Origin: Branchiostoma floridae | Taxonomy: Eukaryota > Chordata > Leptocardii > Amphioxiformes > Branchiostomatidae | Assembly (NCBI RefSeq): GCF_000003815.2 | Contig: NC_049992.1 | Location: 14,738,603-14,802,602 of the forward strand | DNA length: 64,000 bases | Reading direction: 5' to 3' | Notes under the pieces: generated by a model | Seen by the model: the letters and a program-made list of their open reading frames with translations, nothing else | What the model was told of the DNA's origin: nothing | Databases searched by the model: none | Made by a program: the position numbers and the translations under genes | Shown here: piece by piece, positions 1 through 64,000 of the stretch | Numbering within the stretch: position 1 is the stretch's first letter | Layout of the letters: the number at the start of each line of letters is the position of its first letter

Positions 1-1656
1 ATATTGGCCTTAACTGTGACATACATCATATTGCAAACATGGCTTGATGGCACCGCACAAAGTGATTTCAAGGTGACATTGTAGAAGATTTCCCCTCCTT
101 GAAAACCTCGCCAAAAAGTCACTTTATCCCCTGCTGCGACTAGAATTGCAGGATTTCCGGAATAGCAGTACCCCATTTGTTAAGTTCAAGGGAGGTAAAA
201 CAGGTGCAGTGATATGATAGCACGGCAAAGAAAAGGGAGTAAAGAAAGATGGAACATCGAAATAACGGAAGGATTTAGTTCTCCGTAAGAACTGTCGTAA
301 GGATAGATCCCGTTGAAAATCTCCGTACCCCTCCTTATATCCCACCCATCGATTAGTACGTGTTTCCACAATTGCTTATATTCTACCTTTGAGTCTGTGA
401 AATTCTCTTCCCGCTCTAAATAAGGCGTCAAACGGTCAGAAATCTCAAGCCATAAAGGAGGGTGGGTAATATTTGAATTGAGATATTGAATAAAAATGAC
501 AACGTAATCGAGCCTAAAGTACACTGAAAGGACATTTACAACCCGGGGCCCGGCCGGGCACCTTTCGGGAACTCAAAGTACAAAATTGAAAGACACCAAA
601 CAACACAAGTAAAGGGAATAGTCTTGGGCATTATTTGTGTATAGTTTTAACTGAAAATTTCCAATTTTTGTTTCCACAAATGAAAATAAACAGCCCGGCC
701 AGGCCCCCCTTTGGAAATGTGACGTTAGCCTGACATATATAATGTGTGCCTGAAAGGAAGGTAACGGCAAAGCACAATATGATCGCCTGCATCACGAATG
801 ATTTCATGAAAAGGGCACGTTTGTCGTTGATCCAAAGACGACAAATCTTCTTCATTAGAAAATCCACCTCCTATACCAAAGTTATGATCCACTAAGAACT
901 ATCCCCACTATCCCATTACCAACGACAATACTGGTTATTCGTCTTGTAGTGGTCTTTGGAAACTGACCGAATGAAAACCGACAATTTAGTCCTCAGGGGA
1001 TTCTGCTAAACTACCTTCACGCCAAACGTCACTCGTCCATCAAGTCTAGGAAAAGAATGGCAAAAGAAACGGACCGTTTATTATTCATTGTAACGTCGAC
1101 TATGATCATTGGTAGTGGTGGGAGAAAACCCCGGCAGTACGCCTGTGGGTGTCTATGAAACTACAGGAAGTATAATGTATGCCCACATTCCACTACCTAG
1201 GACGTCCGACAAATTTTATAGATCAGTAAAAAAACGTATTTTTTTACACTTTATGTGTTTCACCTTTTTTAAAACTATACTTTTACATTTTGCATAATAT
1301 TTATCTATGAAATTGGGGGTTATAAAAATTCAATCTAGGACGCAGGGAGATCGCGGCACTGTCGCAGTTTATCGCACCTTCAGTACCCCCCCTCCCAAAA
1401 AAAAGACCGCTGTAAAGATGTAACGTTAGATACAAGCATGGTTATTTAAGGTAAGACAACAGAAGGCGGAGCAACTTCAATAAACAATTTCATACCATTA
1501 ATATCTCACAGGGTAACCTGACGTGGAGAGTGATTTTCCAATTTAGTATGGGATATTAAACCATATGTGGCTTCTTACGAGCATTTGTTACCGGAGGAAC
1601 AACGCATGGTATTAATAGTGCATTCGAAGCCAAAGACTTAGCCTGTCAAACGGTAA
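1..1656. other. Intergenic, no gene recognised
   Basis: No open frame here has splice borders or a recognisable domain. The stretch contains GC-rich palindromic pieces near 541-560 and 690-733 that resemble the element at 3793-3966. It also contains a decayed foldback fragment near 1175-1400, whose AT-rich centre resembles the short transposon family at 33882-34125. Nothing else is seen. Confidence 0.5.
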
Positions 1657-2023
1657 CAGGGTTGTAGCCAGCCTGAAATTAATTTTCAGTCCCCTGGATT
1701 TTGACTGGAAATCCTATCGAGCACCGAAGGCATGTTGTGACGTTGTACGTCATTTCTAGGGGGTCTGGGTCCCAGAAAATTTTTTAAATAAAGACCCTCT
1801 GAAACACTATTTTCTGCATACTGATTCAAATTGTGCTTGTAGACTAAGCTGTTCAATGACATCAGTTTTGGTGAAGAAGAACACATGGGTTTCAGTTTTT
1901 TATATCTTTACATATTAATTAATTTTTGTCTCTCCCAGGGGACGGAATGGGGAAAACTTTTTTCAGTCCCCAGCTGCAAAATTCCTTCAAAGGACTGAAG
2001 GACAGGTGCTGGCTACAATCCTG
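1657..2023. mobile_element. hAT-type non-autonomous DNA transposon
   Basis: The element begins CAGGGTTGTAGCCAGC and ends with the near-perfect inverse GCTGGCTACAATCCTG. It is flanked on both sides by the same 8 bases, aacggtaa, at 1649-1656 and 2024-2031. Terminal CAGGG-type inverted repeats with 8-bp target duplications are the hallmark of hAT elements. It is 367 bp long and no transposase frame is visible, so it is a MITE-like derivative moved by an enzyme encoded elsewhere. Confidence 0.8.
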
Positions 2024-2480
2024 AACGGTAACATGTAGTCTCCATCCCCGCATCCTTACCGAATGGGAGGTACCAGGTGGTTAAGACTACCTTCCCGTAA
2101 TTGGAAATTCCGGGAAAGTTTTCCGTGATCCTGATTGATGAATTAGGGATGTCTTGTATTGAATGATTTATTGTGCGGAACGGGAATTGAAAAATGAAAT
2201 ATTTAAGGTTATGACCTGAATACAAGATAGTGTTTCAGTCAGCATGTAGACTTGACAATGGTACAACAAAACAGTAGTATCTGGATAGAATTTGCTTCCG
2301 TTATAATATCTAAATTAATTGAGTTTTGATTTAAACCCGTTCTTATTTCCGCTCTAATTTCCGTTCACATATCTAGAATATCTTGTGTTTATCTGTACAA
2401 TTTCTTTTGGTGATCATGCATTCCCATATCATTGTTAAACCGTAGACATCACCCAAGCTTATCCTGGCCATTGCATACGT

Positions 2481-2975
2481 AATGCCTCAGCAAGTGAATT
2501 TATGACTGACATCAACGCACTCATTCATTTTCGCCTGACTTCAGAAAAAAATTGATATTTTTTGCTTGTTTGAAGATGGTCAACATAGCAACGAATCACC
2601 TAAAATGAGTAAATGATCTGTGTTGAAGCCTAATGATTGTACTTGTAGAGGTGACACTAGATAGGTAGCCATGACTGTAGTTGTAGAAGTAAAACTAGTT
2701 GGATAGTTGCAAAAGTTCGCAAACTTTGTGATACCAGCCGACCACACCTACGCCAGTACACGTCTTAAATGTAGGGATTACTTTCTTGTTGGTTGTGATG
2801 CCATGTTTTCAAATTTGTCATTTTGATTATTGTTACGACGTTTAATGTGTCTTATTTGGAAAATGTAGCCATCTTGTTTTTATTGTACCAGACTTGTTAT
2901 TTGTGTGTGCTATATCTCACTATTTCTGCTGTTTGAAGAGGATGTCACCCATAAAATTTACTTGATGTGGCCTAA
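2481..2975. mobile_element. Dispersed TIR element, copy 1
   Basis: The right end reads ATAAAATTTACTTGATGTGG followed by CCTAA. The left end carries the degenerate inverse CAGCAAGTGAATTTATG. The body is shared along its whole length with 59804-60345: the cgcctgactt-type pyrimidine tract and A-run, the phrase GTAGAAGT repeated twice, and AAATGTAGCCATCTTG. No coding capacity was seen. It is a roughly 500-bp non-autonomous DNA transposon family with partial relatives at 8947-9220 and 34480-34700. Confidence 0.65.
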
Positions 2976-3792
2976 ATGAACGCAATAATGCTACCATAGT
3001 TTTCTATCATACCTGGCAAGTAGAAACTCTTTATCCTTCTCTGTCATGGCCAGTGGAAGAATACATAACTCTTGAGCTAAACTGGATCGAGATCGATTCC
3101 TTTCTTATCTTCCACGTGATCATCATTCTGTATTGCCACTTTCACTATGTCCAACTTTTTTGACATTTCCTGCTATTTGGTTTTCCTGCTAAAAGACCAT
3201 GTAGGGCACTTGGAGTAACAAAAGGGGTGTTGTGGATACGGGTTCATTTTCGAATTAGTTGCCATACTTAACAGTGAACACATGACTGTATACACCCTTC
3301 ATTAGAATGCTACTCTTTCACAACGTTACTAATTAACTAAAATCCAAAGGGAGCTTCGTGCTTTCCCCTTACCAAAACGCCCCCGTTTTGCTCCACCCAT
3401 AAGTGGCTATTGCGCCCCTTTGCAATAAAGCAGAGTTCATGGTTCACGGAGGAAGCATATGAACAACTGAAAAAACTAGAGAGCAACAAGTCTTTCATTC
3501 TGCTGATTTCTATGGAAATCACACAAAGTACATCTTACCACATGTACATGCTATATGATGATTTTATGATCTATAGGATTGTCTACTTTCTACATTTTGG
3601 AGACGTTGAAGCTCAACATGTACATTGCTCTTTTAATCTGATATAGGGTTACGAATAAGGGGAGAAGAACATTTATGGAGCTGTATATGAATGATATATT
3701 CAGAGAATAACAAGGTGATTTTTCATATTTAATACATTCAAAAATGATTATCACTGTCCAATTAATATCCAGGGACGAGACAAGTAAACACC
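2976..3792. other. Intergenic, nothing recognised
   Basis: Apparently single-copy sequence. I see no splice-bounded exon, RNA gene or repeat family member in it. Confidence 0.4.
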
Positions 3793-3966
3793 TTAGGCCT
3801 ACGTCACATTTGAAAAAAAGTTTACGCCAATTAATATCCACAAGGTGTGCTTTTGAATTATTTTGGTCCGTCTTTGTGCTTTTGTTGTCTTGTATATCAT
3901 ACGTTGTGCTTTTTTCCCCAAAACTGCCTGGCCGGGCCCTTTTGTAAAATGTGACGTTAGCCTAAC
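3793..3966. mobile_element. Short foldback element
   Basis: The left end TTAGGCCTACGTCACATTTG pairs with the right end AAAATGTGACGTTAGCCTAA, giving a small inverted-repeat element. The right half carries the GC-rich phrase CTGCCTGGCCGGGCCC. Related right-end sequence occurs at 690-733 and 48315-48362. It is non-coding. Confidence 0.5.
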
Positions 3967-4119
3967 GATGGACCCTTATAAACAATCTAGTAAGCTATAG
4001 GTGCCTAACCCAGTAAAAGTTTCGTATGATACAGCCAGTCAGTGAAGTGCGTACTAAGGCACAGAGTTTCATGTTAAAGAGAAAAAAGTTCAAAACGGGC
4101 TGAAGGAAGTCTACGAACC

Positions 4120-4575
4120 TCGGTATGGGTTCCGGTATAGAAAGTTTAGGTACGGTCCAGGCCCAGATGATCCGGTCCTGGTCCAGACTTGAACCTGGGC
4201 CGAATTGTTTGCCAATGGGCGATACTCAAAACAATAGTCCATTTCGCTACAAAGGAATCTGCTTTGTGGAGTGTCCTACCTTCACGTAAACAGCGCTTAC
4301 TACCTAACTAAGTTAGACCAAGTCTGTCTGTAGAAAATTGTCTGTGGTAAAAATGACTTTTAACTCTTCTCTACTTCGCGCTTTTTATATTCTTGGACTA
4401 ATAAGCCTCAAAACACGTGAACGCCTGCCACCGTAGCGGCAGTATAATATGTTCATTTTCAAAACGGTCCAACATCCAGTCAACTGATTTTTTTCAGGTC
4501 CGGTTTTTCTGGACCAGTCCAACAAGAAAAAAGTTTTTTTTTTACCGTTACACCGTACGCGTATACCGTTACCCA
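4120..4575 (-). mobile_element. Degenerate copy of the 40271-40698 hAT element
   Basis: This stretch shares blocks with 40271-40698 in the opposite orientation. One is GGTCCGGTTTTTCTGGACCA next to an A/T run, the second is the AAACGGTCCAACATCC block, and the third is the repeated GGTCC/GGACC palindromic stretch near 4150-4200. Its ends are too decayed to show terminal repeats or a target duplication, so the borders are approximate. Confidence 0.5.
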
Positions 4576-6774
4576 CCACTATTGGTGTTCATGATCAAGA
4601 TCTCATAAGCATACATAGGGATAGATATCTATCCAGAGGAAATTGCGACGATTGTGAGATGAGCGATCGAGCAGGCTGGCCTTTTGATGAAACTTTGAAC
4701 TTTTGCCGAATCCATCAGTCGCTGGGAGAAAATGCCAGGGTACTTCCCGCCGTGATGTACGCATCATACAAAGTGGAAATCTAAAGGTTTGAAGAAATGA
4801 CCTATAGTGTGTTTGTAGTACAGATGTGGATCAGATGCAGTTTAGTTTTTCAATGTGCATTTTGCATACGAGGACTTTGCTCATGCTACACTTATGTACG
4901 TATCACCAAAACTAAGTCAAGAATACCAACAACAGAACGGTTGTAGCTATATAGATATCCATTTTGTTGTTCGCCTTGTAGTTTCTAGTTGCACATAGAT
5001 CAGCAATTTCCCTAGTTGTTTCTCTACCAGGTTATGTTTTTACAGTTAGGCGTTGCAAGCCCTTCCCCTTCAACATACCAAACGCACCTTTTTGTTACGT
5101 TTTATTATCATTTTACGTCAATTCCGAGATGTAGCTGGCCCCTCCCCCATATTCTTTGTGGCCTAGCATATGTTGGGATGGCTGCTATAAGGGAGATTTA
5201 ATCAATGACCAGCCAATTGAGACCAGGAGCTCGACTTTGAGGCTGCTACAAGTTGAGCTACAGGAATATCACATTTTGTATAACGTAGCTCTGTGATAAA
5301 ACTAGGCAGAGAAAAGACTCTATGATCATTGCCCGGAAGACCGCAGTTTGCATCATCCATATTTTCTATTTTCCATAACAGACAATACTGGGTTTTTAGT
5401 CTGTCGGTCTTTGATGTTACCGCCGAGATAGTAGTACTTCAAAGATGCATTGGCATACTGTAGTCCCCATATAGTGATGTATGGCTTAATCTAATGCGTG
5501 GTTTTTCATTTTATGCCAACTGTCCAAATATCGATATTTTGTGGTTGCCTGGATGTCATAGTCGGCCACAGTAAGATTTGAAGGATCTCTAACGGTACGA
5601 ACAATATCAACGTTTGCTCACAATGTATGTTTCAGTCAATATTGGAAACATCAAACTTGTTGGACGAGCAGATATCCTGGTCTCTGGTGCTGTTACGCCA
5701 CACAGCGTCGTTCGGGCGAAAAGCAGGCTTAGGTAGTCTTAGTTGGCCGAAACTCAAAATGTGTAGTTTTACCACGCTCCTTGTGGCCCATTCATGTACT
5801 GCATACAGTTGTGGTATTCGAAATGAGAATTCTGGATCATATCGATCAAAGACCGCTGCTTCAATGTTGAATATGTCAGTTCATCCTGTGTAACTTACGA
5901 TTATAATCTCTTGTCATGTCTAGCATTACATCTTATTGTGTAACCTATATTGTTCTATTTGGGGTTACAAAACTGACTGGAAAGTACCGAGCGTGGTCTT
6001 TAATTTCTGATATTCTTTCAGATTGACAGTTGAGTCTTATTTTCTCTTTCTTTATGAATATAAGAAAGATATTGAATTTCCCTTTTCCTTCTAGGGGCGC
6101 CTGCATTTATATTTAAAGGGGTGCTGATTCGCATTTTTCAACATATTGGCAAGGCTCTTAGACTGGGGAGGTCAATTTTAACATGCCTCCCTATAGAGCT
6201 GCGGAGAAGGCTACTATTTGTCGCCCCCATACATTATTTCCCGTTCTCTTTGTTATTTTGTACCGTATAAAGACTGGAACGATTTATCAACTCTAAGTGA
6301 AATCTAAGCTACCGACAAGATTTTTTTCAGCTATTTACGTGTATTTAATCAGATTTGCAGGATTGTGGTTAACCTGTTGAACACACCAGCTTTTGATATT
6401 GTCTTATTTCATCCGTAAATCTGTTTATATATTATGCATAAGATTTTTCGAGCTCTTGGTCATTTGGAGATTGTATCCCTTCATTTTGCGTAAGCCTTTG
6501 AAGACAACGTGAAGCCCCTTTTATTCCAAATTCCAAGGATACATCGGCGTTGCTCATGAAGAAGGAGTTCGTGACTTTCGCTAGCTTCTTATTATCCAAA
6601 CGGACTCCAGAGGTCGCCCTCTAGGTCAGAGGTCACGCCTCCAGGCGAGCATGCTGATGTTGCTCATCTCTTGATTACGCTCAAGGCTTTCCCCCAACGC
6701 TGCAGCTATTCTCTCAGAAATCATGAGAAATATAAATATTCACGGCAAGGAGTATCTAATGAGGCTTGGAACGT
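4576..6774. other. Intergenic, nothing but a SINE relic
   Basis: Apart from the tRNA-like relic at 5195-5275 I see no gene or repeat. The open frames in this stretch lack domains and splice borders. Confidence 0.4.
5195..5275 (-). repeat. tRNA-derived SINE relic
   Basis: Read on the minus strand this contains TGTAGCTCAACTTGTAGCAG, like a polymerase III A box in a tRNA D-arm, and then a GGTCTCAATTGG block where a B box would lie. Similar minus-strand relics occur at 14165-14235 and 15480-15560. It is too degenerate to be a tRNA gene. Confidence 0.4.
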
Positions 6775-7230
6775 TTTTTTAAACAATATACAACGCAAAT
6801 TTAAAGCAAAATCTATCTAAACAGTTAAGTGATGTATTCCACTTTTTAGATAATACACAGCACAAATACAATGCAAAATGTGAGCTAAATAGTAGTAAAA
6901 TATTTTTATTTTTTGCCTACCCTGCTGAAGTGTCTATATCTTAAACAACATAAAATGCAAACGTAATGCAAAATCGTAAAAACAGAAGAAATGGTTTTAA
7001 ACAATATACAATGCAAACTTAACGCAAAAATTAACAAAACCGTAGTGATGGATTATACTTCTTAGACAATATAAACGCAGACTGAACTCAATGTTTATTA
7101 ATACAGTAGCAAGTGAAGATACTTCTTTACAATAAACAACTCAAACAGTAATTATGATCATATCTTTATACAACATGCAACGCAAACTAAAAGCAATGCT
7201 TTATTACAGCTGTATCGTAGTAATGTTTTC
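6775..7230. repeat. Degenerate AT-rich tandem repeat, unit about 65 bp
   Basis: The phrase ACAATATACAATGCAAAC, in variants, recurs near 6784, 6849, 6943, 6998, 7063, 7129 and 7170. Between copies there are similar AACAGTAGTGATG and TACTTCTT stretches. The spacing is mostly 55 to 66 bases. Divergence between units indicates an old array. It is non-coding. Confidence 0.55.
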
Positions 7231-7604
7231 TTTTAACACAAAGATTTATGTAGGCTATCCGCGAGCACTTACAGTGGAGTCAATTATCTCTCTGTCCTAA
7301 GCCTACCTTTTGCCCAGACCGCTATTAAGGAGGTTACGTCATAAATATTCTCGCTAAATAACTCTCTGTGAATATGAAGAAAAGCTTTTATGTGTTTACA
7401 GAAAGACAGGTGCCCCGGCACGTGCAGGCGTCAGCTCATGTAGGTTATCAGTGAGAAGAAAGCTATAAAAACATTTTCCTGTCAGGGGGATTTATGTAAG
7501 GCCCCAGGGGTTGGCCGTTAAGCCCATCCGTTGAACACTCATGTTGTTTTTCCTTGATCTTCAGCCGGAAGTAAAGGTCAGGTTAATGCCCGCCGCTTCC
7601 CGGA
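7231..7604. other. Intergenic, nothing recognised
   Basis: Single-copy-looking spacer between two tandem arrays. No gene signal is seen. Confidence 0.4.
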
Positions 7605-8120
7605 GATGGTATGCAAGGTGCACTTCCCGTCAGTAGTGATGTAGTGTGCTCTTCTGGAGATGCCGTGCAAGGTGCACTTCCCGGAGATAATATACAAGAT
7701 GCACTTCTGGAAATGGTATAAAAGGTGCACTTCCCAGAGATGGTATGCAAGGTGCACTTCCCGGAGATGGTATGCAAGGTGCACTTCCCGGAGATGGTAT
7801 GCTATGTGCACTTCCCAGATATGCAGGGTGCACTTCCCGGAGATAATATACAAGGTGCACTTCTGGAAATGGTATAAAAGGTGCACTTCCCAGAGATGGT
7901 ATGCAAGGTACACTTCCCGGAGATGGTATGCAAGTTGCACTTCCCGGAGATGGTATGCGAGGTGCACTTCACGGAGACGGTATATATGTATATATGCAAC
8001 GTGCACTTCCCGGAGTAGGTATACAAAGGTGCACTTCCCAGAGTAGGTATAAAAAAGTGCACTTCCCGGAGATGGTATATGCAATGTGCACTTTCGGAGA
8101 TGCTATTCAATGTGCACATC
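7605..8120. repeat. Minisatellite, 27-bp unit with higher-order copies
   Basis: About 18 units of GGTGCACTTCCCGGAGATGG plus TATGCAA, with point variants such as CCCAGAG, TCTGGAA and GTATAAAA. A block of several units that starts with an ATAATATACAA variant at 7687 recurs at 7843. This shows amplification at a second level of about 156 bp. Because the unit length is a multiple of three, several long repetitive open frames run through it on both strands. They are by-products of the repeat and not genes. Confidence 0.9.
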
Positions 8121-8244
8121 TAGAAATGTTATGCATGTCCACAACATCAATCACTATGGTTACCTATATGCTGGCAGAAATAATTGAACTCATTAAATCC
8201 TGTCGGTTCACATTTTGAACAAAGACATTAGCCATTATCGGTAA

Positions 8245-8470
8245 GGCCCCTTTTCCCCTAGACGGCGCCGACGCTGGGACCTAGCTGTGATCTTAACTCT
8301 ATTTGTGTAACCCATGACTTTATAATTATAATATCGTGCAAACATAAAGGTATGACTGAAATGAAATCAGAACACACAAAGAATGGAAAGATTCGTCTGT
8401 TATCTACGAAATTGGGTGCTTACTTAAATTGTCTTCCTTGATCGCAGCGCTGTTGCAGAGAATTCACCGC
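8245..8470. mobile_element. Short foldback DNA element, decayed copy
   Basis: Starts AAGGCCCCTTTTCCCCTAGA, the terminal motif seen also at 13068 and at the outer end of 33882-34125. The AT-rich centre contains the TATGACTGAAATGAAATCA block typical of the family. The right terminus is eroded. Confidence 0.4.
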
Positions 8471-8679
8471 CTTAGTGGAATGGGGGTCTTACACATTATT
8501 GGTCATGGTATGATTCCGATGGCTATACTAAAATTATGTACAAATCAGGCTATGATATGAGCGCTGAAACGCTTGTACTCACAATTTAGATCGGTAGATT
8601 TGTCAACCACATAATCCTATGCAAATTCTAAGGAGCTAAATTTTACTTTCTTTTACCACAAGTGGCGTCCTATGGCCAC

Positions 8680-8905
8680 GGGGCGTTGGATAGCTAAGTG
8701 GCTATGGTAGCGGACATGAGATCGAGACATCCCGGATTCGATTCCATAGCTTGCTGACTAGACGTTATGTCGTTTGGAAAAGCACTTAACACTTCTTTCT
8801 ACCAGGGGCAAAAATGGGTATCTGGCTTCGGTTCGTGAGGTTAAAGGCGTTGGAAAGAGAGGGATGGGCTCCACCTTCGATACCGTGCCCCTAACAAACT
8901 ATAGC
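8680..8905 (+). repeat. tRNA-derived SINE
   Basis: The 5' part has an A-box-like TAGCTAAGTGGCTATGG and, about 40 bases later, a B-box-like GGATTCGATTCC, as in polymerase III promoters of tRNA genes. It is followed by GTTTGGAAAAGCACTTAACAC, close to a central motif common in SINEs of marine invertebrates. Because the tRNA part is followed by this SINE body, it is a retroposon and not a functional tRNA gene. Confidence 0.65.
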
Positions 8906-8946
8906 CGCTAATGCCTCAAAAATGATATTGGATTCCCGGACTACCT

Positions 8947-9220
8947 TTAGGCCGGCCACAGCAAGTGCCAAGTGCATTTTAGGACATCAGCGAGCTCATT
9001 TTTTATCGCCTGATTTTTAGAGAAAAAAACAAGCATTTGATTTCGGAGATAGTGAAACATGACGATAAAGTACTAAAACGGGAAAATAGGTTGTATTATA
9101 GCTTAATGTTCGTACTTAGAATTGACAGTAACGAGATAGCCATGGCCGAAGTTGAAGAAGTGACATTAGATGTTATTTGAATAGTTGTAAAAGTGGCAAC
9201 ACTATGGAAGTCATGAGACT
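8947..9220. mobile_element. Dispersed TIR element, truncated copy
   Basis: Shares with 59804-60345 the left end GGCCACAGCAAGT, the GACATCAGCG-type block, the A-rich run after CGCCTGATTT, the ACATGACGATAAA phrase and the GAAGTGACATTA phrase. The right half is missing or unrecognisable. Confidence 0.5.
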
Positions 9221-11153
9221 CAGTGTAGTCGCAAAACTTGATACGAAATACCAACCTTTAGAACTACCATTTACCATTGTTCCTGTTTTTTTCTTCGTAT
9301 CATTTCTCTTGGTGCTGCATATGGTAACACACCTAGATAAGATATTCATTTCTCTTTATGTATGTAACAACGTGCGTCACCAATATGTCAGAAATGACTC
9401 ATGTCTTTGAAATCCATCAGTCCGTTATACCATTTCTTAAGGACCTTTTGTGAACACCTTTTGAACCTTTGGTCCTAATGAGCTAGCAAGCTAGGCTCAA
9501 TAAAAACGTAACGCTGACTATATATTGTATTTTAAGGGTGTGTACGAAGGCACGACTTTCTTAATTGCCCACCTTCTCATTCAGCACATGTATTGTACCA
9601 GTACATTTTGAAGGCTTGGAGTCTGAAATTGAAAATTTTGTCCCGACAGGAGAGCTTGAAGAAAAAATGCCTTAAATAAGATAATAATAATAATAATTTG
9701 CTGTCTCAAAAAAGACGTTAGAAGATTGAAACAGATAGCACCTTGTATTTACGTTTAGCGTATAGTTTTGTATGTTACAATAGAATACACTGGTGGTTTC
9801 TTTATCTTTACTTTTACTACTAACGTTTTTCTAACATTCTCCTCAGGGAGCGTTCTAACACGTACATTCAGCTATAGGTCATGTGCTTGATTTGTAACAA
9901 CAGTGTTTTTACTTCCACCCTGTAAATTGATTTTGCCGCGGATAGAGCCGAACATCTTATCTTTGAAACCACCTGTCACTTGTGTATTTTCTCACCGTTG
10001 TGAGAAGATTAGGGCAGGGGGAAACATTGTCGTTAACTGAAACTAACGGGAGACGTAAATGACCCATTTAACAGTTTACTATCAGCTCACGATTCGAAAA
10101 AGAAACGTTTGATTCAAAATTCAAAAGTGCCTCAAATGTCAGTAGAGAATGTATCGTTGCACCGTTTTTACTAAATCTTTCTGTTATTGTATTTATATGA
10201 TACGTTCCAATGCGTATGGAGAATATCAAAATTACAAAACGTGAGAAAATGTGATTTTCGTTGTCAGATAAGACGTCCATTGCCGTGAGTGTGTCATTGA
10301 ATCTGTGCAAAATAATGGCCCGAAGAAGGATGAGTAATGGTCGACATACAAACGTGTGCTTTAAAACAATTTTTAATAAATTGCCTCTCATGAACATGAA
10401 TTCTACACACGTTTTCCACATTGCTTAGTCAGAAATGCTGTTCAAAGTGCTATGCGTATGGTTAGAGTTCTTTTTAAGCCATTATCATTGAATGATGACA
10501 ATTCCGATCCACAAATTACGGTGCGATTATGTACAACAGTGCTTTGTCGTGACTCAAGTTTCCTTCGGGGACGGTTCCCTTAACAGGTCTATTTACATGT
10601 CAGTTCTTTCTTACTTCATAATGTCAGCAATGTGTATTCTTGTACATAAAAAGTCGTTGCCCATTGCTTGACATCTAGTCTATCTGTACTACATGCACCG
10701 ATGGGTGAACGTCAAAATATAAGTTCATCAAAACCGTACGTATTTCATAATCTACATTAGACTAAAGGCAAATATCGTCACATAAACTTTAAAGGTAACA
10801 TAAGTCATCTCACAGATAAAATATCCTTTTGATGATTTCTCACAAATTTTCATGAAAAAAAAAACTGATCATGTAACGTACCCTTATTGCCCCATATCTA
10901 ACCCTTACAATGAGATAACCAAATCATTATGTATGAAAGTCGTGCTGAAATATGTACATTCAAAACTTTAAGTTAGCCAAACAGTTTTAACACGAAGATT
11001 CTTTTCCAGTATTAGTGTTGACCTCATTTTCTTACACCTTCAAAAGTTAATGTACAGCTACTTATTAAGATGCTTCATCATGAGAACATCCCATTTATCA
11101 GGCTGAAACCGAGAGTAGATGGGGAATATCGTCTGACGGTCTTCGATATGTTT
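9221..11153. other. Region downstream of gene A; probable 3' UTR plus spacer
   Basis: This lies directly 3' of the gene A stop codon on the minus strand. No exact AATAAA was found on the minus strand here, so the transcript end is not assigned. The 117-codon open frame on the minus strand at 10068-10421 has no domain and no splice borders, and I do not treat it as a gene. There is a short (aat) run near 9682. Confidence 0.4.
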
Positions 11154-11218
11154 CTAGATGCTTCGTTTTCCGGTGTCGTCCAGCTCGATTCCTGAACGGG
11201 GAGGTGCAACTGGCTTCC
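11154..11218 (-). CDS. Gene A exon 8: short C-terminal exon with SH3 ligand motif
   Basis: 65 nt ending in TAG, acceptor TTTCGTCTACAG. Completes GKPVAPPRSGIELDDTGKRS plus I (residues 487-507). PVAPPR (489-494) fits the class II SH3 ligand PxxPxR immediately after the SH3 domain. If intron 7 were retained, the frame would run on to a different short end (NCQVMDLHR). The spliced form is preferred because gene B has a matching exon at the same phase and both end G-K-x-S-I. It is not obvious from open frames, since a longer frame overlaps it in another phase. Confidence 0.8.
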
Positions 11219-14200
11219 CTGTAGACGAAACAAAACAAGGGAGTTTTTAACCTTTTCATTCGCCATATCGGTACAAAATTAAAGCCCTATAGTCACCAAG
11301 CTTCACATCATTCACTTCATTCTCAAGTTAAATCATTCTCAACTTAAAATGACCAATTGACCTAAATGGACGTATGACGTCAGCAACGAGTCAAAGGTGC
11401 CCGGAAGTTGGCAGCGGCCACCGTCTCCGGAAGAGGTATTGTTGATAGCCTTTGACCCGAAAGACTATTATATTTATGCACCTTTAAATCTAACTGACGA
11501 TACGACCTTTCATAACATACACGTAAGCCCCATTGTATCAGTAATATAGTTGTTTTAACAAGCGTACAATTGTTTTGATAAGTAATAGTGCAACGGACTA
11601 CATTTAGCAGCCCCATTCATTTGTCTAATTCTCATTTGACACGTCTTGGTTTTCAATTTTTCCTGCAAGCTTTTTCCAATCTACCGTTTATGTTATTTGA
11701 TCAACCTATCTGTGTAAATCCATTACTTGACAATTACCTTCATTCGCCTTGAGGAAAGAAACGTAGTTGGAGGGGAACAGGCCTATCCTGCCCCTCAGGT
11801 AACCCAGGCACCAGCCGCCATCTTCCCCCTCCAGCACCTCGATGACGTCATCAATCTGGAGGCACAGCTCGTTCTCCTCGATCGGAAGGTACGGATAGAG
11901 CACCTTAGCGTACCTTCTCTCTGTCATATCAATATACGAGAAGAACAGGAGAACATTATAAAACAGATATCATGCCAAACACAAATATTTCATCATTGAA
12001 ATTTGTGTGCAGTTTGAAAGAATGGTAGTTCAATAAACATTTATGAAATACAAAACTGGTTTTATTTTACATTACTTGAGATACGTAACTTACCTTGTCC
12101 CTTCTTGGACTTTCTCATGGTTCCAATTCCCGTGTTCATGGGTGCAGATAGTCGGGGCTTGGCTAAGCAAACAAACATAGTTGGATTCGCATTTGTTTCA
12201 CTTATTTCTGACTTCATTCTATAAATATCACACCAAGATACATTCTCCTACGCAGTGCCTTGCCCGTGACCTATACAATATACCATAGGGAAGCTCTGAG
12301 AAACTGGGCTGAGGTTTCCAATATTGTGGGCGTGGCCTCTAACCATCTGTCAGCCAATCCGAGACTAGGCGTTATCTAAGAAAACGCGTGGGCAATTCGC
12401 TGATTGGTTGTTAGCTGACAGCTGGAGAGAGGCCACGCCCACAAAAGGAGAAATCTTACCCCGGCTTAGCAGAGCATTCCTAAATAATACTGTAAAAGCC
12501 ACCTCCGAAGTTTTACGTAAGAGAATGTCCAACATAGTGAAAATACAAAGACTGATAGTCTCCAGTACTCTAACTACCGTTTAGATTTGACCGTGCATTT
12601 CAATCACAGAAGATAATGCATGTCCTTGTATTCACACGGCGTTGCTGATTGATTGGCGATGAGGAGTTTTGTCAGCCGTCGCCAATCGATTGCCGATGTA
12701 CAGGTTAGCAGCTTGAGATATGGCACATCATAGATATTGACCCAACATATATAATGCAGCCTATACCGTTCTCAATAATGGGAAATAAATTTTATCTTAA
12801 TGTTAGATAATCGATAAGCCTCTAGCAAAATACCTCTATCTCACTGCACCTGGGGCGCCGGTGCGGCACTGCGAGGTTCGAAAGATTACTCAAAGAACTT
12901 CAGAGAATTTTTATACGTTTGGTGTATTTTGTTGTCTTCTTTATCGTACTTTTACGTATCACGCAATATCCATATCATAAAAATATCGGCGAAAATAATG
13001 CAGTGCAGCAATGAACAAACCCCGCACTGCCACACCGGTGCCCCAAGTGCAGTGAGACACCACCTTTAAGGCCCCACTCTACTAGATGGCGGTCGCGCCG
13101 CGACCCACATTGGATGTTTGTAACCCTTCATTTCATAATTGAAATATCTTGCAAAATTTTAAAGTATGACTGAAAAGACGTGCACACGTAGCGTAAAAGA
13201 TACGTTATCTATCTATGGCATTCGTTGAGCCCTCAAACCACGTCCTCTGTCACAGTGCCAACTGTCACAGAAATGGAGGAAGGAAGTGATACTGTAAATG
13301 CAGAAATGTTCGCGGTGGATTAATGTTCGCGGTTTTCGCGGCGACCACTTCACCGCGAACTTAAATCCACCGCGAACATTTTTCTATTAAGGTATTACAC
13401 TGCATGCAGTCGATGGTGTTACCGCGAAATTAAAACCACCGCGAAAAGTCATTTTTCCCGCTACCGCGAAATTAAATCCCCGCGAACTTAAATGCATTTA
13501 CAGTGCTTTGCACATGCTTCTGGAACTGGAAAAGCCATACCTGGAACCTTGGGTCCCTCCTCAGACTTCTCGTCAGTCTTGTTCGGCTCCCTCTTCCCCA
13601 GGTTGTAGTAGAAAGCGAACTTTGTTTTCTCTGCCCTGTGGCGGCGCCGCCGGATGTAGCACACCAGCAGGATGAAACAGAGGCTGACCCACAGGAACCC
13701 CACAGTCACTCCGATCACTATGGCAACCGTGCTCATATCAAGGCCTTTGGCTGGTGCTGTGGGTGTACACATTTGCATAATTAGTCCTAGTTTGTTCATC
13801 TGTTCATACATTTGTAGTGGCTAGTGACACTTAGGTCAGTAAGTGTATATTGCTGATTCAGGAAATGAACGTATTCTTACAGGCAGAGGTTGCTAGCAAG
13901 CAAGGAGGTTAAATTTCTTTAACCCCCTTGTAGCAAGTTAGAAGTTATTACCCTTCAATATACTCGAGGCACCTCCTTGAACAAGGTGCGCTGCCAACGC
14001 ACTTGTGTCAAGCTTGCGTCACTGCGGGGTTCGTTCACTGCGTCACTGTTTTGTTATTTTCTCTGACTGATAATTTAGATATTGCGTAATACGTAAAAGT
14101 ATGACTTAGAAGACGACAAAATACACAAGAAGAAAGAAAATTAATTCTTTATCTTAAATTCGTTATTGGAACAGGAGGTCAACTGTAAAGCTGCAACAAG

Positions 14201-17200
14201 CTAAGCCACAGGAAAAGTTGTTAGTCGATCCCAGTTGCTTATCTTGTTAAAGTCTAGCTTATTGTCTTCAATGTATTAAAAAATTGCACTGTTTCACTAG
14301 AGACAGTGTGTCAATGATCGAGTACCAAAAGACATTATTGTACTGACTGGTAAAAATTACATGTAAGTTCTAGTGATGTTTTTCTGGTAACCTTGAGTTA
14401 GTTCTTTAAAGATGGCTACAGCTACCACTTTTAATCACCGTGAAGGCAATACTAAGTCTTGCACTTAACCAATATAGTTAAGAATGTTTCGACCGGATCT
14501 TATTTTCAAGAAAATCGTCATAAACATTTCATCAAGAAAATTGTCCGAATCTTGTCTTCCAAACACGATCCAAATTTAAAGGGGAAAATCCAATCTATTC
14601 CCCCTTTTTCGTCTTAAATTCTGAAATCTGAAGACGAAAATCTTCATATTAAAGTCTAAAAAGACTACGATATAAAAAAAGTAAAGACACTGAGAAATCC
14701 AAAAAGACAATTCTGGAAATGTACATTGCCCAACACTTACGGCCAATGGTGAGAAACACCGGTTTGGCATCCGGTTTGTCTATGCCGTTCCAGGCTTTAC
14801 ACATGTAGGAGCCTGTCTCGTTCATCCTGGTGTTGTGTAGTACCATGGTACAGGACCGCAGGTCACCGGACACGGACTGCAGCTTGGACGGCATCACCAC
14901 TCCGTCTCTCGTCCATGTCATGTTGGGGAGGGGGTTCCCTTCGGCGATACACTGTAGCGTCACGCTCTCTTTGGCTGGGACCGTGTGTGCTTCGGATATG
15001 CGTATGATGGCTGCATTGTCTTTGAGGAGCGCAAGAGAACAGAACAATCTATTACACATCATCTACTACTCTAGATTACACTTTGTAAGTCGATCATTCA
15101 GACCCGTCTGCTTAGTGGTACAGTGGAAGCGACTTAATTGCACGTCGGATAAACGCACACTTCGGTCAATTGCACGGATTTTCCAAATCCCGTGGCGGTG
15201 CGGTACAACTGGGTAACTTCGCATTATCGCACACACCGGATAATTGCACGGAATTCGCTGGCAAATTGGGTGTGCAATTAAGCGGCTTCCACTGTACATA
15301 GGGCATCAAGTTTCCTTTGTTTTTCAGGAGCAGGGTATATTTGTTTGCAGGGAGAGGCTTCCTTTTTAACGTGCTCGAGTCATTTAATCAAACACAAGAC
15401 TCCCATTTTACGTCCCTTTCGTAAAATGGGTGCAGCCCCAACCGTGATCCATGTTGATCCATCTAGGTTTGGACCAGGATACCCTGTTACCAACTAACTG
15501 GAGCCTGGAGGTCAACTGTAAGGATACAATACCAGTTGAGCTACATGGACATCCCTCAGGTATGCTTCAACTAAATTTATATATCATTCCCCACTTATGC
15601 TTAAGAATTGTGATACATTTGTTGTAGCGATATGCCAGTGTACACGTCATTGCATACGATTGAGAAATAGAACTTGACAGGCAAAAAATGCAGTCAATGC
15701 AATCTGCACAAGACCGTTGACTCACATAATACGTTCAAGGACATGGCGCTTTTAATATCCTTATCCTTGGCCGGGTGGCTAACTGCGCATGTGTATTTCC
15801 CAGCATCCGTCCTGTCCACACTGCGGATGACGAGGTTCGGCGACTTCAAAGTTCCCGCCGTGTACTTCAGGTCATCCGGGGTCAGCCTCTCTATGGGGAC
15901 GCCGTTCTTTTGCCAGGTGAGTGACGTGATGTTGGGAAACCCGTTTCTGACGGCGCACGTCAGGGTCACGCTCTTGCCTTTTGTGACGACATGGGGGTTT
16001 GATGGGCCGACCCGCACTGTCGGTGGCACTGAGGTGAGATAAAGGAAGTCATACTGTAAATGCAGACATTTTCGGGATGGTTTTATATTCGCGGTTTGCA
16101 AATTTACCGCGAACTTAAAACCACCGCGAACATTTTTCCATGGCAGTAAGAGACTACAGTGCATGATGTTACCGCAAATTTAAAACTACCGTGAACTTCA
16201 TTTTTCCCACTACCGCGAATTTAAATCCCCACGAACTTAAAGGCATTTACAGTATATAAAGTTATGTATTGGTAATAACTCCTAGGTCTCGGGATATAAC
16301 GGCCATGAAATTATTGAAAAATGACCGACATCCGATCTCACTAATATCAATATTAAAGGAATTTTGATAGATTTTGATAAGTAGGAAATGGCAATACATA
16401 TACTGTAAGCTGATTATTAGACTATCCAAAATGAATAATGTTCATCGAAAATTGCATATAAAATACATATTTTGGCTTTTAAAGGGCATCGATTCTGAAA
16501 TATGCCGCAGGCCATATCGGCCTTCAAATGATTAAAAAATGATACTGCAATATCATCATTCAACCCACACTAATATTAACCAATAAACATATTTCATAAG
16601 TAAGGAAGAACAACACTTATAGCTTGGGAGGATTATTTCAAATGACTAACTTTGGTCAAATTTTATATAAGGCAATTGCAAAGGTAGCAATACATGTAAA
16701 CTCCTCTTATTTGCATTAAAATGAACGAAATATAATACATATTGACCATGCATATGGCCAGTGCAATACCATCAATCAACCATTATCAATATAAAGGAAA
16801 TGACACATGGTGATATGTAGAAAAGAGCAAAATGTAAGAGGACTTTTGATATTAACTAACTTAACCTGAAAATTTTATTAAAACTATACAAAATGGCACA
16901 TGCAAGTTGAATCCGTACATAAGTCGTAAGTAACATTTATTTCTCCAGTCCGTTATATGTGACACTATTTTACAGAAGGCTACCTCTAAGAGAAAAGTCG
17001 ATAAGTCTCTATTGAATTGGGCACTTCGAATAAATATTTCAATTCCATCAGATAAGTGATGACTGGAAGTCATAAGATATTCTTGGTCCTTCTTTGGGTA
17101 ACTTTTCTTGTATGTAACTCACAAAACGCGTAGATGAGATTTTAACTTAACTTGAAATCTACGGAATGTAATTTTCTGCCAAATATCAAAAACATTATGT

Positions 17201-20200
17201 TTATGATATCTCAAACATTATTAAATGGATACAAAATCCTTGTAGAAGTCTTGCACTTGGATCCATCTTTAGTACGTTACATGATGAAATATCAGCAAAA
17301 ATAGATTTTCAACCTAAAATCCATAATCATCATACAAAATCACGTCAGCTGCACACATAACTCATATTACACCGGAAAGCCTTTTACAAATACATATGTA
17401 TTGACTATTTTTATTGACCCACAGCAAATGATATTATTTCCTGCTCAAATATTCTTCCTAACCCGTACGGTTGCTATCCCAGAATTATATTTCATCAATT
17501 CCTCAATAATGTCATTACAACACTTCTAAATTCTCAACACGACGGTTCGGGTCACGGTAAAAGGGAAATTATTGGAAACATCATCCATTGGGTACAGCGC
17601 TGATTAGTTTTATTTCTATTGACCAGTGGTGGAGGTACAGGGGTCAGTGGTGTGGGTGAGGACCTCTTTGGATTTGAGTCGACTTCATCAATAACAAGGT
17701 GCAGTGCATGCGAGAAGTCAATTAGGTCGCGGTAGATGAGACGATAAACGTTAAATAATGCAGGCGACATTTGTAACTCCACCTCTACGCTCTCCATTAA
17801 TGCCAGCCCGGGTGCCATTACTTGTGAGAATGAAAGTGTATTTATTGAGCCTTCCACGGGTTTATCTTTTGATTTAATCTGTATGGAGCGAGCTCGGATT
17901 GCAGGACCTAATTTATCCGTCGGATCGATGAAAGCTATCTACGCTGGACAGCGAGGCTAGGTCTGAATCAGAATTGCACGGTAACTGTCTGACCCGCCAA
18001 CCCAATCTCCCCTTCTTTACCGACCGACTAGAACGTAAAGTTTGCAGCCTCGCCCGTGAAATTACTTTGCACTCCAATATATATCGTCGCGAATTCGAGC
18101 TGCGGGTATGAAATTATTTCACGGGGCTTGATTTGTTTTGTAACTCTTTAGAGCAAACCAGGTGTGAACAAGCCCCTTCATGATATATGAGAATCGTTTA
18201 CACGGAAGGCTGAGTTTTCTTTTAACCTGATACAAATTATGGCTAACGGCAAGCTAGGGATGATGGCAAACGTTGTGAGGGGTCAGAGGTGAACAGGAAA
18301 TCATCTTGTGTCGGTAACATCGTAGTGACGGAAATCAAATCAACACTTCGGTGATGTTACTTTTAAAGGTGGCACGTCCTTCGCCACATTTAAACTTACT
18401 GTGTCAGAACCAATTCAGGATGCTACATTTTATTTTCCAATATTTTAACCATAAAGTCACAAGGTCACCACTCGTCAAGATTTCACAATGACCAAAAAGT
18501 TTTCTGACGTTTGGTAAAAACTTGGTGAAAACTTCAGATAACTTTTAAAACTACATATGGTTCAGAATAGAAATAAAAAAAAGTTTTATAAAAATGCTGT
18601 TGTTCTTGCAACTAATTCGGAAGAGTATAATGTCCCAGATTTCCAATACAGAGAAGCGTGATGTCTATAATCATTAGCCAAATGACGTTGAGCAAAAATA
18701 AGGCAAAAGAAGTAATGAAGACACACTGGTCATATTTTCTCCATACAGTATACACCATCTGTGAGTTCTCCATATAGCAACAAATGCGGTCAAGTGTACT
18801 AGAGGTTTGCCTGTTAGTTTCAACATGACCTCAGAAACGTTTAAAGGTGTATAGGATTAGACTATCTATCCGTTATACAGTACTTGTCTCGCTCATGCGT
18901 CAGTTTGATACTATTTATACATGATAATGCCTCGCCCATTCAATGGTTTATTCGGTGGTTAGAGGAACAGACATAGACTTATGTCACTATATACACCCCA
19001 GGGTGGACTATTGACCCATACGGTGTTTTGGTTATACAGAACTTGTCTCACGCATGTGTCAGTTTGATAAATTGAAATGCTTCACTCACTCAGTGGTTTA
19101 TTCGGTGGTTGTAAACAGCAAAGGATCGGGCATTATGACACCGCATAGACCTAGGGCGGGTCAATAACCCTTCATTAATTACACATCAGATAAAAGACAT
19201 TAGAACTCTCTCAAAACTCACCCATGACCACCAGCTCGACCTGTGCCTCCGTTGTTTGTAAGTCATCAGTGGTTAACTTCAGCACGTAGGTCCCGGCGTC
19301 TTCCCTTCTGGTGTGATCCATTCGCAGGGATGCCTGCTCCTCCAGATGGACCCTTCTTCCATAGTTCCACCCGGAGTTAAACACTCCCGTGTTGGGGTTG
19401 AAGAGGAAGACGGGCCTCCGTTCCTTGGTGTTGGCCCTGTCGATGACGCTCCACTCGATGAGGTTGATGCGTCTGTTGGTTGAGTAAGCGGCGGGAAGGA
19501 CGACACCTTTCCCGACTATTGCGTTCACGCTTCGCGGTAAGGTGAGCTCTATCCCGGGCTGGCCACGAACAACTGTACAGAAACAATCACAAGAAATCAT
19601 TGAAATGATTTCAAACATTAGACAACAATTCAGTATAGTTTTCTCAGTTTCAACCCCATATTATTCTTTTTACATATCATGTTATGACAACCTTACTGCT
19701 GTCTTACCAGATTCAGTTGTCAATGCTGTCAATCAGTTTAAGGCTAGACTAGACAAACACTGGGAGTGTCGAAAGTATGCCACATGAAGAAAGAAGATCA
19801 GGACACTACAGGCTGAAGTCTTCTATCCTGGATGTGGTATAAAGGTCTTCTTCATTCATTTGTTAAATGAATTATCCTATTAATGAAAACTTGACCTACG
19901 CTTAATAGCAATTACCCAAGCAACTGGATCTTGAGTAATTGGTAGCTGGCATATCTTATTACATGGGTGTCTAACCTTTGAAACACTGACGTATATCTGT
20001 CCTAGTGTGACAGTACGACAAGTTTACTTTATGCTGAGAAAATCAGGTTGTCGAAACGTGTGTAAAGAAAAAAGTATACAAGAATATAAAGAATGATGAT
20101 AAGGTTGCGTACTGAGGAAAGTATACATATATGAATTGGTTTACCAAACCGACGAAACTATTTTTATTACGGGTAAGACTGCGACAAGAGTACTAGTTCT

Positions 20201-23200
20201 GTAAAATCACACGCTATGAATGTGTAAAAGGACATATTCATATTTAATATAGCTCGCTTTGGCAAACCATCTGAAAGATGAACATAATTCCAATAATACG
20301 GTTTTATTACAAAGTTAAAGAAATCTTGATCTTGAAGTATGGGCGCATGCTGCTTTCTTCTTACAAGCATTTGTACTGCCATTGGGCAAAATTAGAATCA
20401 AAGCAACAGACCTGACACAAACCAATTAAAAGAACTCATAAAGCTGGAAAGATTTGTATCTAGAAAATTAGCACCCCATATCCTTTATGTAAACTCCCTT
20501 CCTACATCATCTATCAGACATTAACACCTATCGCAAAGCAAATACAGACACTAAAACTTTATCAGGGAACACGCACTACTTCAAGCAGAAAATTTCAATT
20601 AAATCATACCGTTTTATATGGGCAAATATATGTTTATGAACATATTGTGCAGCCATAAAGAGAGCATTGAGTTGTCTCATGGGGTTTAGTATTAACGTAT
20701 GGACGCGTTTCTATTGTGTAAATGTAGCAACCGGGCAGACATAGTTGCTGGTCGAACACAAAGGAGTATTTGATCAAACCATAAATTGTTTCGTCAGCCG
20801 TAATGTGCCACATGGGTCAGTCAGAGGTCGAGTAGAGGCCGTTCATCGGATGAAGTCATTTGCAATCACGTCCATATCTCTAGACAACCGGGCTAGGTGC
20901 GCATCCTCAGATGCATATCTCTCATGCACCCTTCTGATTGAGTAAAAAACATTCTTTCAATCGATTCCTACCCACCCACACCATTTTCTAAACTCTTTCT
21001 AACCCTTTATACATTACTGGCAATCACTGAGGTTTGTTTAATTGGGACAGAGTGCCCTCTTGAAGCGGTTTCCGCATGGGTACCACACTGGGTAGAGAAA
21101 GTAATGTAACTGACAGTGAGGAATGGATAAGCTGCTGATGCATTATATCCATGCATTACTGCCATGTAGAGTAATGTCGGAGAAGGTCAGCAAGTAATGG
21201 GAAATGCGTGTCTCTTGATATTTCCCCGGATCGAAGGTTCCCCAGTTTCTGAGTCATAATGTCTAACTGATGACGAACTGTACCCTGGAAACATGCATGT
21301 GCTATATTTTCATACTTTAACTTTACGATAATGGAGAATAAGGATGCATATGGTACAATTTTATACATGAAATAAGTTCAATATAAAGTTTTAAATCAAA
21401 TAACATGTCAATAATTGTACCTCAAATGCGACAGATAAAGTGCGGTTCATCGTATATGGTACCATGTATGTTGATAATTTTGGAAGACGTAAAATTTCTC
21501 TCCTTGGGTTTATGAAAAGCAATGATTATTATTATTCCCAATGCATTTTAATGTAACGACTATAGATAAACCCAGGAGATCCTACATTTTCAAAATTGCC
21601 AAGAAGCAGTCAAAACCACATACGAGACTATGGTAATTTTACCAACATGTTTTTGTAAACATGTATTTGTGGTGACCTGTACTTCACTTTGCTGGGTAAA
21701 ATGTACAGTAAAGCTCTTCATTTATCGAAAAAGTAATGCTGGTTACAGTACTAGAATATATGCAGGAGTAAGCATTTCACTTAGTCCCTTGATCACCCAG
21801 ATCTAACCGCCGTGTAAAATCATTTTCTTGGAATCCGCGGGCGCGTCTTACAATCTCACCATCAGCAGATCAACAGGTTCGGGTAAATCTGAAGCTTTTT
21901 CGGATCGTGAATGACCAGGGCAGCGGTAATTGATGACGAGGCAGCTCGGAACAGACGTGCTGTGGGTCGGGCCATCCATTTGGATGGAGAGCTTTCTCAG
22001 CTTCGATTTTTGAGATTACCTGGATGGAGAGACTCAGCTTAGAAAATGGCATCGCTTCTTCAATCTCGACGCGTGGAGGTTAATGGAAGAGAAAAATCAT
22101 TCCTGTCTGTACCAGGAACGTATTAACTGAGTTTCTCGATTCTGTAAGGTGTTTTTAATGATAGTTTATAATTAAATCTAAATCCCACAGTCTGCCAATG
22201 TTAGTCTGTGATTCACTGTAAGTCACGATTGCCCGAACATGCAAACGTTAAACAGATGGTTCTGAAAATGCAATCATAGCAAGCGTGGCTCATCTACGCA
22301 ACAAGCGCCATTACTGACTATCACCAGTCGCAGCCGGCTGGGGCATTTCGGATTCTACTTTTCACGGGGCCTACATCGACTTGTTTCCTGTGGGTAAGAG
22401 ATAAGAAGAAAAACATCCTTGTATCTATGTCGTTAAGAAGTCCTCCTAACATAACATGTCGTAAATTCGGACACCTCATCGAGATCAAAGCATCGACCTC
22501 TAAACTAATAAATCTACTAGAATTAACTACTATCGTTACGTTAATCCTTTCATCGCTTTCTAGATCAACTCTAAGACAAGCTACATAGCATCACTTTGAT
22601 GTCTGTGACATTTTGTTCAAGTTTTATGCTTCGCAAGTAACCATAGATATTTCTGGCTACGAGAAATGTCGTCGTAAAATGTATTACAGAGCAGATGAAT
22701 ACCATAACCTTTGCCGCGGGTATATTCCTTGGCGAGGGCGTAAAATTCACGAGGAGTATATTAGATACTTCGACTCTTCCTCGTAACGTTGAACTAGTAA
22801 CCTTACTGTCTGCATAAGCACCATCTTACCGCATATATACCCCATAGATAAAGTTCCCCAGTACGACAGGTACTCATTGTGGGGTCCTTCTTAAGATGCA
22901 GTTCATCTTGATGGCAATGTGAAATGTGTGGACGAAAAGTTCTGACTCTCGTGCAACACTTTTCCACTGAAATGATGAAAAGCATGTTTCCGTCTTCCTA
23001 GGCTAAATTCAATCTCTAAGCAAGCCTCAAAGATACTGCCATGTAAAGTTGAAATTAAACTTTTCGTGTGCTAAACGAATACTTCACGCATGCTGAAAGA
23101 TCAGATTTCGTCTGGTGCCATTCCATTGATAGTCAGGTAAAATCCATAAATTCAATTGGGGCCAGGAAATACCGTCGGAGTTGTTGCATTTTACATAAGA

Positions 23201-26200
23201 AACATATAATTCATGTTATGTGTATGATAAGCGTTTACATGTCCTTAGATTTGGGATATCGTCTGATCAGGTCGATGTTTAATATTTCCGAAAGATTTTC
23301 TGCTACAAACTACTAGGTCCTGAGGCATCCTCACGTTGTTGACAGCCTACATGTGCCAGATAACGCAAAGTGATTGATTTTTTCGAAACAGTTCAAGCTT
23401 CCCTCAGTAGAAGGTCACCTTAGCATGCTGACCGGCGCCGACTTTTACCGTTTGTGGCCAGTGAGACGTGATATGAAACAAAATTAAAGAGGTTGGTCAA
23501 TATTTAGGAACCACATCAAATCTCTGGCACCAGAGTTTATAGTTTTTAGTAGGTCTATATATTGACCAGAGGTAGAAAACATGTAGCGATGATCCTTCTG
23601 GCTATTGATTAGTAGCGAAGTAGTTTAGACACAGCTTAAACATGATTTGCTGGACATACCCTAACTAAAAAAATTGACGTGATTTGAAAATGTGATGTTA
23701 CTTTGCAGCTATGTCCACGTTTTGTCTTATCATCTGAGTTAAGTCATGGCATGATCGTTTTTAATTTTATTCTATGGGCTATAGCTTCCGCACTCTCTTA
23801 AGTTGTGCCCGCACGGCAACTTTAAAACCTCCAAATTCAGTATCAATCGCAAGAAGCTAGAGTATCAGCGATCACTGAGTTACGAGCACCTCAACTTTTG
23901 TGTCGCTGCAATAAAAAAGACAGCAAAAGAGAGTGAGAGTAGTAACTCATCACGTAGAGTCAGAACCGGCTACTGCTACAACATAGTTACCATTCTAAAG
24001 TGTATTCATATTGACGCCAATGATTAACGGTTTAATGTACGCTGGAGACTGTCGAAGATGCCGTATCTGGTAAGCTGACGTGATACCCATATCAATGAAA
24101 GAAGAGCGTTACCAGTAATTGTATTTTTCAGTTAGTTGTTCATCCAATTTTCACAGTTACCCCTTTAATGTCGACGTTGGCTAGAAGATAGCTCTGTTTG
24201 GGAAGATAACGGCACTAGCGTCCTGATAGCATCTACCACGGAACCACAAGCCAGAGACTGAAGTCAAACTGCTAATGGTACTTTTTGATTGAATGATGTT
24301 TAAAGCTTGAGCCACACCTGGGGGAAACCATTACATGAATTTTGAGTAACCCCGTCACAAATCCTGGTCTTAGCTTAAAATGAATCACCAGCGTTTATTA
24401 TCGTACTCGTCACAAAGCAAGACATATCTTAATCCATGAGCACAAGTGCCCATCTCTCCAGCCTGATCTAGGGGACTCAATGGTAAATAACGCATGATGA
24501 CTTTGTTGTTTTAATGTGGTTAGGATAGCACACCGAGATATTGCAGATTTCATTGCCCCGGTTTATTACATTTTATTGGCTACAGTTCATTATAAGTTTA
24601 AGCATAGGATTAATGTTTTAACTATCTCGATATATAAAGCATACACGGCGTCTAGAAATATCAGCGTCAAGTTTTAATTCTTGAATTATTCACTGGAACT
24701 AACTGTCAGAGACCAGACGTTTCTAGCAGTGTTTCTCTCGGGTATTTTATGACAGGGTTTTAGATCATGTAATCCAGGCGCATCTACAGTCTGAAGTATT
24801 AACCTTTCCTCGCTGTCAGAGCACATCTCAGTGTTTTGTCAAAATGTCGCATCCTGTTGTACAGACACACGACAACGTGCTCCGGGGGTTAAGGAAACAT
24901 TAGGAACATGGATTACCGGAGGACTCGCAGTCTCACGGCTTAGAAAATTACACCATGCATCATTTTTTCCCCTTCGATATCGCTAAACTCCAGCCTCGCC
25001 AAAATATTCCACCAACGTCGAGACGTCAGCTTAATTGTGCAGTCAATCGCACCTGTGGGGGAACACACCGCGATAGTTTTAATTTCTCTGCGTTTACGCA
25101 AATGGAGTAAATGTCACAAAGCGGCGCACATCTGCTGCGAGCACGCGTCACTTTAAGCTGAGTTGTCGTATGAATTTGTCATGGCAACCCGGAGCCGAAA
25201 ATGAAAATGGCATTCAATTTTGCTGAAATGACAAATGCACCCCCGGTATTCAGCCTCTAATATATCCCAACCTATCTTGTTTAATGTGTGGAAGTAGTAC
25301 ATCACTTACGTTCCCCGATCGACTGTATCATAAATATACCAAGCATAATTTGATAAGTATGAAATACATAAGCTTCGAATCAGACTCCTATTTTCCTTCG
25401 CCATATTTACTCATCTAGGCTGCCATTTAGAATTGGTTATGAATTAATAAAGATGAACTGTATTTTGTAGCCGCACCCAATGCGTTCCCCGGATATCTAA
25501 TGCGGTATTAATACGGGTAGGCCGACAAAGCGTGGCAAATCAATGGCCTCCCCCCATGTATCATGTCCGTGACAGAAGCAATTACACGGACACAAATCAC
25601 GTAATCAATCACACCACCTTCTCTTCGATCTCTGGCTTTCATTCTTTTTTTACCACATCTTTTTCTACCACATCTTTGCGCTAATGCAGGTTTAGTATTG
25701 ATCAAATGTACCCGGTCACTACTTCATTTGTTCCGCAGTTCAGAATCGCGCTTGTAACTTAGTTTGCTACCTTTCTCTTACTCACAAGCGTCACAAACTA
25801 TTCCAAAGCACATCCTCCTTGTTGGTACATAATCCCATGGATATTGCTTTCTGAACGATATAAGACTACCTAATGCTAAGAGAGTGATCTGTTTTAATTA
25901 TAAACGTGACAGCTATTTTTTGTCAAAACTCCGACTCCCACAATTCTGTATGAATGCAAATTCATTTTCTCAAACAGAGGTATAAAATGCAGTCAAAAGG
26001 AATAAGAACATGGGTATTCTATCCATGCGCTGCCCAACTAACATCATGTCAAATACACTATGGAAGGTCCACATGTCGCAAATATTTCCAGTTTATTAGA
26101 CATAGTAGTGATTTTGACAGCGCCTCCGGAATGATATTTTACGATACGACATGCAATCAAATGGATAATGAACTTGCCATAGCGGCAGGGCCTGCATCCT

Positions 26201-27668
26201 GACAAGTCGGGCTCTCGCCCCTTAAATCATGATAAAGAACTCCATCAAAACAATTTGGCGCCGCCTGGGCCCTTTCTATAAGTTTTGACAGCCAGGTCTG
26301 TGGATAAATTATGTATGAATTGTTTTGCAGCGTTTAAGAGATAAACCCTTATCAATGGAGTCACCAACCAGCCTGACCTGCATGCTTATTGTTACGGCTT
26401 AAACAAAAGACGCTGCTGCGTCGAATATGACTCTTCGCTCTTCTTTTTCAGTGACCATCAGTTCAAACGGCAATTACCGCTACGACTTATTAGCATATCA
26501 CAAGACCCACATTCCATACTATAAATGGTTCAGAAATGTACCCACATTTTGATGGGAAAGTAATTTTTATAACATTACTGACAGCATGAACCTTGGATTT
26601 GTTCATGATATAACACAATGGTAAAGGGTCTACTGTGAGAATGGATTAGATACTTTTGAAAAGAAAGCAGCATTATGGGAGGTAATAACCTTTACTACCA
26701 GTGGACAAGCCGGGGAAAGAAGCACGCAATAACTCTTGTAACGTATTGTCCACCAGCTCCGCAAACAGGCAAACTGACATCAATCTTTCACGCCCAGTGG
26801 GTACCCTCAGCCTACCCATGACATGACCGCGGACCAACGCCATGCATCATTCTTATGGCACGAATAATTACAAGAACGAAAAACCCTGGAAGATCGCCAT
26901 CACGGCAAAACAACTAACTGCAAACCGCGCGAGGAATTAGCCCTGAGATATTTCCTTTCAGTATCTCGGCGCCCATCTCAACTGCCAGTCATTTTCGGGC
27001 CGCCTTTTCAAGTAAAGGCCATTCATAGTTTGCGGTACAAAGGCTCGTCGGCCGTACTTGTTTCGCCGCGGGTAGCTAGTTATCGCAGATAAATGGGGTG
27101 ACCGACAACGAAGTACATACATCCGCCCTGTCTGCCTTATCGCTTTGCCATGAGACAAACGCATTCGTTTTCTCTTATACAACATCATAAGGATACATCT
27201 CAATAGAGGAATCATAATTCAACATTCACAGCTTGACAAATTTTCATGTCACATAAACGGTAAGGTATCGCCCTGTACTGTATTCAATATGGACAATATT
27301 GAGACGAATGGTAACACACCAGTCACGACACTAATCTGGTATGGGAACCACCCGCATCGTGTCCTTTCTTCTTCACCAATCTATATCATCATTGTACAAC
27401 TGTATCAACCTGTTAAAGTATCTAGCATGTTAATAGAAACCAGATGGTTTCCAATCGATTGCTGTAAGTAATGAACAGTGAAAATGGGTGTTACGCCTTT
27501 TGTGTTACATTAGGGAAGTGCATAGAATACATTGTTTACTTTTTTCACTTCTATGTCCCAGCGTGTGGTTTGGATAATACGTATAGAGAAGAAATATAAG
27601 GTTAACTCACCATTTGTGTAGAAGAGAAGCAGCCAGGCTAGCAGAACGCCGGCTTTCGTAGCCTCCAT
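11154..27668 (-). CDS. Gene A: Ig-Ig-Ig transmembrane receptor with cytoplasmic SH3 domain
   Basis: Spliced coding region of 1524 nt (507 residues), exons in transcript order 27668-27611, 19572-19222, 16028-15726, 15019-14741, 13756-13541, 12162-12094, 11920-11738 and 11218-11154. Predicted type I membrane protein: signal peptide 1-19, V-like Ig 20-136, Ig 137-237, Ig 238-330, transmembrane helix about 341-365, basic RRRRHR stop-transfer, FAFYYNL with Y380 and Y381, linker 403-425, SH3 426-486, and a tail ending GKRSI. All seven introns are phase 1 with GT-AG borders. The start codon fits a good context (AGC before ATGG). Gene B is a tandem paralogue with the same exon plan. A cell-surface adhesion or recognition role is inferred from the domains; the ligand is unknown. 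I recognise no vertebrate orthologue with this domain order. Confidence 0.88.
11738..11920 (-). CDS. Gene A exon 7: SH3 domain
   Basis: 183 nt, phase 1-1, acceptor TGATATGACAG, donor GTAATT; same length as exon 7 of gene B. Residues 426-486 are a complete SH3 domain: VLYPY in place of ALYDY (Y434, Y436), an acidic RT loop EENEL, IDDVIEVLE, GGWCLGYLRGRIG with the peptide-binding tryptophan W462, and LFPSNYV (P475, Y478). All residues of the PxxP-binding groove are present, so it should bind proline-rich peptides. An SH3 domain in the tail of an Ig receptor is unusual. 46 of 61 residues match gene B by my count. Confidence 0.93.
12094..12162 (-). CDS. Gene A exon 6: cytoplasmic linker
   Basis: 69 nt, phase 1-1, acceptor TTTGCTTAG, donor GTAAGT. 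Encodes AKPRLSAPMNTGIGTMRKSK plus KGQ (residues 403-425). It matches exon 6 of gene B in NTGIGT, R-K-x-K-K-G-Q and overall length, so it is real although far too short to appear as an open frame. It is rich in basic residues and serine/threonine and connects the tyrosine motif to the SH3 domain. No domain is recognised. Confidence 0.85.
12286..12482. mobile_element. Foldback MITE in gene A intron 5
   Basis: The arms containing GTGGGCGTGGCCTCT (near 12326) and AGAGAGGCCACGCCCAC (near 12425), extended outwards by AAGCTCTGAGAAACTGGGCT and its imperfect inverse, form a long hairpin of about 197 bp. No coding frame. Confidence 0.65.
12832..13066. mobile_element. Palindromic MITE, CTCACTGCACTTGGGGC family
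   Basis: Left end CTCACTGCACCTGGGGCGCC and right end GGTGCCCCAAGTGCAGTGAG are inverted repeats of about 45 bp. The AT-rich centre contains GTGTATTTTGTTGTCTTC and TACTTTTACGTAT phrases shared with the copies at 29341-29568 and 45091-45340. Non-coding, in intron 5 of gene A. Confidence 0.8.
13068..13260. mobile_element. Short foldback DNA element, decayed copy
   Basis: Starts AAGGCCCCACTCTACTAGATGGCG, of which AAGGCCCCACTCTACTAGAT is the family terminus also at 8245 and 33882-34125, and contains the AAAGTATGACTGAAAAGACG block. It directly abuts the element at 12832-13066. The far terminus is eroded. Confidence 0.45.
13291..13504. mobile_element. Foldback MITE of the CGCGAA type, copy 1
   Basis: Inverted ends ACTGTAAATGCA and TGCATTTACAGT enclose a body of CCGCGAA and TTCGCGG phrases in both orientations. 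Same family as 16053-16253. It sits in intron 5, about 31 bp from the donor of the transmembrane exon. Confidence 0.8.
13541..13756 (-). CDS. Gene A exon 5: transmembrane helix and juxtamembrane tail
   Basis: 216 nt, phase 1-1, acceptor ACACCCACAG, donor GTATGG. Residues 331-402: a short stalk PPAKGLDMST, a hydrophobic helix of about 25 residues, a basic cluster RRRRHR that fixes a cytoplasmic C-terminus, then KFAFYYNLG. The YYNL core offers a pYxN motif (Grb2-type SH2 docking) and a YxxL sorting or ITIM-like motif; this is established for the motif class and only inferred here. The motif is conserved in gene B. The exon ends in a PKVP proline motif. Confidence 0.9.
13975..14120. mobile_element. 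Short foldback DNA element, half copy
   Basis: CGCACTTGTGTCAAGCTTGCGTCACTGC-type terminus (only part quoted: TCAAGCTTGCGTCACTGCGG), followed by the central block TAAAAGTATGACTTAGAAGA of the 44261-44508 and 47525-47729 copies. One end is missing. It lies in intron 4 of gene A. Confidence 0.55.
14165..14235 (-). repeat. tRNA-derived SINE relic
   Basis: The minus strand reads CTGTGGCTTAGCTTGTTGCA, then TACAGTTGACCTCC, resembling the relics at 5195 and 15480. It lies in intron 4 of gene A. Confidence 0.35.
14741..15019 (-). CDS. Gene A exon 4: third Ig domain
   Basis: 279 nt, phase 1-1, acceptor CTCCTCAAAG, donor GTAAGT; the length is identical to exon 4 of gene B. Residues 238-330 form an I-set Ig domain: SVTLQCIAEGNPLPNMTWTR with cysteine and tryptophan, then NETGSYMCKAWNG with the second cysteine. 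N-glycosylation motifs NMT and NET are at the same sites as NVT and NDT in gene B. It is the membrane-proximal domain. Confidence 0.9.
15121..15294. mobile_element. pogo/Tigger-like MITE with TA duplication
   Basis: The ends CAGTGGAAGCGACTTAATTG and the inverse of CAATTAAGCGGCTTCCACTG pair almost perfectly, and the element is flanked by TA on both sides (15119-15120 and 15295-15296). TA target duplications with CAGTGG-type ends fit the Tc1/mariner-pogo group. It is 174 bp, non-coding, and inserted in intron 3 about 100 bp upstream of exon 4. Confidence 0.7.
15480..15560 (-). repeat. tRNA-derived SINE relic
   Basis: The minus strand reads CATGTAGCTCAACTGGTATT, an A-box-like D-arm, followed by a shared CAGTTGACCTCC phrase also present in the relic at 14165-14235. 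Only a fragment remains, within intron 3 of gene A. Confidence 0.4.
15726..16028 (-). CDS. Gene A exon 3: second Ig domain
   Basis: 303 nt, phase 1-1, acceptor CTCACCTCAG, donor GTGAGT. Residues 137-237 form a canonical C2/I-type Ig domain: VTLTCAVRNG (first cysteine), LTWQKNG (tryptophan), LVIRSVDRTDAGKYTCAV (second cysteine). A PNIT site fits N-glycosylation and lies at the same place as PNNIS in gene B. The leading VPPTVRVGP matches VPPEVKVGP in gene B, supporting the chosen acceptor. Confidence 0.9.
16053..16253. mobile_element. Foldback MITE of the CGCGAA type, copy 2
   Basis: The ends ACTGTAAATGCA and GCATTTACAGT are inverted repeats. The body is rich in ACCGCGAACTTAAA phrases in both orientations. 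It is the same family as 13291-13504. Its edge lies 25 bp upstream of exon 3 of gene A, inside the region where branch point and polypyrimidine tract are expected. Confidence 0.75.
16340..16830. repeat. Degenerate AT-rich tandem repeat, period about 220 bp
   Basis: Variants of TCAATATTAAAGGAA start near 16348, 16571 and 16787. Each is followed by a GATAAGTAGGAA-like phrase and, later, an AAAATGAAC/AAAATACATATT block. Strong divergence makes the exact borders uncertain. Confidence 0.35.
18870..19180. repeat. Tandem duplication, period about 159 bp
   Basis: The phrases GTTATACAG, ACTTGTCTC, TGTCAGTTTGATA-like and GGTTTATTCGGTGGTT occur in the same order twice, starting near 18872 and 19031. 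The copies have diverged, so the duplication is old. Confidence 0.6.
19222..19572 (-). CDS. Gene A exon 2: V-like Ig domain
   Basis: 351 nt, phase 1 at both ends, acceptor TGTACAG, donor GTGAGT. Encodes residues 20-136. It shows the V-set pattern: VVLPAAY strand B, the invariant tryptophan in LIEW (W60), an R..L..QASLR strand D/E, and DAGTY before strand F. Both disulfide cysteines are replaced, by Ala (A47 in LPAAY) and Leu (L117 in TYVLKL). N-terminal domains of CD2, CEACAM and HEPACAM relatives also lack this disulfide. The strand F-G region TDDLQTTEAQVELVV resembles that type. It is probably the membrane-distal ligand-binding domain. Confidence 0.9.
19573..27610. other. Gene A intron 1 (8.0 kb)
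   Basis: A large first intron with mostly single-copy-looking sequence and few transposon copies. Near 21655-21720 there is a retroposon-tail-like phrase (gacctgtactt...ctgggtaaaatgtacagtaaag) similar to 60835-60890. I see no additional coding exon. Enhancers would be plausible in such an intron, but nothing here proves one. Confidence 0.5.
27611..27668 (-). CDS. Gene A exon 1: start codon and signal peptide
   Basis: Encodes MEATKAGVLLAWLLLFYTN plus one base of the next codon. A short polar start followed by a leucine-rich core is a typical signal peptide. The donor is GTGAGT at 27605-27610, directly after the last base. This exon is too short to stand out as an open frame. It was chosen because its phase (1), donor and peptide type match the V exon downstream, and because gene B has an equivalent exon. 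Confidence 0.85.
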
Positions 27669-28120
27669 GCTGCGGGGGACGGACACTTCTTAACCGTCTC
27701 TGTAATTGCCTCGTGTGTCCTTCCAACTTAAGTGCCTATGTATATGAATGGCTCTCTCCGCTAGCAAGTCTTACACGGCACGAAATGCCTCTCCAGCCTT
27801 CCCCGCTCCCCACAGCCACGGCAAGTCGAAGTTACCAGCTCGAGCACCTCGCTACTGCCCTGATAGATGTGCTTCTAATTTGACTCGCTGCTGAAGAAAC
27901 GCCGTTTCCTTGTCCGACGGGACATCAGTCTTGAGGAAAGTGTCGGCACACGCGGGGTCCGGCGGCTATTTCAGACGCGGCTCTGCCGACCCGAGGCTCC
28001 TGTGGGAGTGCTGGCAATATTGTAACGCCGCTCGGCTAATGCCGTACAAATCTGTTGCGTGCACTTTGTACCTCCAGCCACAAATCACATTACAAATCTA
28101 AGGCTCGGCGCCCGAAATTA
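27669..28120 (-). promoter_or_regulatory. Probable promoter and 5' UTR of gene A
   Basis: The sequence upstream of the gene A start is richer in G+C and CpG than its surroundings, notably 27780-28060 (for example cgccgctcggctaatgccg). No clear TATA box stands at a usable distance. The CCCCCGCAG just before the ATG could be a 3' splice site of a 5' UTR intron. The transcription start is not determined. Confidence 0.4.
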
Positions 28121-29340
28121 TTCCTGATGGGAACGCCTAGCGGCCATCAAGCCCAACAACTGATTCGATGTATACTAACACTGGAGTGATCTCGCCCACT
28201 CGGACGCTCGTATATCTACGTATAAACTGGCATGCTGGGAACGCGAACTTGTTGTGTATTTATTGATCGTGACCTGCGTTATTAAGAGCCTCTCTGTTAT
28301 TCCGTCGTGACAAGCCCGAATCTAAGAGCGAATCCAATCCCAGGCAATCTGTTCGTGTTAACTAGCTTAATGCACTGTGGCTTTTAAAAACACTCACCGT
28401 AGGAAAACTTTCTACATAAACGCAGCGAGAATGTACAATGACTCTTGTAGATAATGCTCACTGCTCCGAATAATAGTAAGCTCTAGATGTCACGCAAAAT
28501 GGCAGCGAAAGGATCTTCGTGATACAAGCAAGTTCAACCCTCAATTATGGAAGCCGGGGAGTATATGGATGGTAAATGAGAATGATCGTTCTTGTATACG
28601 AGCTTGTTCCAGCAAACACGCGATTGTAACATATCCCGTGTACCTGGATAGACACATGATCTCTTGGTACAGGCATCAGACTCAAACTCCGAGCAGATTC
28701 CTGACGGGGCTGTCAGCTGTAATCCTTAGATTAATGGTTGTCAAACAAGACACTCCCGTCGTTTGGTTCCGTCACTGACTCTCATTAATATCATGATTGA
28801 TGTCCAGATAACCGATCCACATGCCAGCGGAAAGCCAAGGGTGGTTTCATTGATATAATATGTGGTATTATGTCTTAATTATTCAATAGTTTAATCAAAT
28901 ACTGACTGCAATGCAAACAATTTGATGATCATACCAAACCATATTTTCCTAACATTAGACAAAATTAGTATATAGTAAAATTCTTGCAGTTAACTCTATG
29001 CGTCGCCTCTCGGGTATACGTTTACGATGTACTATATCCTACTACCTAGGGCTTAATAAAGTACTGATTGAAATGCGAAACAAAGTGTGGACGATAATAA
29101 CAAACAACACCATATTCTGTAAGAGAGACATCCAACGCTACAGTTAAAGAGTCTTTCTTTAATTTCTTGTTGTCGCCTCTTGGATATAAGTGACGATGTA
29201 TACTATATCTTAATACTGACTGTAGTTAAATCAAATACTAATCAACGCTGTTGATTATAACAACCCATACAATATGTGAAAATAGACAAGTAATGATATA
29301 GTAAAAGAGTTGCTGTTCTAGGCGTCGTCCTTTGGAGTTA
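28121..29340. other. Intergenic, nothing recognised
   Basis: Single-copy-looking sequence without splice-bounded open frames. A few AT-rich stretches near 28860-29300 repeat weak AATACTGACTG-type phrases, which may be a decayed tandem array. Confidence 0.35.
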
Positions 29341-29568
29341 AGTGGTATCTCACTGCACTTGGGCCACCGGTGCGGCATTTCAGTGTTCAAAAGAATACAG
29401 ATTTTAGAGATGAACTAATTTCCTTACGTTTTGTGTATTTTGCTGTCTTACTTTTAAGTAATTGCGCAATATCTAAATTTTTAAAAATCAGCGAAAATAA
29501 CACAATAGTGCCGCAATGAGCGCGCCCCGCACTGCCGCACCGGTGCCCCAAGTGCAGTGAGATGCCAA
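29341..29568. mobile_element. Palindromic MITE, CTCACTGCACTTGGGGC family
   Basis: Left end GGTATCTCACTGCACTTGGG, right end CGGTGCCCCAAGTGCAGTGA. The centre carries TTTTGTGTATTTTGCTGTCT, as in the other copies. A 66-codon open frame on the minus strand covers part of it and is not a gene. Confidence 0.8.
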
Positions 29569-30855
29569 CGATGTACTACTATGCCACTCACTAATACCTG
29601 TCATGAGAAACGCCGCAGATAATCCGATACAACATGTAGACGATCCGGCCCATTGATTCCGGTGAATCGCGCCATCTGGACACCCCATACACGGGATAGC
29701 GTGTTAGTGCCAGGACCAATACTTCTCATCGGGTCCTCACTTCAAGACAATACACAGCAATTCACTCAACCCTCTATTCAACAATACACAGGATCTCTTG
29801 ACACATTTGGTAAAAATGCATTGAGTGAAATTTTGCATTATAAGTACAGAACGGAATAATATACTATCTATTGTAACTTCTCATGGTGGTAAGATCAAAA
29901 GATGGGACGATATGATCGCATTCAAATATTGATTTTGATATGGCTGTATTCGACCACGCCCTGTATGATGTCACTTATGATTGATTATTCCGTTAAGTTA
30001 TACTTACAGCTTCACTTGACGGCTATGACAAATATCTCACCACTTACATGTACCGCCTTCTTGTAATCAAAACTACATACAGCATTTTACCATGACAACG
30101 AACATCTTTCTTACATTTCAAAGTCATATTTTTAGAAAAAAAAAACATTGTAAAGAAAGGCATTGAAACGTATAATAAAAAAAGACTTAGCGGTAAGATA
30201 TTTTACTAGACGTAAAATTAGGGTAAATATTAAAAAAGAATAAGCACTAACATGTTTTTTCAGAATTCCTACCATTATTACTGATTGTATCGTCAAGAGT
30301 ACCACAGAGGGAAAAGCAAACTGCAGTGTGTTCGGAGATAAGGTAGTAATGAGAAGGTAACGTACGGCTAGCTTTGTACAGCCTCTTGTTGTTTCTCACT
30401 CAAGGCGAGGAGGGAGGCAAGACGGCAATTATGGTATACAGCAGAAGTCAAAATGATTTCACATATTGTGTTTGTCACGTTAGTATTCCCTAATCGGACT
30501 TGTGTGTTATTTTCCTATGAGAACTAAAATTCCCCAAAGTTATCATCCGCAGAAGCAATATACTAATGATAAGAATATCTGATTAATTACCTTTGCCCAG
30601 AAGGCTATGTTTTAGGTGCCGTTTGCGTGACTGTGTATGTTTGTATGTATTTGTAGGTTTGTTTGTTTGGAACTTTATCTATAAATGAGAAGCTCAGATC
30701 GTCCTGCAGGTCGCTTTTCATTAAGGTCATGAGGGAGGTAAGGGTCAGAAAAATACACACAGCGATACAGATTACACTAGCGAGTCCTAACAAATCTATC
30801 AACATATATCAGTACATAAACATTGTGCAAAACATTACTAAAGCGTTCATACCTC
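29569..30855. other. Intergenic, nothing recognised
   Basis: No gene, RNA or repeat family could be supported in this stretch. Confidence 0.35.
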
Positions 30856-30871
30856 GTGTGAATGTGTGTGA

Positions 30872-30922
<51 letters not shown>

Positions 30923-30939
30923 TGTGTGTGTGTGTGTGT
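30856..30939. repeat. (TG)n microsatellite
   Basis: An almost pure TG run of about 84 bases with a few interruptions. Valine/cysteine or histidine/threonine frames across it are artefacts. Confidence 0.95.
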
Positions 30940-31964
30940 AATGTCTGTTTGTGGACTTCGATATTTCGTAGGTACATGTAAGTATGGTTCGGTAGAACAA
31001 TGGTGTAGTTCCATAATTGGCATCCTAACGGCTTTCTAACGTATTGCAGCGGATCTTACGATTTTTGGTATCTCGCGAAGATTTTTCCCTACAAAAGGAG
31101 CATTTTTTATACGGCAAAACTCCATCAAGTTCCGGATGCTAATTTGTGTCGAGTTAGCTGAATTAAGACCCAATGTGTACTTTTGATGTCTTACCAACGT
31201 ACCCACAAGTTTGGAAGAAACATACGCAATGTGCTCCAAAACGTAAAAAAAAATTCAATGTATTTTTCATTACACATGGGCTTTCACTTCGACGACGACA
31301 TATTTTAGAAACGGTCTTTGGAGACTGAAGTTATTAGCAGTAAAAACGAATTACGAACTAGTAGACAGCTTTCCTAAAACTGACACGACGGATAGGTCAA
31401 TGGAATATTAATATATCACGCAATTATCTCGGCTCAAATATTGCTTGTAACACGGGTTACAAGCATGTGACATATTTTGAAGACTGCGCATTTACTTAAT
31501 GAAATAAAAGATTGTATGATGGATGGTTGCACACACGGGGTTATAGTCAACACCAGTCAAGCTTAGTACATCAGCATGTCAGTCCACGTTTACACGACAG
31601 GAGTGAGGAAAAAGGTCAAGAACTATAGGCAGATGCAATACTGCGGCGCAGTAATTATGATTTGACAAAAAGGGCTTGCGAATGATTGATTGAAGAAGAG
31701 CTTGCGGCAGTAAGGGTTTTCTTATACGTCTTCTTAATGACATTTTCTTGCAGACGGCTGAGAACTGTACATGGCCTAAGGTGTTCCGGTTGTGAAGTTG
31801 CCGTTACTCGGAAGTAGGGTGACTTTAAGGCTAAAATTTGGCTGTCGTGCTTTGAAAGGGTCTGACAGCTAGTGCTATGGACCTGTATGAAAGGGCTGAA
31901 AGTCAGATGTGAGCGAAGAAGGCTCAGTGCACGAAGTCCCATCTTCAAACGGGTACCTTACTGA
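30940..31964. other. Intergenic, nothing recognised
   Basis: No supported gene or repeat. Confidence 0.35.
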
Positions 31965-32165
31965 ACTGCGGCACTTTGGCGGCTTCGCTGCGTCTTAAAT
32001 TGGACTCGCGTTATCCTTGACTTTTTAATGGGAAAATAATGCGTATACCTTGATGAAATAAAAGACAACAAAACACACAAAGCGTGAAAACATAACGATA
32101 TTTTCTATCGATAAAATTTGATGTACGCTTAATGTCAAACCACACGGTCGAAGCGATGTCACAGT
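31965..32165. mobile_element. Decayed foldback DNA element
   Basis: The centre ATAAAAGACAACAAAACACA and the ends GCGGCACTTTGGCGGCTTCG / GTCGAAGCGATGTCACAGT resemble, on the opposite strand, the centres and ends of the foldback family at 12832-13066 and 44261-44508. Ends are eroded. Confidence 0.4.
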
Positions 32166-33001
32166 ATCTAACTGTATCTTTTTTTTCCGTGAGGTGCTTA
32201 ATGTACTCCTTTAAGTATGTTTAAAGGTTCGCTTTTTCATATCTTGCTAATGCTTCATTTTGCTTAAAGATTTAGCTTCGTATAGAGAGCACTGTTGGCA
32301 ACAGTGAGGCGGCTTGCGACTGCTGTATTCCTAATTCCGGTAATATCTCCGCATGGAGATAAAATGGGACAGGAAACGTGCATATGGAGAATGCATGGGA
32401 TGAACAGTTTTACCGAGTGTGCATCATTCAAAACAGCCGTTACACTTTAGATTGATACGTTGGGCTGTCAAACCGGATGCCTTAGAAGATGTATATGTTT
32501 TTAGACGGAATCTGTACTTGTGTACGGCACTAATTCTGCGAGTTTTTTTTTTTAGTGATACATGCAGTACCTTGTGTCTCATTATGCATTCACATTCTTA
32601 AGCTTCGTTGTAGTTAATTTTGCATACTTAGGTATAAACTGGGCAAAGTGCCATCTTTCAATAAAAGAACTAGATACATCTTTGTATTCTTTTTTTTCTC
32701 TGGAATGTTTACTCAGGCTGAGTAGAGAGCTAGTGCATGCTTGTTTCTTAGCATGACTCATCTGAAAAGAAATGAAACACAACGGCAAAAGTCAAAACTG
32801 TAATAGAAGTGTTTCTGAAATATCAATGTATATGATCTCTACATGTGATCAAAGGAGACCGCCTTGAAACGCCTTCCACGTGAAAGACGTTTCTATAGCT
32901 CATTATGCTATGTTTGTCTGGTTGTGTGGTTTGATGTACACAGGTTCTCCTGGAAAACAGGGCTTTTGTCCTGAGAGTGTATACCTGGCTAAAAAAAAAC
33001 G
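32166..33001. other. Intergenic, nothing recognised
   Basis: No supported gene or repeat. Confidence 0.35.
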
Positions 33002-33297
33002 AAACTAGAAAGGTAATATTTGCAAGCAAATACAGAATGTTACCTTCACATGTTGTAGTCTAACACTGGCAACTGTTTTGTTCATTCTTATTTGAACACA
33101 TTTCTAAATGTAGTGACCCGAGCCCCTCTAGAAATGACATTTGCTACATTATGTAACCGAACACCACATGGTGCCTGCTACTTTACCGGTTACCATGGTG
33201 ACAGCCGTCTGGTCCAGGTCGTTGACCTTATTTGTGCGGAAAAGAAGAAGAAACAAAGCAAAAAAAATATGTTCCCTTCTGTGAAGGTAACATAATG
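33002..33297 (+). repeat. Dispersed 295-bp repeat, copy 1
   Basis: Nearly identical to 62143-62435 on the opposite strand. Shared phrases include GGTAATATTTGCAAGCAAAT, CGGTTACCATGGTGACAGCC and GTGCGGAAAAGAAGAAGAAA. Within each copy the outer ends show short inverted GTTACCTTCAC/GTGAAGGTAAC phrases. No coding domain. The high similarity suggests recent activity. It may be a SINE-like element or a MITE; I could not decide. Confidence 0.75.
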
Positions 33298-33881
33298 AAA
33301 TGAGGGCATGCATCATGACAGACTTGCGAAGTTTGCATTCCGCGGAAGTTTAATATTCCTTCTTTCATTAGAATCATCAGACATGCAGGTACAGTTGATG
33401 CGGTCTATTGTGAGTCTCTGAATCTGATTACATGGCTACTAATAAGAAAACTGGATAACATGAAGTCATTTACTCCATGGATTGATCGATTGTACAGGGT
33501 TTAGCGGATACCTAACTTAAGACTGTGTCATGTTGCACCATTCGCAAAGTGGCGACAATCAACCTAAAATAGGATTTTTTACAAAAATTACATAAAAATT
33601 AGCGATTTGCAAAATAACGCAAAGCCGCGCAAAACATTGAACATAGTTCCATCCTTTATATCATTTTGATAATTTTTTTATCATTTTACATTAGTTTCTA
33701 ATTCAGTGGCAATACTGCTATTTCCAAAGTTGCCTTGTATCGAAACTTACAGCGTGGCATTTTGTTTGAAACACGTCAGCGAATGATAACCTCAAGGGAA
33801 AATAGGCACAGATTGGCAACGTTGGCGCATTTTCTTCATGTGCAATGTGGCGTAGTCCAATGAAGTACCCGATTTTGTTTT
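33298..33881. other. Intergenic, nothing recognised
   Basis: No supported gene or repeat. Confidence 0.35.
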
Positions 33882-34125
33882 CCACAGCTTATACACCCTT
33901 TCCACTAGGACGGCGCTCTCACCGCGACCTAGAATTTGACAGATCGGTCAACGAACTGTATAGAAAAGAAACGGATTTTTTTTTACACTTTGTGTGTTTT
34001 GTTGTCCTCTCAGTCACACTTTCACATGCTGTATGATATACCCAGTATGAAATCAAAGGTTACACATATTAGGTCGCATCGAGAGCGCATCGTGATCGCT
34101 GTCTAGTGGAAAGAGGGCCTTACTA
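33882..34125. mobile_element. Foldback DNA element, AAGGCCCTCTTTCCACTAGA family
   Basis: The right end, read inverted, is AAGGCCCTCTTTCCACTAGA. The left end has TTTCCACTAGGACGGCGCTC. The AT-rich centre has TTTGTGTGTTTTGTTGTCCT, linking it to the neighbouring MITE family. About 244 bp, non-coding. Confidence 0.6.
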
Positions 34126-34479
34126 TAGAATGATATTGCCGATTGTAGTCGTTCAGGGTGTTGCCATAACCTATGTAATTACTCACTCAATTAACTGTGC
34201 CCTAAGTCATACTCGGCGGAGCCTGCGTAACTTCAACATGACAACATAAATGGGATGTGTAATGGAACCGTCTGTTAGCCTAAGAGAAATGGAGTGGTTG
34301 ACTGGGAATATTTGGCACTCAGTTCATCTCATTACGAAATCCATTTTCTTATGTCAATCAAAATATATATTACCAAATGCTCACGTGACTATTGACTGAT
34401 TGTTGAAAAATGGGGTCAATGTCATGATATTACCAGAAAGAGTGTGGAGGATCGAAAATTTTCCTAGATTTTCAATGCT

Positions 34480-34700
34480 ACATTGAAAGGACACAGAAAA
34501 TCAATTTTTCACCTGATATTAAAAAAAAGATAATGGTTTTTCCCTCCGGAGATAGTCAATTAAATGACGATAAGGTAGCAAAATGGAAAATGTGTTCAGT
34601 GGTAGCCTTGATTGTACCTATAGAAGTGATCACATGTACTTGTAGAAGTGACAGAAGTGAAGGACATGTAGCCATAGCTATTATAGCTGTTTAGATTTGA
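34480..34700. mobile_element. Dispersed TIR element, partial copy
   Basis: Contains the phrases CACCTGATATTAAAAAAAAG, ATGACGATAAGGTAGCAAAA and two ACTTGTAGAAGTGAC-type phrases in the same order as 59804-60345. It is interrupted on the right by the foldback element at 34728. Confidence 0.45.
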
Positions 34701-34727
34701 ATCTAATAACAATGGTATGTATTGGTA

Positions 34728-34919
34728 ATACCCCCTCACATTAGGCCAAAATCGATCGGACGACGAGTCTGCGAGCTCAAAATTACGAGGAGGCATGTCC
34801 CTGTCGCAGACGCAGAAATGGCAGAGTTCCCCCCTTCCCGTCAGAGTCATACCTCCTCGTAATTTAGAGCTCGCAGACTCGTCGTCCGATCGATTTTCGC
34901 CTAATGTGAGGGGGGTATA
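34728..34919. mobile_element. Foldback MITE with 70-bp arms
   Basis: The left arm from TACCCCCTCACATTAGGC to TTACGAGGAGG and its inverse from CCTCCTCGTAA to GCCTAATGTGAGGGGGGTA pair nearly perfectly over about 70 bp around a roughly 50-bp loop. High arm identity implies a recent insertion or strong hairpin conservation. Confidence 0.8.
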
Positions 34920-36616
34920 AGTACTAGTCTACAAAACTAGTGCCTACTGGTGCAGTGTAGCCATCTTCTTTACCCATCTTGCTTACTTTGCCCTCAGCAC
35001 TAAATTTTGAGCCTTCACAGGATATCTTATTTCCGGTGTCCTGAGTACAAACGAATCAACATTTCTGACATTGATTGGTTGAGGGTATCAGAATTATGAA
35101 ACACGATAGTCCGACATATATATTGCTATCATGAAGTGGAAACGTTATATGTTGACTAGAGATACGGTATGGATTTCCATATCTTTGATAACATTTGAAG
35201 ACTGAAAACTATTTCCTGTCAACATGCCTGACTCAATGCATCTATACAACACATGAGATACATGAAAGCCACGGTGACTTCAAATGTAGACTCGGTTGAG
35301 GTGTACGACCTATAGTAATATAAAAGTACGTGTACTTCAACATCAAGTTATGTCTTTGAGCAGAGCACCTTAAAATTCAAAGCCACCCCCCCTTCAAAAA
35401 ATTCCTCATGCATAAAATATAACATTAAATAGTCATTCTTGAAACTCATCAAACGGGCTTTTAGCTAAGATTTTATAATAGGGTGTCCAAACTTATTGGT
35501 GAGTCGCGGTAAGTGACTTTTGTAGGGGGGTCTGGGGGCATGCACCTTCCATGGTGCAGAGTTTTTGATGATTTTAAGTTAAAATAGTGCATTCTTAGGT
35601 ATCCCAAGAGGCAAAAATACTGATACAGATGTCACAGTAGAAGACTGTGACCACAGATGACCTTGTAGCATCCCTGGTCAATCAGAATTTCATGCTTGTC
35701 AGAGGATTTTCTCCCCAGTATAGGGCGTCCAGGGGCATCAAATTTCTTGTTATTCTAAGAAAAGGGCGTCCAGATGACGCGTTCACGCATGCCTGGCTAA
35801 AAGCCTGTCATCAAACGATGATAAATGTGTTGATATTTTCCTCTTTTATGACGTGACTTATGTGCTTATTTGCATAGTCGTGTCCCCATATCAAATTGTC
35901 CCCGATTACAATCAAGCAAAAATCTTGATAAAATCCAAGTTGATACAATGATAGTAGAAGTATATTGCAACGATGTTTTCAACGTTATAATTGTCATATA
36001 TAAATGTAACTGTAAATATTTACTCTTCCAATGCTCTGTCATTCATACCAGATGCATGCGTAATAAAAATACGTATCATTTGCCGTCGCCTCTTTTGCTT
36101 TCTCTATTTAAAGAATACTTCTTTATCCCTAATTCACAAACCAATACAGTTTTGAAAGTGTTTTGATACTGCTGTATCGATCAAGTATATTGTATACTAC
36201 TATGTGGCGACCTTTTCCTTTATATCAGGATATTGAGTCTTGGTATTCATTAGCTAATGCAACTATATAACACGCTGGGTGCGTAACAAAGCATGCATGC
36301 TTTACTACGTTGCTGCGACTCATTTACAAAACAGTCTGGCATGCAGGCGTCGGCGACCTGCTTTTGTCGTTACTTCCGCAAGATGTCGCTGCTGTTCTAG
36401 CAGGAATTAAGCTGTTCTGTTACAGATTTGATGTAAAAATGGACGTCATCTTTCAGGCAACTTAAATCCCATGCGAACGTGCGATACAAAATGTTGGGCA
36501 AAACAAAAGTTGCCTGCATTATAATATTTAAGTGATCAGAAAGGTTTGGTATGCTGTACAAAAAATTTGATGAGTTTTGTTATTTCACATCCTCTTCAAA
36601 TACATTTCAAGCTTAC
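34920..36616. other. Intergenic, nothing recognised
   Basis: No supported gene or repeat. If the relic at 36617-37373 is a real gene, further minus-strand exons could lie here, but I could not find one with a convincing acceptor and frame. Confidence 0.35.
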
Positions 36617-36945
36617 TTGCACTAAAACATATGGCAAATCAGGATAAACATTTTCGTGTGTACGATACATAAAGGACCAACCTGAATTGCGCGTTTCAAA
36701 TGCAAGATCCTGAAACGCGCGCGAATTGGTTTCAAAATCTACCATCGTTGACGCAGCAAAAAAAGCAGGACCCACCCACGCATCTTTACACATGATACAG
36801 CCACACTTTATCGCACAATTCATCCACATAACCTGCGCGATCAGTTGCTTGACTTGCTTCCAACCTTCCAGTTCACATTCAGTCACATTGTAGTACCATC
36901 AGCTGCATTGCAGTACCATCTTCTGCCATCAGGGGGCACACCTGT
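36617..36945 (-). pseudogene. Possible decayed exon of an unknown gene, with frame-breaking duplication
   Basis: Minus strand, acceptor CTCCTTTGCAG, donor GTAAGC. The frame starts TGVPPDGRRWYCNAADGTTM and hits a stop. A second frame starts WYYNVTECELEGWKQVKQL and stays open to the donor (about 90 codons, several cysteines and tryptophans). Two near-identical 20-base phrases, GATGGTACTGCAATGCAGCT and GATGGTACTACAATGTGACT, stand in tandem at the break. One 20-base duplication explains the shift, since 329 minus 20 is divisible by three and both borders are then phase 0. No family is recognised. It could also be transposon-derived. Confidence 0.4.
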
Positions 36946-37296
36946 CTGCAAAGGAGCGTGTGGATGTAGCTATATGTATGTTATGTGAGAGGAAGGTAAG
37001 AGACTATCAGATGAGATGGATATACAGAAGATGCAAAAGAACCTGATTAAAGACGTCTGCAATTCTTATATTTACATATCAAAATGTGCTGTCAAGCATA
37101 AGTAACAGAAACAGGTGTAATAGTGGCACATGAAAAGCATGCAAACCACATGAAAATATGCAGATTTTATCAATTAAGTTCTGGCATTAATGCACAATGT
37201 AAATGGCTTCATAAAGAGAAACCAAGAAAAGACATATCATCTTAATTTCTCCTAATTCTGAAAATGTGTGTAATATGCGTAATACAGATAGCTTAC

Positions 37297-37373
37297 CCGA
37301 TAGATTAAGTCCCATAGTCTTCTCTCAGTCTGTTCTGTAGTTTGCTGAAGTTCAACCAGTCGGCGCTTTTGAG
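37297..37373 (-). pseudogene. Possible second exon of the same unknown gene
   Basis: 77 bases on the minus strand between acceptor TTTTCACGCTTGCAG and donor GTAAGC. One frame is open throughout and reads QKRRLVELQQTTEQTERRLW plus DLIYR, a charged heptad-like helix, ending at phase 0 in agreement with the next exon at 36945. Another frame, LKSADWLNFSKLQNRLREDY plus GT, ends in a stop and would join in frame with the block ending at 39628. Which frame was used is unclear. Confidence 0.35.
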
Positions 37374-37627
37374 CTGCAAGCGTGAAAAAACAACATTATG
37401 ATTCATGATTTTAAACCAGGTGAGATAAAGTTCAAATCTGGAAAGATTAAAAGTCTTTAAAATAACCCATTATAAAAATTAACTGGGTCATCGTTATTGA
37501 TAAACCAAGGAAGTCAAAGCATTTAAGCTCAAAATGAGCCGGTCAATGAATTGACTACCACCACCACCCCTCCCACCGAGAAAGCTGCTTGGGGCAGACG
37601 ATGGAAAGAACATTTTACCTTAAATGC

Positions 37628-37816
37628 ACAGTCTATTAATCTCCAAGCAGATCCCACAATGGCAGAAGATAGTACCAAACTGGCCAAGGAGTGCAGTCAG
37701 CAAGAGGTGTATATTTGCGATGTAGCGAAACACACTCCTAAGCCGGCTTCACTTCTCTGCCAGCTTTTGATGCTATCTTGTGCTACCGTAGGATCTGCTT
37801 GGAGATTACAGTCTAT
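37628..37816. mobile_element. Foldback element
   Basis: The arm AGTCTATTAATCTCCAAGCAGATCC pairs with GGATCTGCTTGGAGATTACAGTCT (quoted cores: ATTAATCTCCAAGCAGATCC and GGATCTGCTTGGAGATTACA), with weaker pairing further inside (GGCAGAAGATAGTACCAAAC). Non-coding. The open frame at 37551-37883 over it is not a gene. Confidence 0.55.
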
Positions 37817-38238
37817 CAGTACGGTACAGGACCACGTCCGTTGGCGCTACGCTTATTTCCAAGGAGTAGCCATGAATATGTAGAATTACAGACTTTGAGG
37901 GCCGTAGCGTAGACGGTATATGGATACAAAATGGCAATAAAACATTCAAAAGTGAAAAGATGAAGGCCCGTATTATGTGTCCGCCCCCACCGAGGATGGT
38001 GCGAAAGTTGGGCGGTGAAGCTACAGATTTCACCCAAAACACAAGACTCATCGCTACGGACACGAAGTCCGTTAGTGCGTAACAATTACTTTTTTCGAAA
38101 TGATTGGGACAACCTACACGAGTAAAAAATCAATAAAATTGACTATTCTATATAAAAGCTGTGGTAAAAACACATGGATGGGAAAATTTCAAGGAGGTTT
38201 CAAACTGATATTTACGGCCTCAATGCCGGGGAAAGAAG

Positions 38239-38465
38239 AAGCTTTCTCACATTAGTTAGTACGCATGTGCGGCGACAGTAATTCTAGGTAATATGTCAAA
38301 GGGTAAGGCACACAAAAAGTAAACAGTCCTTGTCTTCACCATTATTTCGATTTGCATAACAATATCCAGACGGGTTTTGTTTTCTTTTTGTGTGCCTTAC
38401 CCTTTGACATATTACCTAGATTTCCAGTCGCCGCACATGCGTACTAACTAATGTGAGAAGGCTTA
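38239..38465. mobile_element. Foldback MITE with 80-bp arms
   Basis: The left arm from TTTCTCACATTAGTTAGTAC through GTAATATGTCAAAGGGTAAG and its inverse on the right pair almost perfectly around a 60-bp loop. About 225 bp. Non-coding. Confidence 0.8.
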
Positions 38466-38739
38466 GTCTCTACAGACGGCCTTCCGCTGACAGGCTGTAC
38501 CGGCGCGGCACGGCACACAGTTAGGCAAAAAAAGCAATATTCCATGAAAGCATGTAGTTTCATGACAAACTTGAACGACTGTATAAACAAATTTTGGCCA
38601 AAGCTTTTGTATGCTAACGTTACGTTCCAGGTGGGAAATGCGGCCAACTTTCTGTCGGGGATGGTGCATTTATTACCACGGGGCGAGGGACGGACACGGT
38701 AAAGCGAATTTTTATTAAGTTTAAAGGAAAAATATTTTT

Positions 38740-39210
38740 TAGAGAGTGGCACTACTAGATTCCGGAATACGTATCACGACGATTCTGAGGCAAATTTCTA
38801 AAAAAATTTCACATTTTCGTCAAGTTACGCACTTTTGTCGGGAAATATAAGTGGCAGCTAGACACAGTGCATGCATTGTCGCGGAAAGAGAGCTAAACAC
38901 CGTTAATTAAAGTTTTCTTAAATTTTAAGAGAAAATATTAAATAAAGAGAATATTAAATAAAGAGTGACACTACTAGATTCCGGAACACTTGTCATAGCG
39001 ATTCTGAGATAAACTTCTGAGAAAACTTCACTTATTGGGCAAATTATGACGAAACATTGGATGGATTTACAGGTACACCTGACAAGAGCATTACAACACC
39101 ATTTTTTCTCTTTTCATTCGTCACAAAAAAGCTCAAGGTGCTACTACCAGGCGCTGAAGCATTTAATCCGATAATTCTGACTAAATTTTGTGCGAAGTTT
39201 CGCTGTTATG
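38740..39210. repeat. Degenerate tandem repeat, period about 219 bp
   Basis: GAGTGGCACTACTAGATTCC at 38744 recurs as GAGTGACACTACTAGATTCC at 38963, each followed by a CGATTCTGAGnnAAAnTTCT phrase. A weaker third copy starts near 39130. Non-coding. Confidence 0.6.
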
Positions 39211-39627
39211 ACCTGCTACTTCACTCGACTTGACGACTCGGGCCATCCTAGTACGAACCCAATGGCATGTTGTTTTTTTTTTTTCTCACAGATCATTCTT
39301 GACCGAAAATTAAAAAGAAAATAGGATTGAAGCTCCAATTGCACGCATCTTGTTGACCATCTGTTCCATATCCATTAAGAAAACGCAAACGTTTAGAGAC
39401 TTTAACGAAGTTACTGACAGGAAAATGTAAAATTGCAGACATATACAAACCTACGCAATGCACACGCTGTATGTAACGTTACGTGTATCACAGAGAATTT
39501 TCAACGAAATCTTGCCAGAAGCTTATCAGATTTGATATTTAGACATGACAATCTCTCTGTAAAGGTTGAACAAGTTAATATGTGGATAGAGAGTGGTATT
39601 CTACGGCTAGAAATGAGATAAGCTCAC

Positions 39628-39810
39628 CTCAAAATCCACCGCCCCACGCCTTGCAACGTCGGGGCGTCCGCCGGCAGCTGCAGGTTGTTTGTCAGTCAAG
39701 AAGCTCACGAATGGCGCCAAAAAGTCAAAGAATGCAACATCTCAATCCAGGCCTCTCATTGGTTCGCGAAAAAGAGACCGAGCTTCTGGACTGTAACATT
39801 TTGTAAGTTG
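39628..39810 (-). promoter_or_regulatory. Promoter-like CpG-rich block with first-exon donor
   Basis: On the minus strand this block holds a CCAAT box (39758-39762), a TTCGCGAAA-type site (39763-39771) and TTTTTGGCGCC (39713-39723), both like E2F sites, in a GC-rich setting. It ends with TTTTGAG followed by donor GTGAGC at 39622-39627. A frame without ATG is open from about 39738 to the donor and joins in phase with one frame of 37373. It may be the promoter and first exon of the decayed gene at 36617-37373. Confidence 0.35.
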
Positions 39811-40262
39811 GTAAGAAAGTAACAGTAGAATATTAGTTTACCTTCATTTGCCAATTCTACAAAATAAAATGAGCAACTTAAATACACATATAACGTTAGA
39901 CTTATAGAAACGATACATTGTCTCGCAAATCCTGTTTTTTGGTATATTTGTGAACATTATGATTAAAGAACATGATTTCACGAACACCCCCACAATTATT
40001 GGTTAATGCGTCGACTGTTACATTTTCTATATGGGGGTGTATAAATAAGAGAACGAAACCACTTTAAGAATTTTTCGCATTTTCTGAATTATTTTCCTTA
40101 CTGAGAGCGTTTATAATGTATCATACGGTTGCAGTTGTTGTACTATCTTTATATACAAGTTCTTATTCATTCATAATTCTACATCTTTGCGCCCACATTC
40201 CGCCCCTCTAGCCGGCAGTAGCAGCGGTCCTTTTAATCTTCACGCAGCTGTAGAAAGACAAT
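39811..40262. other. Intergenic, nothing recognised
   Basis: AT-rich spacer with no supported feature. Confidence 0.35.
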
Positions 40263-40270
40263 ATCGTAAC

Positions 40271-40698
40271 TAGGGCTGGATATCGGTACAGCGTACCGGT
40301 ACAAAACCGGTTTTTCTTATTGGACCAGTCCAGAAAAACCGGACCTGAAAAAAATTAGGTGGACCGGATGTTGGACCGATTAGAAAATTAGCAGATTATT
40401 TTATCAGGCATTCACACGTTTTGGCACTTGCATGTGGAAGAAAATAACAAGAGTGAAGTAGAGTAGAGTTTATAGTAATTCCCAGCAAGTTTTACAGCCA
40501 ATCGTACAGGTGCAGTTAGCGTTGTAGGATTTTAAAACGCCAGTTTAAGTCTAATACTCCACCAAACAGATTTCTTTGCAGTGAAATGGACCATTGGTAT
40601 GAGTCATACTGCATCAGGTCCAGGTTCAGGTCCGGACCTGATCATTTGGACCTGAACCGGACCTGGACCTGAATTTTCAGTACCGGTACCCAGCCCTA
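40271..40698. mobile_element. hAT-type MITE with perfect 8-bp target duplication
   Basis: Begins TAGGGCTGGATATCGGTAC and ends with the inverse GTACCCAGCCCTA. Both sides carry atcgtaac (40263-40270 and 40699-40706). The 8-bp duplication and TAGGGCTGG ends are diagnostic of hAT elements. It is 428 bp, with internal GGTCC/GGACC palindromes and no transposase frame. The unbroken duplication indicates a fairly recent insertion. Confidence 0.88.
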
Positions 40699-40757
40699 AT
40701 CGTAACGTTTTAGGTGCACATGTGTGCCTTCCTTTATTTGTGCAGCGTCTACTCAAA

Positions 40758-40759
<2 letters not shown>

Positions 40760-40789
<30 letters not shown>
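40760..40789. repeat. (TG)n microsatellite
   Basis: About 15 uninterrupted TG units. Confidence 0.95.
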
Positions 40790-40792
<3 letters not shown>

Positions 40793-40998
40793 TTCGTGGA
40801 AAACATTACTCGAGGTTAGTTGGGATGGATAAGATGGAATTTCCAACACACGTTCATCCAGTCGTTTACAAATGTACTTTTGGATTAGGCACCCTTGACG
40901 TAGTGTTAAATACTCTAACATGATTGAGATGTTGAAGTCTTATGATGACTCTTATGTGTTAGTGGATGTGATTGAACAGATGCATCTTATGTATGGTG

Positions 40999-41223
40999 TA
41001 ACGCTAGGTCACCTTTATCCGTGGGGTGACCTTTATCCGTTGTCTTTAAAAACATCACACTTAGGAGTATTAAGTCTGCGGACAGTGGTTTCAAATTTGC
41101 AGTATTTTCAAAATGTTCCGATTTGAAACCACCGTCTGTCGACTTCATATCCCTAAATGCGTTTTTTTTTTCTTACAAACAACGAATATAGGTTACCCTC
41201 GGATAAAGGTGAACCAGCGTTAA
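40999..41223. mobile_element. Foldback MITE
   Basis: The left end TAACGCTAGGTCACCTTTAT pairs with the inverse of ATAAAGGTGAACCAGCGTTA on the right. Inner arms around GGACAGTGGTTTCAAATTTG and its inverse also pair. About 225 bp. Non-coding. Confidence 0.75.
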
Positions 41224-43060
41224 CGACAAAAGCTGACATCGTGCGTGGACCCACAAACTGTTTCTGGTATTCCTGAGAAATTTAATTCTACTTTGAGTAT
41301 CATAATTAACACATACATGTGGTAAATTTACGTCAACATTTGATGCCGTGGGCCAATAGTTGTTGGTTTATCAAAGGACTAGTAACAGTACGGTTGTTGA
41401 TAAATAATAAACACAATAACACTGAAAACAACACAACTGACAGACTGTAATTACGTCACAAAGTGTGTTACCTACGGCCACTTGTTTATTTTATGATTTG
41501 TATGTCGAGACTGTTAACCATTCATTCTGCTTTAGTAATACGTAATACAATGTATCTATATTCGAACTAAAGCCCGAAATTGACCATGGCGTGTAATCAT
41601 TCAATCATAGGATTGACGTCTCATCAATATTCTGTAACATGTAACATGTTTACACAGGGCTTCAAATCTACAGGTGGTGGCTCCCGTGTTTTGAGACATT
41701 TTGTTATCAACGGTTACTGCACTAACAGCTGAGTGAATACGGCAATGATATTTTGAAACGCTAGTCGGTGCCTCTATACCGCTGAGATTCGGTGCACCTA
41801 GTTCCCACTATTGCTGGTATAAAGAAATAGCATTGGAAATCACTTCCCTATTCCAATTCACTTTGCGTGTTACACTAAGTAACTAAATCGCTAGATGTCG
41901 TTTTTGCACAAGCAGCAAAACTGTTCTCATCGCGCACAGAATGTACATGAAGAGAGTGTGCAGGATACGCTGTTTCATGGGAACTATAAATGTAAACTTA
42001 CTGACGTCTTTTAACAACGATAGAAACCTTCGTTGCTAAGATTACGAAATGGTATAAGCCGCACTGACTGAGCATGTGTAGCTATATCTTTTTACCGACC
42101 GCCTAGAATATATACTTTTGAGTGATTGTGCACATGTAAACACGATACCTCGATGACCATTCGTGACGTATCTGGAAAGGTCGATTTTCCTCAGTACGAT
42201 TCTGGGCTTCTCTCAATGTTCGTGACAAGACAAAGCTTGTCACTGTCATTGTCTGACCGAACATAAAATGATCTATTTCTTGTCACAAGCACATATCACA
42301 TTCAGAATGTGCGTATAGGTTACATTTGAGAAGCATTGTCTATCATTGTGAAAACATGACACTGCATTGATACCCCTACATGACCCTTATGCATAATACA
42401 TACAAACATGCATTAGTTATCATGACACCTGCACAAGTACCTTGCAACCCAGTATGGTAACGACAGTAACCTATAGACGTACATGTAGCTCTGTAACCTA
42501 AAAATGTCCCATGTTATCTTGTACCCTTTCTGACGCACTAACAAGCTACAGTGTCCCAGTTTTTTTCTTCTCCCAGTGAACTACGTAGACATGATATATT
42601 GACTCTCGTCTTATCTGAGTGTGTGCCATATGCTTCTCGCCAATGGCTGGGCGTCTCTGGGGTTTCCAAAGGTCAGAGTCATTTCGTGCGAGGACATGTT
42701 GCCACGTGCACTGTCTGCCTCTTGTGTATTCAGAACACCTCAATAAGTGTCTGTTTGACTCGGCATCTGCCTCCCAAAGCCTTTCAAGTCTCTCGCTGTT
42801 GCCATGAGGCGGTTTAACATTTGAGTACTTTGGGATTCAGGGCGTCGCTCTCTTACAAACAGCATTACATTTCTGCACCCATAGGTCTATTCAGAAAGCG
42901 TAGAATATTAGATTTGAAAATCCATAGCAATTTGTCAGCCCCGAAGGTCATTTCATCAACGATTGGGACTTTCGTCAGCTAAAGAGCGGCGAATTGGACT
43001 ACGCAGGCCCGTCTGCTGAATTGTCAAGTATTCTACACAATTATGAGGAAAGAAAATGAA
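41224..43060. other. Intergenic, nothing recognised
   Basis: No supported gene or repeat. It lies downstream of the candidate gene B poly(A) site. Confidence 0.35.
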
Positions 43061-43074
43061 GTTAGAAAAGAAGT

Positions 43075-43080
43075 TTTATT
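43075..43080 (-). terminator. Candidate poly(A) signal of gene B
   Basis: AATAAA on the minus strand, about 1.47 kb after the gene B stop codon, followed by a T/C-rich stretch. The intervening sequence is single-copy except for one MITE, a retroposon-free poly-G run and no coding frame, so a 3' UTR of this length is plausible but unproven. Confidence 0.35.
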
Positions 43081-44102
43081 GTTCACACGTATAGGCAGAT
43101 TGATTACAACACATAATCTGTACAGTAAGTTTGTTATACATTGAGATGCCATGGATCACGGTTTACAAAAAGTTTTCTACATTTCCTTTCCACAACAACA
43201 GCGGTTTTGTACACTCAAGTCATTTTTAAAACCAACATATTTTACAGAACGTTGGACAGTTCATTAACCATTGCCCTCAAAAAAGAATTCAAACCCCACA
43301 ATAGTAAACGTAGTAAATGTGATTGGTAACTAGTGTTATAATACTTAACTTACTAAGAGACCATACGTGCACCATGATTTTTCAAATAAACAATTGATTT
43401 TCAATACTTCTTGTCTTTTCAAAAAGTTATAATCACAAGTTTGCTCGGCAAGTTGAGTTAAAGTGGAAAGAGCGTAGGCATTATATTTACAACTGCAGGT
43501 CCACAGGATATACGATGCTACTGAATAACAAGACGGCTTTTTCTCATGTACTCCCACAGCGATGTTTCGTATATTATGTACTCGCATATGTACAAGACTA
43601 ACGTATCCTTTGCTAGTCGTTTTTCATCGTAAGTATACATAATAAAATCCTCGAGACATTATCACATTGTTTCATATTGCTATGTAAGTTTGAGATTTAT
43701 GCCTTGACTTTCTTTTATGGCATGAGAAAAGATAAAATCCGTCCATATGGACGTGGCACTGCGTTATGGGCATCTGAGTTTGATACACATGATGTGGGAA
43801 CTGTCGATATCACTGCCGGCGGAGAATACACACAGTCCCATTCTACTGAATATGTTCCTGAAATGGTCGCTTCTTAATGTGACGGATTATTACACGTTAG
43901 TACCACAAACAATAGAACAGGCTCACTGTATTACATATTTACAACGGGTGTTTTCAGAACGACTCCCGTTCTACCTCCTGTAATGTCGGTTGGGTGACCA
44001 TTGTACATCTTTGCTGTAGGAATGAAGACGTTGGGTGATGTCATCGCAAGGTAGTCTTGTTCGCAGACCTTGTAGATGTGACCAGTCGTTTTCTTTTTTT
44101 TT

Positions 44103-44118
44103 GGGGGGGGGGGGGGGG
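44103..44118. repeat. Poly-G tract
   Basis: Sixteen consecutive G, next to a T run. Sequencing or assembly errors are common in such runs. It lies in the presumed 3' UTR of gene B. Confidence 0.9.
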
Positions 44119-44260
44119 CTGATTCAAGAAACTATTCATAAACAAAATCGGCCAAGTTCTCCCATTGGATCTCGGAGTCGCAGCCAATCTTGAAAATCGC
44201 AAATTAACGCTCCAAAAAATAAAAGCTCACCCCACTTAGAAGGTCTGCGAACAAAACTAA

Positions 44261-44508
44261 AAGTGCACTCCCAATGCACTTGCGCCATGCTTGCGTCACT
44301 GCGGGGTTCGAAAGGTACTCAACGAATTTCAGCCGCGATAAAGAACGGATTTTCTTATTTTTGTGTATTTTGTCGTCTTCTAGGTCATACTTTTATGTAT
44401 TACGCAATATCTAGATTATAAAAAAATTGGAGAAAATAACAAAACAGTGACGCATTGAACGAACCCCGCAATGACGCCAGCTTGACGCAAGTGCAGTGAG
44501 AGTGCACG
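44261..44508. mobile_element. Palindromic MITE, CTTGCGTCACTGCGGGGTTCG variant
   Basis: The ends AGTGCACTCCCAATGCACTT and, inverted, the right end GTGCACTCTCACTGCACTTG match. The centre carries TTTGTGTATTTTGTCGTCTT, shared with the family. It lies just downstream of the last coding exon of gene B, in the presumed 3' UTR. Confidence 0.75.
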
Positions 44509-44551
44509 TTACACGCGAGGATGCTTCCGCCCCTGTTTCCACCACCTCACG

Positions 44552-44613
44552 TTAGATACTCAGTTTTCCCTTCCCTTCAATGTTTGTAAGCTGTGCCGCC
44601 ACCGCCTTTTTCG
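44552..44613 (-). CDS. Gene B exon 8: short C-terminal exon
   Basis: 62 nt ending in TAA, acceptor TTATGTTTTCCTGCAG. Completes AKKAVAAQLTNIEGKGKLSI (residues 491-510). It aligns with the last exon of gene A and shares the G-K-x-S-I end, but the PxxPxR motif of gene A is absent. The last three residues L-S-I fit a class II PDZ ligand pattern; in gene A (R-S-I) they do not. Confidence 0.78.
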
Positions 44614-47600
44614 CTGCAGGAAAACATAAGATATCATTAGTATGAAGAAAGAACGAGCCGGTATTAAGAAGGAGCCTATGAGTCTGTAGAAGGAGAAACA
44701 TGGCGCGACAAGGTTATCAGGGGATAGCCCTGGTGGATGTCGATGGGACTGAAGGAAAATAGCATTTGATATATTGATACATAACACTCGGAGTAATATT
44801 CATGTATTTATGAGATTGTTTTTATTAACCATGTTTAGAAACCATGTTTACTGCATTACTACCCTTTGTATCTATATGCCTGTACTTAGCCCGATAAGGC
44901 ATGAATGTGCGATAAAGGCTATTATTATTATTATTCATTACTAGTCTTACTCTGATATGATATGATATCATGGAAGAAGAATGGTTTGGAATGTATAATT
45001 TATGCCTTCTTTATACATAGCTTCTGTCTGTTTCGTTCATTAACTTCATACTAACTACATAGAGTCAAACGCTTAATGTGTAGTAATGTTAAGGCAGTAT
45101 CTCACTGCAGTTGGGGCACCGGTGCGGCACTGCCACGTTCGAAATATTACTCAACGGATTTCAGAGATAAAGAACGACTTTTCTTACGTTTTGTGTATGT
45201 TGGTGTCTTCTTAGTCATACTTCTACGTATTACCCAATATCTTAATCGTAAAAAAATCGGCGAAAATAACACAACAGTGCTGCAGTGAACGAACCCCACA
45301 GTGCCGCACCGGTGCCCCAAGTGCAGTGAGATACCGCTTTTAAAGAGATAAGGTGACCCTACCCTCTGTAGTGGGCAGAAACACTGCGTAATTTGAAGGG
45401 AACAGGCCTATCCTTCCCTTCAGGTAGCCTAGGCACCAGCCGCCATTTTCTCCCTCCAGTACCTCGATGACGTCATCGATGTCCAGCTGCAGCTCGTTTT
45501 CGTCTGTTGGTGAGTACGGGTACAACACTCTGGCAAACCGTCTGTCTGTGAAACGGTGTTACAAATAGTGTTTATTGCACAGCAATTGTACAATGTACAA
45601 AGCATGCTATCTTATATGTTACGTTGCAACCACTCTATGAGACTAATGTACATAACATTACAAAAAAAGGCAATTTTTTTCCAGTAGAATACTACTTCTT
45701 TGTGCTTTAACGGCTAAGGGTAAAATTTCAAACGCTTATGCATCTTTATATATGTTGCTCTATATGTATGTTGTACAATGCAGGGGTTGTCACATGTTAA
45801 TATGTATCTATATACATGTAAGTACTGGCCAAAACCCACTATGCGGTATCCCGGGAAGGTAGTTGAATTTCCGATTTGAATCAAGTATTCCTGGCATGGC
45901 GTAAAATGACAGACACTGCGTACATGTTGAAGTAAGAGCATAAAAGAAATTGGGACAGTCAGAATGTGATATTCGTTCTTTAATGATGTGCTTACAGTTC
46001 GAGAATTCGAGCATTCGAGAAGCACTATACAAATTACACAAATAATTTTAAAATGAACCTACCTTGGCCCTTCTTGTTTTTTCGAAGGGTGCCTATCCCT
46101 GTATTTAATGGAGACATCTTGGGTTTGTCTGTGGTGAAAAAAAGGAGGAGTTAAATTAAGAAAATTTTTTTCTTTATATCTGAAGTTCACTAAGTAATCT
46201 TTCGACCACTACAGTGCCGAACCGGTGTCCCAAGTGCAGTGAGATACTACCTTAGATATGACAGATGAAGCTAACAGCAGAAGCTCCAAAAAAAGCAAAA
46301 TTTATGATGATAACAGAAATAACAAATATAACAAAAGTTAATAATAAGTGAGCCAGTTATTACAATCAGTCTGCCCTTCCACAAGGCGATATGATAATAT
46401 ACTTTGTAAAAGAAATGTACATGACGAAGAAACCATTCAAAATTCAAGGTACTAGATTTTCTACTTTTATGTACTATATGAATCATAGCTAGTAAAACTG
46501 AAAGGCCTTCTGTTTCGGTACCATGAGTGCAAATTAAAAAACAAAAAACAAAATTGGATTCATTTTAAAGTACATTTCAGATTTTGAAATACCATTGCAT
46601 GCAGTATGCTCCGTACCTGGTGGTTTCGGACCGTCTGTTGTGGATGCTGTAGCGGCCGTCTTGTCTTCAATGGCGCCCTCCCCCCTGCCGATCAGATTGT
46701 AGTAGAAGGCGAACTTGTTTCTCTCCTTCTCGTGTTGTCTCTTCCTGATGTAACAGCCCAGGAGAACCAGGCACAGACCCAGCCACAGACAACCCACCAG
46801 GACCCCAGTGGCGATGGCGATCGTGAACATGTCCAAACCTTTTGTAGGTGCTGAAGGAAAATTGAATATTCAAACCAGACTTTATAAGAAGAAGAAGACG
46901 ATATGGTATAGCGATTTGATGTTGACAGTACTATTATGAGGACTCCGATATTTACTACATAACGAGTGTGAAACGTGAGCTGTTAGTCATTTTTTACACT
47001 GTGCGAAGTGACATTTAATTCCCATAATGATCATAAATATACGGCCAATCCAATTTGTTAGCGACGACTGTGCGTTACTCGCCAAATTTCCTCTACGCTG
47101 TCACTAATGCTACATACTTATTGATTACTAACAACCTAGCTTTTATCATCTGATGAAATATTTGACCAAGATGTAAGATGTAAAAAATATATTTGACCAT
47201 AAACTTACGTCTGACTGTCACAAACAAGGCCTTAGTGTCCCCATCACCGATACCATTTGTGGCGGAGCATTTATAAGATCCCGTGTCATTCATCCTCAAC
47301 ATGTCGAAGACCTGAGAGCACGCCCGTAGGTTGTGTGGTAGGTTCTGAGGCTTGCAGGGGAGTCGGACCCCGTCTCGGGTCCACGTGACGTTAGGGAGGG
47401 GGTAGCCGTCAGCGATGCACTCCAGGGTGAGCACGTCGTCCGCGGTGGCAATCAGAGACTCGGAGATTCGCGTTACACTAGGAGGATCTGGTAAAATTCA
47501 AGATTCAATCAAAACATGTTATTAAAGGTGTTATCTCACTGCACTTGCGTCAGGCTTGTGCCACTGAGGGGTTCGTTCGCTACGTCACTGTTTTGTCATT

Positions 47601-50600
47601 TTCTCCGATTTTTTTACAATGTAGATATGGCGTAATAAAAGTATGACTTAGAAGACGACAAGTTTGAAAGTCGTTAGGCATTTTTCCAACCCCGCAAGCG
47701 TGACCCTGACGCAAATGAGATACCACCTTAACCCTGTAGGACAATACATCATTACAACAGGGAAAAAGAGTGTCATATTTGGTATCTTTACAAGGTACAT
47801 GTGGATTATTTGATTACGTCATTGCCATTATTGAACATATAATAAGGTCAGGAAAGCACATGAGTGCACTCGTAGTTCTATTCTTAACAGCAAAAAAAGT
47901 GAAATATTTCCATATTGCAAATTTAGCAAACGGCAATCCTTTTTTCTAAGGAGAATATTTGTTTATTCCCATTGAGCAGACTGTGGTCATCTCACACCAT
48001 TCCACATAAAAAGCGAGCATGCAAAAAACTCCATTAATATGTCAATGTGATTCTGATGCGCTCAGTTGGTTAAATTCACATGTTGTCAACTTCACAACAT
48101 CCATCAATGCAGCATGCACTACGAAAATGCGTTTGATGTGTAACGAATGGAAACATGTGTAAACTGATGGGTGAATATAGATAGTTCATGAAACTTTTAT
48201 TGATATACATGTGTAAGGCTGTTTGTAGAAATGAAAAATAGAATTGAATTTGCAAAAATATATGCAAGTAATGCCCATGTATCTAGTCTTTTATTCAATA
48301 TTTTTCGTTTTGAAAAGCTGCCCGGTCGGGACCGTTTTTGAAATGTGGCGAAGTCCTTACGTGATGTTTAAATATGCAAACACCTACATTGAACTTTCAG
48401 AGTCAAGCTGGCTTTGATGGGTCGAGACGAGGCAGGATGTCGTACGGCACACGTGTACCTCCCCGCGTCCATCCTGTCCACAAACCGCACGACCAGAGAC
48501 GGCATCTTCATCGTTCCTCCCGAGTACTTCATCCCATCCAGTCTCAGATGTTCTACCGGCATGTTGTCCTTCTCCCACCACAAGGACGAGATGTTGTTGG
48601 GCCTGCCGTTGAAGACGGTACACTTCAGGGTCACGCTTTTACCGGATGTGACGACGAGTGGACCCGGGGGACCAACCTTTACTTCCGGTGGCACTGATGG
48701 GCAAGATGATATTCAATTGTTATATTTTGCAAATTATTGCCCGTGGGCCGATTGCAGGTGACAAAAAAATGAAATACAAACATTAGCAACGGTAAAGACA
48801 AAGTGGAACGAGAAGAAGAAAGACTGACTGCATATACATGTCTAGGCCACTGCAGCAACAGAACACAGTGATCAGCAGCAAACAATGGTAAACATCACAG
48901 TAAGCGACTACTCTAGTCTAAAGGCTAACTCTAAAATGTGACTTATTGGGTTTGACTTCCTTTTTGAAGAAGACGAAGGATCCCACTTTTTTCTGTATTG
49001 TTTGGGTTTTGTGATGTTAAGACAGGAGTTGTCTTCTTTTTGTTTGTAAATGCGGAGTGATTGGGATGGAATTTGGTGACCTCTTTTAACCTTTTTTTTC
49101 TGTTCTCAATGTTGAATAGATGTTTGAAGAGCAAACAGATCTACCAGTAAGTTAATATAAACTCATAACACTTATGATTAATTCGTGATAAAGACAACTA
49201 AAAAAAGTCAAACCTAACCGAACTTTGAGACTAATAAAGTCGAAATCTTTTCCCCAACACTACGTATGATTATAAATCGTACACAATTTAGCCTCTAGAA
49301 GAAATGATAGTATATGCCTAGCTTTACGATAAACCAGTCACCTGGGTAACGCTGATCCGCTAAAAAGAACATCGGAAAACGAGCATCAACAGAGCTTTCA
49401 TGCATAACCGTGAAATGACGATTCGATTTTTATGCCATGCTCTGACTGTATCTTATGTTTAAGGATGGGATTTTCCACTGAGTAGCGATGAGTGTATTGG
49501 ATAGTAACACGTGATCCCGGGAGAACCATCATGCCTGAAGGCGCTAGAGAAACTCGGCTGTGATTTATCTCCTTGCCACACCGTGTTCAATTTTCCGTAA
49601 AGGTCACGTCTTTCAAGAGATAAACGCGTCTTAGTCTAAAATCCATATCCCGACTCAACAAGAACAGTTAATAAAAACCTGCCCACCCTCGGGTGTACAT
49701 GGCGCAAAATTAGGCTTTCAGGCAACAGTGGATTTAACATCATCTCGCTTCGTCTTCTGATGAAATAGACTGGAGGATAACTTTGTGGCAGTCAGTGAAA
49801 AAATGGGAGGAATATTTATGTGTAAAATTGCGACTGTTACACCGTAGTAAGCCTGCAGCAATATCTGTTATTGCTGGGATATTTGAAGAATAGGATAACG
49901 TCAAAGAAGCGAAAATATGTGACTATCCCGTTGATTAGTTCTAAGTACCGTAGCCCGCAGGACATCCATTCGTACAAGGCAATATGACAGCTGTAATGAA
50001 GAATCGGATCATGTTATGTAAAGCCCGAGGCCACCATAAGATAAGCATCTTAACGTCTGGAAGACGGATGTTGCTGCCATTTTGTAGAAACATGGTGAAG
50101 TAAACAGGCGGATGCTGATGCTGACAGTCAAATTATACAGAAGAGTAAATGCCGGGTATTCCAACTCATGTCTACTGATCTGTATTCTGATGGTTGAACG
50201 AGGTAATTTATTGACTGCGCCATAATTAAAACGAAAAGGTCACCAGCAGTTTGCCGTTGACCTTCATACGTCCTGTTATAATGGTCTGCATTTGAAATAT
50301 TGTCACAGACGTTACCATAACGTACAAATATATTGTCAGCAGTTGTTAGACGAATGTGAGAATGGTAGATAGCTATCTAGTCTGCTTTATACTCTATCTG
50401 CATGCTTTCCTGAGTGGTGGGACTCTAATATAGATATTCGGTTAATGGCCTAGTGTGTCATTTTTGTTTGCCTGTATTTGGCACTGTATGTATTTACTAC
50501 ATGCCATGTATTCATGCTAATTATTGTGTATGTTTTCTAGGATTCAACCGCAAAGATGCGGTGGCTACTGAAACAAGACCTGGCTAAATAAAACAGAAAT

Positions 50601-53600
50601 ACATAATAATTTGATAAATTTCCAATCCCCATAGAGGCTTAGACATGCTTAAATGCATATATCATACAACAAGTGTCTATGACTGTTATTACCTACAAGA
50701 ATACAAATTACTAGTACTCCTCTTGCGTTTGCGTATGTTGAGTACACAATCTCAATCAAACCAGCCTAACGTAAAGGCCAGCAAACTGAAATATGACACA
50801 TCGCCACTTTCGCGTTCTTTTCGAGTTTTTTTCCGCTGACAAGACATAATCCCGAATAAGCCCATGAATAAGTGGAATCATCCCACTATGGACGAAGATA
50901 AACCAGTTTGAGCTACTCACTAGGTTTCAAAGCTACAACCGGAGCCTTATAAGTACGGACTCACCTAACACCACCAGCTCAGTGATGGCTTCTTCAGTGA
51001 CCAGATCATCCGTCATGATCTTCAGGAAGTACCTGCCGGCATCACCTGAAGCCGCCCGCATGATCCTCAGAGACGCCTGGTCCTCGATACGGGCTCGACC
51101 AGCAAACTGCCCGTAAGATTTGGAGTTTCCTAACAGGGGGTTATAGGTGTAAACTTGGGTAGCCTTCTGGTCGACGCTGTCTCGTTTGATCCACTCGATC
51201 AGGTTCAGCTGCCTGCTGGTGGTGTAAGTGGCCGGGATAACGACATCTTCTCCGGCTATGGCGTTGACTTTTGCCGGTAGGGTCAGCTGAAGTCCTGTTT
51301 GTGCTTGGGCCGCTAGAGAATGAAAAGTAAACAATGTACATCAAGCACGTTTGAATTAAATGCCGAACATTTACATTTGTCGCAATGCAAGAGTTACTGG
51401 ATACGTTTTGTAAATGGTTAAAGGTTTTAGATACCATCCGAAAATAACTCGTATATGAATTTGTCAGTTATGAGGTTTTGTTTCTTCCACGCATCACAAA
51501 TCGAGGTCAAGATGATGGTTACGTGATAAAGTTTGTTTTCTTTGCGATCTTATGTCGCAATGATGTCATAAAAGTTTTCCTCATTTCTGCCTGGTCACTC
51601 TCCCTTTACCTACGCCAGCTACCCACTCACTGAATATGCACATAGAGGGCAACCCTAATATATCATCGTAGTCTATAGACGGTATTGATTATTCCAAAGG
51701 TCAAGACAGCATTAAAGCCTTCAATCTAAGCGATAGTAAAAAGTAATTTTCATCCTCTTCAATATTAACTGGAGGCGGACACTCTGTGTTATGTTGGAAT
51801 ATTGCGTTTGACAATCCATCTCGTCGTGCTGACCCTTCCGACCGCACCGGGGAGATACCCGGAATGAGATGGATGTTACTTCATCGTGTAGGTAACCCCA
51901 TCATCGCCATAGATTAGCCCCAAATCGATTTCTCTCTCTTCTCCCAAGCAATAGCGATCCGTCATCTTTCTGGTCTGTATATCACAGCGACGACAGCCCC
52001 TAAAAGGAAAGCCAATTCTCATAGCTTTAAGAGTAGTCGGAAGCTGTACCGGTGGCTTGGCGCCAGCTATGATTACCCGGTCTTCCTAGAAGGGCACATA
52101 AATTTGGAGAAAGTGCGAAGTTCTCCCCATGGCTGTCTATTATCTTGATTGGATATATTCTGTACGTGAGCGAGTGCCGTATGTGGATTCATATCTAGGT
52201 CAGAGATGGAACATCAAACCCATTTCTCCGGGAACCCATGGAATACTAACTAGCGTCAAACGATCCATCTTGCCTTCTGCAGATTGGATGTTATTCATGC
52301 AGCAAAATGCTGATTTGTTTTCGAGGCTGTGTAATTAATGGGCTATTCCTAAGAGGCATTGCATCTTAAAACAAAGTAGACAGGGAAAATATCAGAACAG
52401 CGATTCCTATTACGGTTATTCATGTATTCTCAAAACCAATTCAAGTTATATTTGAAGATAGTGCTGGTGAATCCCTAGCGTTTAACGAAAGCTGATACAA
52501 ATTTGCAACACGGCACGTGAGTATATTCCCAAGCGGAAATTATGAAAATTAACGAGGCTGGCTTTGTAACAGACCTGAAAACAATGGGGATAATCAACCA
52601 TATCTAATACCAAAGACGATTCGCAACGCTAAGCAATTATCATTCCCACACTAGCTGGAAACGCATGGAAATAGCTTTATGGGCACAATTATCTCGTTCT
52701 TTGATTCAGGGACCAAGAAAATTACATGCCTTTGGTAATTAACCTGGCTATTGCTGTATAATGGGGCCTTTATCAGCCATACCATCTGGTGAGGGGATTT
52801 TCGATTTTCCTCGCTACTTTGCTACATTTATACAAAATCGAAGGCCACAATCTTTCCTCTTTGTCATTCTAATTCCATCCAAATACTTTGAACCCGTGAT
52901 CGTTGGAGTTTTAATTCTAAGTGTGGATGTATTTAATCAATTATTGCGGAGTATTAGTTTTCCACGCACGTGCCTCATTACGACCAGCCGTTGCTGTTGC
53001 ATACCATTATAAATTAATGCGATTTACCGCCGAAATTGCTCGAGGAGTATCGTCATTGATCATCGTGTTGAGGTGACAAGATGGATTCCCTGGAAAAACA
53101 AAGCCCCAAACAACGTTTCTCTCCCCCTCTCTTTCTCTCTCTCTCTCCCTCTCTCTTTCACTCTAGAAGAATATTGATTCGTAGTTGAGCTGATGTACAC
53201 TATGAAATTTGCTGTATATTTTGACGGGCTATCTTTATCGTATGCGTTCGTATTACAAGGTGGTGAATGAAACCATGAAAAATACAATTTTGAAATGATT
53301 GGTTTTTAATTGCCGACTCGCCAACCTTAATATTTCATGTGGTCTTAAGGGAGACAAGGGCGTGAATACTTAATTGCTCATATTCTGCTTGCCTTTAACC
53401 AAGGTCCCGACGTCAAATACTTACCAAGGGAGAAATAAATAAAAAATGCACGGCTAGAAAATTAAAACAAGCTACAATATAAACATGAAAAAGAAATGTA
53501 TTCATGACAGCATACTCGGTGTAGATCTCCGGCACAATCAGGTAGAATTTCTTTCTACTTAACGGCGAACGCTAAGTGACTGTGTAGCGACCAAGACTGG

Positions 53601-56508
53601 ATTCGTGAGACCCTAAATTCTATGATTTGAATAGGATGCAAGATCTAAAACAAAACTCATGAGTTCAGGAAACAAAACGTATAAAATTATTCCGTATCAA
53701 TAAAATTCTTTGTGCTATATATCTGTTAAATGTTTGGTTGCTTAGCGCTCGCTCAACAGTCGAAGCCTCTAGTTGAAAAGGGGCTCTAATCCTGATTGTC
53801 AGTTTTGGTTTCTCAAATCCATTAGTTGTTTGTTGCGCTTAATGGATGTTTTAATTTCAGAAGCATTAGATCTATTCCCACCAGGGGGTCCCAGGCAGGT
53901 TACGTTGCGTCGCGACGGTACGGCAGGAGATGTCATGTCTTAAAACTTTGTTTGCCGTTGATGCATAGTCTACCATCTGTTCCGCCAGGATGCTAACTCC
54001 AGAGTCTATAGCATCTTCCGGGAATGCACAATCATGGAATTTAACTCAATACTAGGAAATATTGCTTCCAAAAACTGCGACGGGACGGCAGGAGATGTCA
54101 TGTCTTAAAACATTTTTTTTTGCTGTTGATGTATAGTCTACCATCTGTTCCGCCAATATCCTAACTCCAGAGTCTATAGCATCTTCCGGGAATGCACAAT
54201 CCTGGAATTTAACTCAATACCAGGAAACATTGCTTCAAAGTGCGCTTTCCCTTATCACCAGTTCTACCTCTCGTTACCATTCCTTAACAGTAGTTACTGA
54301 TCCATTTTGGGCCAGTCTTGAGTACCCGATTGCCCAATGATTGCACGGGATGAAAATTTGCAGGAAAAACCCATCCGCCCGTATCCTCGTAAAGCATCCT
54401 TTCAGAACGAAATAGGCTAATCGATTTGTAAGGGGAGGGGTAAGTCCGTAACAACCGCTGTTTCATCTAGGATAGATTTCCTCGGATAAAACCCTTAAAA
54501 TAGACTGGCCAAGCCGAATCAATATATAGGCAGGCCCGATGAATTGCCTTGCATATTTCATGATGACAGGACATAGTTTTTAGGATAATGTGGTGTAAAC
54601 TAGGTTAACAGCACAGTAATAAAGCGGTTGCCCCATCTAACATCCACCCTAATTACTTCTAGTAGCTTCCTTTAGTTTAACATGCCGGGGTTCTTTATTT
54701 TACCATTCGGTGTTCAAAGGCTCGTGTAGAATCCTAACTATCACACGCTCAGAGATATCAATGTGGATAGAAAGTCGCAAAAACACTCCAACATGTTGAA
54801 AAATAGAAGACTAATACTTTGAACTGAATCATGGATGGGATTCTATACTTGCGTATTGATTCTACAGTTGCATTTTCTATATTTCAAACAACCTTTCCTT
54901 ATCTGTTCTCCCGGTTACCATTTTATTGATGCGCCCTTCTACTCTGTATGTTTTCTTGCCCTAAGGATCTTAACTCCGATTGGACACGAAAACATTAATC
55001 TTTAGCGATCTGCCTTTACAAGTAGCCGACGAACCACATCTTTGTCCATCATTCTGCCCCCTCCGGTAACTTCGGAGTCCGGTATGGATATCCGAAGATG
55101 ATAACCAACCGTCGTAAAGCTTCGCTACCGGCACCGATTTGTGCATTTTCGATTATATCCCGGGCCCTCGAAGCCAGATAATGTTGTCTTTCTTTTATCA
55201 CTTCTAACAAGAAAAGCAGTTGCAGTCCATGGCGTTAATAACGGTTATTTCAAAGCTCTCTTTCTTATCGCTTGTCTGTTAGCTACGGACTGCGGGCGGT
55301 GGACTGGCTGTCCTACCAGAGATAAAGCAACTTGAAAAGGGACAACCGTTCAAAGGTTGTCAACAAATCCCACGTGCTCTTTACGGGGGTTTAATAGATG
55401 AATTTCCTTTCTTCATAGCGTGTGTACCACTGCGATGTGTCAACAGGAGGTCTCACTCTTGCTGTTCTTTCATGAATTATTCATAAGAAAGAGACACAGA
55501 AAATTATTCTCTTCCTGCTACTTTGGACCTGTAAATTTCCGCTTTTCTTTGGAAAATGTTCGTTTGGGAAATCGATCTCGGGTCGAATTTAGATTCCCGG
55601 ACAGTGACTTCCAGGAAATACATCAATGTCCATTTAGGAGCGTTAACACCCGATGTGTCGAGGAAAGGCATCAATAATCAAAACGGAATTGCTCCTACAA
55701 TAACACCGAGCGCCCACAGTAAGCCTTACGAAACGCTGGCTCAGGGAATTGTCAACACAAAATTTACAACACACAGTGTAATGTTGTATAGGAATAGGGA
55801 GGTGCGATATAGAGATGTAAAGCCGTAATGTTAAGAAAATGCCGTGATAAAGGAGCTCGTATCTTGGCCCGGCAGCCTGCTCGGTTACAACATCATAATT
55901 TGTACTCTGTCGGAGATAACAGCTCTATCGTCAGCGCCGCCTGGGCAGCAATCTAAAAGGATGAAGTCCATTTTGAGAAAGTCCTGGTTCTGCTTTGAGA
56001 TGGATGGTGAAATGGTCCACCGCTTTGTCTGTGTAATTAAGACGGTTTTCCACAGACCGTGTGTGTTGTAGAAGATTAGCCAACCGCATCGTTTGACGGG
56101 CTAACCGAAACGGACCGCAACAATGGCCATGTACGCCCGCATCTTTTGACATATTAGTCACACTCTCACCGTCCGTACGCTTGCAAATGGGGAACAATCT
56201 ACTTCCAAATTGGAAATCAGAAATGATTCTACAAATACAAATTAAACTAATGAACGATCAAGAACTGTTTGCAAGGGATATATACCCAGATCGCTTTTGC
56301 TTTGACGGTTTAACTCCTAGCTATGAGGGGATTGACAATAATTACCGTTTGACCTAACAAAAGAACAGGAAGACACGGTAAATGAGAAAATGTTTTAGCC
56401 CTCTGTGACACAGCTGTGTGATGGAAAATAACAGGACACGAAGTGATACTTACCTTGCAATGACAACAAGAAGGAAAGCAGCGTTGCTGAAGCCCAAACG
56501 ACGTGCAT
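44552..56508 (-). CDS. Gene B: Ig-Ig-Ig transmembrane receptor with cytoplasmic SH3 domain
   Basis: Spliced coding region of 1533 nt (510 residues), exons in transcript order 56508-56454, 51312-50965, 48693-48388, 47487-47209, 46850-46617, 46128-46063, 45545-45363 and 44613-44552. Domain plan as in gene A: signal peptide 1-18, V-like Ig 19-134 without the disulfide, Ig 135-236, Ig 237-329, transmembrane helix about 340-364, RKRQH stop-transfer, FAFYYNL with Y379 and Y380, linker 408-429, SH3 430-490, and a tail ending GKLSI. Every intron is phase 1 with GT-AG borders. It is a tandem duplicate of gene A, about 17 kb upstream of it on the same strand. The cytoplasmic SH3 is more conserved between the two than the outer domains. 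The ligand is unknown. Confidence 0.88.
44800..44938 (+). repeat. Retroposon 3' tail with (att)n
   Basis: The phrase TGCCTGTACTTAGCCCGATA then GATAAAGGC followed by ATTATTATTATTATT looks like the 3' end of a non-LTR retroposon (LINE or a SINE sharing its tail). No reverse transcriptase frame remains. It lies in intron 7 of gene B. Confidence 0.45.
45091..45340. mobile_element. Palindromic MITE, CTCACTGCACTTGGGGC family
   Basis: Left TATCTCACTGCAGTTGGGGC and right GGTGCCCCAAGTGCAGTGAG are inverted. The centre has TTTTGTGTATGTTGGTGTCT. Its right edge lies only about 16 bp inside intron 7 from the donor of the gene B SH3 exon. Confidence 0.82.
45363..45545 (-). CDS. Gene B exon 7: SH3 domain
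   Basis: 183 nt, phase 1-1, acceptor CCGTTTCACAG, donor GTAGGG. Residues 430-490: RVLYPYSPTDENELQLDIDD and VIEVLEGENGG, then WCLGYLKGRIGLFPSNY. All groove residues (both tyrosines of LYPY, tryptophan, proline and tyrosine of PSNY) are kept. Reading through the donor would give a short end RVTLSL. Splicing to 44613 is preferred because it preserves phase and the conserved C-terminus. Confidence 0.92.
46063..46128 (-). CDS. Gene B exon 6: cytoplasmic linker
   Basis: 66 nt, phase 1-1, acceptor TTTTCACCACAG, donor GTAGGT. Encodes DKPKMSPLNTGIGTLRKNKK plus GQ, which aligns without difficulty to exon 6 of gene A. Basic, no domain known. Too short to be seen as an open frame. It is supported by phase, borders and the paralogue. 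Confidence 0.85.
46209..46251. mobile_element. Fragment of palindromic MITE
   Basis: CCGGTGTCCCAAGTGCAGTG followed by AGATACTACC is the right end of the CTCACTGCACTTGGGGC family. The left part is missing. It lies in intron 5 of gene B. Confidence 0.6.
46617..46850 (-). CDS. Gene B exon 5: transmembrane helix and juxtamembrane tail
   Basis: 234 nt, phase 1-1, acceptor TTTCCTTCAG, donor GTACGG. Residues 330-407: PPTKGLDMFT stalk, a hydrophobic helix rich in Gly/Leu/Cys, RKRQHEKER stop-transfer, then NKFAFYYNLIG with the same tyrosine pair as gene A. The rest, ending DGPKPPG, is 6 residues longer than in gene A and has a PxxP motif. Confidence 0.9.
47209..47487 (-). CDS. Gene B exon 4: third Ig domain
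   Basis: 279 nt, phase 1-1, acceptor AATTTTACCAG, donor GTAAGT. Residues 237-329: RISESLIAT leader, VLTLECIADGYPLPNVTWTR with cysteine and tryptophan, and NDTGSYKCSATNG with the second cysteine. NVT and NDT glycosylation sites equal those of gene A. An extra cysteine pair seems present inside both copies (RSC/RAC before strand E; only gene B has LPCK), which is worth noting. Confidence 0.9.
47525..47729. mobile_element. Palindromic MITE, CTTGCGTC variant
   Basis: The left end AAGGTGTTATCTCACTGCAC and right end GCAAATGAGATACCACCTT are inverted, with the family centre AAAGTATGACTTAGAAGACG. It lies in intron 3, starting 38 bp from exon 4 of gene B. Confidence 0.75.
48315..48362. repeat. Fragment of a short foldback element
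   Basis: GCTGCCCGGTCGGGACCGTT followed by TTGAAATGTGGCGAAGTCCT is a diverged form of the right end of 3793-3966. It lies about 26 bases from the end of exon 3 of gene B. Confidence 0.35.
48388..48693 (-). CDS. Gene B exon 3: second Ig domain
   Basis: 306 nt, phase 1-1, acceptor TTGCCCATCAG, donor GTAGGT. Residues 135-236: VPPEVKVGPPG leader as in gene A, SVTLKCTVFNG with the first cysteine, SLWWEKD with the tryptophan, and DRMDAGRYTCAVRHP with the second cysteine. PNNIS is a conserved glycosylation site. Canonical C2/I-type domain. Confidence 0.9.
48694..50964. other. Gene B intron 2 (2.3 kb)
   Basis: No extra exon or clear transposon was recognised. The sequence looks single-copy, with an AT-rich stretch near 48940-49100. 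Confidence 0.4.
50965..51312 (-). CDS. Gene B exon 2: V-like Ig domain
   Basis: 348 nt, phase 1-1, acceptor TTCATTCTCTAG, donor GTGAGT. Residues 19-134 match gene A in LTLP, VNAI, NLIEW (W59), QASLR, DAG-Y and TDDL-T-EA. The positions for both disulfide cysteines are Ala (A46 in VIPATY) and Leu (L115 in RYFLKI), exactly as in gene A, so the loss came before the duplication. The C-terminal strand TDDLVTEEAITELVV is reminiscent of CEACAM-type N domains. Confidence 0.9.
53118..53163. repeat. (CT)n microsatellite
   Basis: Pyrimidine run of CT repeats with a few CCC interruptions. Confidence 0.85.
53912..54240. repeat. Tandem duplication, period about 165 bp
   Basis: GGCAGGAGATGTCATGTCTT followed by TAGTCTACCATCTGTTCCGC and TATAGCATCTTCCGGGAATG occurs twice, starting near 53912 and 54077. 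The copies are highly similar, so the duplication is relatively young. Confidence 0.9.
56454..56508 (-). CDS. Gene B exon 1: start codon and signal peptide
   Basis: 55 nt encoding MHVVWASATLLSFLLSLQ plus one base, donor GTAAGT at 56448-56453. The ATG has A at -3 (ACAATG). The hydrophobic core and small residues fit a signal peptide. A longer open frame on the same strand covers the spot in another phase, but it has no domain and is rejected. Confidence 0.82.
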
Positions 56509-56960
56509 TGTTCCGTACGTGGTTGTTTCCACCCAGGGATCTGCTCAGTAAGCCCCGAGAAGAGCTCAGTACCCAACAGCCCCCAACGGAAGCTTCCTCG
56601 TTATGAAGCAAACTGTAGCGCGTAAGTACCTTCTTCTGCGCTCCTTACTCAGCCACCAGTTGTATTCAATAACGCGTTACGACCTAATAGCATACGCATT
56701 TATGCGCATTTTGTATCCTGGGACACTCCATCACCTTCAACTATGCGCGCGAGAAGAGCGCTCCGTTATGTGGAGATGGCAACGCCCAGTGGCACTTCTC
56801 CGCCATGCGGCGATCCGTCATCCCCATCCGTACGTATTATCCGATTAATTAGCGCGTTAAGACCGGGAAATGACAGCAGGGCCAGGCGTACGTGTGCGTT
56901 GAACATCGATTGGAACTATTTAACATCATCCATGGCCAAACACGCTTGTCAATCAGACGC
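56509..56960 (-). promoter_or_regulatory. Probable promoter and 5' UTR of gene B
   Basis: Upstream sequence of the gene B start is CpG-rich (gcgcgcgagaagagcgctcc near 56745) with no transposon. A CATAAATG phrase near 56700 on the minus strand is a weak TATA-like candidate. The transcription start is not determined. Confidence 0.35.
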
Positions 56961-59696
56961 CCAAAGTCTCAGTGAAACTAAACCCGCGGTAATGCCATAA
57001 GGATGATGTGGCTGGCAAGCTTTTGTGGCACCAGCTTAAGATATGGTTGATGCATAACGAGATAAAATTATTTATATTTCCCCATCAATGGATGCCTCTT
57101 GATGCGTATTGAGCGCCTGCGGGTAAAGATAAGAATATATAATGATGTGTCATGAAAATAAATCGAACTTGAATGTGATAAATAAGTATGTATTTCTCAT
57201 TTATTATCATAGTTGAATATTTATTCGTCTTATTGTAATGAATGTGTTTTGGCAGAACGTCGAAAATTTAATTAATTGTATTCCTTATCTTTATTAATTG
57301 ATCTTTATGGTAGAGATAAAAGGAATTTGTATGTCGGTCGCGTACCTATAACAATTAACTTCAAAGGTACCATTTGTCAGGGGCACTTTGCTAATGACTG
57401 CAAATACAAGAGTTTATGGCTAACATTAAGACGCGAAATCAATAATACAATATTCACCTAAGCTAGATAATGTGTGTATTTATGAGAAATTAGAATACAT
57501 GTATCATAACGTATTAGAAACTTTGTCGCCGTACATCATTTCTTGCCGTATAGTTATCCCTCCTTACAATTGTATTCTACAGTTATGTAAGGCTGAGCGA
57601 CGTAGAAATAATGACAAACTTCGGGTTGGCAAGGTGTCGTAAAAACACCATCGATAAGCAAATAGGAACTGGAAAGGGTTTATTACCTGTCGGCAATGTG
57701 GGCCGCTTTGAATATTTAAACGGCTCGTAAAAAGGGGGGAAACAAGCCTGGTGTATACAAGATAGAGAGACGGGTGCTAAGGAGAAATATCTAATCTCTG
57801 AATGCCAATTTCCTTTTACCAGACGGCCCCGACACCCTTCTGCCTTATCTTGTAGCAGTGATGAATCACACATCTCAGGGAGGGAGTCGTTTCATTCAAG
57901 CAGCTTGAAAGGCATTCCAAAGTGGTTTTCTCGCACCAAAGCACTCATGATATTCAAACTGGCTTCTTCGAAAAGTTTGACAAGTGAGCCATCGATGGCT
58001 TCAAGGGTGTTTGAGTAATATTCCGTAAATCTTAGACTCTTCAATCAGTGAAGTTGAAGAAGCAGGTTTCTATATTGATTGTGCCTTGCACATTTCATCC
58101 TGTTAAGATGCTCTTTGGACTCCTTACAATCTTTCCATGAGTCACGTAACTAAAGGGTCCTTCCAAATGTGTAAATTCTATACGCAGAAATTTACTTTTC
58201 TATACAATTTGTGACTTTTTTTCCCTTTATTTAAAGATTGGCTAGTATTGCCCTGTGCACCAAAATATATACCTTTCAGCATGTCCTTCAATCCATCGTT
58301 TACAATATTTCTGCATCTTCATACCATTTCACAAAATCTTAATGTTCGTCATATGAAAAAAAGGGGAAAATATGACTTATGAGAATATTGTCAATATTTC
58401 GATCTTAGATATACATAAATGTTGTTACTTGGATTAAAATGTATATAACGAAAACACAACTTCTGCCAGAATGAATATTTTACGCTCAATGTCCCCCTCA
58501 TCCATCGTCTAACAAGAAATGTCCTCCATAGACATCCGTGCGACCTTTCCACCCCTTTCATCTCCAGTGACGTCTAGGCCATAAAACGCGAGTCTATACA
58601 TGTTCATTGCCAAAGGAAGCTACTGATACGGAAACATCACAACAGGACAGGTGTCTCTGTGAGTTATCGATGTGCGGAGGAGAACAGAATGAAGTACAAA
58701 TCATCCGCGTCTTTTGAAAAGGACACACTCCAGGCGCCCCTGTATAATTATAATGTAGCGCGCGGTAACCGTGATCAAGTGATTACATAGAAAATGCTAA
58801 AGATTTTTTCCTAAGCGTTGGCGTGTGTGTTGGCATACTAATGAACCTCACCGCTAACGACTGCTTGTAGCTGCTCAACCGTTACGAACTGAAAATGTAC
58901 AAAAATACAAAGATACTTACTGCAGATTCCAAGTGTAGAAGGACAGCATATAGTTTGTGTTCCACAGAGATGGAATGCTTCTAAGTGTTGTATAACTGGA
59001 CGCTTGAAACATGTAGATATAATGGCTTGTAGTTTAAATGTCATTTGACTCATGGATTAGCCCAGATAGGAACCCATTTTCCCCGGCTCGCGGGAGCCCT
59101 TTGCTTCGCGCCGAAATCACCGGCCTGTTCCACTGTGCCATAGATTTCCGAAGGCAATTTTCTGGCTATAGAAACGAACCGGTGTGGAACAACCATACGA
59201 ACTGCTGGGTCAGACATATATGTATTGACTATGCATACCATAATAGGATGTTAGAGCACTATTCATGCAGTGACATGTTTTTTTCGTGGTGCTGATACAT
59301 ATCACTGTTTAGTGTCTGAAGATTCCTCCGTACCACCACTAGTTTTTACGATCTCTCACACAAAAGAGTGCCTTTAAACGACTGATGATTCCGAGCTGAG
59401 TTATTCCCGGTGATATCTCATTTTCACTTGGCAGTTTTACCTTCAGACGTAATGTACGTTATTTGTGTATATGGGATTTTATTTTGTGGACCATTCCGGT
59501 ACCTAATAATTCCTTTGACAATCCAAACAGATCCACACCCATAGCTCTATAAAAGAATCAGTCAAGAGAGAATAGTTGTGAATAAAAATATATATTAATA
59601 TATTCGTCTATATCAATATAGCTGGCATTGTATACATCACCAAGTTTGTAAGTTGTTATGGAATCACATACCTGACATGGAGGTGGTATGCGGTAA
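56961..59696. other. Upstream region of gene B, nothing recognised
   Basis: AT-rich single-copy-looking sequence. Open frames here have neither domains nor splice borders. Confidence 0.35.
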
Positions 59697-60483
59697 AGGT
59701 GGTATCTCACTGCACTTGGGGCACCTGTGCGGCACTGCGGGGTTTCTTGACTGCAGCACTGTTGAGTTGCCTTCAACGATTCCTAATGATTTACATATAC
59801 GTTATAAGGCAACAGCAAGTAAATTTTATGGATGACATCAGCGCGCGCATTAATTTTCGCCTGATTTCAGAAAAAAAACAAGAATTTTTTCTTCTGTAGG
59901 GATGGTCAACATGACGATAAATTATCAAAATTAACAAATTTATTGTGTTGTATCCTAATAATTGTGCCTGTAGAAGTGACACTTGCGAGGTACCCAGGAC
60001 TGTAATTGTAGAAATGAAACTTATTGGATAGTTGTAAATGTGACATCAATATGGAAGCTATGAGTGCGTTTACCTTTGTTGGTGATGCCAGTCTACCACA
60101 CTAATGTCACTTTTACCACACCAGTACATGTCTTAAATACAGGAATGAATGCCTTGATGGCTCTGATACCATGTTTTGTCCCTTTAATTCTTTTTACAAC
60201 AGTCATCACAACTTTATGGTGCCTATTTTTGAAAATGTAGCCATCTTGTTTTTTTTCACCCATCTTGTTTTTTTTCGCCCTATCTCACTATTTTTTGCAG
60301 TCTGCAGAGGATATCATCCATAAAATTTACTTGCTGTGGCCTAAGAAAATATTAGAAGAGAATGAAATGAACAAAAAGGAATAATTTTTTTTCAATTAAC
60401 TTCATTTTCATTAATCTCTGAAACTCATTGAATATCTTTCAAACCCCACAGTGCCTCACCGGTGCTACGAGTGTAGTGAGATA
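59697..60483. mobile_element. Palindromic MITE interrupted by another element
   Basis: The left end GGTATCTCACTGCACTTGGG at 59699 and the right end ACGAGTGTAGTGAGATAGG at 60465-60483 are the termini of the CTCACTGCACTTGGGGC family. Their distance is far more than the usual 230-250 bp because the element at 59804-60345 was inserted inside. Confidence 0.65.
59804..60345. mobile_element. Dispersed TIR element, best copy
   Basis: Ends TAAGGCAACAGCAAGTAAAT and, inverted from the right, TTAGGCCACAGCAAGTAAAT with TTTATGGATGA continuing on both sides. 542 bp, shares its whole length with 2481-2975. No transposase frame. Nested in the MITE at 59697-60483. Confidence 0.72.
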
Positions 60484-62142
60484 GGTACACTTGCCGAGTA
60501 GACTATATTTTCAGCTTTGGTGGACTGCTGAGCGTGTTTACGATTCCTTAGCTTTAGGAGGTAGGCAGGCGTTGTCGTAAAAGTGTCGTAAAATACGTCT
60601 CTGTCGATAGTTTCGCCATGAAGACCTGGCGGACGAAGACGCGAGATAAAGGCAACAAAATGACAGGGCGTGTGAAGCAAAAGTATGGCCATATACAATC
60701 GCACGGTGGCGCTATCAATATTCTATAGCTAACCTCATACAATCGTGCGCATTTTCACCATAACCGAGAAGCAAGAAGAAGCCGAACTTATATGTTAGAA
60801 CACGATAATCTTACCTACATGTGTTTGTATTATCTTTTTGTGATCTGTGCTTACCTCGGCTGGGTAAAAATAAAGTACAAGAAAGCTTTTAATTTAAAAT
60901 CTGCACTCTTAGTCGGCCGGAAGTTTTAATGTAGATGGATTCAACCTAATGAAGTTGCAAAGAATCAGAGAGCATTGTAAATCTACCAACGCAGCAAAGC
61001 TACCATCGATCCTTCTAATGGGCAGATGAGAACAGCACAGCCTAGATGTTTGACACCTTTGGCTTACGGTGCGATCGTAATGTTGTCGTAGTCCGTCGTA
61101 TACGGTTATCTTTCATAGAATTTTCAGGCAGGCTGTGATAGAACAAACCACTAACAATGCATTTAGACGTACATTTTGATTACAACGAATTTCATTGAAT
61201 AAAGAGACTCTTTTTTTTTCACAACCAATGTTCTATTCTCAGGGACACACCAACTAAATAAAACTATTCACGAATGCATTTTATGTACTAAACAGACAAG
61301 ATTTTCCCAAGAATTTACTGTTTGCAATCGTACGACAATCGTTCGATGTACGAGAAGACCCTTAACAAAAGTGCTATAAACATGAAAACTTTTATCTGCG
61401 ATCACTTCTTATAAAAACATAGGCTATCGATTTATTTTCAGGAAGTAATAACGTGATAATGTTGTGCTCTAAAAGTCAAAGTTCAGTTGTAGTATGAGTT
61501 TGGGTGATGAAAATCGAACTGCTCACGCAGAGGTTAGGGGGTGGGGTAGTGACGGAACAAGCTCAGAATACTGAACACCCGGAGGTTAACCACAATTTGG
61601 GGGGTGGGCCAAAGATCTAATTTTTCATCGCTCCCGTAAAATAAACAGAGCGTGGCGTCAGCACAGCGAGAGCAGACACCTGGTAATTAGATAATAAAAT
61701 TAGAATAAATCTGGGTGATAAATTATAAAGTTTTATCTCAGATATCGTAGCAGTGTAAACATTGTGCAAAATTGAAATTATGTAGATACGAAATAGATTG
61801 ATATAAATGTAGATTAAGCTCTCTGAATGGCATAGGGATAAGCAAGAACAACAATCAACGAGATTTGCAAAGTTGTGTACACAGATATCATAATGATCTA
61901 ACGTTAACACCGTTTTACATGTAGCCCCTGAGAACCATTGCGTATTTATGGTTTAGGCAAATAAAATGATCTTTTGTAATGTCATAGTTTTTATTTTACA
62001 ACACCCAAAACGAAAAAGAAGTATTCTAAATATAATTTCTCCAGTATCATACAATAGGCCGTTTGCTTGCAGAGTGTTTAAATGTCAGACATCAAGGTTC
62101 TTACTCACAATTTTACGACATACCCGCTTTTTCTGACTTTAT
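60484..62142. other. Intergenic, nothing recognised
   Basis: A retroposon-tail-like phrase (gatctgtgcttacctcggct) is near 60840. Otherwise no supported feature. Confidence 0.35.
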
Positions 62143-62435
62143 TATGTTACCGTCACAGAAGGGAACATATTATTTTGGTTTGTTTCTTCTTCTTCTCCGC
62201 ACAAATAAGGTCAACGACCTGGACCAGACGGCTGTCACCATGGTAACCGGTAAAGTAGCAGGCACCATGTGGTGTTCGGTTACATAATGTAGCAAATGTC
62301 AGATCTAGGGGGGCTCGGGTCACTACATTTAGAAATTTGTTCAAATAAGAATGAACAAAACAGTTGCCAGTGTTAGACTACAACATGTGAAGGTAACATT
62401 CTGTATTTGCTTGCAAATATTACCTTTCTAGTTAA
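62143..62435 (-). repeat. Dispersed 295-bp repeat, copy 2
   Basis: Inverse of 33002-33297 with few differences. Shared phrases include GGCTGTCACCATGGTAACCG and CTACAACATGTGAAGGTAAC. The open frames seen over both copies on opposite strands encode nearly the same peptide, but it has no known domain and is probably fortuitous. Confidence 0.75.
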
Positions 62436-63339
62436 AGAATAGACTTGGATATCACCCCCTGGATATGGTCTGAATATAGGCATGTTGAAGACAGTTCAGC
62501 TGTCATGTCAAAATGACCCCATTTGATCGTGCTACGAACAATCAACGGATTTTTTTAGATGTTGCCTGCTAGGTTTAAGGCTGTGTATGCGAGTGAATGG
62601 ATAAAAATGGTCAGCAGCGTGTATTCTCCAAAGCAAGTATCACCAAACTCCCATGTGGTTTATACAATAAGACATACTTCACGTAATGTCTCTCACGTAT
62701 AAGTAATAGTTCGTACCTTGAGTGAGCTTAACTGCTTTTAACATAGAGTTTTTCTCGAAGGAAGGATTCAATCAAACTATCAAATGGTGCCCAAGTAATG
62801 GCTTGTGCCTGAGTTCGTCCATAACTCGCTCTCCGTTATCCGAAAAACATATCTTCAAGTCACAATTCTCATCACAACTTTAAAATCCTTCGAGCTAAAA
62901 GCATTACCATCAGTCTAGATGGAGCATCTTAAGTCAGTTTGGTGTCTTAAAAGCTTGGTACATCAGACGTACTTACTGATCCTGATACATGTTGCGTTTG
63001 ACCTCCCTCGTACCCGCGTGCTTTGGCAACAATATTCTAAATGCACTGCAAATGGAACACGCGACACTTTTCAAGAAGCATTTTCACGTACACCATGCCT
63101 GTACTCCCTTAGGAGTAGTCAACTCTCGCCCAAATGGGCTACACTATTTACACCTAGAGTCTTAATGGCATGACTGACAGCTACCCCGCCAGCTAGGTCA
63201 TGGTGTGACCCGTAACTTGACAAAAGCCTGTGTTTAATCCTTCAGGCACCTTTCCTCCCAATGAGGTCACTGCAAGGCGCCGGCAAGTAAAGCTATTATC
63301 ACGGTCTTCCTCATCATGAATGCCCCCGGAGCAATGCGT
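62436..63339. other. Intergenic, nothing recognised
   Basis: No supported gene or repeat. Confidence 0.35.
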
Positions 63340-64000
63340 GTTTCAGTGGACTACTGATACCATCTCGTGAAACACTATGCGTTAAGACCATCGTTACGGG
63401 TATATATATCGTGTTAAAGAATGGAGGGTGAATTCACCCAAGGGAAGCTTGTTCACAGTGAATACGCTGACAACATTCAACCTTATTCAGAACCCGTTGC
63501 TGCAATACATGATGTTATCGTAGAGCATGAACAAGTATGTTTCGGTGGACTATAGCGATCTTCTTTCATGAAACACTATGCGTTAAGACCATCGTTACCG
63601 GTATCGTGTTAAAGAACGGAGGGTGAATTCACCCAAGGGAAGCTTGTTCACAGTGAATACGTTCACAACATCCAACCTTATTCAGAGCCCGTTGCTGCAA
63701 TACATGATGTTATCGTAGAGCATGAACAAGTATGTTTCAGTGGACTATAGTGATCTTCCTTTGTGAATCACTATGCGTTAAGACCATCGTTACCGGTATC
63801 GTGTTAAAGAACGGAGGTTGAATTCACCCAAAGGAAGCGTGTTCGCAGTGAATACGTTGACAACATCCAACCTTATCGTTAGCCCGTTGCTGTTATACAC
63901 GATGTTATCATGGAGCATGAACAAGTATGTTTCAATGGACTACTGATACAAGCGTGAAACGCTGTACGTTAAGACCATCGTTACCGGTATATCGTGTTAA
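63340..64000. repeat. Satellite-like tandem array, unit about 195 bp
   Basis: CGTTAAGACCATCGTTACCG recurs near 63381, 63582, 63777 and 63968. Between copies the same order of GGAGGGTGAATTCACCCAAG, TTGTTCACAGTGAATACG and GATGTTATCGTAGAGCATGA is kept. Copies are highly similar. The array continues beyond the right edge of the window. Confidence 0.9.

Follow-up and report, generated by a model that had tools for sequence, protein, structure and literature searches.

As a rule, immunoglobulin (Ig) receptors depend on adaptors to supply SH3 domains. Among the better-known families, CEACAMs carry an N-terminal V domain without cysteines ahead of their other Ig domains, nectin-type proteins bind afadin through a C-terminal PDZ-binding motif, CD28 has one Ig domain and no known SH3 domain, the variable exons of several protocadherin clusters share constant exons, and VCBPs are not known to have a transmembrane (TM) helix or an SH3 domain.

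The closest described protein comes from the Florida lancelet (Branchiostoma floridae). Table 2 of PMC7286890 lists an IgV/IgC/IgC/TM/SH3 order for this species, seemingly restricted to Branchiostoma, and the accessible part of that paper already proposes adaptor avoidance for this protein. As far as the accessible parts of the other sources go, CEACAMs are known to evolve in concert through gene conversion (PMC7042247), and a CEACAM homologue is reported to be missing from B. floridae (PMC3628338). Clustered protocadherins combine diverged tips with one region that is homogenised by gene conversion and has raised GC3, the measure used for gene conversion in the fugu clusters (PMC1852091), and VCBPs are secreted proteins that consist of V domains and a chitin-binding domain (PMC4757023).

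Two receptor genes with a built-in SH3 domain

The window (the whole 64,000-nt stretch of B. floridae DNA analysed here) contains two minus-strand genes, A and B, rebuilt from its sequence with eight exons each (Table 1). The total frames of 1524 nt (A) and 1533 nt (B) have no internal stop, and all 14 introns are GT-AG and in phase 1, in agreement with the exon number, matched borders and frame lengths given by an earlier sequence-only reading. That reading had also placed Ig domains, TM helix and SH3 domain in one chain and proposed a domain check of both proteins. Run through Pfam, this check recovered V-set, Ig_3/I-set (at least two stretches) and SH3_9/SH3_1/SH3_2 over the cut-offs in A and B, the chain order being signal peptide, V, Ig, Ig, TM, SH3. 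The two proteins are identical in 276 of 511 positions (54%). In A, exon 1 lies 8 kb upstream of the second exon, in B 5 kb, and the exon-1 assignments are the least certain part of the models. No Pfam match at E 0.1 was obtained for the 10 ORFs scanned among the 59 of at least 90 amino acids in the window, no tRNA was found in the window, and no window match reached the Rfam gathering score.

Table 1. Features of genes A and B (positions in the window)
Feature	Position	Strand	Basis or remark
Gene A exon 1, signal peptide	27611..27668	-	ATG, hydrophobic stretch, GT donor; least certain exon
Gene A exon 2, V-type Ig without canonical cysteines	19222..19572	-	reconstruction, Pfam, alignment
Gene A exon 3, Ig domain 2 (I/C2 type)	15726..16028	-	reconstruction, Pfam
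Gene A exon 4, Ig domain 3 (I/C2 type)	14741..15019	-	reconstruction, Pfam
Gene A exon 5, TM helix and juxtamembrane KFAFYYNLGK motif	13541..13756	-	
Gene A exon 6, proline/basic linker	12094..12162	-	
Gene A exon 7, SH3 domain	11738..11920	-	reconstruction, Pfam
Gene A SH3 island, ~90 nt	11763..11852	-	0 mismatches to 25-copy majority sequence
Gene A exon 8, C-terminal tail with PVAPPR and stop	11154..11218	-	
Gene B exon 1, signal peptide	56454..56508	-	least certain exon
Gene B exon 2, V-type Ig without canonical cysteines	50965..51312	-	reconstruction, Pfam, alignment
Gene B exon 3, Ig domain 2	48388..48693	-	reconstruction, Pfam
Gene B exon 4, Ig domain 3	47209..47487	-	reconstruction, Pfam
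Gene B exon 5, TM helix and juxtamembrane KFAFYYNL motif	46617..46850	-	
Gene B exon 6, proline/basic linker	46063..46128	-	
Gene B exon 7, SH3 domain	45363..45545	-	reconstruction, Pfam
Gene B SH3 island	45388..45477	-	10 of 90 nt differ, most diverged of 25 copies
Gene B exon 8, C-terminal tail and stop	44552..44613	-	

The Florida-lancelet protein of PMC7286890 has the same order, IgV-Ig-Ig-TM-SH3, as A and B and very likely belongs to their family, the comparison being one of domain order. The architecture, for which the sequence-only reading knew of no vertebrate example, had already been listed for the Florida lancelet. Of a published family with exactly this architecture, one Florida-lancelet protein is in print; the accessible part of that paper mentions no gene cluster, cysteine-less V domain, YYN motif or SH3 homogenisation. 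As far as searches show, with most subscription papers and all preprints outside their scope, the cysteine-less V domain, the YYN tails and the SH3 island are apparently new.

Members of a large family

The sequence-only reading described a tandem pair, possibly from a lineage-specific family that had grown by tandem duplication. Multiplication by duplication holds, but a pair is too small: to judge from their exon sequences, A and B look like part of a large family of single-pass Ig receptors in the lancelet. The chromosome-scale contig C14 carries 31 ordered units (28 V-TM-SH3, two V-SH3 and one V-TM), made up of 31 V, 29 TM and 30 SH3 exon matches on both strands. The V-(TM)-(SH3) order is strict, with none of the 90 matches out of place, which rules out chance assembly of exons. 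The unit with V at C14:15064992 and TM at C14:15060199 has no SH3 match in nearly 10 kb downstream. Complete exon sets are available for A, B and nine other genes and the remaining units are covered by some exons only; each unit examined is a complete gene. Relatives also occur on contigs C2, C7 and C16. For the relatives on contig C15, the one 9.8-kb stretch examined shows an SH3 exon only.

The copies are strongly diverged outside the SH3 exon, with median identities of 0.41–0.54 compared with 0.78 for SH3. The V domain (0.41) is not specially diverged relative to the TM and linker exons (0.43 each). In all exons where the ratio is computable, dN/dS of medians lies within 0.26–0.41, so that diversifying selection is not shown by this measure in any of them.

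Canonical cysteines are missing from all 10 V exons aligned. In a single-sequence PDB search, the V domain of gene B matched amphioxus VCBP3 best, with the CEACAM1 N domain at E 2.6e-5, and a profile of the 10 exons matched JAML, CEACAM, CD276 and nectins. Despite the VCBP match, the VCBP layout (V and chitin-binding domains, secreted) does not apply to A and B. In the genome itself, a fragment of VCBP3 matches contig C17 in three pieces, with identities of 96, 87 and 95%. The likeness to CEACAMs lies in the N-terminal V domain without the canonical disulfide, but these have an ITIM/ITAM-type tail or a GPI anchor in place of the SH3 tail; in ruminant CEACAM1 paralogues, as far as the accessible source describes them, the extracellular part is homogenised and the TM helix and tail are not, the reverse of the lancelet family. 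Nectins and nectin-like proteins share the V-Ig-Ig-TM order, but A and B lack a PDZ-ligand C-terminus for afadin and V cysteines, and have SH3 in the chain. Clustered protocadherins are cadherins, not Ig proteins, and several of their clusters have variable exons with shared constant exons, whereas the lancelet units examined are complete genes.

The cytoplasmic tail

In most genes the tail tyrosine motif reads F[AS]FYYN[ML]. Among the 28 TM exons examined, YYN is kept in 21 and YYNM in 17, the other seven tails having YYD (four), YYK, YYS and YCK (one each). A DNA pattern for this motif has 23 matches on C14, each at a family TM exon. Judged by eye, YYN[LM] falls outside the ITIM consensus used for comparison. 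The YxNM type of motif in 17 of the 28 tails recalls the CD28 family, but A and B have three Ig domains and an SH3 domain, and ancestry is not claimed. The accessible part of PMC11599192 describes YxNx as a GRB2/GADS site. Judging from the motif, adaptors are probably still used through CD28-like YYN docking. Because a motif of this type is kept in 21 of the 28 tails, it seems more likely that the built-in SH3 adds to SH2-based docking than that it replaces it; the SH3 domain in the chain stands, and the adaptor bypass once proposed for it is too strong.

The SH3 domain and its island

The SH3 domain resembles those of CD2AP and CIN85 and the C-terminal SH3 of GRB2; a tyrosine, tryptophan, proline and tyrosine of the ligand groove do not vary across the 12 genes compared. 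A three-SH3 gene on contig C9, in which the second SH3 exon looks phase 1-1, appears to be CD2AP/CIN85-like and is consistent with a role as SH3 donor, without proving it.

In 25 of the 30 C14 SH3 exons, a stretch of ~90 nt is near-identical, silent sites included, across 14 Mb. A 93-nt island query has 32 matching places: 25 with at least 89% identity, all of them SH3 exons of the C14 family, and seven with 73–78%. All 32 lie at SH3 exons, and a mobile element as the source is not supported. In island genes, silent-site identity is clustered beyond expectation, as under ectopic gene conversion; the five C14 genes without an island show no such effect, the observed value being reached in 296 of 300 permutations. 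Silent identity in the best window of 30 codons is 0.86 for SH3 and 0.45–0.51 for V, Ig2 and Ig3. The TM exon contains a second stretch of raised silent identity (0.67). An overlapping protein in the 177-nt SH3 stretch is not supported: each of the 25 copies has stops in four of the five alternative frames, and antisense frame 0 stays open in nine.

Alternative explanations

Gene conversion fits the island best. It is possible, though unlikely, that the island is instead an element within the coding exon that is conserved at the DNA or RNA level, such as a binding site or small-RNA target. Such an element would account for the presence of TGACGTCA in 22 of the 25 islands and of the AANATGGCGGC word in all 25 (presumably a CRE and a YY1 word, respectively), for the occurrence of TGACGTCA in seven of the 24 SH3 exons examined outside C14, and for an island divergence that is much the same whether copies come from one cluster or from different ones and that changes little with distance. 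For conversion that decays with distance, the partial correlation is weak (r 0.22, p 0.027). An invariant CRE site is ruled out by the three islands that lack it. Against an element stand the failure of 19 of 45 site pairs in the four-gamete test; silent identity that changes gradually over several codons, without sharp edges; the ATGGCGGC word in three of 24 other SH3 exons, one of them within a separate three-SH3 gene; and the absence, by eye, of both words from the five island-less genes. RNA structure is weak as well (z of -2.09, -2.13, -2.07 and -1.53 for four sequences), with almost no compensatory pairs. GC3 rises from 0.655 before the island to 0.795 within it, an increase seen in 23 of the 25 genes; this gives gene conversion moderate support, because other exons reach 0.66–0.74 (TM 0.74, Ig3 0.71; 12 genes).

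It is very improbable that the SH3 exon is a separate small gene or minor isoform, with the main receptor stopping after the TM exon. A TM-SH3 distance of up to 14 kb in one unit speaks for such a split; yet all 30 C14 SH3 exons have a same-strand V exon at most 45 kb upstream and 28 have a TM exon within 20 kb, the order is strict, every exon border of A and B is phase 1 with splice signals, and a linker exon was located in all 12 genes searched (nine by a motif-guided scan, one of these without a clear donor). The sequence data do not separate adhesion from immune recognition as the function of the receptor. We regard it as unlikely that the genes form a homophilic adhesion family of nectin/CEACAM type that serves tissue or neural wiring and not microbial recognition, with the SH3 domain taking the place of afadin and ponsin in tethering the receptor to actin regulators. 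The adhesion receptors among the V-profile matches (JAML, CEACAM, nectin-1/3) point that way, as do the possibility, discussed in the accessible part of PMC7286890, that the Florida-lancelet protein is an ancient homologue of nectins, and the combination of diverged tips with a common inside that recalls clustered protocadherins (PMC1852091, accessible part). The missing V cysteines argue against it, and so do the C-termini, GKRSI in A and GKLSI in B, which differ from the nectin-type PDZ ligand.

Proposed mode of action and implications

Overall, we somewhat favour a large Ig-TM-SH3 receptor family with a ligand-facing V domain, docking through phosphorylated YYNM and an SH3 output kept common by conversion. 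The V domain would face a cellular or microbial ligand, as the tips of CEACAMs and nectins do. Clustering of the receptor may lead a Src-type kinase to phosphorylate YYNM, which could then recruit SH2 proteins, for example GRB2 or PI3K. The built-in SH3 would bind proline-rich cytoskeletal, endocytic or signalling partners or, in an autoinhibitory latch, the linker or C-terminal proline stretch of the same receptor. The SH3 output surface would be kept common by ectopic gene conversion, with the rest, including the recognition tip, drifting apart.

To our knowledge, the lancelet is a chordate without rearranging antigen receptors. With considerable doubt, the ~30 cysteine-less V tips (~40% identity) on one shared SH3 output module can be read as a recognition repertoire, a protocadherin-like or paired-receptor-like code.

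A receptor family with its own SH3 domain and a CD28-like tyrosine motif lends itself naturally to testing what the adaptor contributes, and the SH3 island is well suited to telling gene conversion apart from selection on the DNA itself within a coding exon. If the V tips indeed bind many ligands and the SH3 output is common, the lancelet, at the base of the chordates, would provide a germline repertoire of receptors.

Structure of genes A and B

Genes A and B, rebuilt from the minus strand of the window, each comprise eight exons (signal peptide, V, Ig2, Ig3, TM, proline/basic linker, SH3 and C-terminal tail) separated by seven GT-AG introns, all of phase 1, with intact frames of 1524 and 1533 nt, respectively. 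V-set, Ig_3/I-set and SH3 domains score above the Pfam cut-offs in both, so that the eight-exon Ig-TM-SH3 structure described in the sequence-only reading is correct; exon 1, which lies 8 kb upstream in A and 5 kb upstream in B, is the least certain exon of each gene. The two proteins are 54% identical. Each C-terminal exon that could be identified ends in S-[IVL]; those at L021, L023 and L027 (stretches outside the window) are low-confidence guesses. The introns of both genes and the stretch between the genes hold a dispersed repeat, MITE-like by appearance, with pairwise matches of ~70–250 nt at 75–89% identity in both orientations.

Features of the window and of other stretches
Location	Feature	Remarks
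Window 11154-27668	Gene A	minus strand
Window 11154-11218	C-terminal exon	ends S-[IVL]
Window 44552-56508	Gene B	minus strand
Window 44552-44613	C-terminal exon	ends S-[IVL]
Window 12837-13069	Dispersed repeat	
Window 13999-14153	Dispersed repeat	
Window 29345-29563	Dispersed repeat	
Window 44292-44501	Dispersed repeat	
Window 45097-45343	Dispersed repeat	
Window 47534-47661	Dispersed repeat	
Window 7596-8117	Tandem repeat	27-nt unit, ~15 copies, several frames open
Window 63339-64000	Tandem repeat	195-nt unit, 3.4 copies, running to window end
C14:15060199-15065318 (L029)	V and TM exons	minus strand; YYYSD tail; no SH3 match in nearly 10 kb downstream; possibly an SH3-less family member
C14:17105500-17115499 (L015)	Gene g17105	V and Ig2 each divided over two exons, unlike other members read
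C9:7254119-7254439	V-exon match	35%, query 1-107, near the score of C14:14716694 (also 35%, query 1-107); no linked SH3 match

Size and layout of the family

The genes had been taken for a tandem pair; both are real, but they belong to far more than a pair, with 31 units on C14, the contig that carries the window at 14738603-14802602, and relatives on other contigs. In a search of the genome (513 Mb, 431 contigs) for the family exons, the SH3 exon of B matched 64 places at E <= 0.001, namely 30 on C14 (59–100% identity), 14 on C15, seven on C16 and 13 elsewhere. A Pfam search, with 150 of 223 candidates scored, listed 30 SH3_1 matches on C14, identical to the 30 found with the B exon. The TM and V exons are matched at 29 and 31 places on C14, and all matches on this contig, on both strands, follow the order V-TM-SH3 with none out of order, making up 28 V-TM-SH3, two V-SH3 and one V-TM units in groups at 3.8, 6.7–6.95, 14.6–15.1, 15.9–16.0 and 17.1–17.9 Mb.

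All five exon kinds are present in nine of the ten further genes fetched; the V match of the tenth, g6695, falls outside the fetched stretch. The linker exon is found in all 12 genes including A and B, in nine of them via a motif-guided scan that left one (g15126) with an ambiguous donor. Among the other contigs, C2 carries one gene ordered V, Ig, Ig, TM (a weak match) and SH3. Two C16 loci show two Ig exons together with TM and SH3, and a V match lies directly upstream of one of them; a C7 locus, over the 6.5 kb read, shows Ig, TM and SH3.

The SH3 island

The SH3 is the exon that stands apart, and just in part of its length. Median pairwise identity is 0.78 for SH3 (12 genes), compared with 0.41 for V (10 genes), 0.54 for Ig2 (11), 0.46 for Ig3 (12), and 0.43 for both TM and linker (12 each), so that V is not distinct in divergence from TM and linker. 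Median dS runs from 1.94 (V), 1.64 (Ig2), 1.62 (Ig3) and 1.34 (TM) to 0.59 (SH3), and dN/dS of medians (0.26–0.41) gives no sign of positive selection.

An island of ~90 nt is common to 25 of the 30 C14 SH3 exons, and a genome search at >= 89% identity found no place beyond these. Relative to the majority sequence, 20 copies differ at 0–4 nt and five at 5–10 nt, compared with 10–22 differences in the 66 nt before the island and 2–12 in the 21 nt that follow; from one pair of clusters to another, mean divergence ranges over 0–9% in the island (0 being a single pair) and 24–40% in the flanks. Across 12 genes, the same codon is used at unchanged residues with a frequency of 0.85 in the island, 0.48 and 0.41 in the adjoining stretches and 0.33–0.51 in other exons, the expectation from codon usage being 0.42. 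Clustering of silent matches exceeds all 300 permutations in the 25 island genes and is absent, over as many permutations, from the five C14 genes without the island. Silent-site identity is raised too in the juxtamembrane-motif region of the TM exons (12 genes, columns 43 on), at a level (0.67 over the best 30 codons) lower than in SH3.

Origin of the island

We lean towards gene conversion as the source of the island. GC3, a measure applied to fugu protocadherins according to PMC1852091, is 0.795 in the island vs 0.655 before it, a rise shared by 23 of the 25 genes (p 3.6e-5), but the excess is moderate because other exons reach 0.66–0.74. All four combinations occur at 19 of 45 site pairs, and silent identity climbs and falls over several codons. 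Two observations count against conversion. How far apart two copies lie has little bearing on their divergence (partial r 0.22, p 0.027), and the words TGACGTCA and AANATGGCGGC, found in 22 and in all 25 of the island copies, would be explained by a DNA-level element too; outside C14, TGACGTCA is present in seven and ATGGCGGC in three of the 24 SH3 exons read, and because of these occurrences the recurrence of the words may partly be a by-product of encoding common SH3 residues. Analyses of RNA folding and other-frame coding gave little support. Overall, gene conversion is the more likely origin and a DNA- or RNA-level element the less likely one.

Domains, tail motif and proposed mechanism

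The V domain of B resembles the VCBP3 and CEACAM N domains, and when ten V exons are combined into a profile, its matches include JAML, CEACAM, CD276 and nectins; the two canonical cysteines are absent from all ten V exons aligned. A VCBP3 fragment from the PDB entry 2fbo of B. floridae matches contig C17 in three pieces at 96, 87 and 95% identity, the 87% piece containing two stops, as is to be expected if it crosses an exon boundary; the genome is probably that of Branchiostoma floridae or a close relative. The SH3 domain resembles those of CD2AP, GRB2 and CIN85, and the tyrosine, tryptophan, proline and tyrosine that we take to be ligand-groove residues are unchanged in 12 of 12 genes, a further position being Tyr in ten and Phe in two.

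Most copies carry F[AS]FYYN[ML]G[RK] on the inner side of the membrane: among 28 TM exons read, 27 have YY, 21 YYN and 17 YYNM, the tails without YYN being YYD (four), YYK, YYS and YCK (one each). Across the genome, 55 places fit a degenerate DNA pattern for F[AS]FYY[ND] and 45 fit its backward control; of the 55, the 23 on C14 all lie at family TM exons. Five tails (TM exons L025, L027, L072, L075 and L081) contain PPPY, fitting PPxY, a ligand of WW domains. PxxPxK is seen by eye in the linker region of A and B.

The V tip would engage a ligand, and receptor clustering could then lead to YYNM phosphorylation and SH2 docking, while the SH3 domain might bring in proline-rich partners or keep the tail closed via the linker region or the PVAPPR tail of A. 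The CD28 motif YMNM, as described in PMC11599192, contains a PI3K site (YxxM) and a GRB2/GADS site (YxNx). The idea that these receptors bypass an adaptor is weakened because the YYN motif is kept.

Relation to earlier work

The Ig-TM-SH3 order, initially described as not known from any vertebrate receptor, has been published: PMC7286890 presents one Florida-lancelet protein with the same domain order, apparently restricted to Branchiostoma, and suggests that its SH3 spares the need for multiple adaptors. PMC3628338 gives amphioxus as lacking a CEACAM homologue. In ruminant CEACAM1 paralogues, according to PMC7042247, it is the extracellular part that gene conversion homogenises, but not the TM and tail, whereas the lancelet family has the opposite pattern. 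A literature search covering few subscription papers found no description of the family or its clusters, of the V domain without cysteines, or of the YYN motif and SH3 island. The finding on A and B is real and bigger than first reported, its architecture is already published, and the further features of this lancelet family appear new and merit RNA and cross-species tests.
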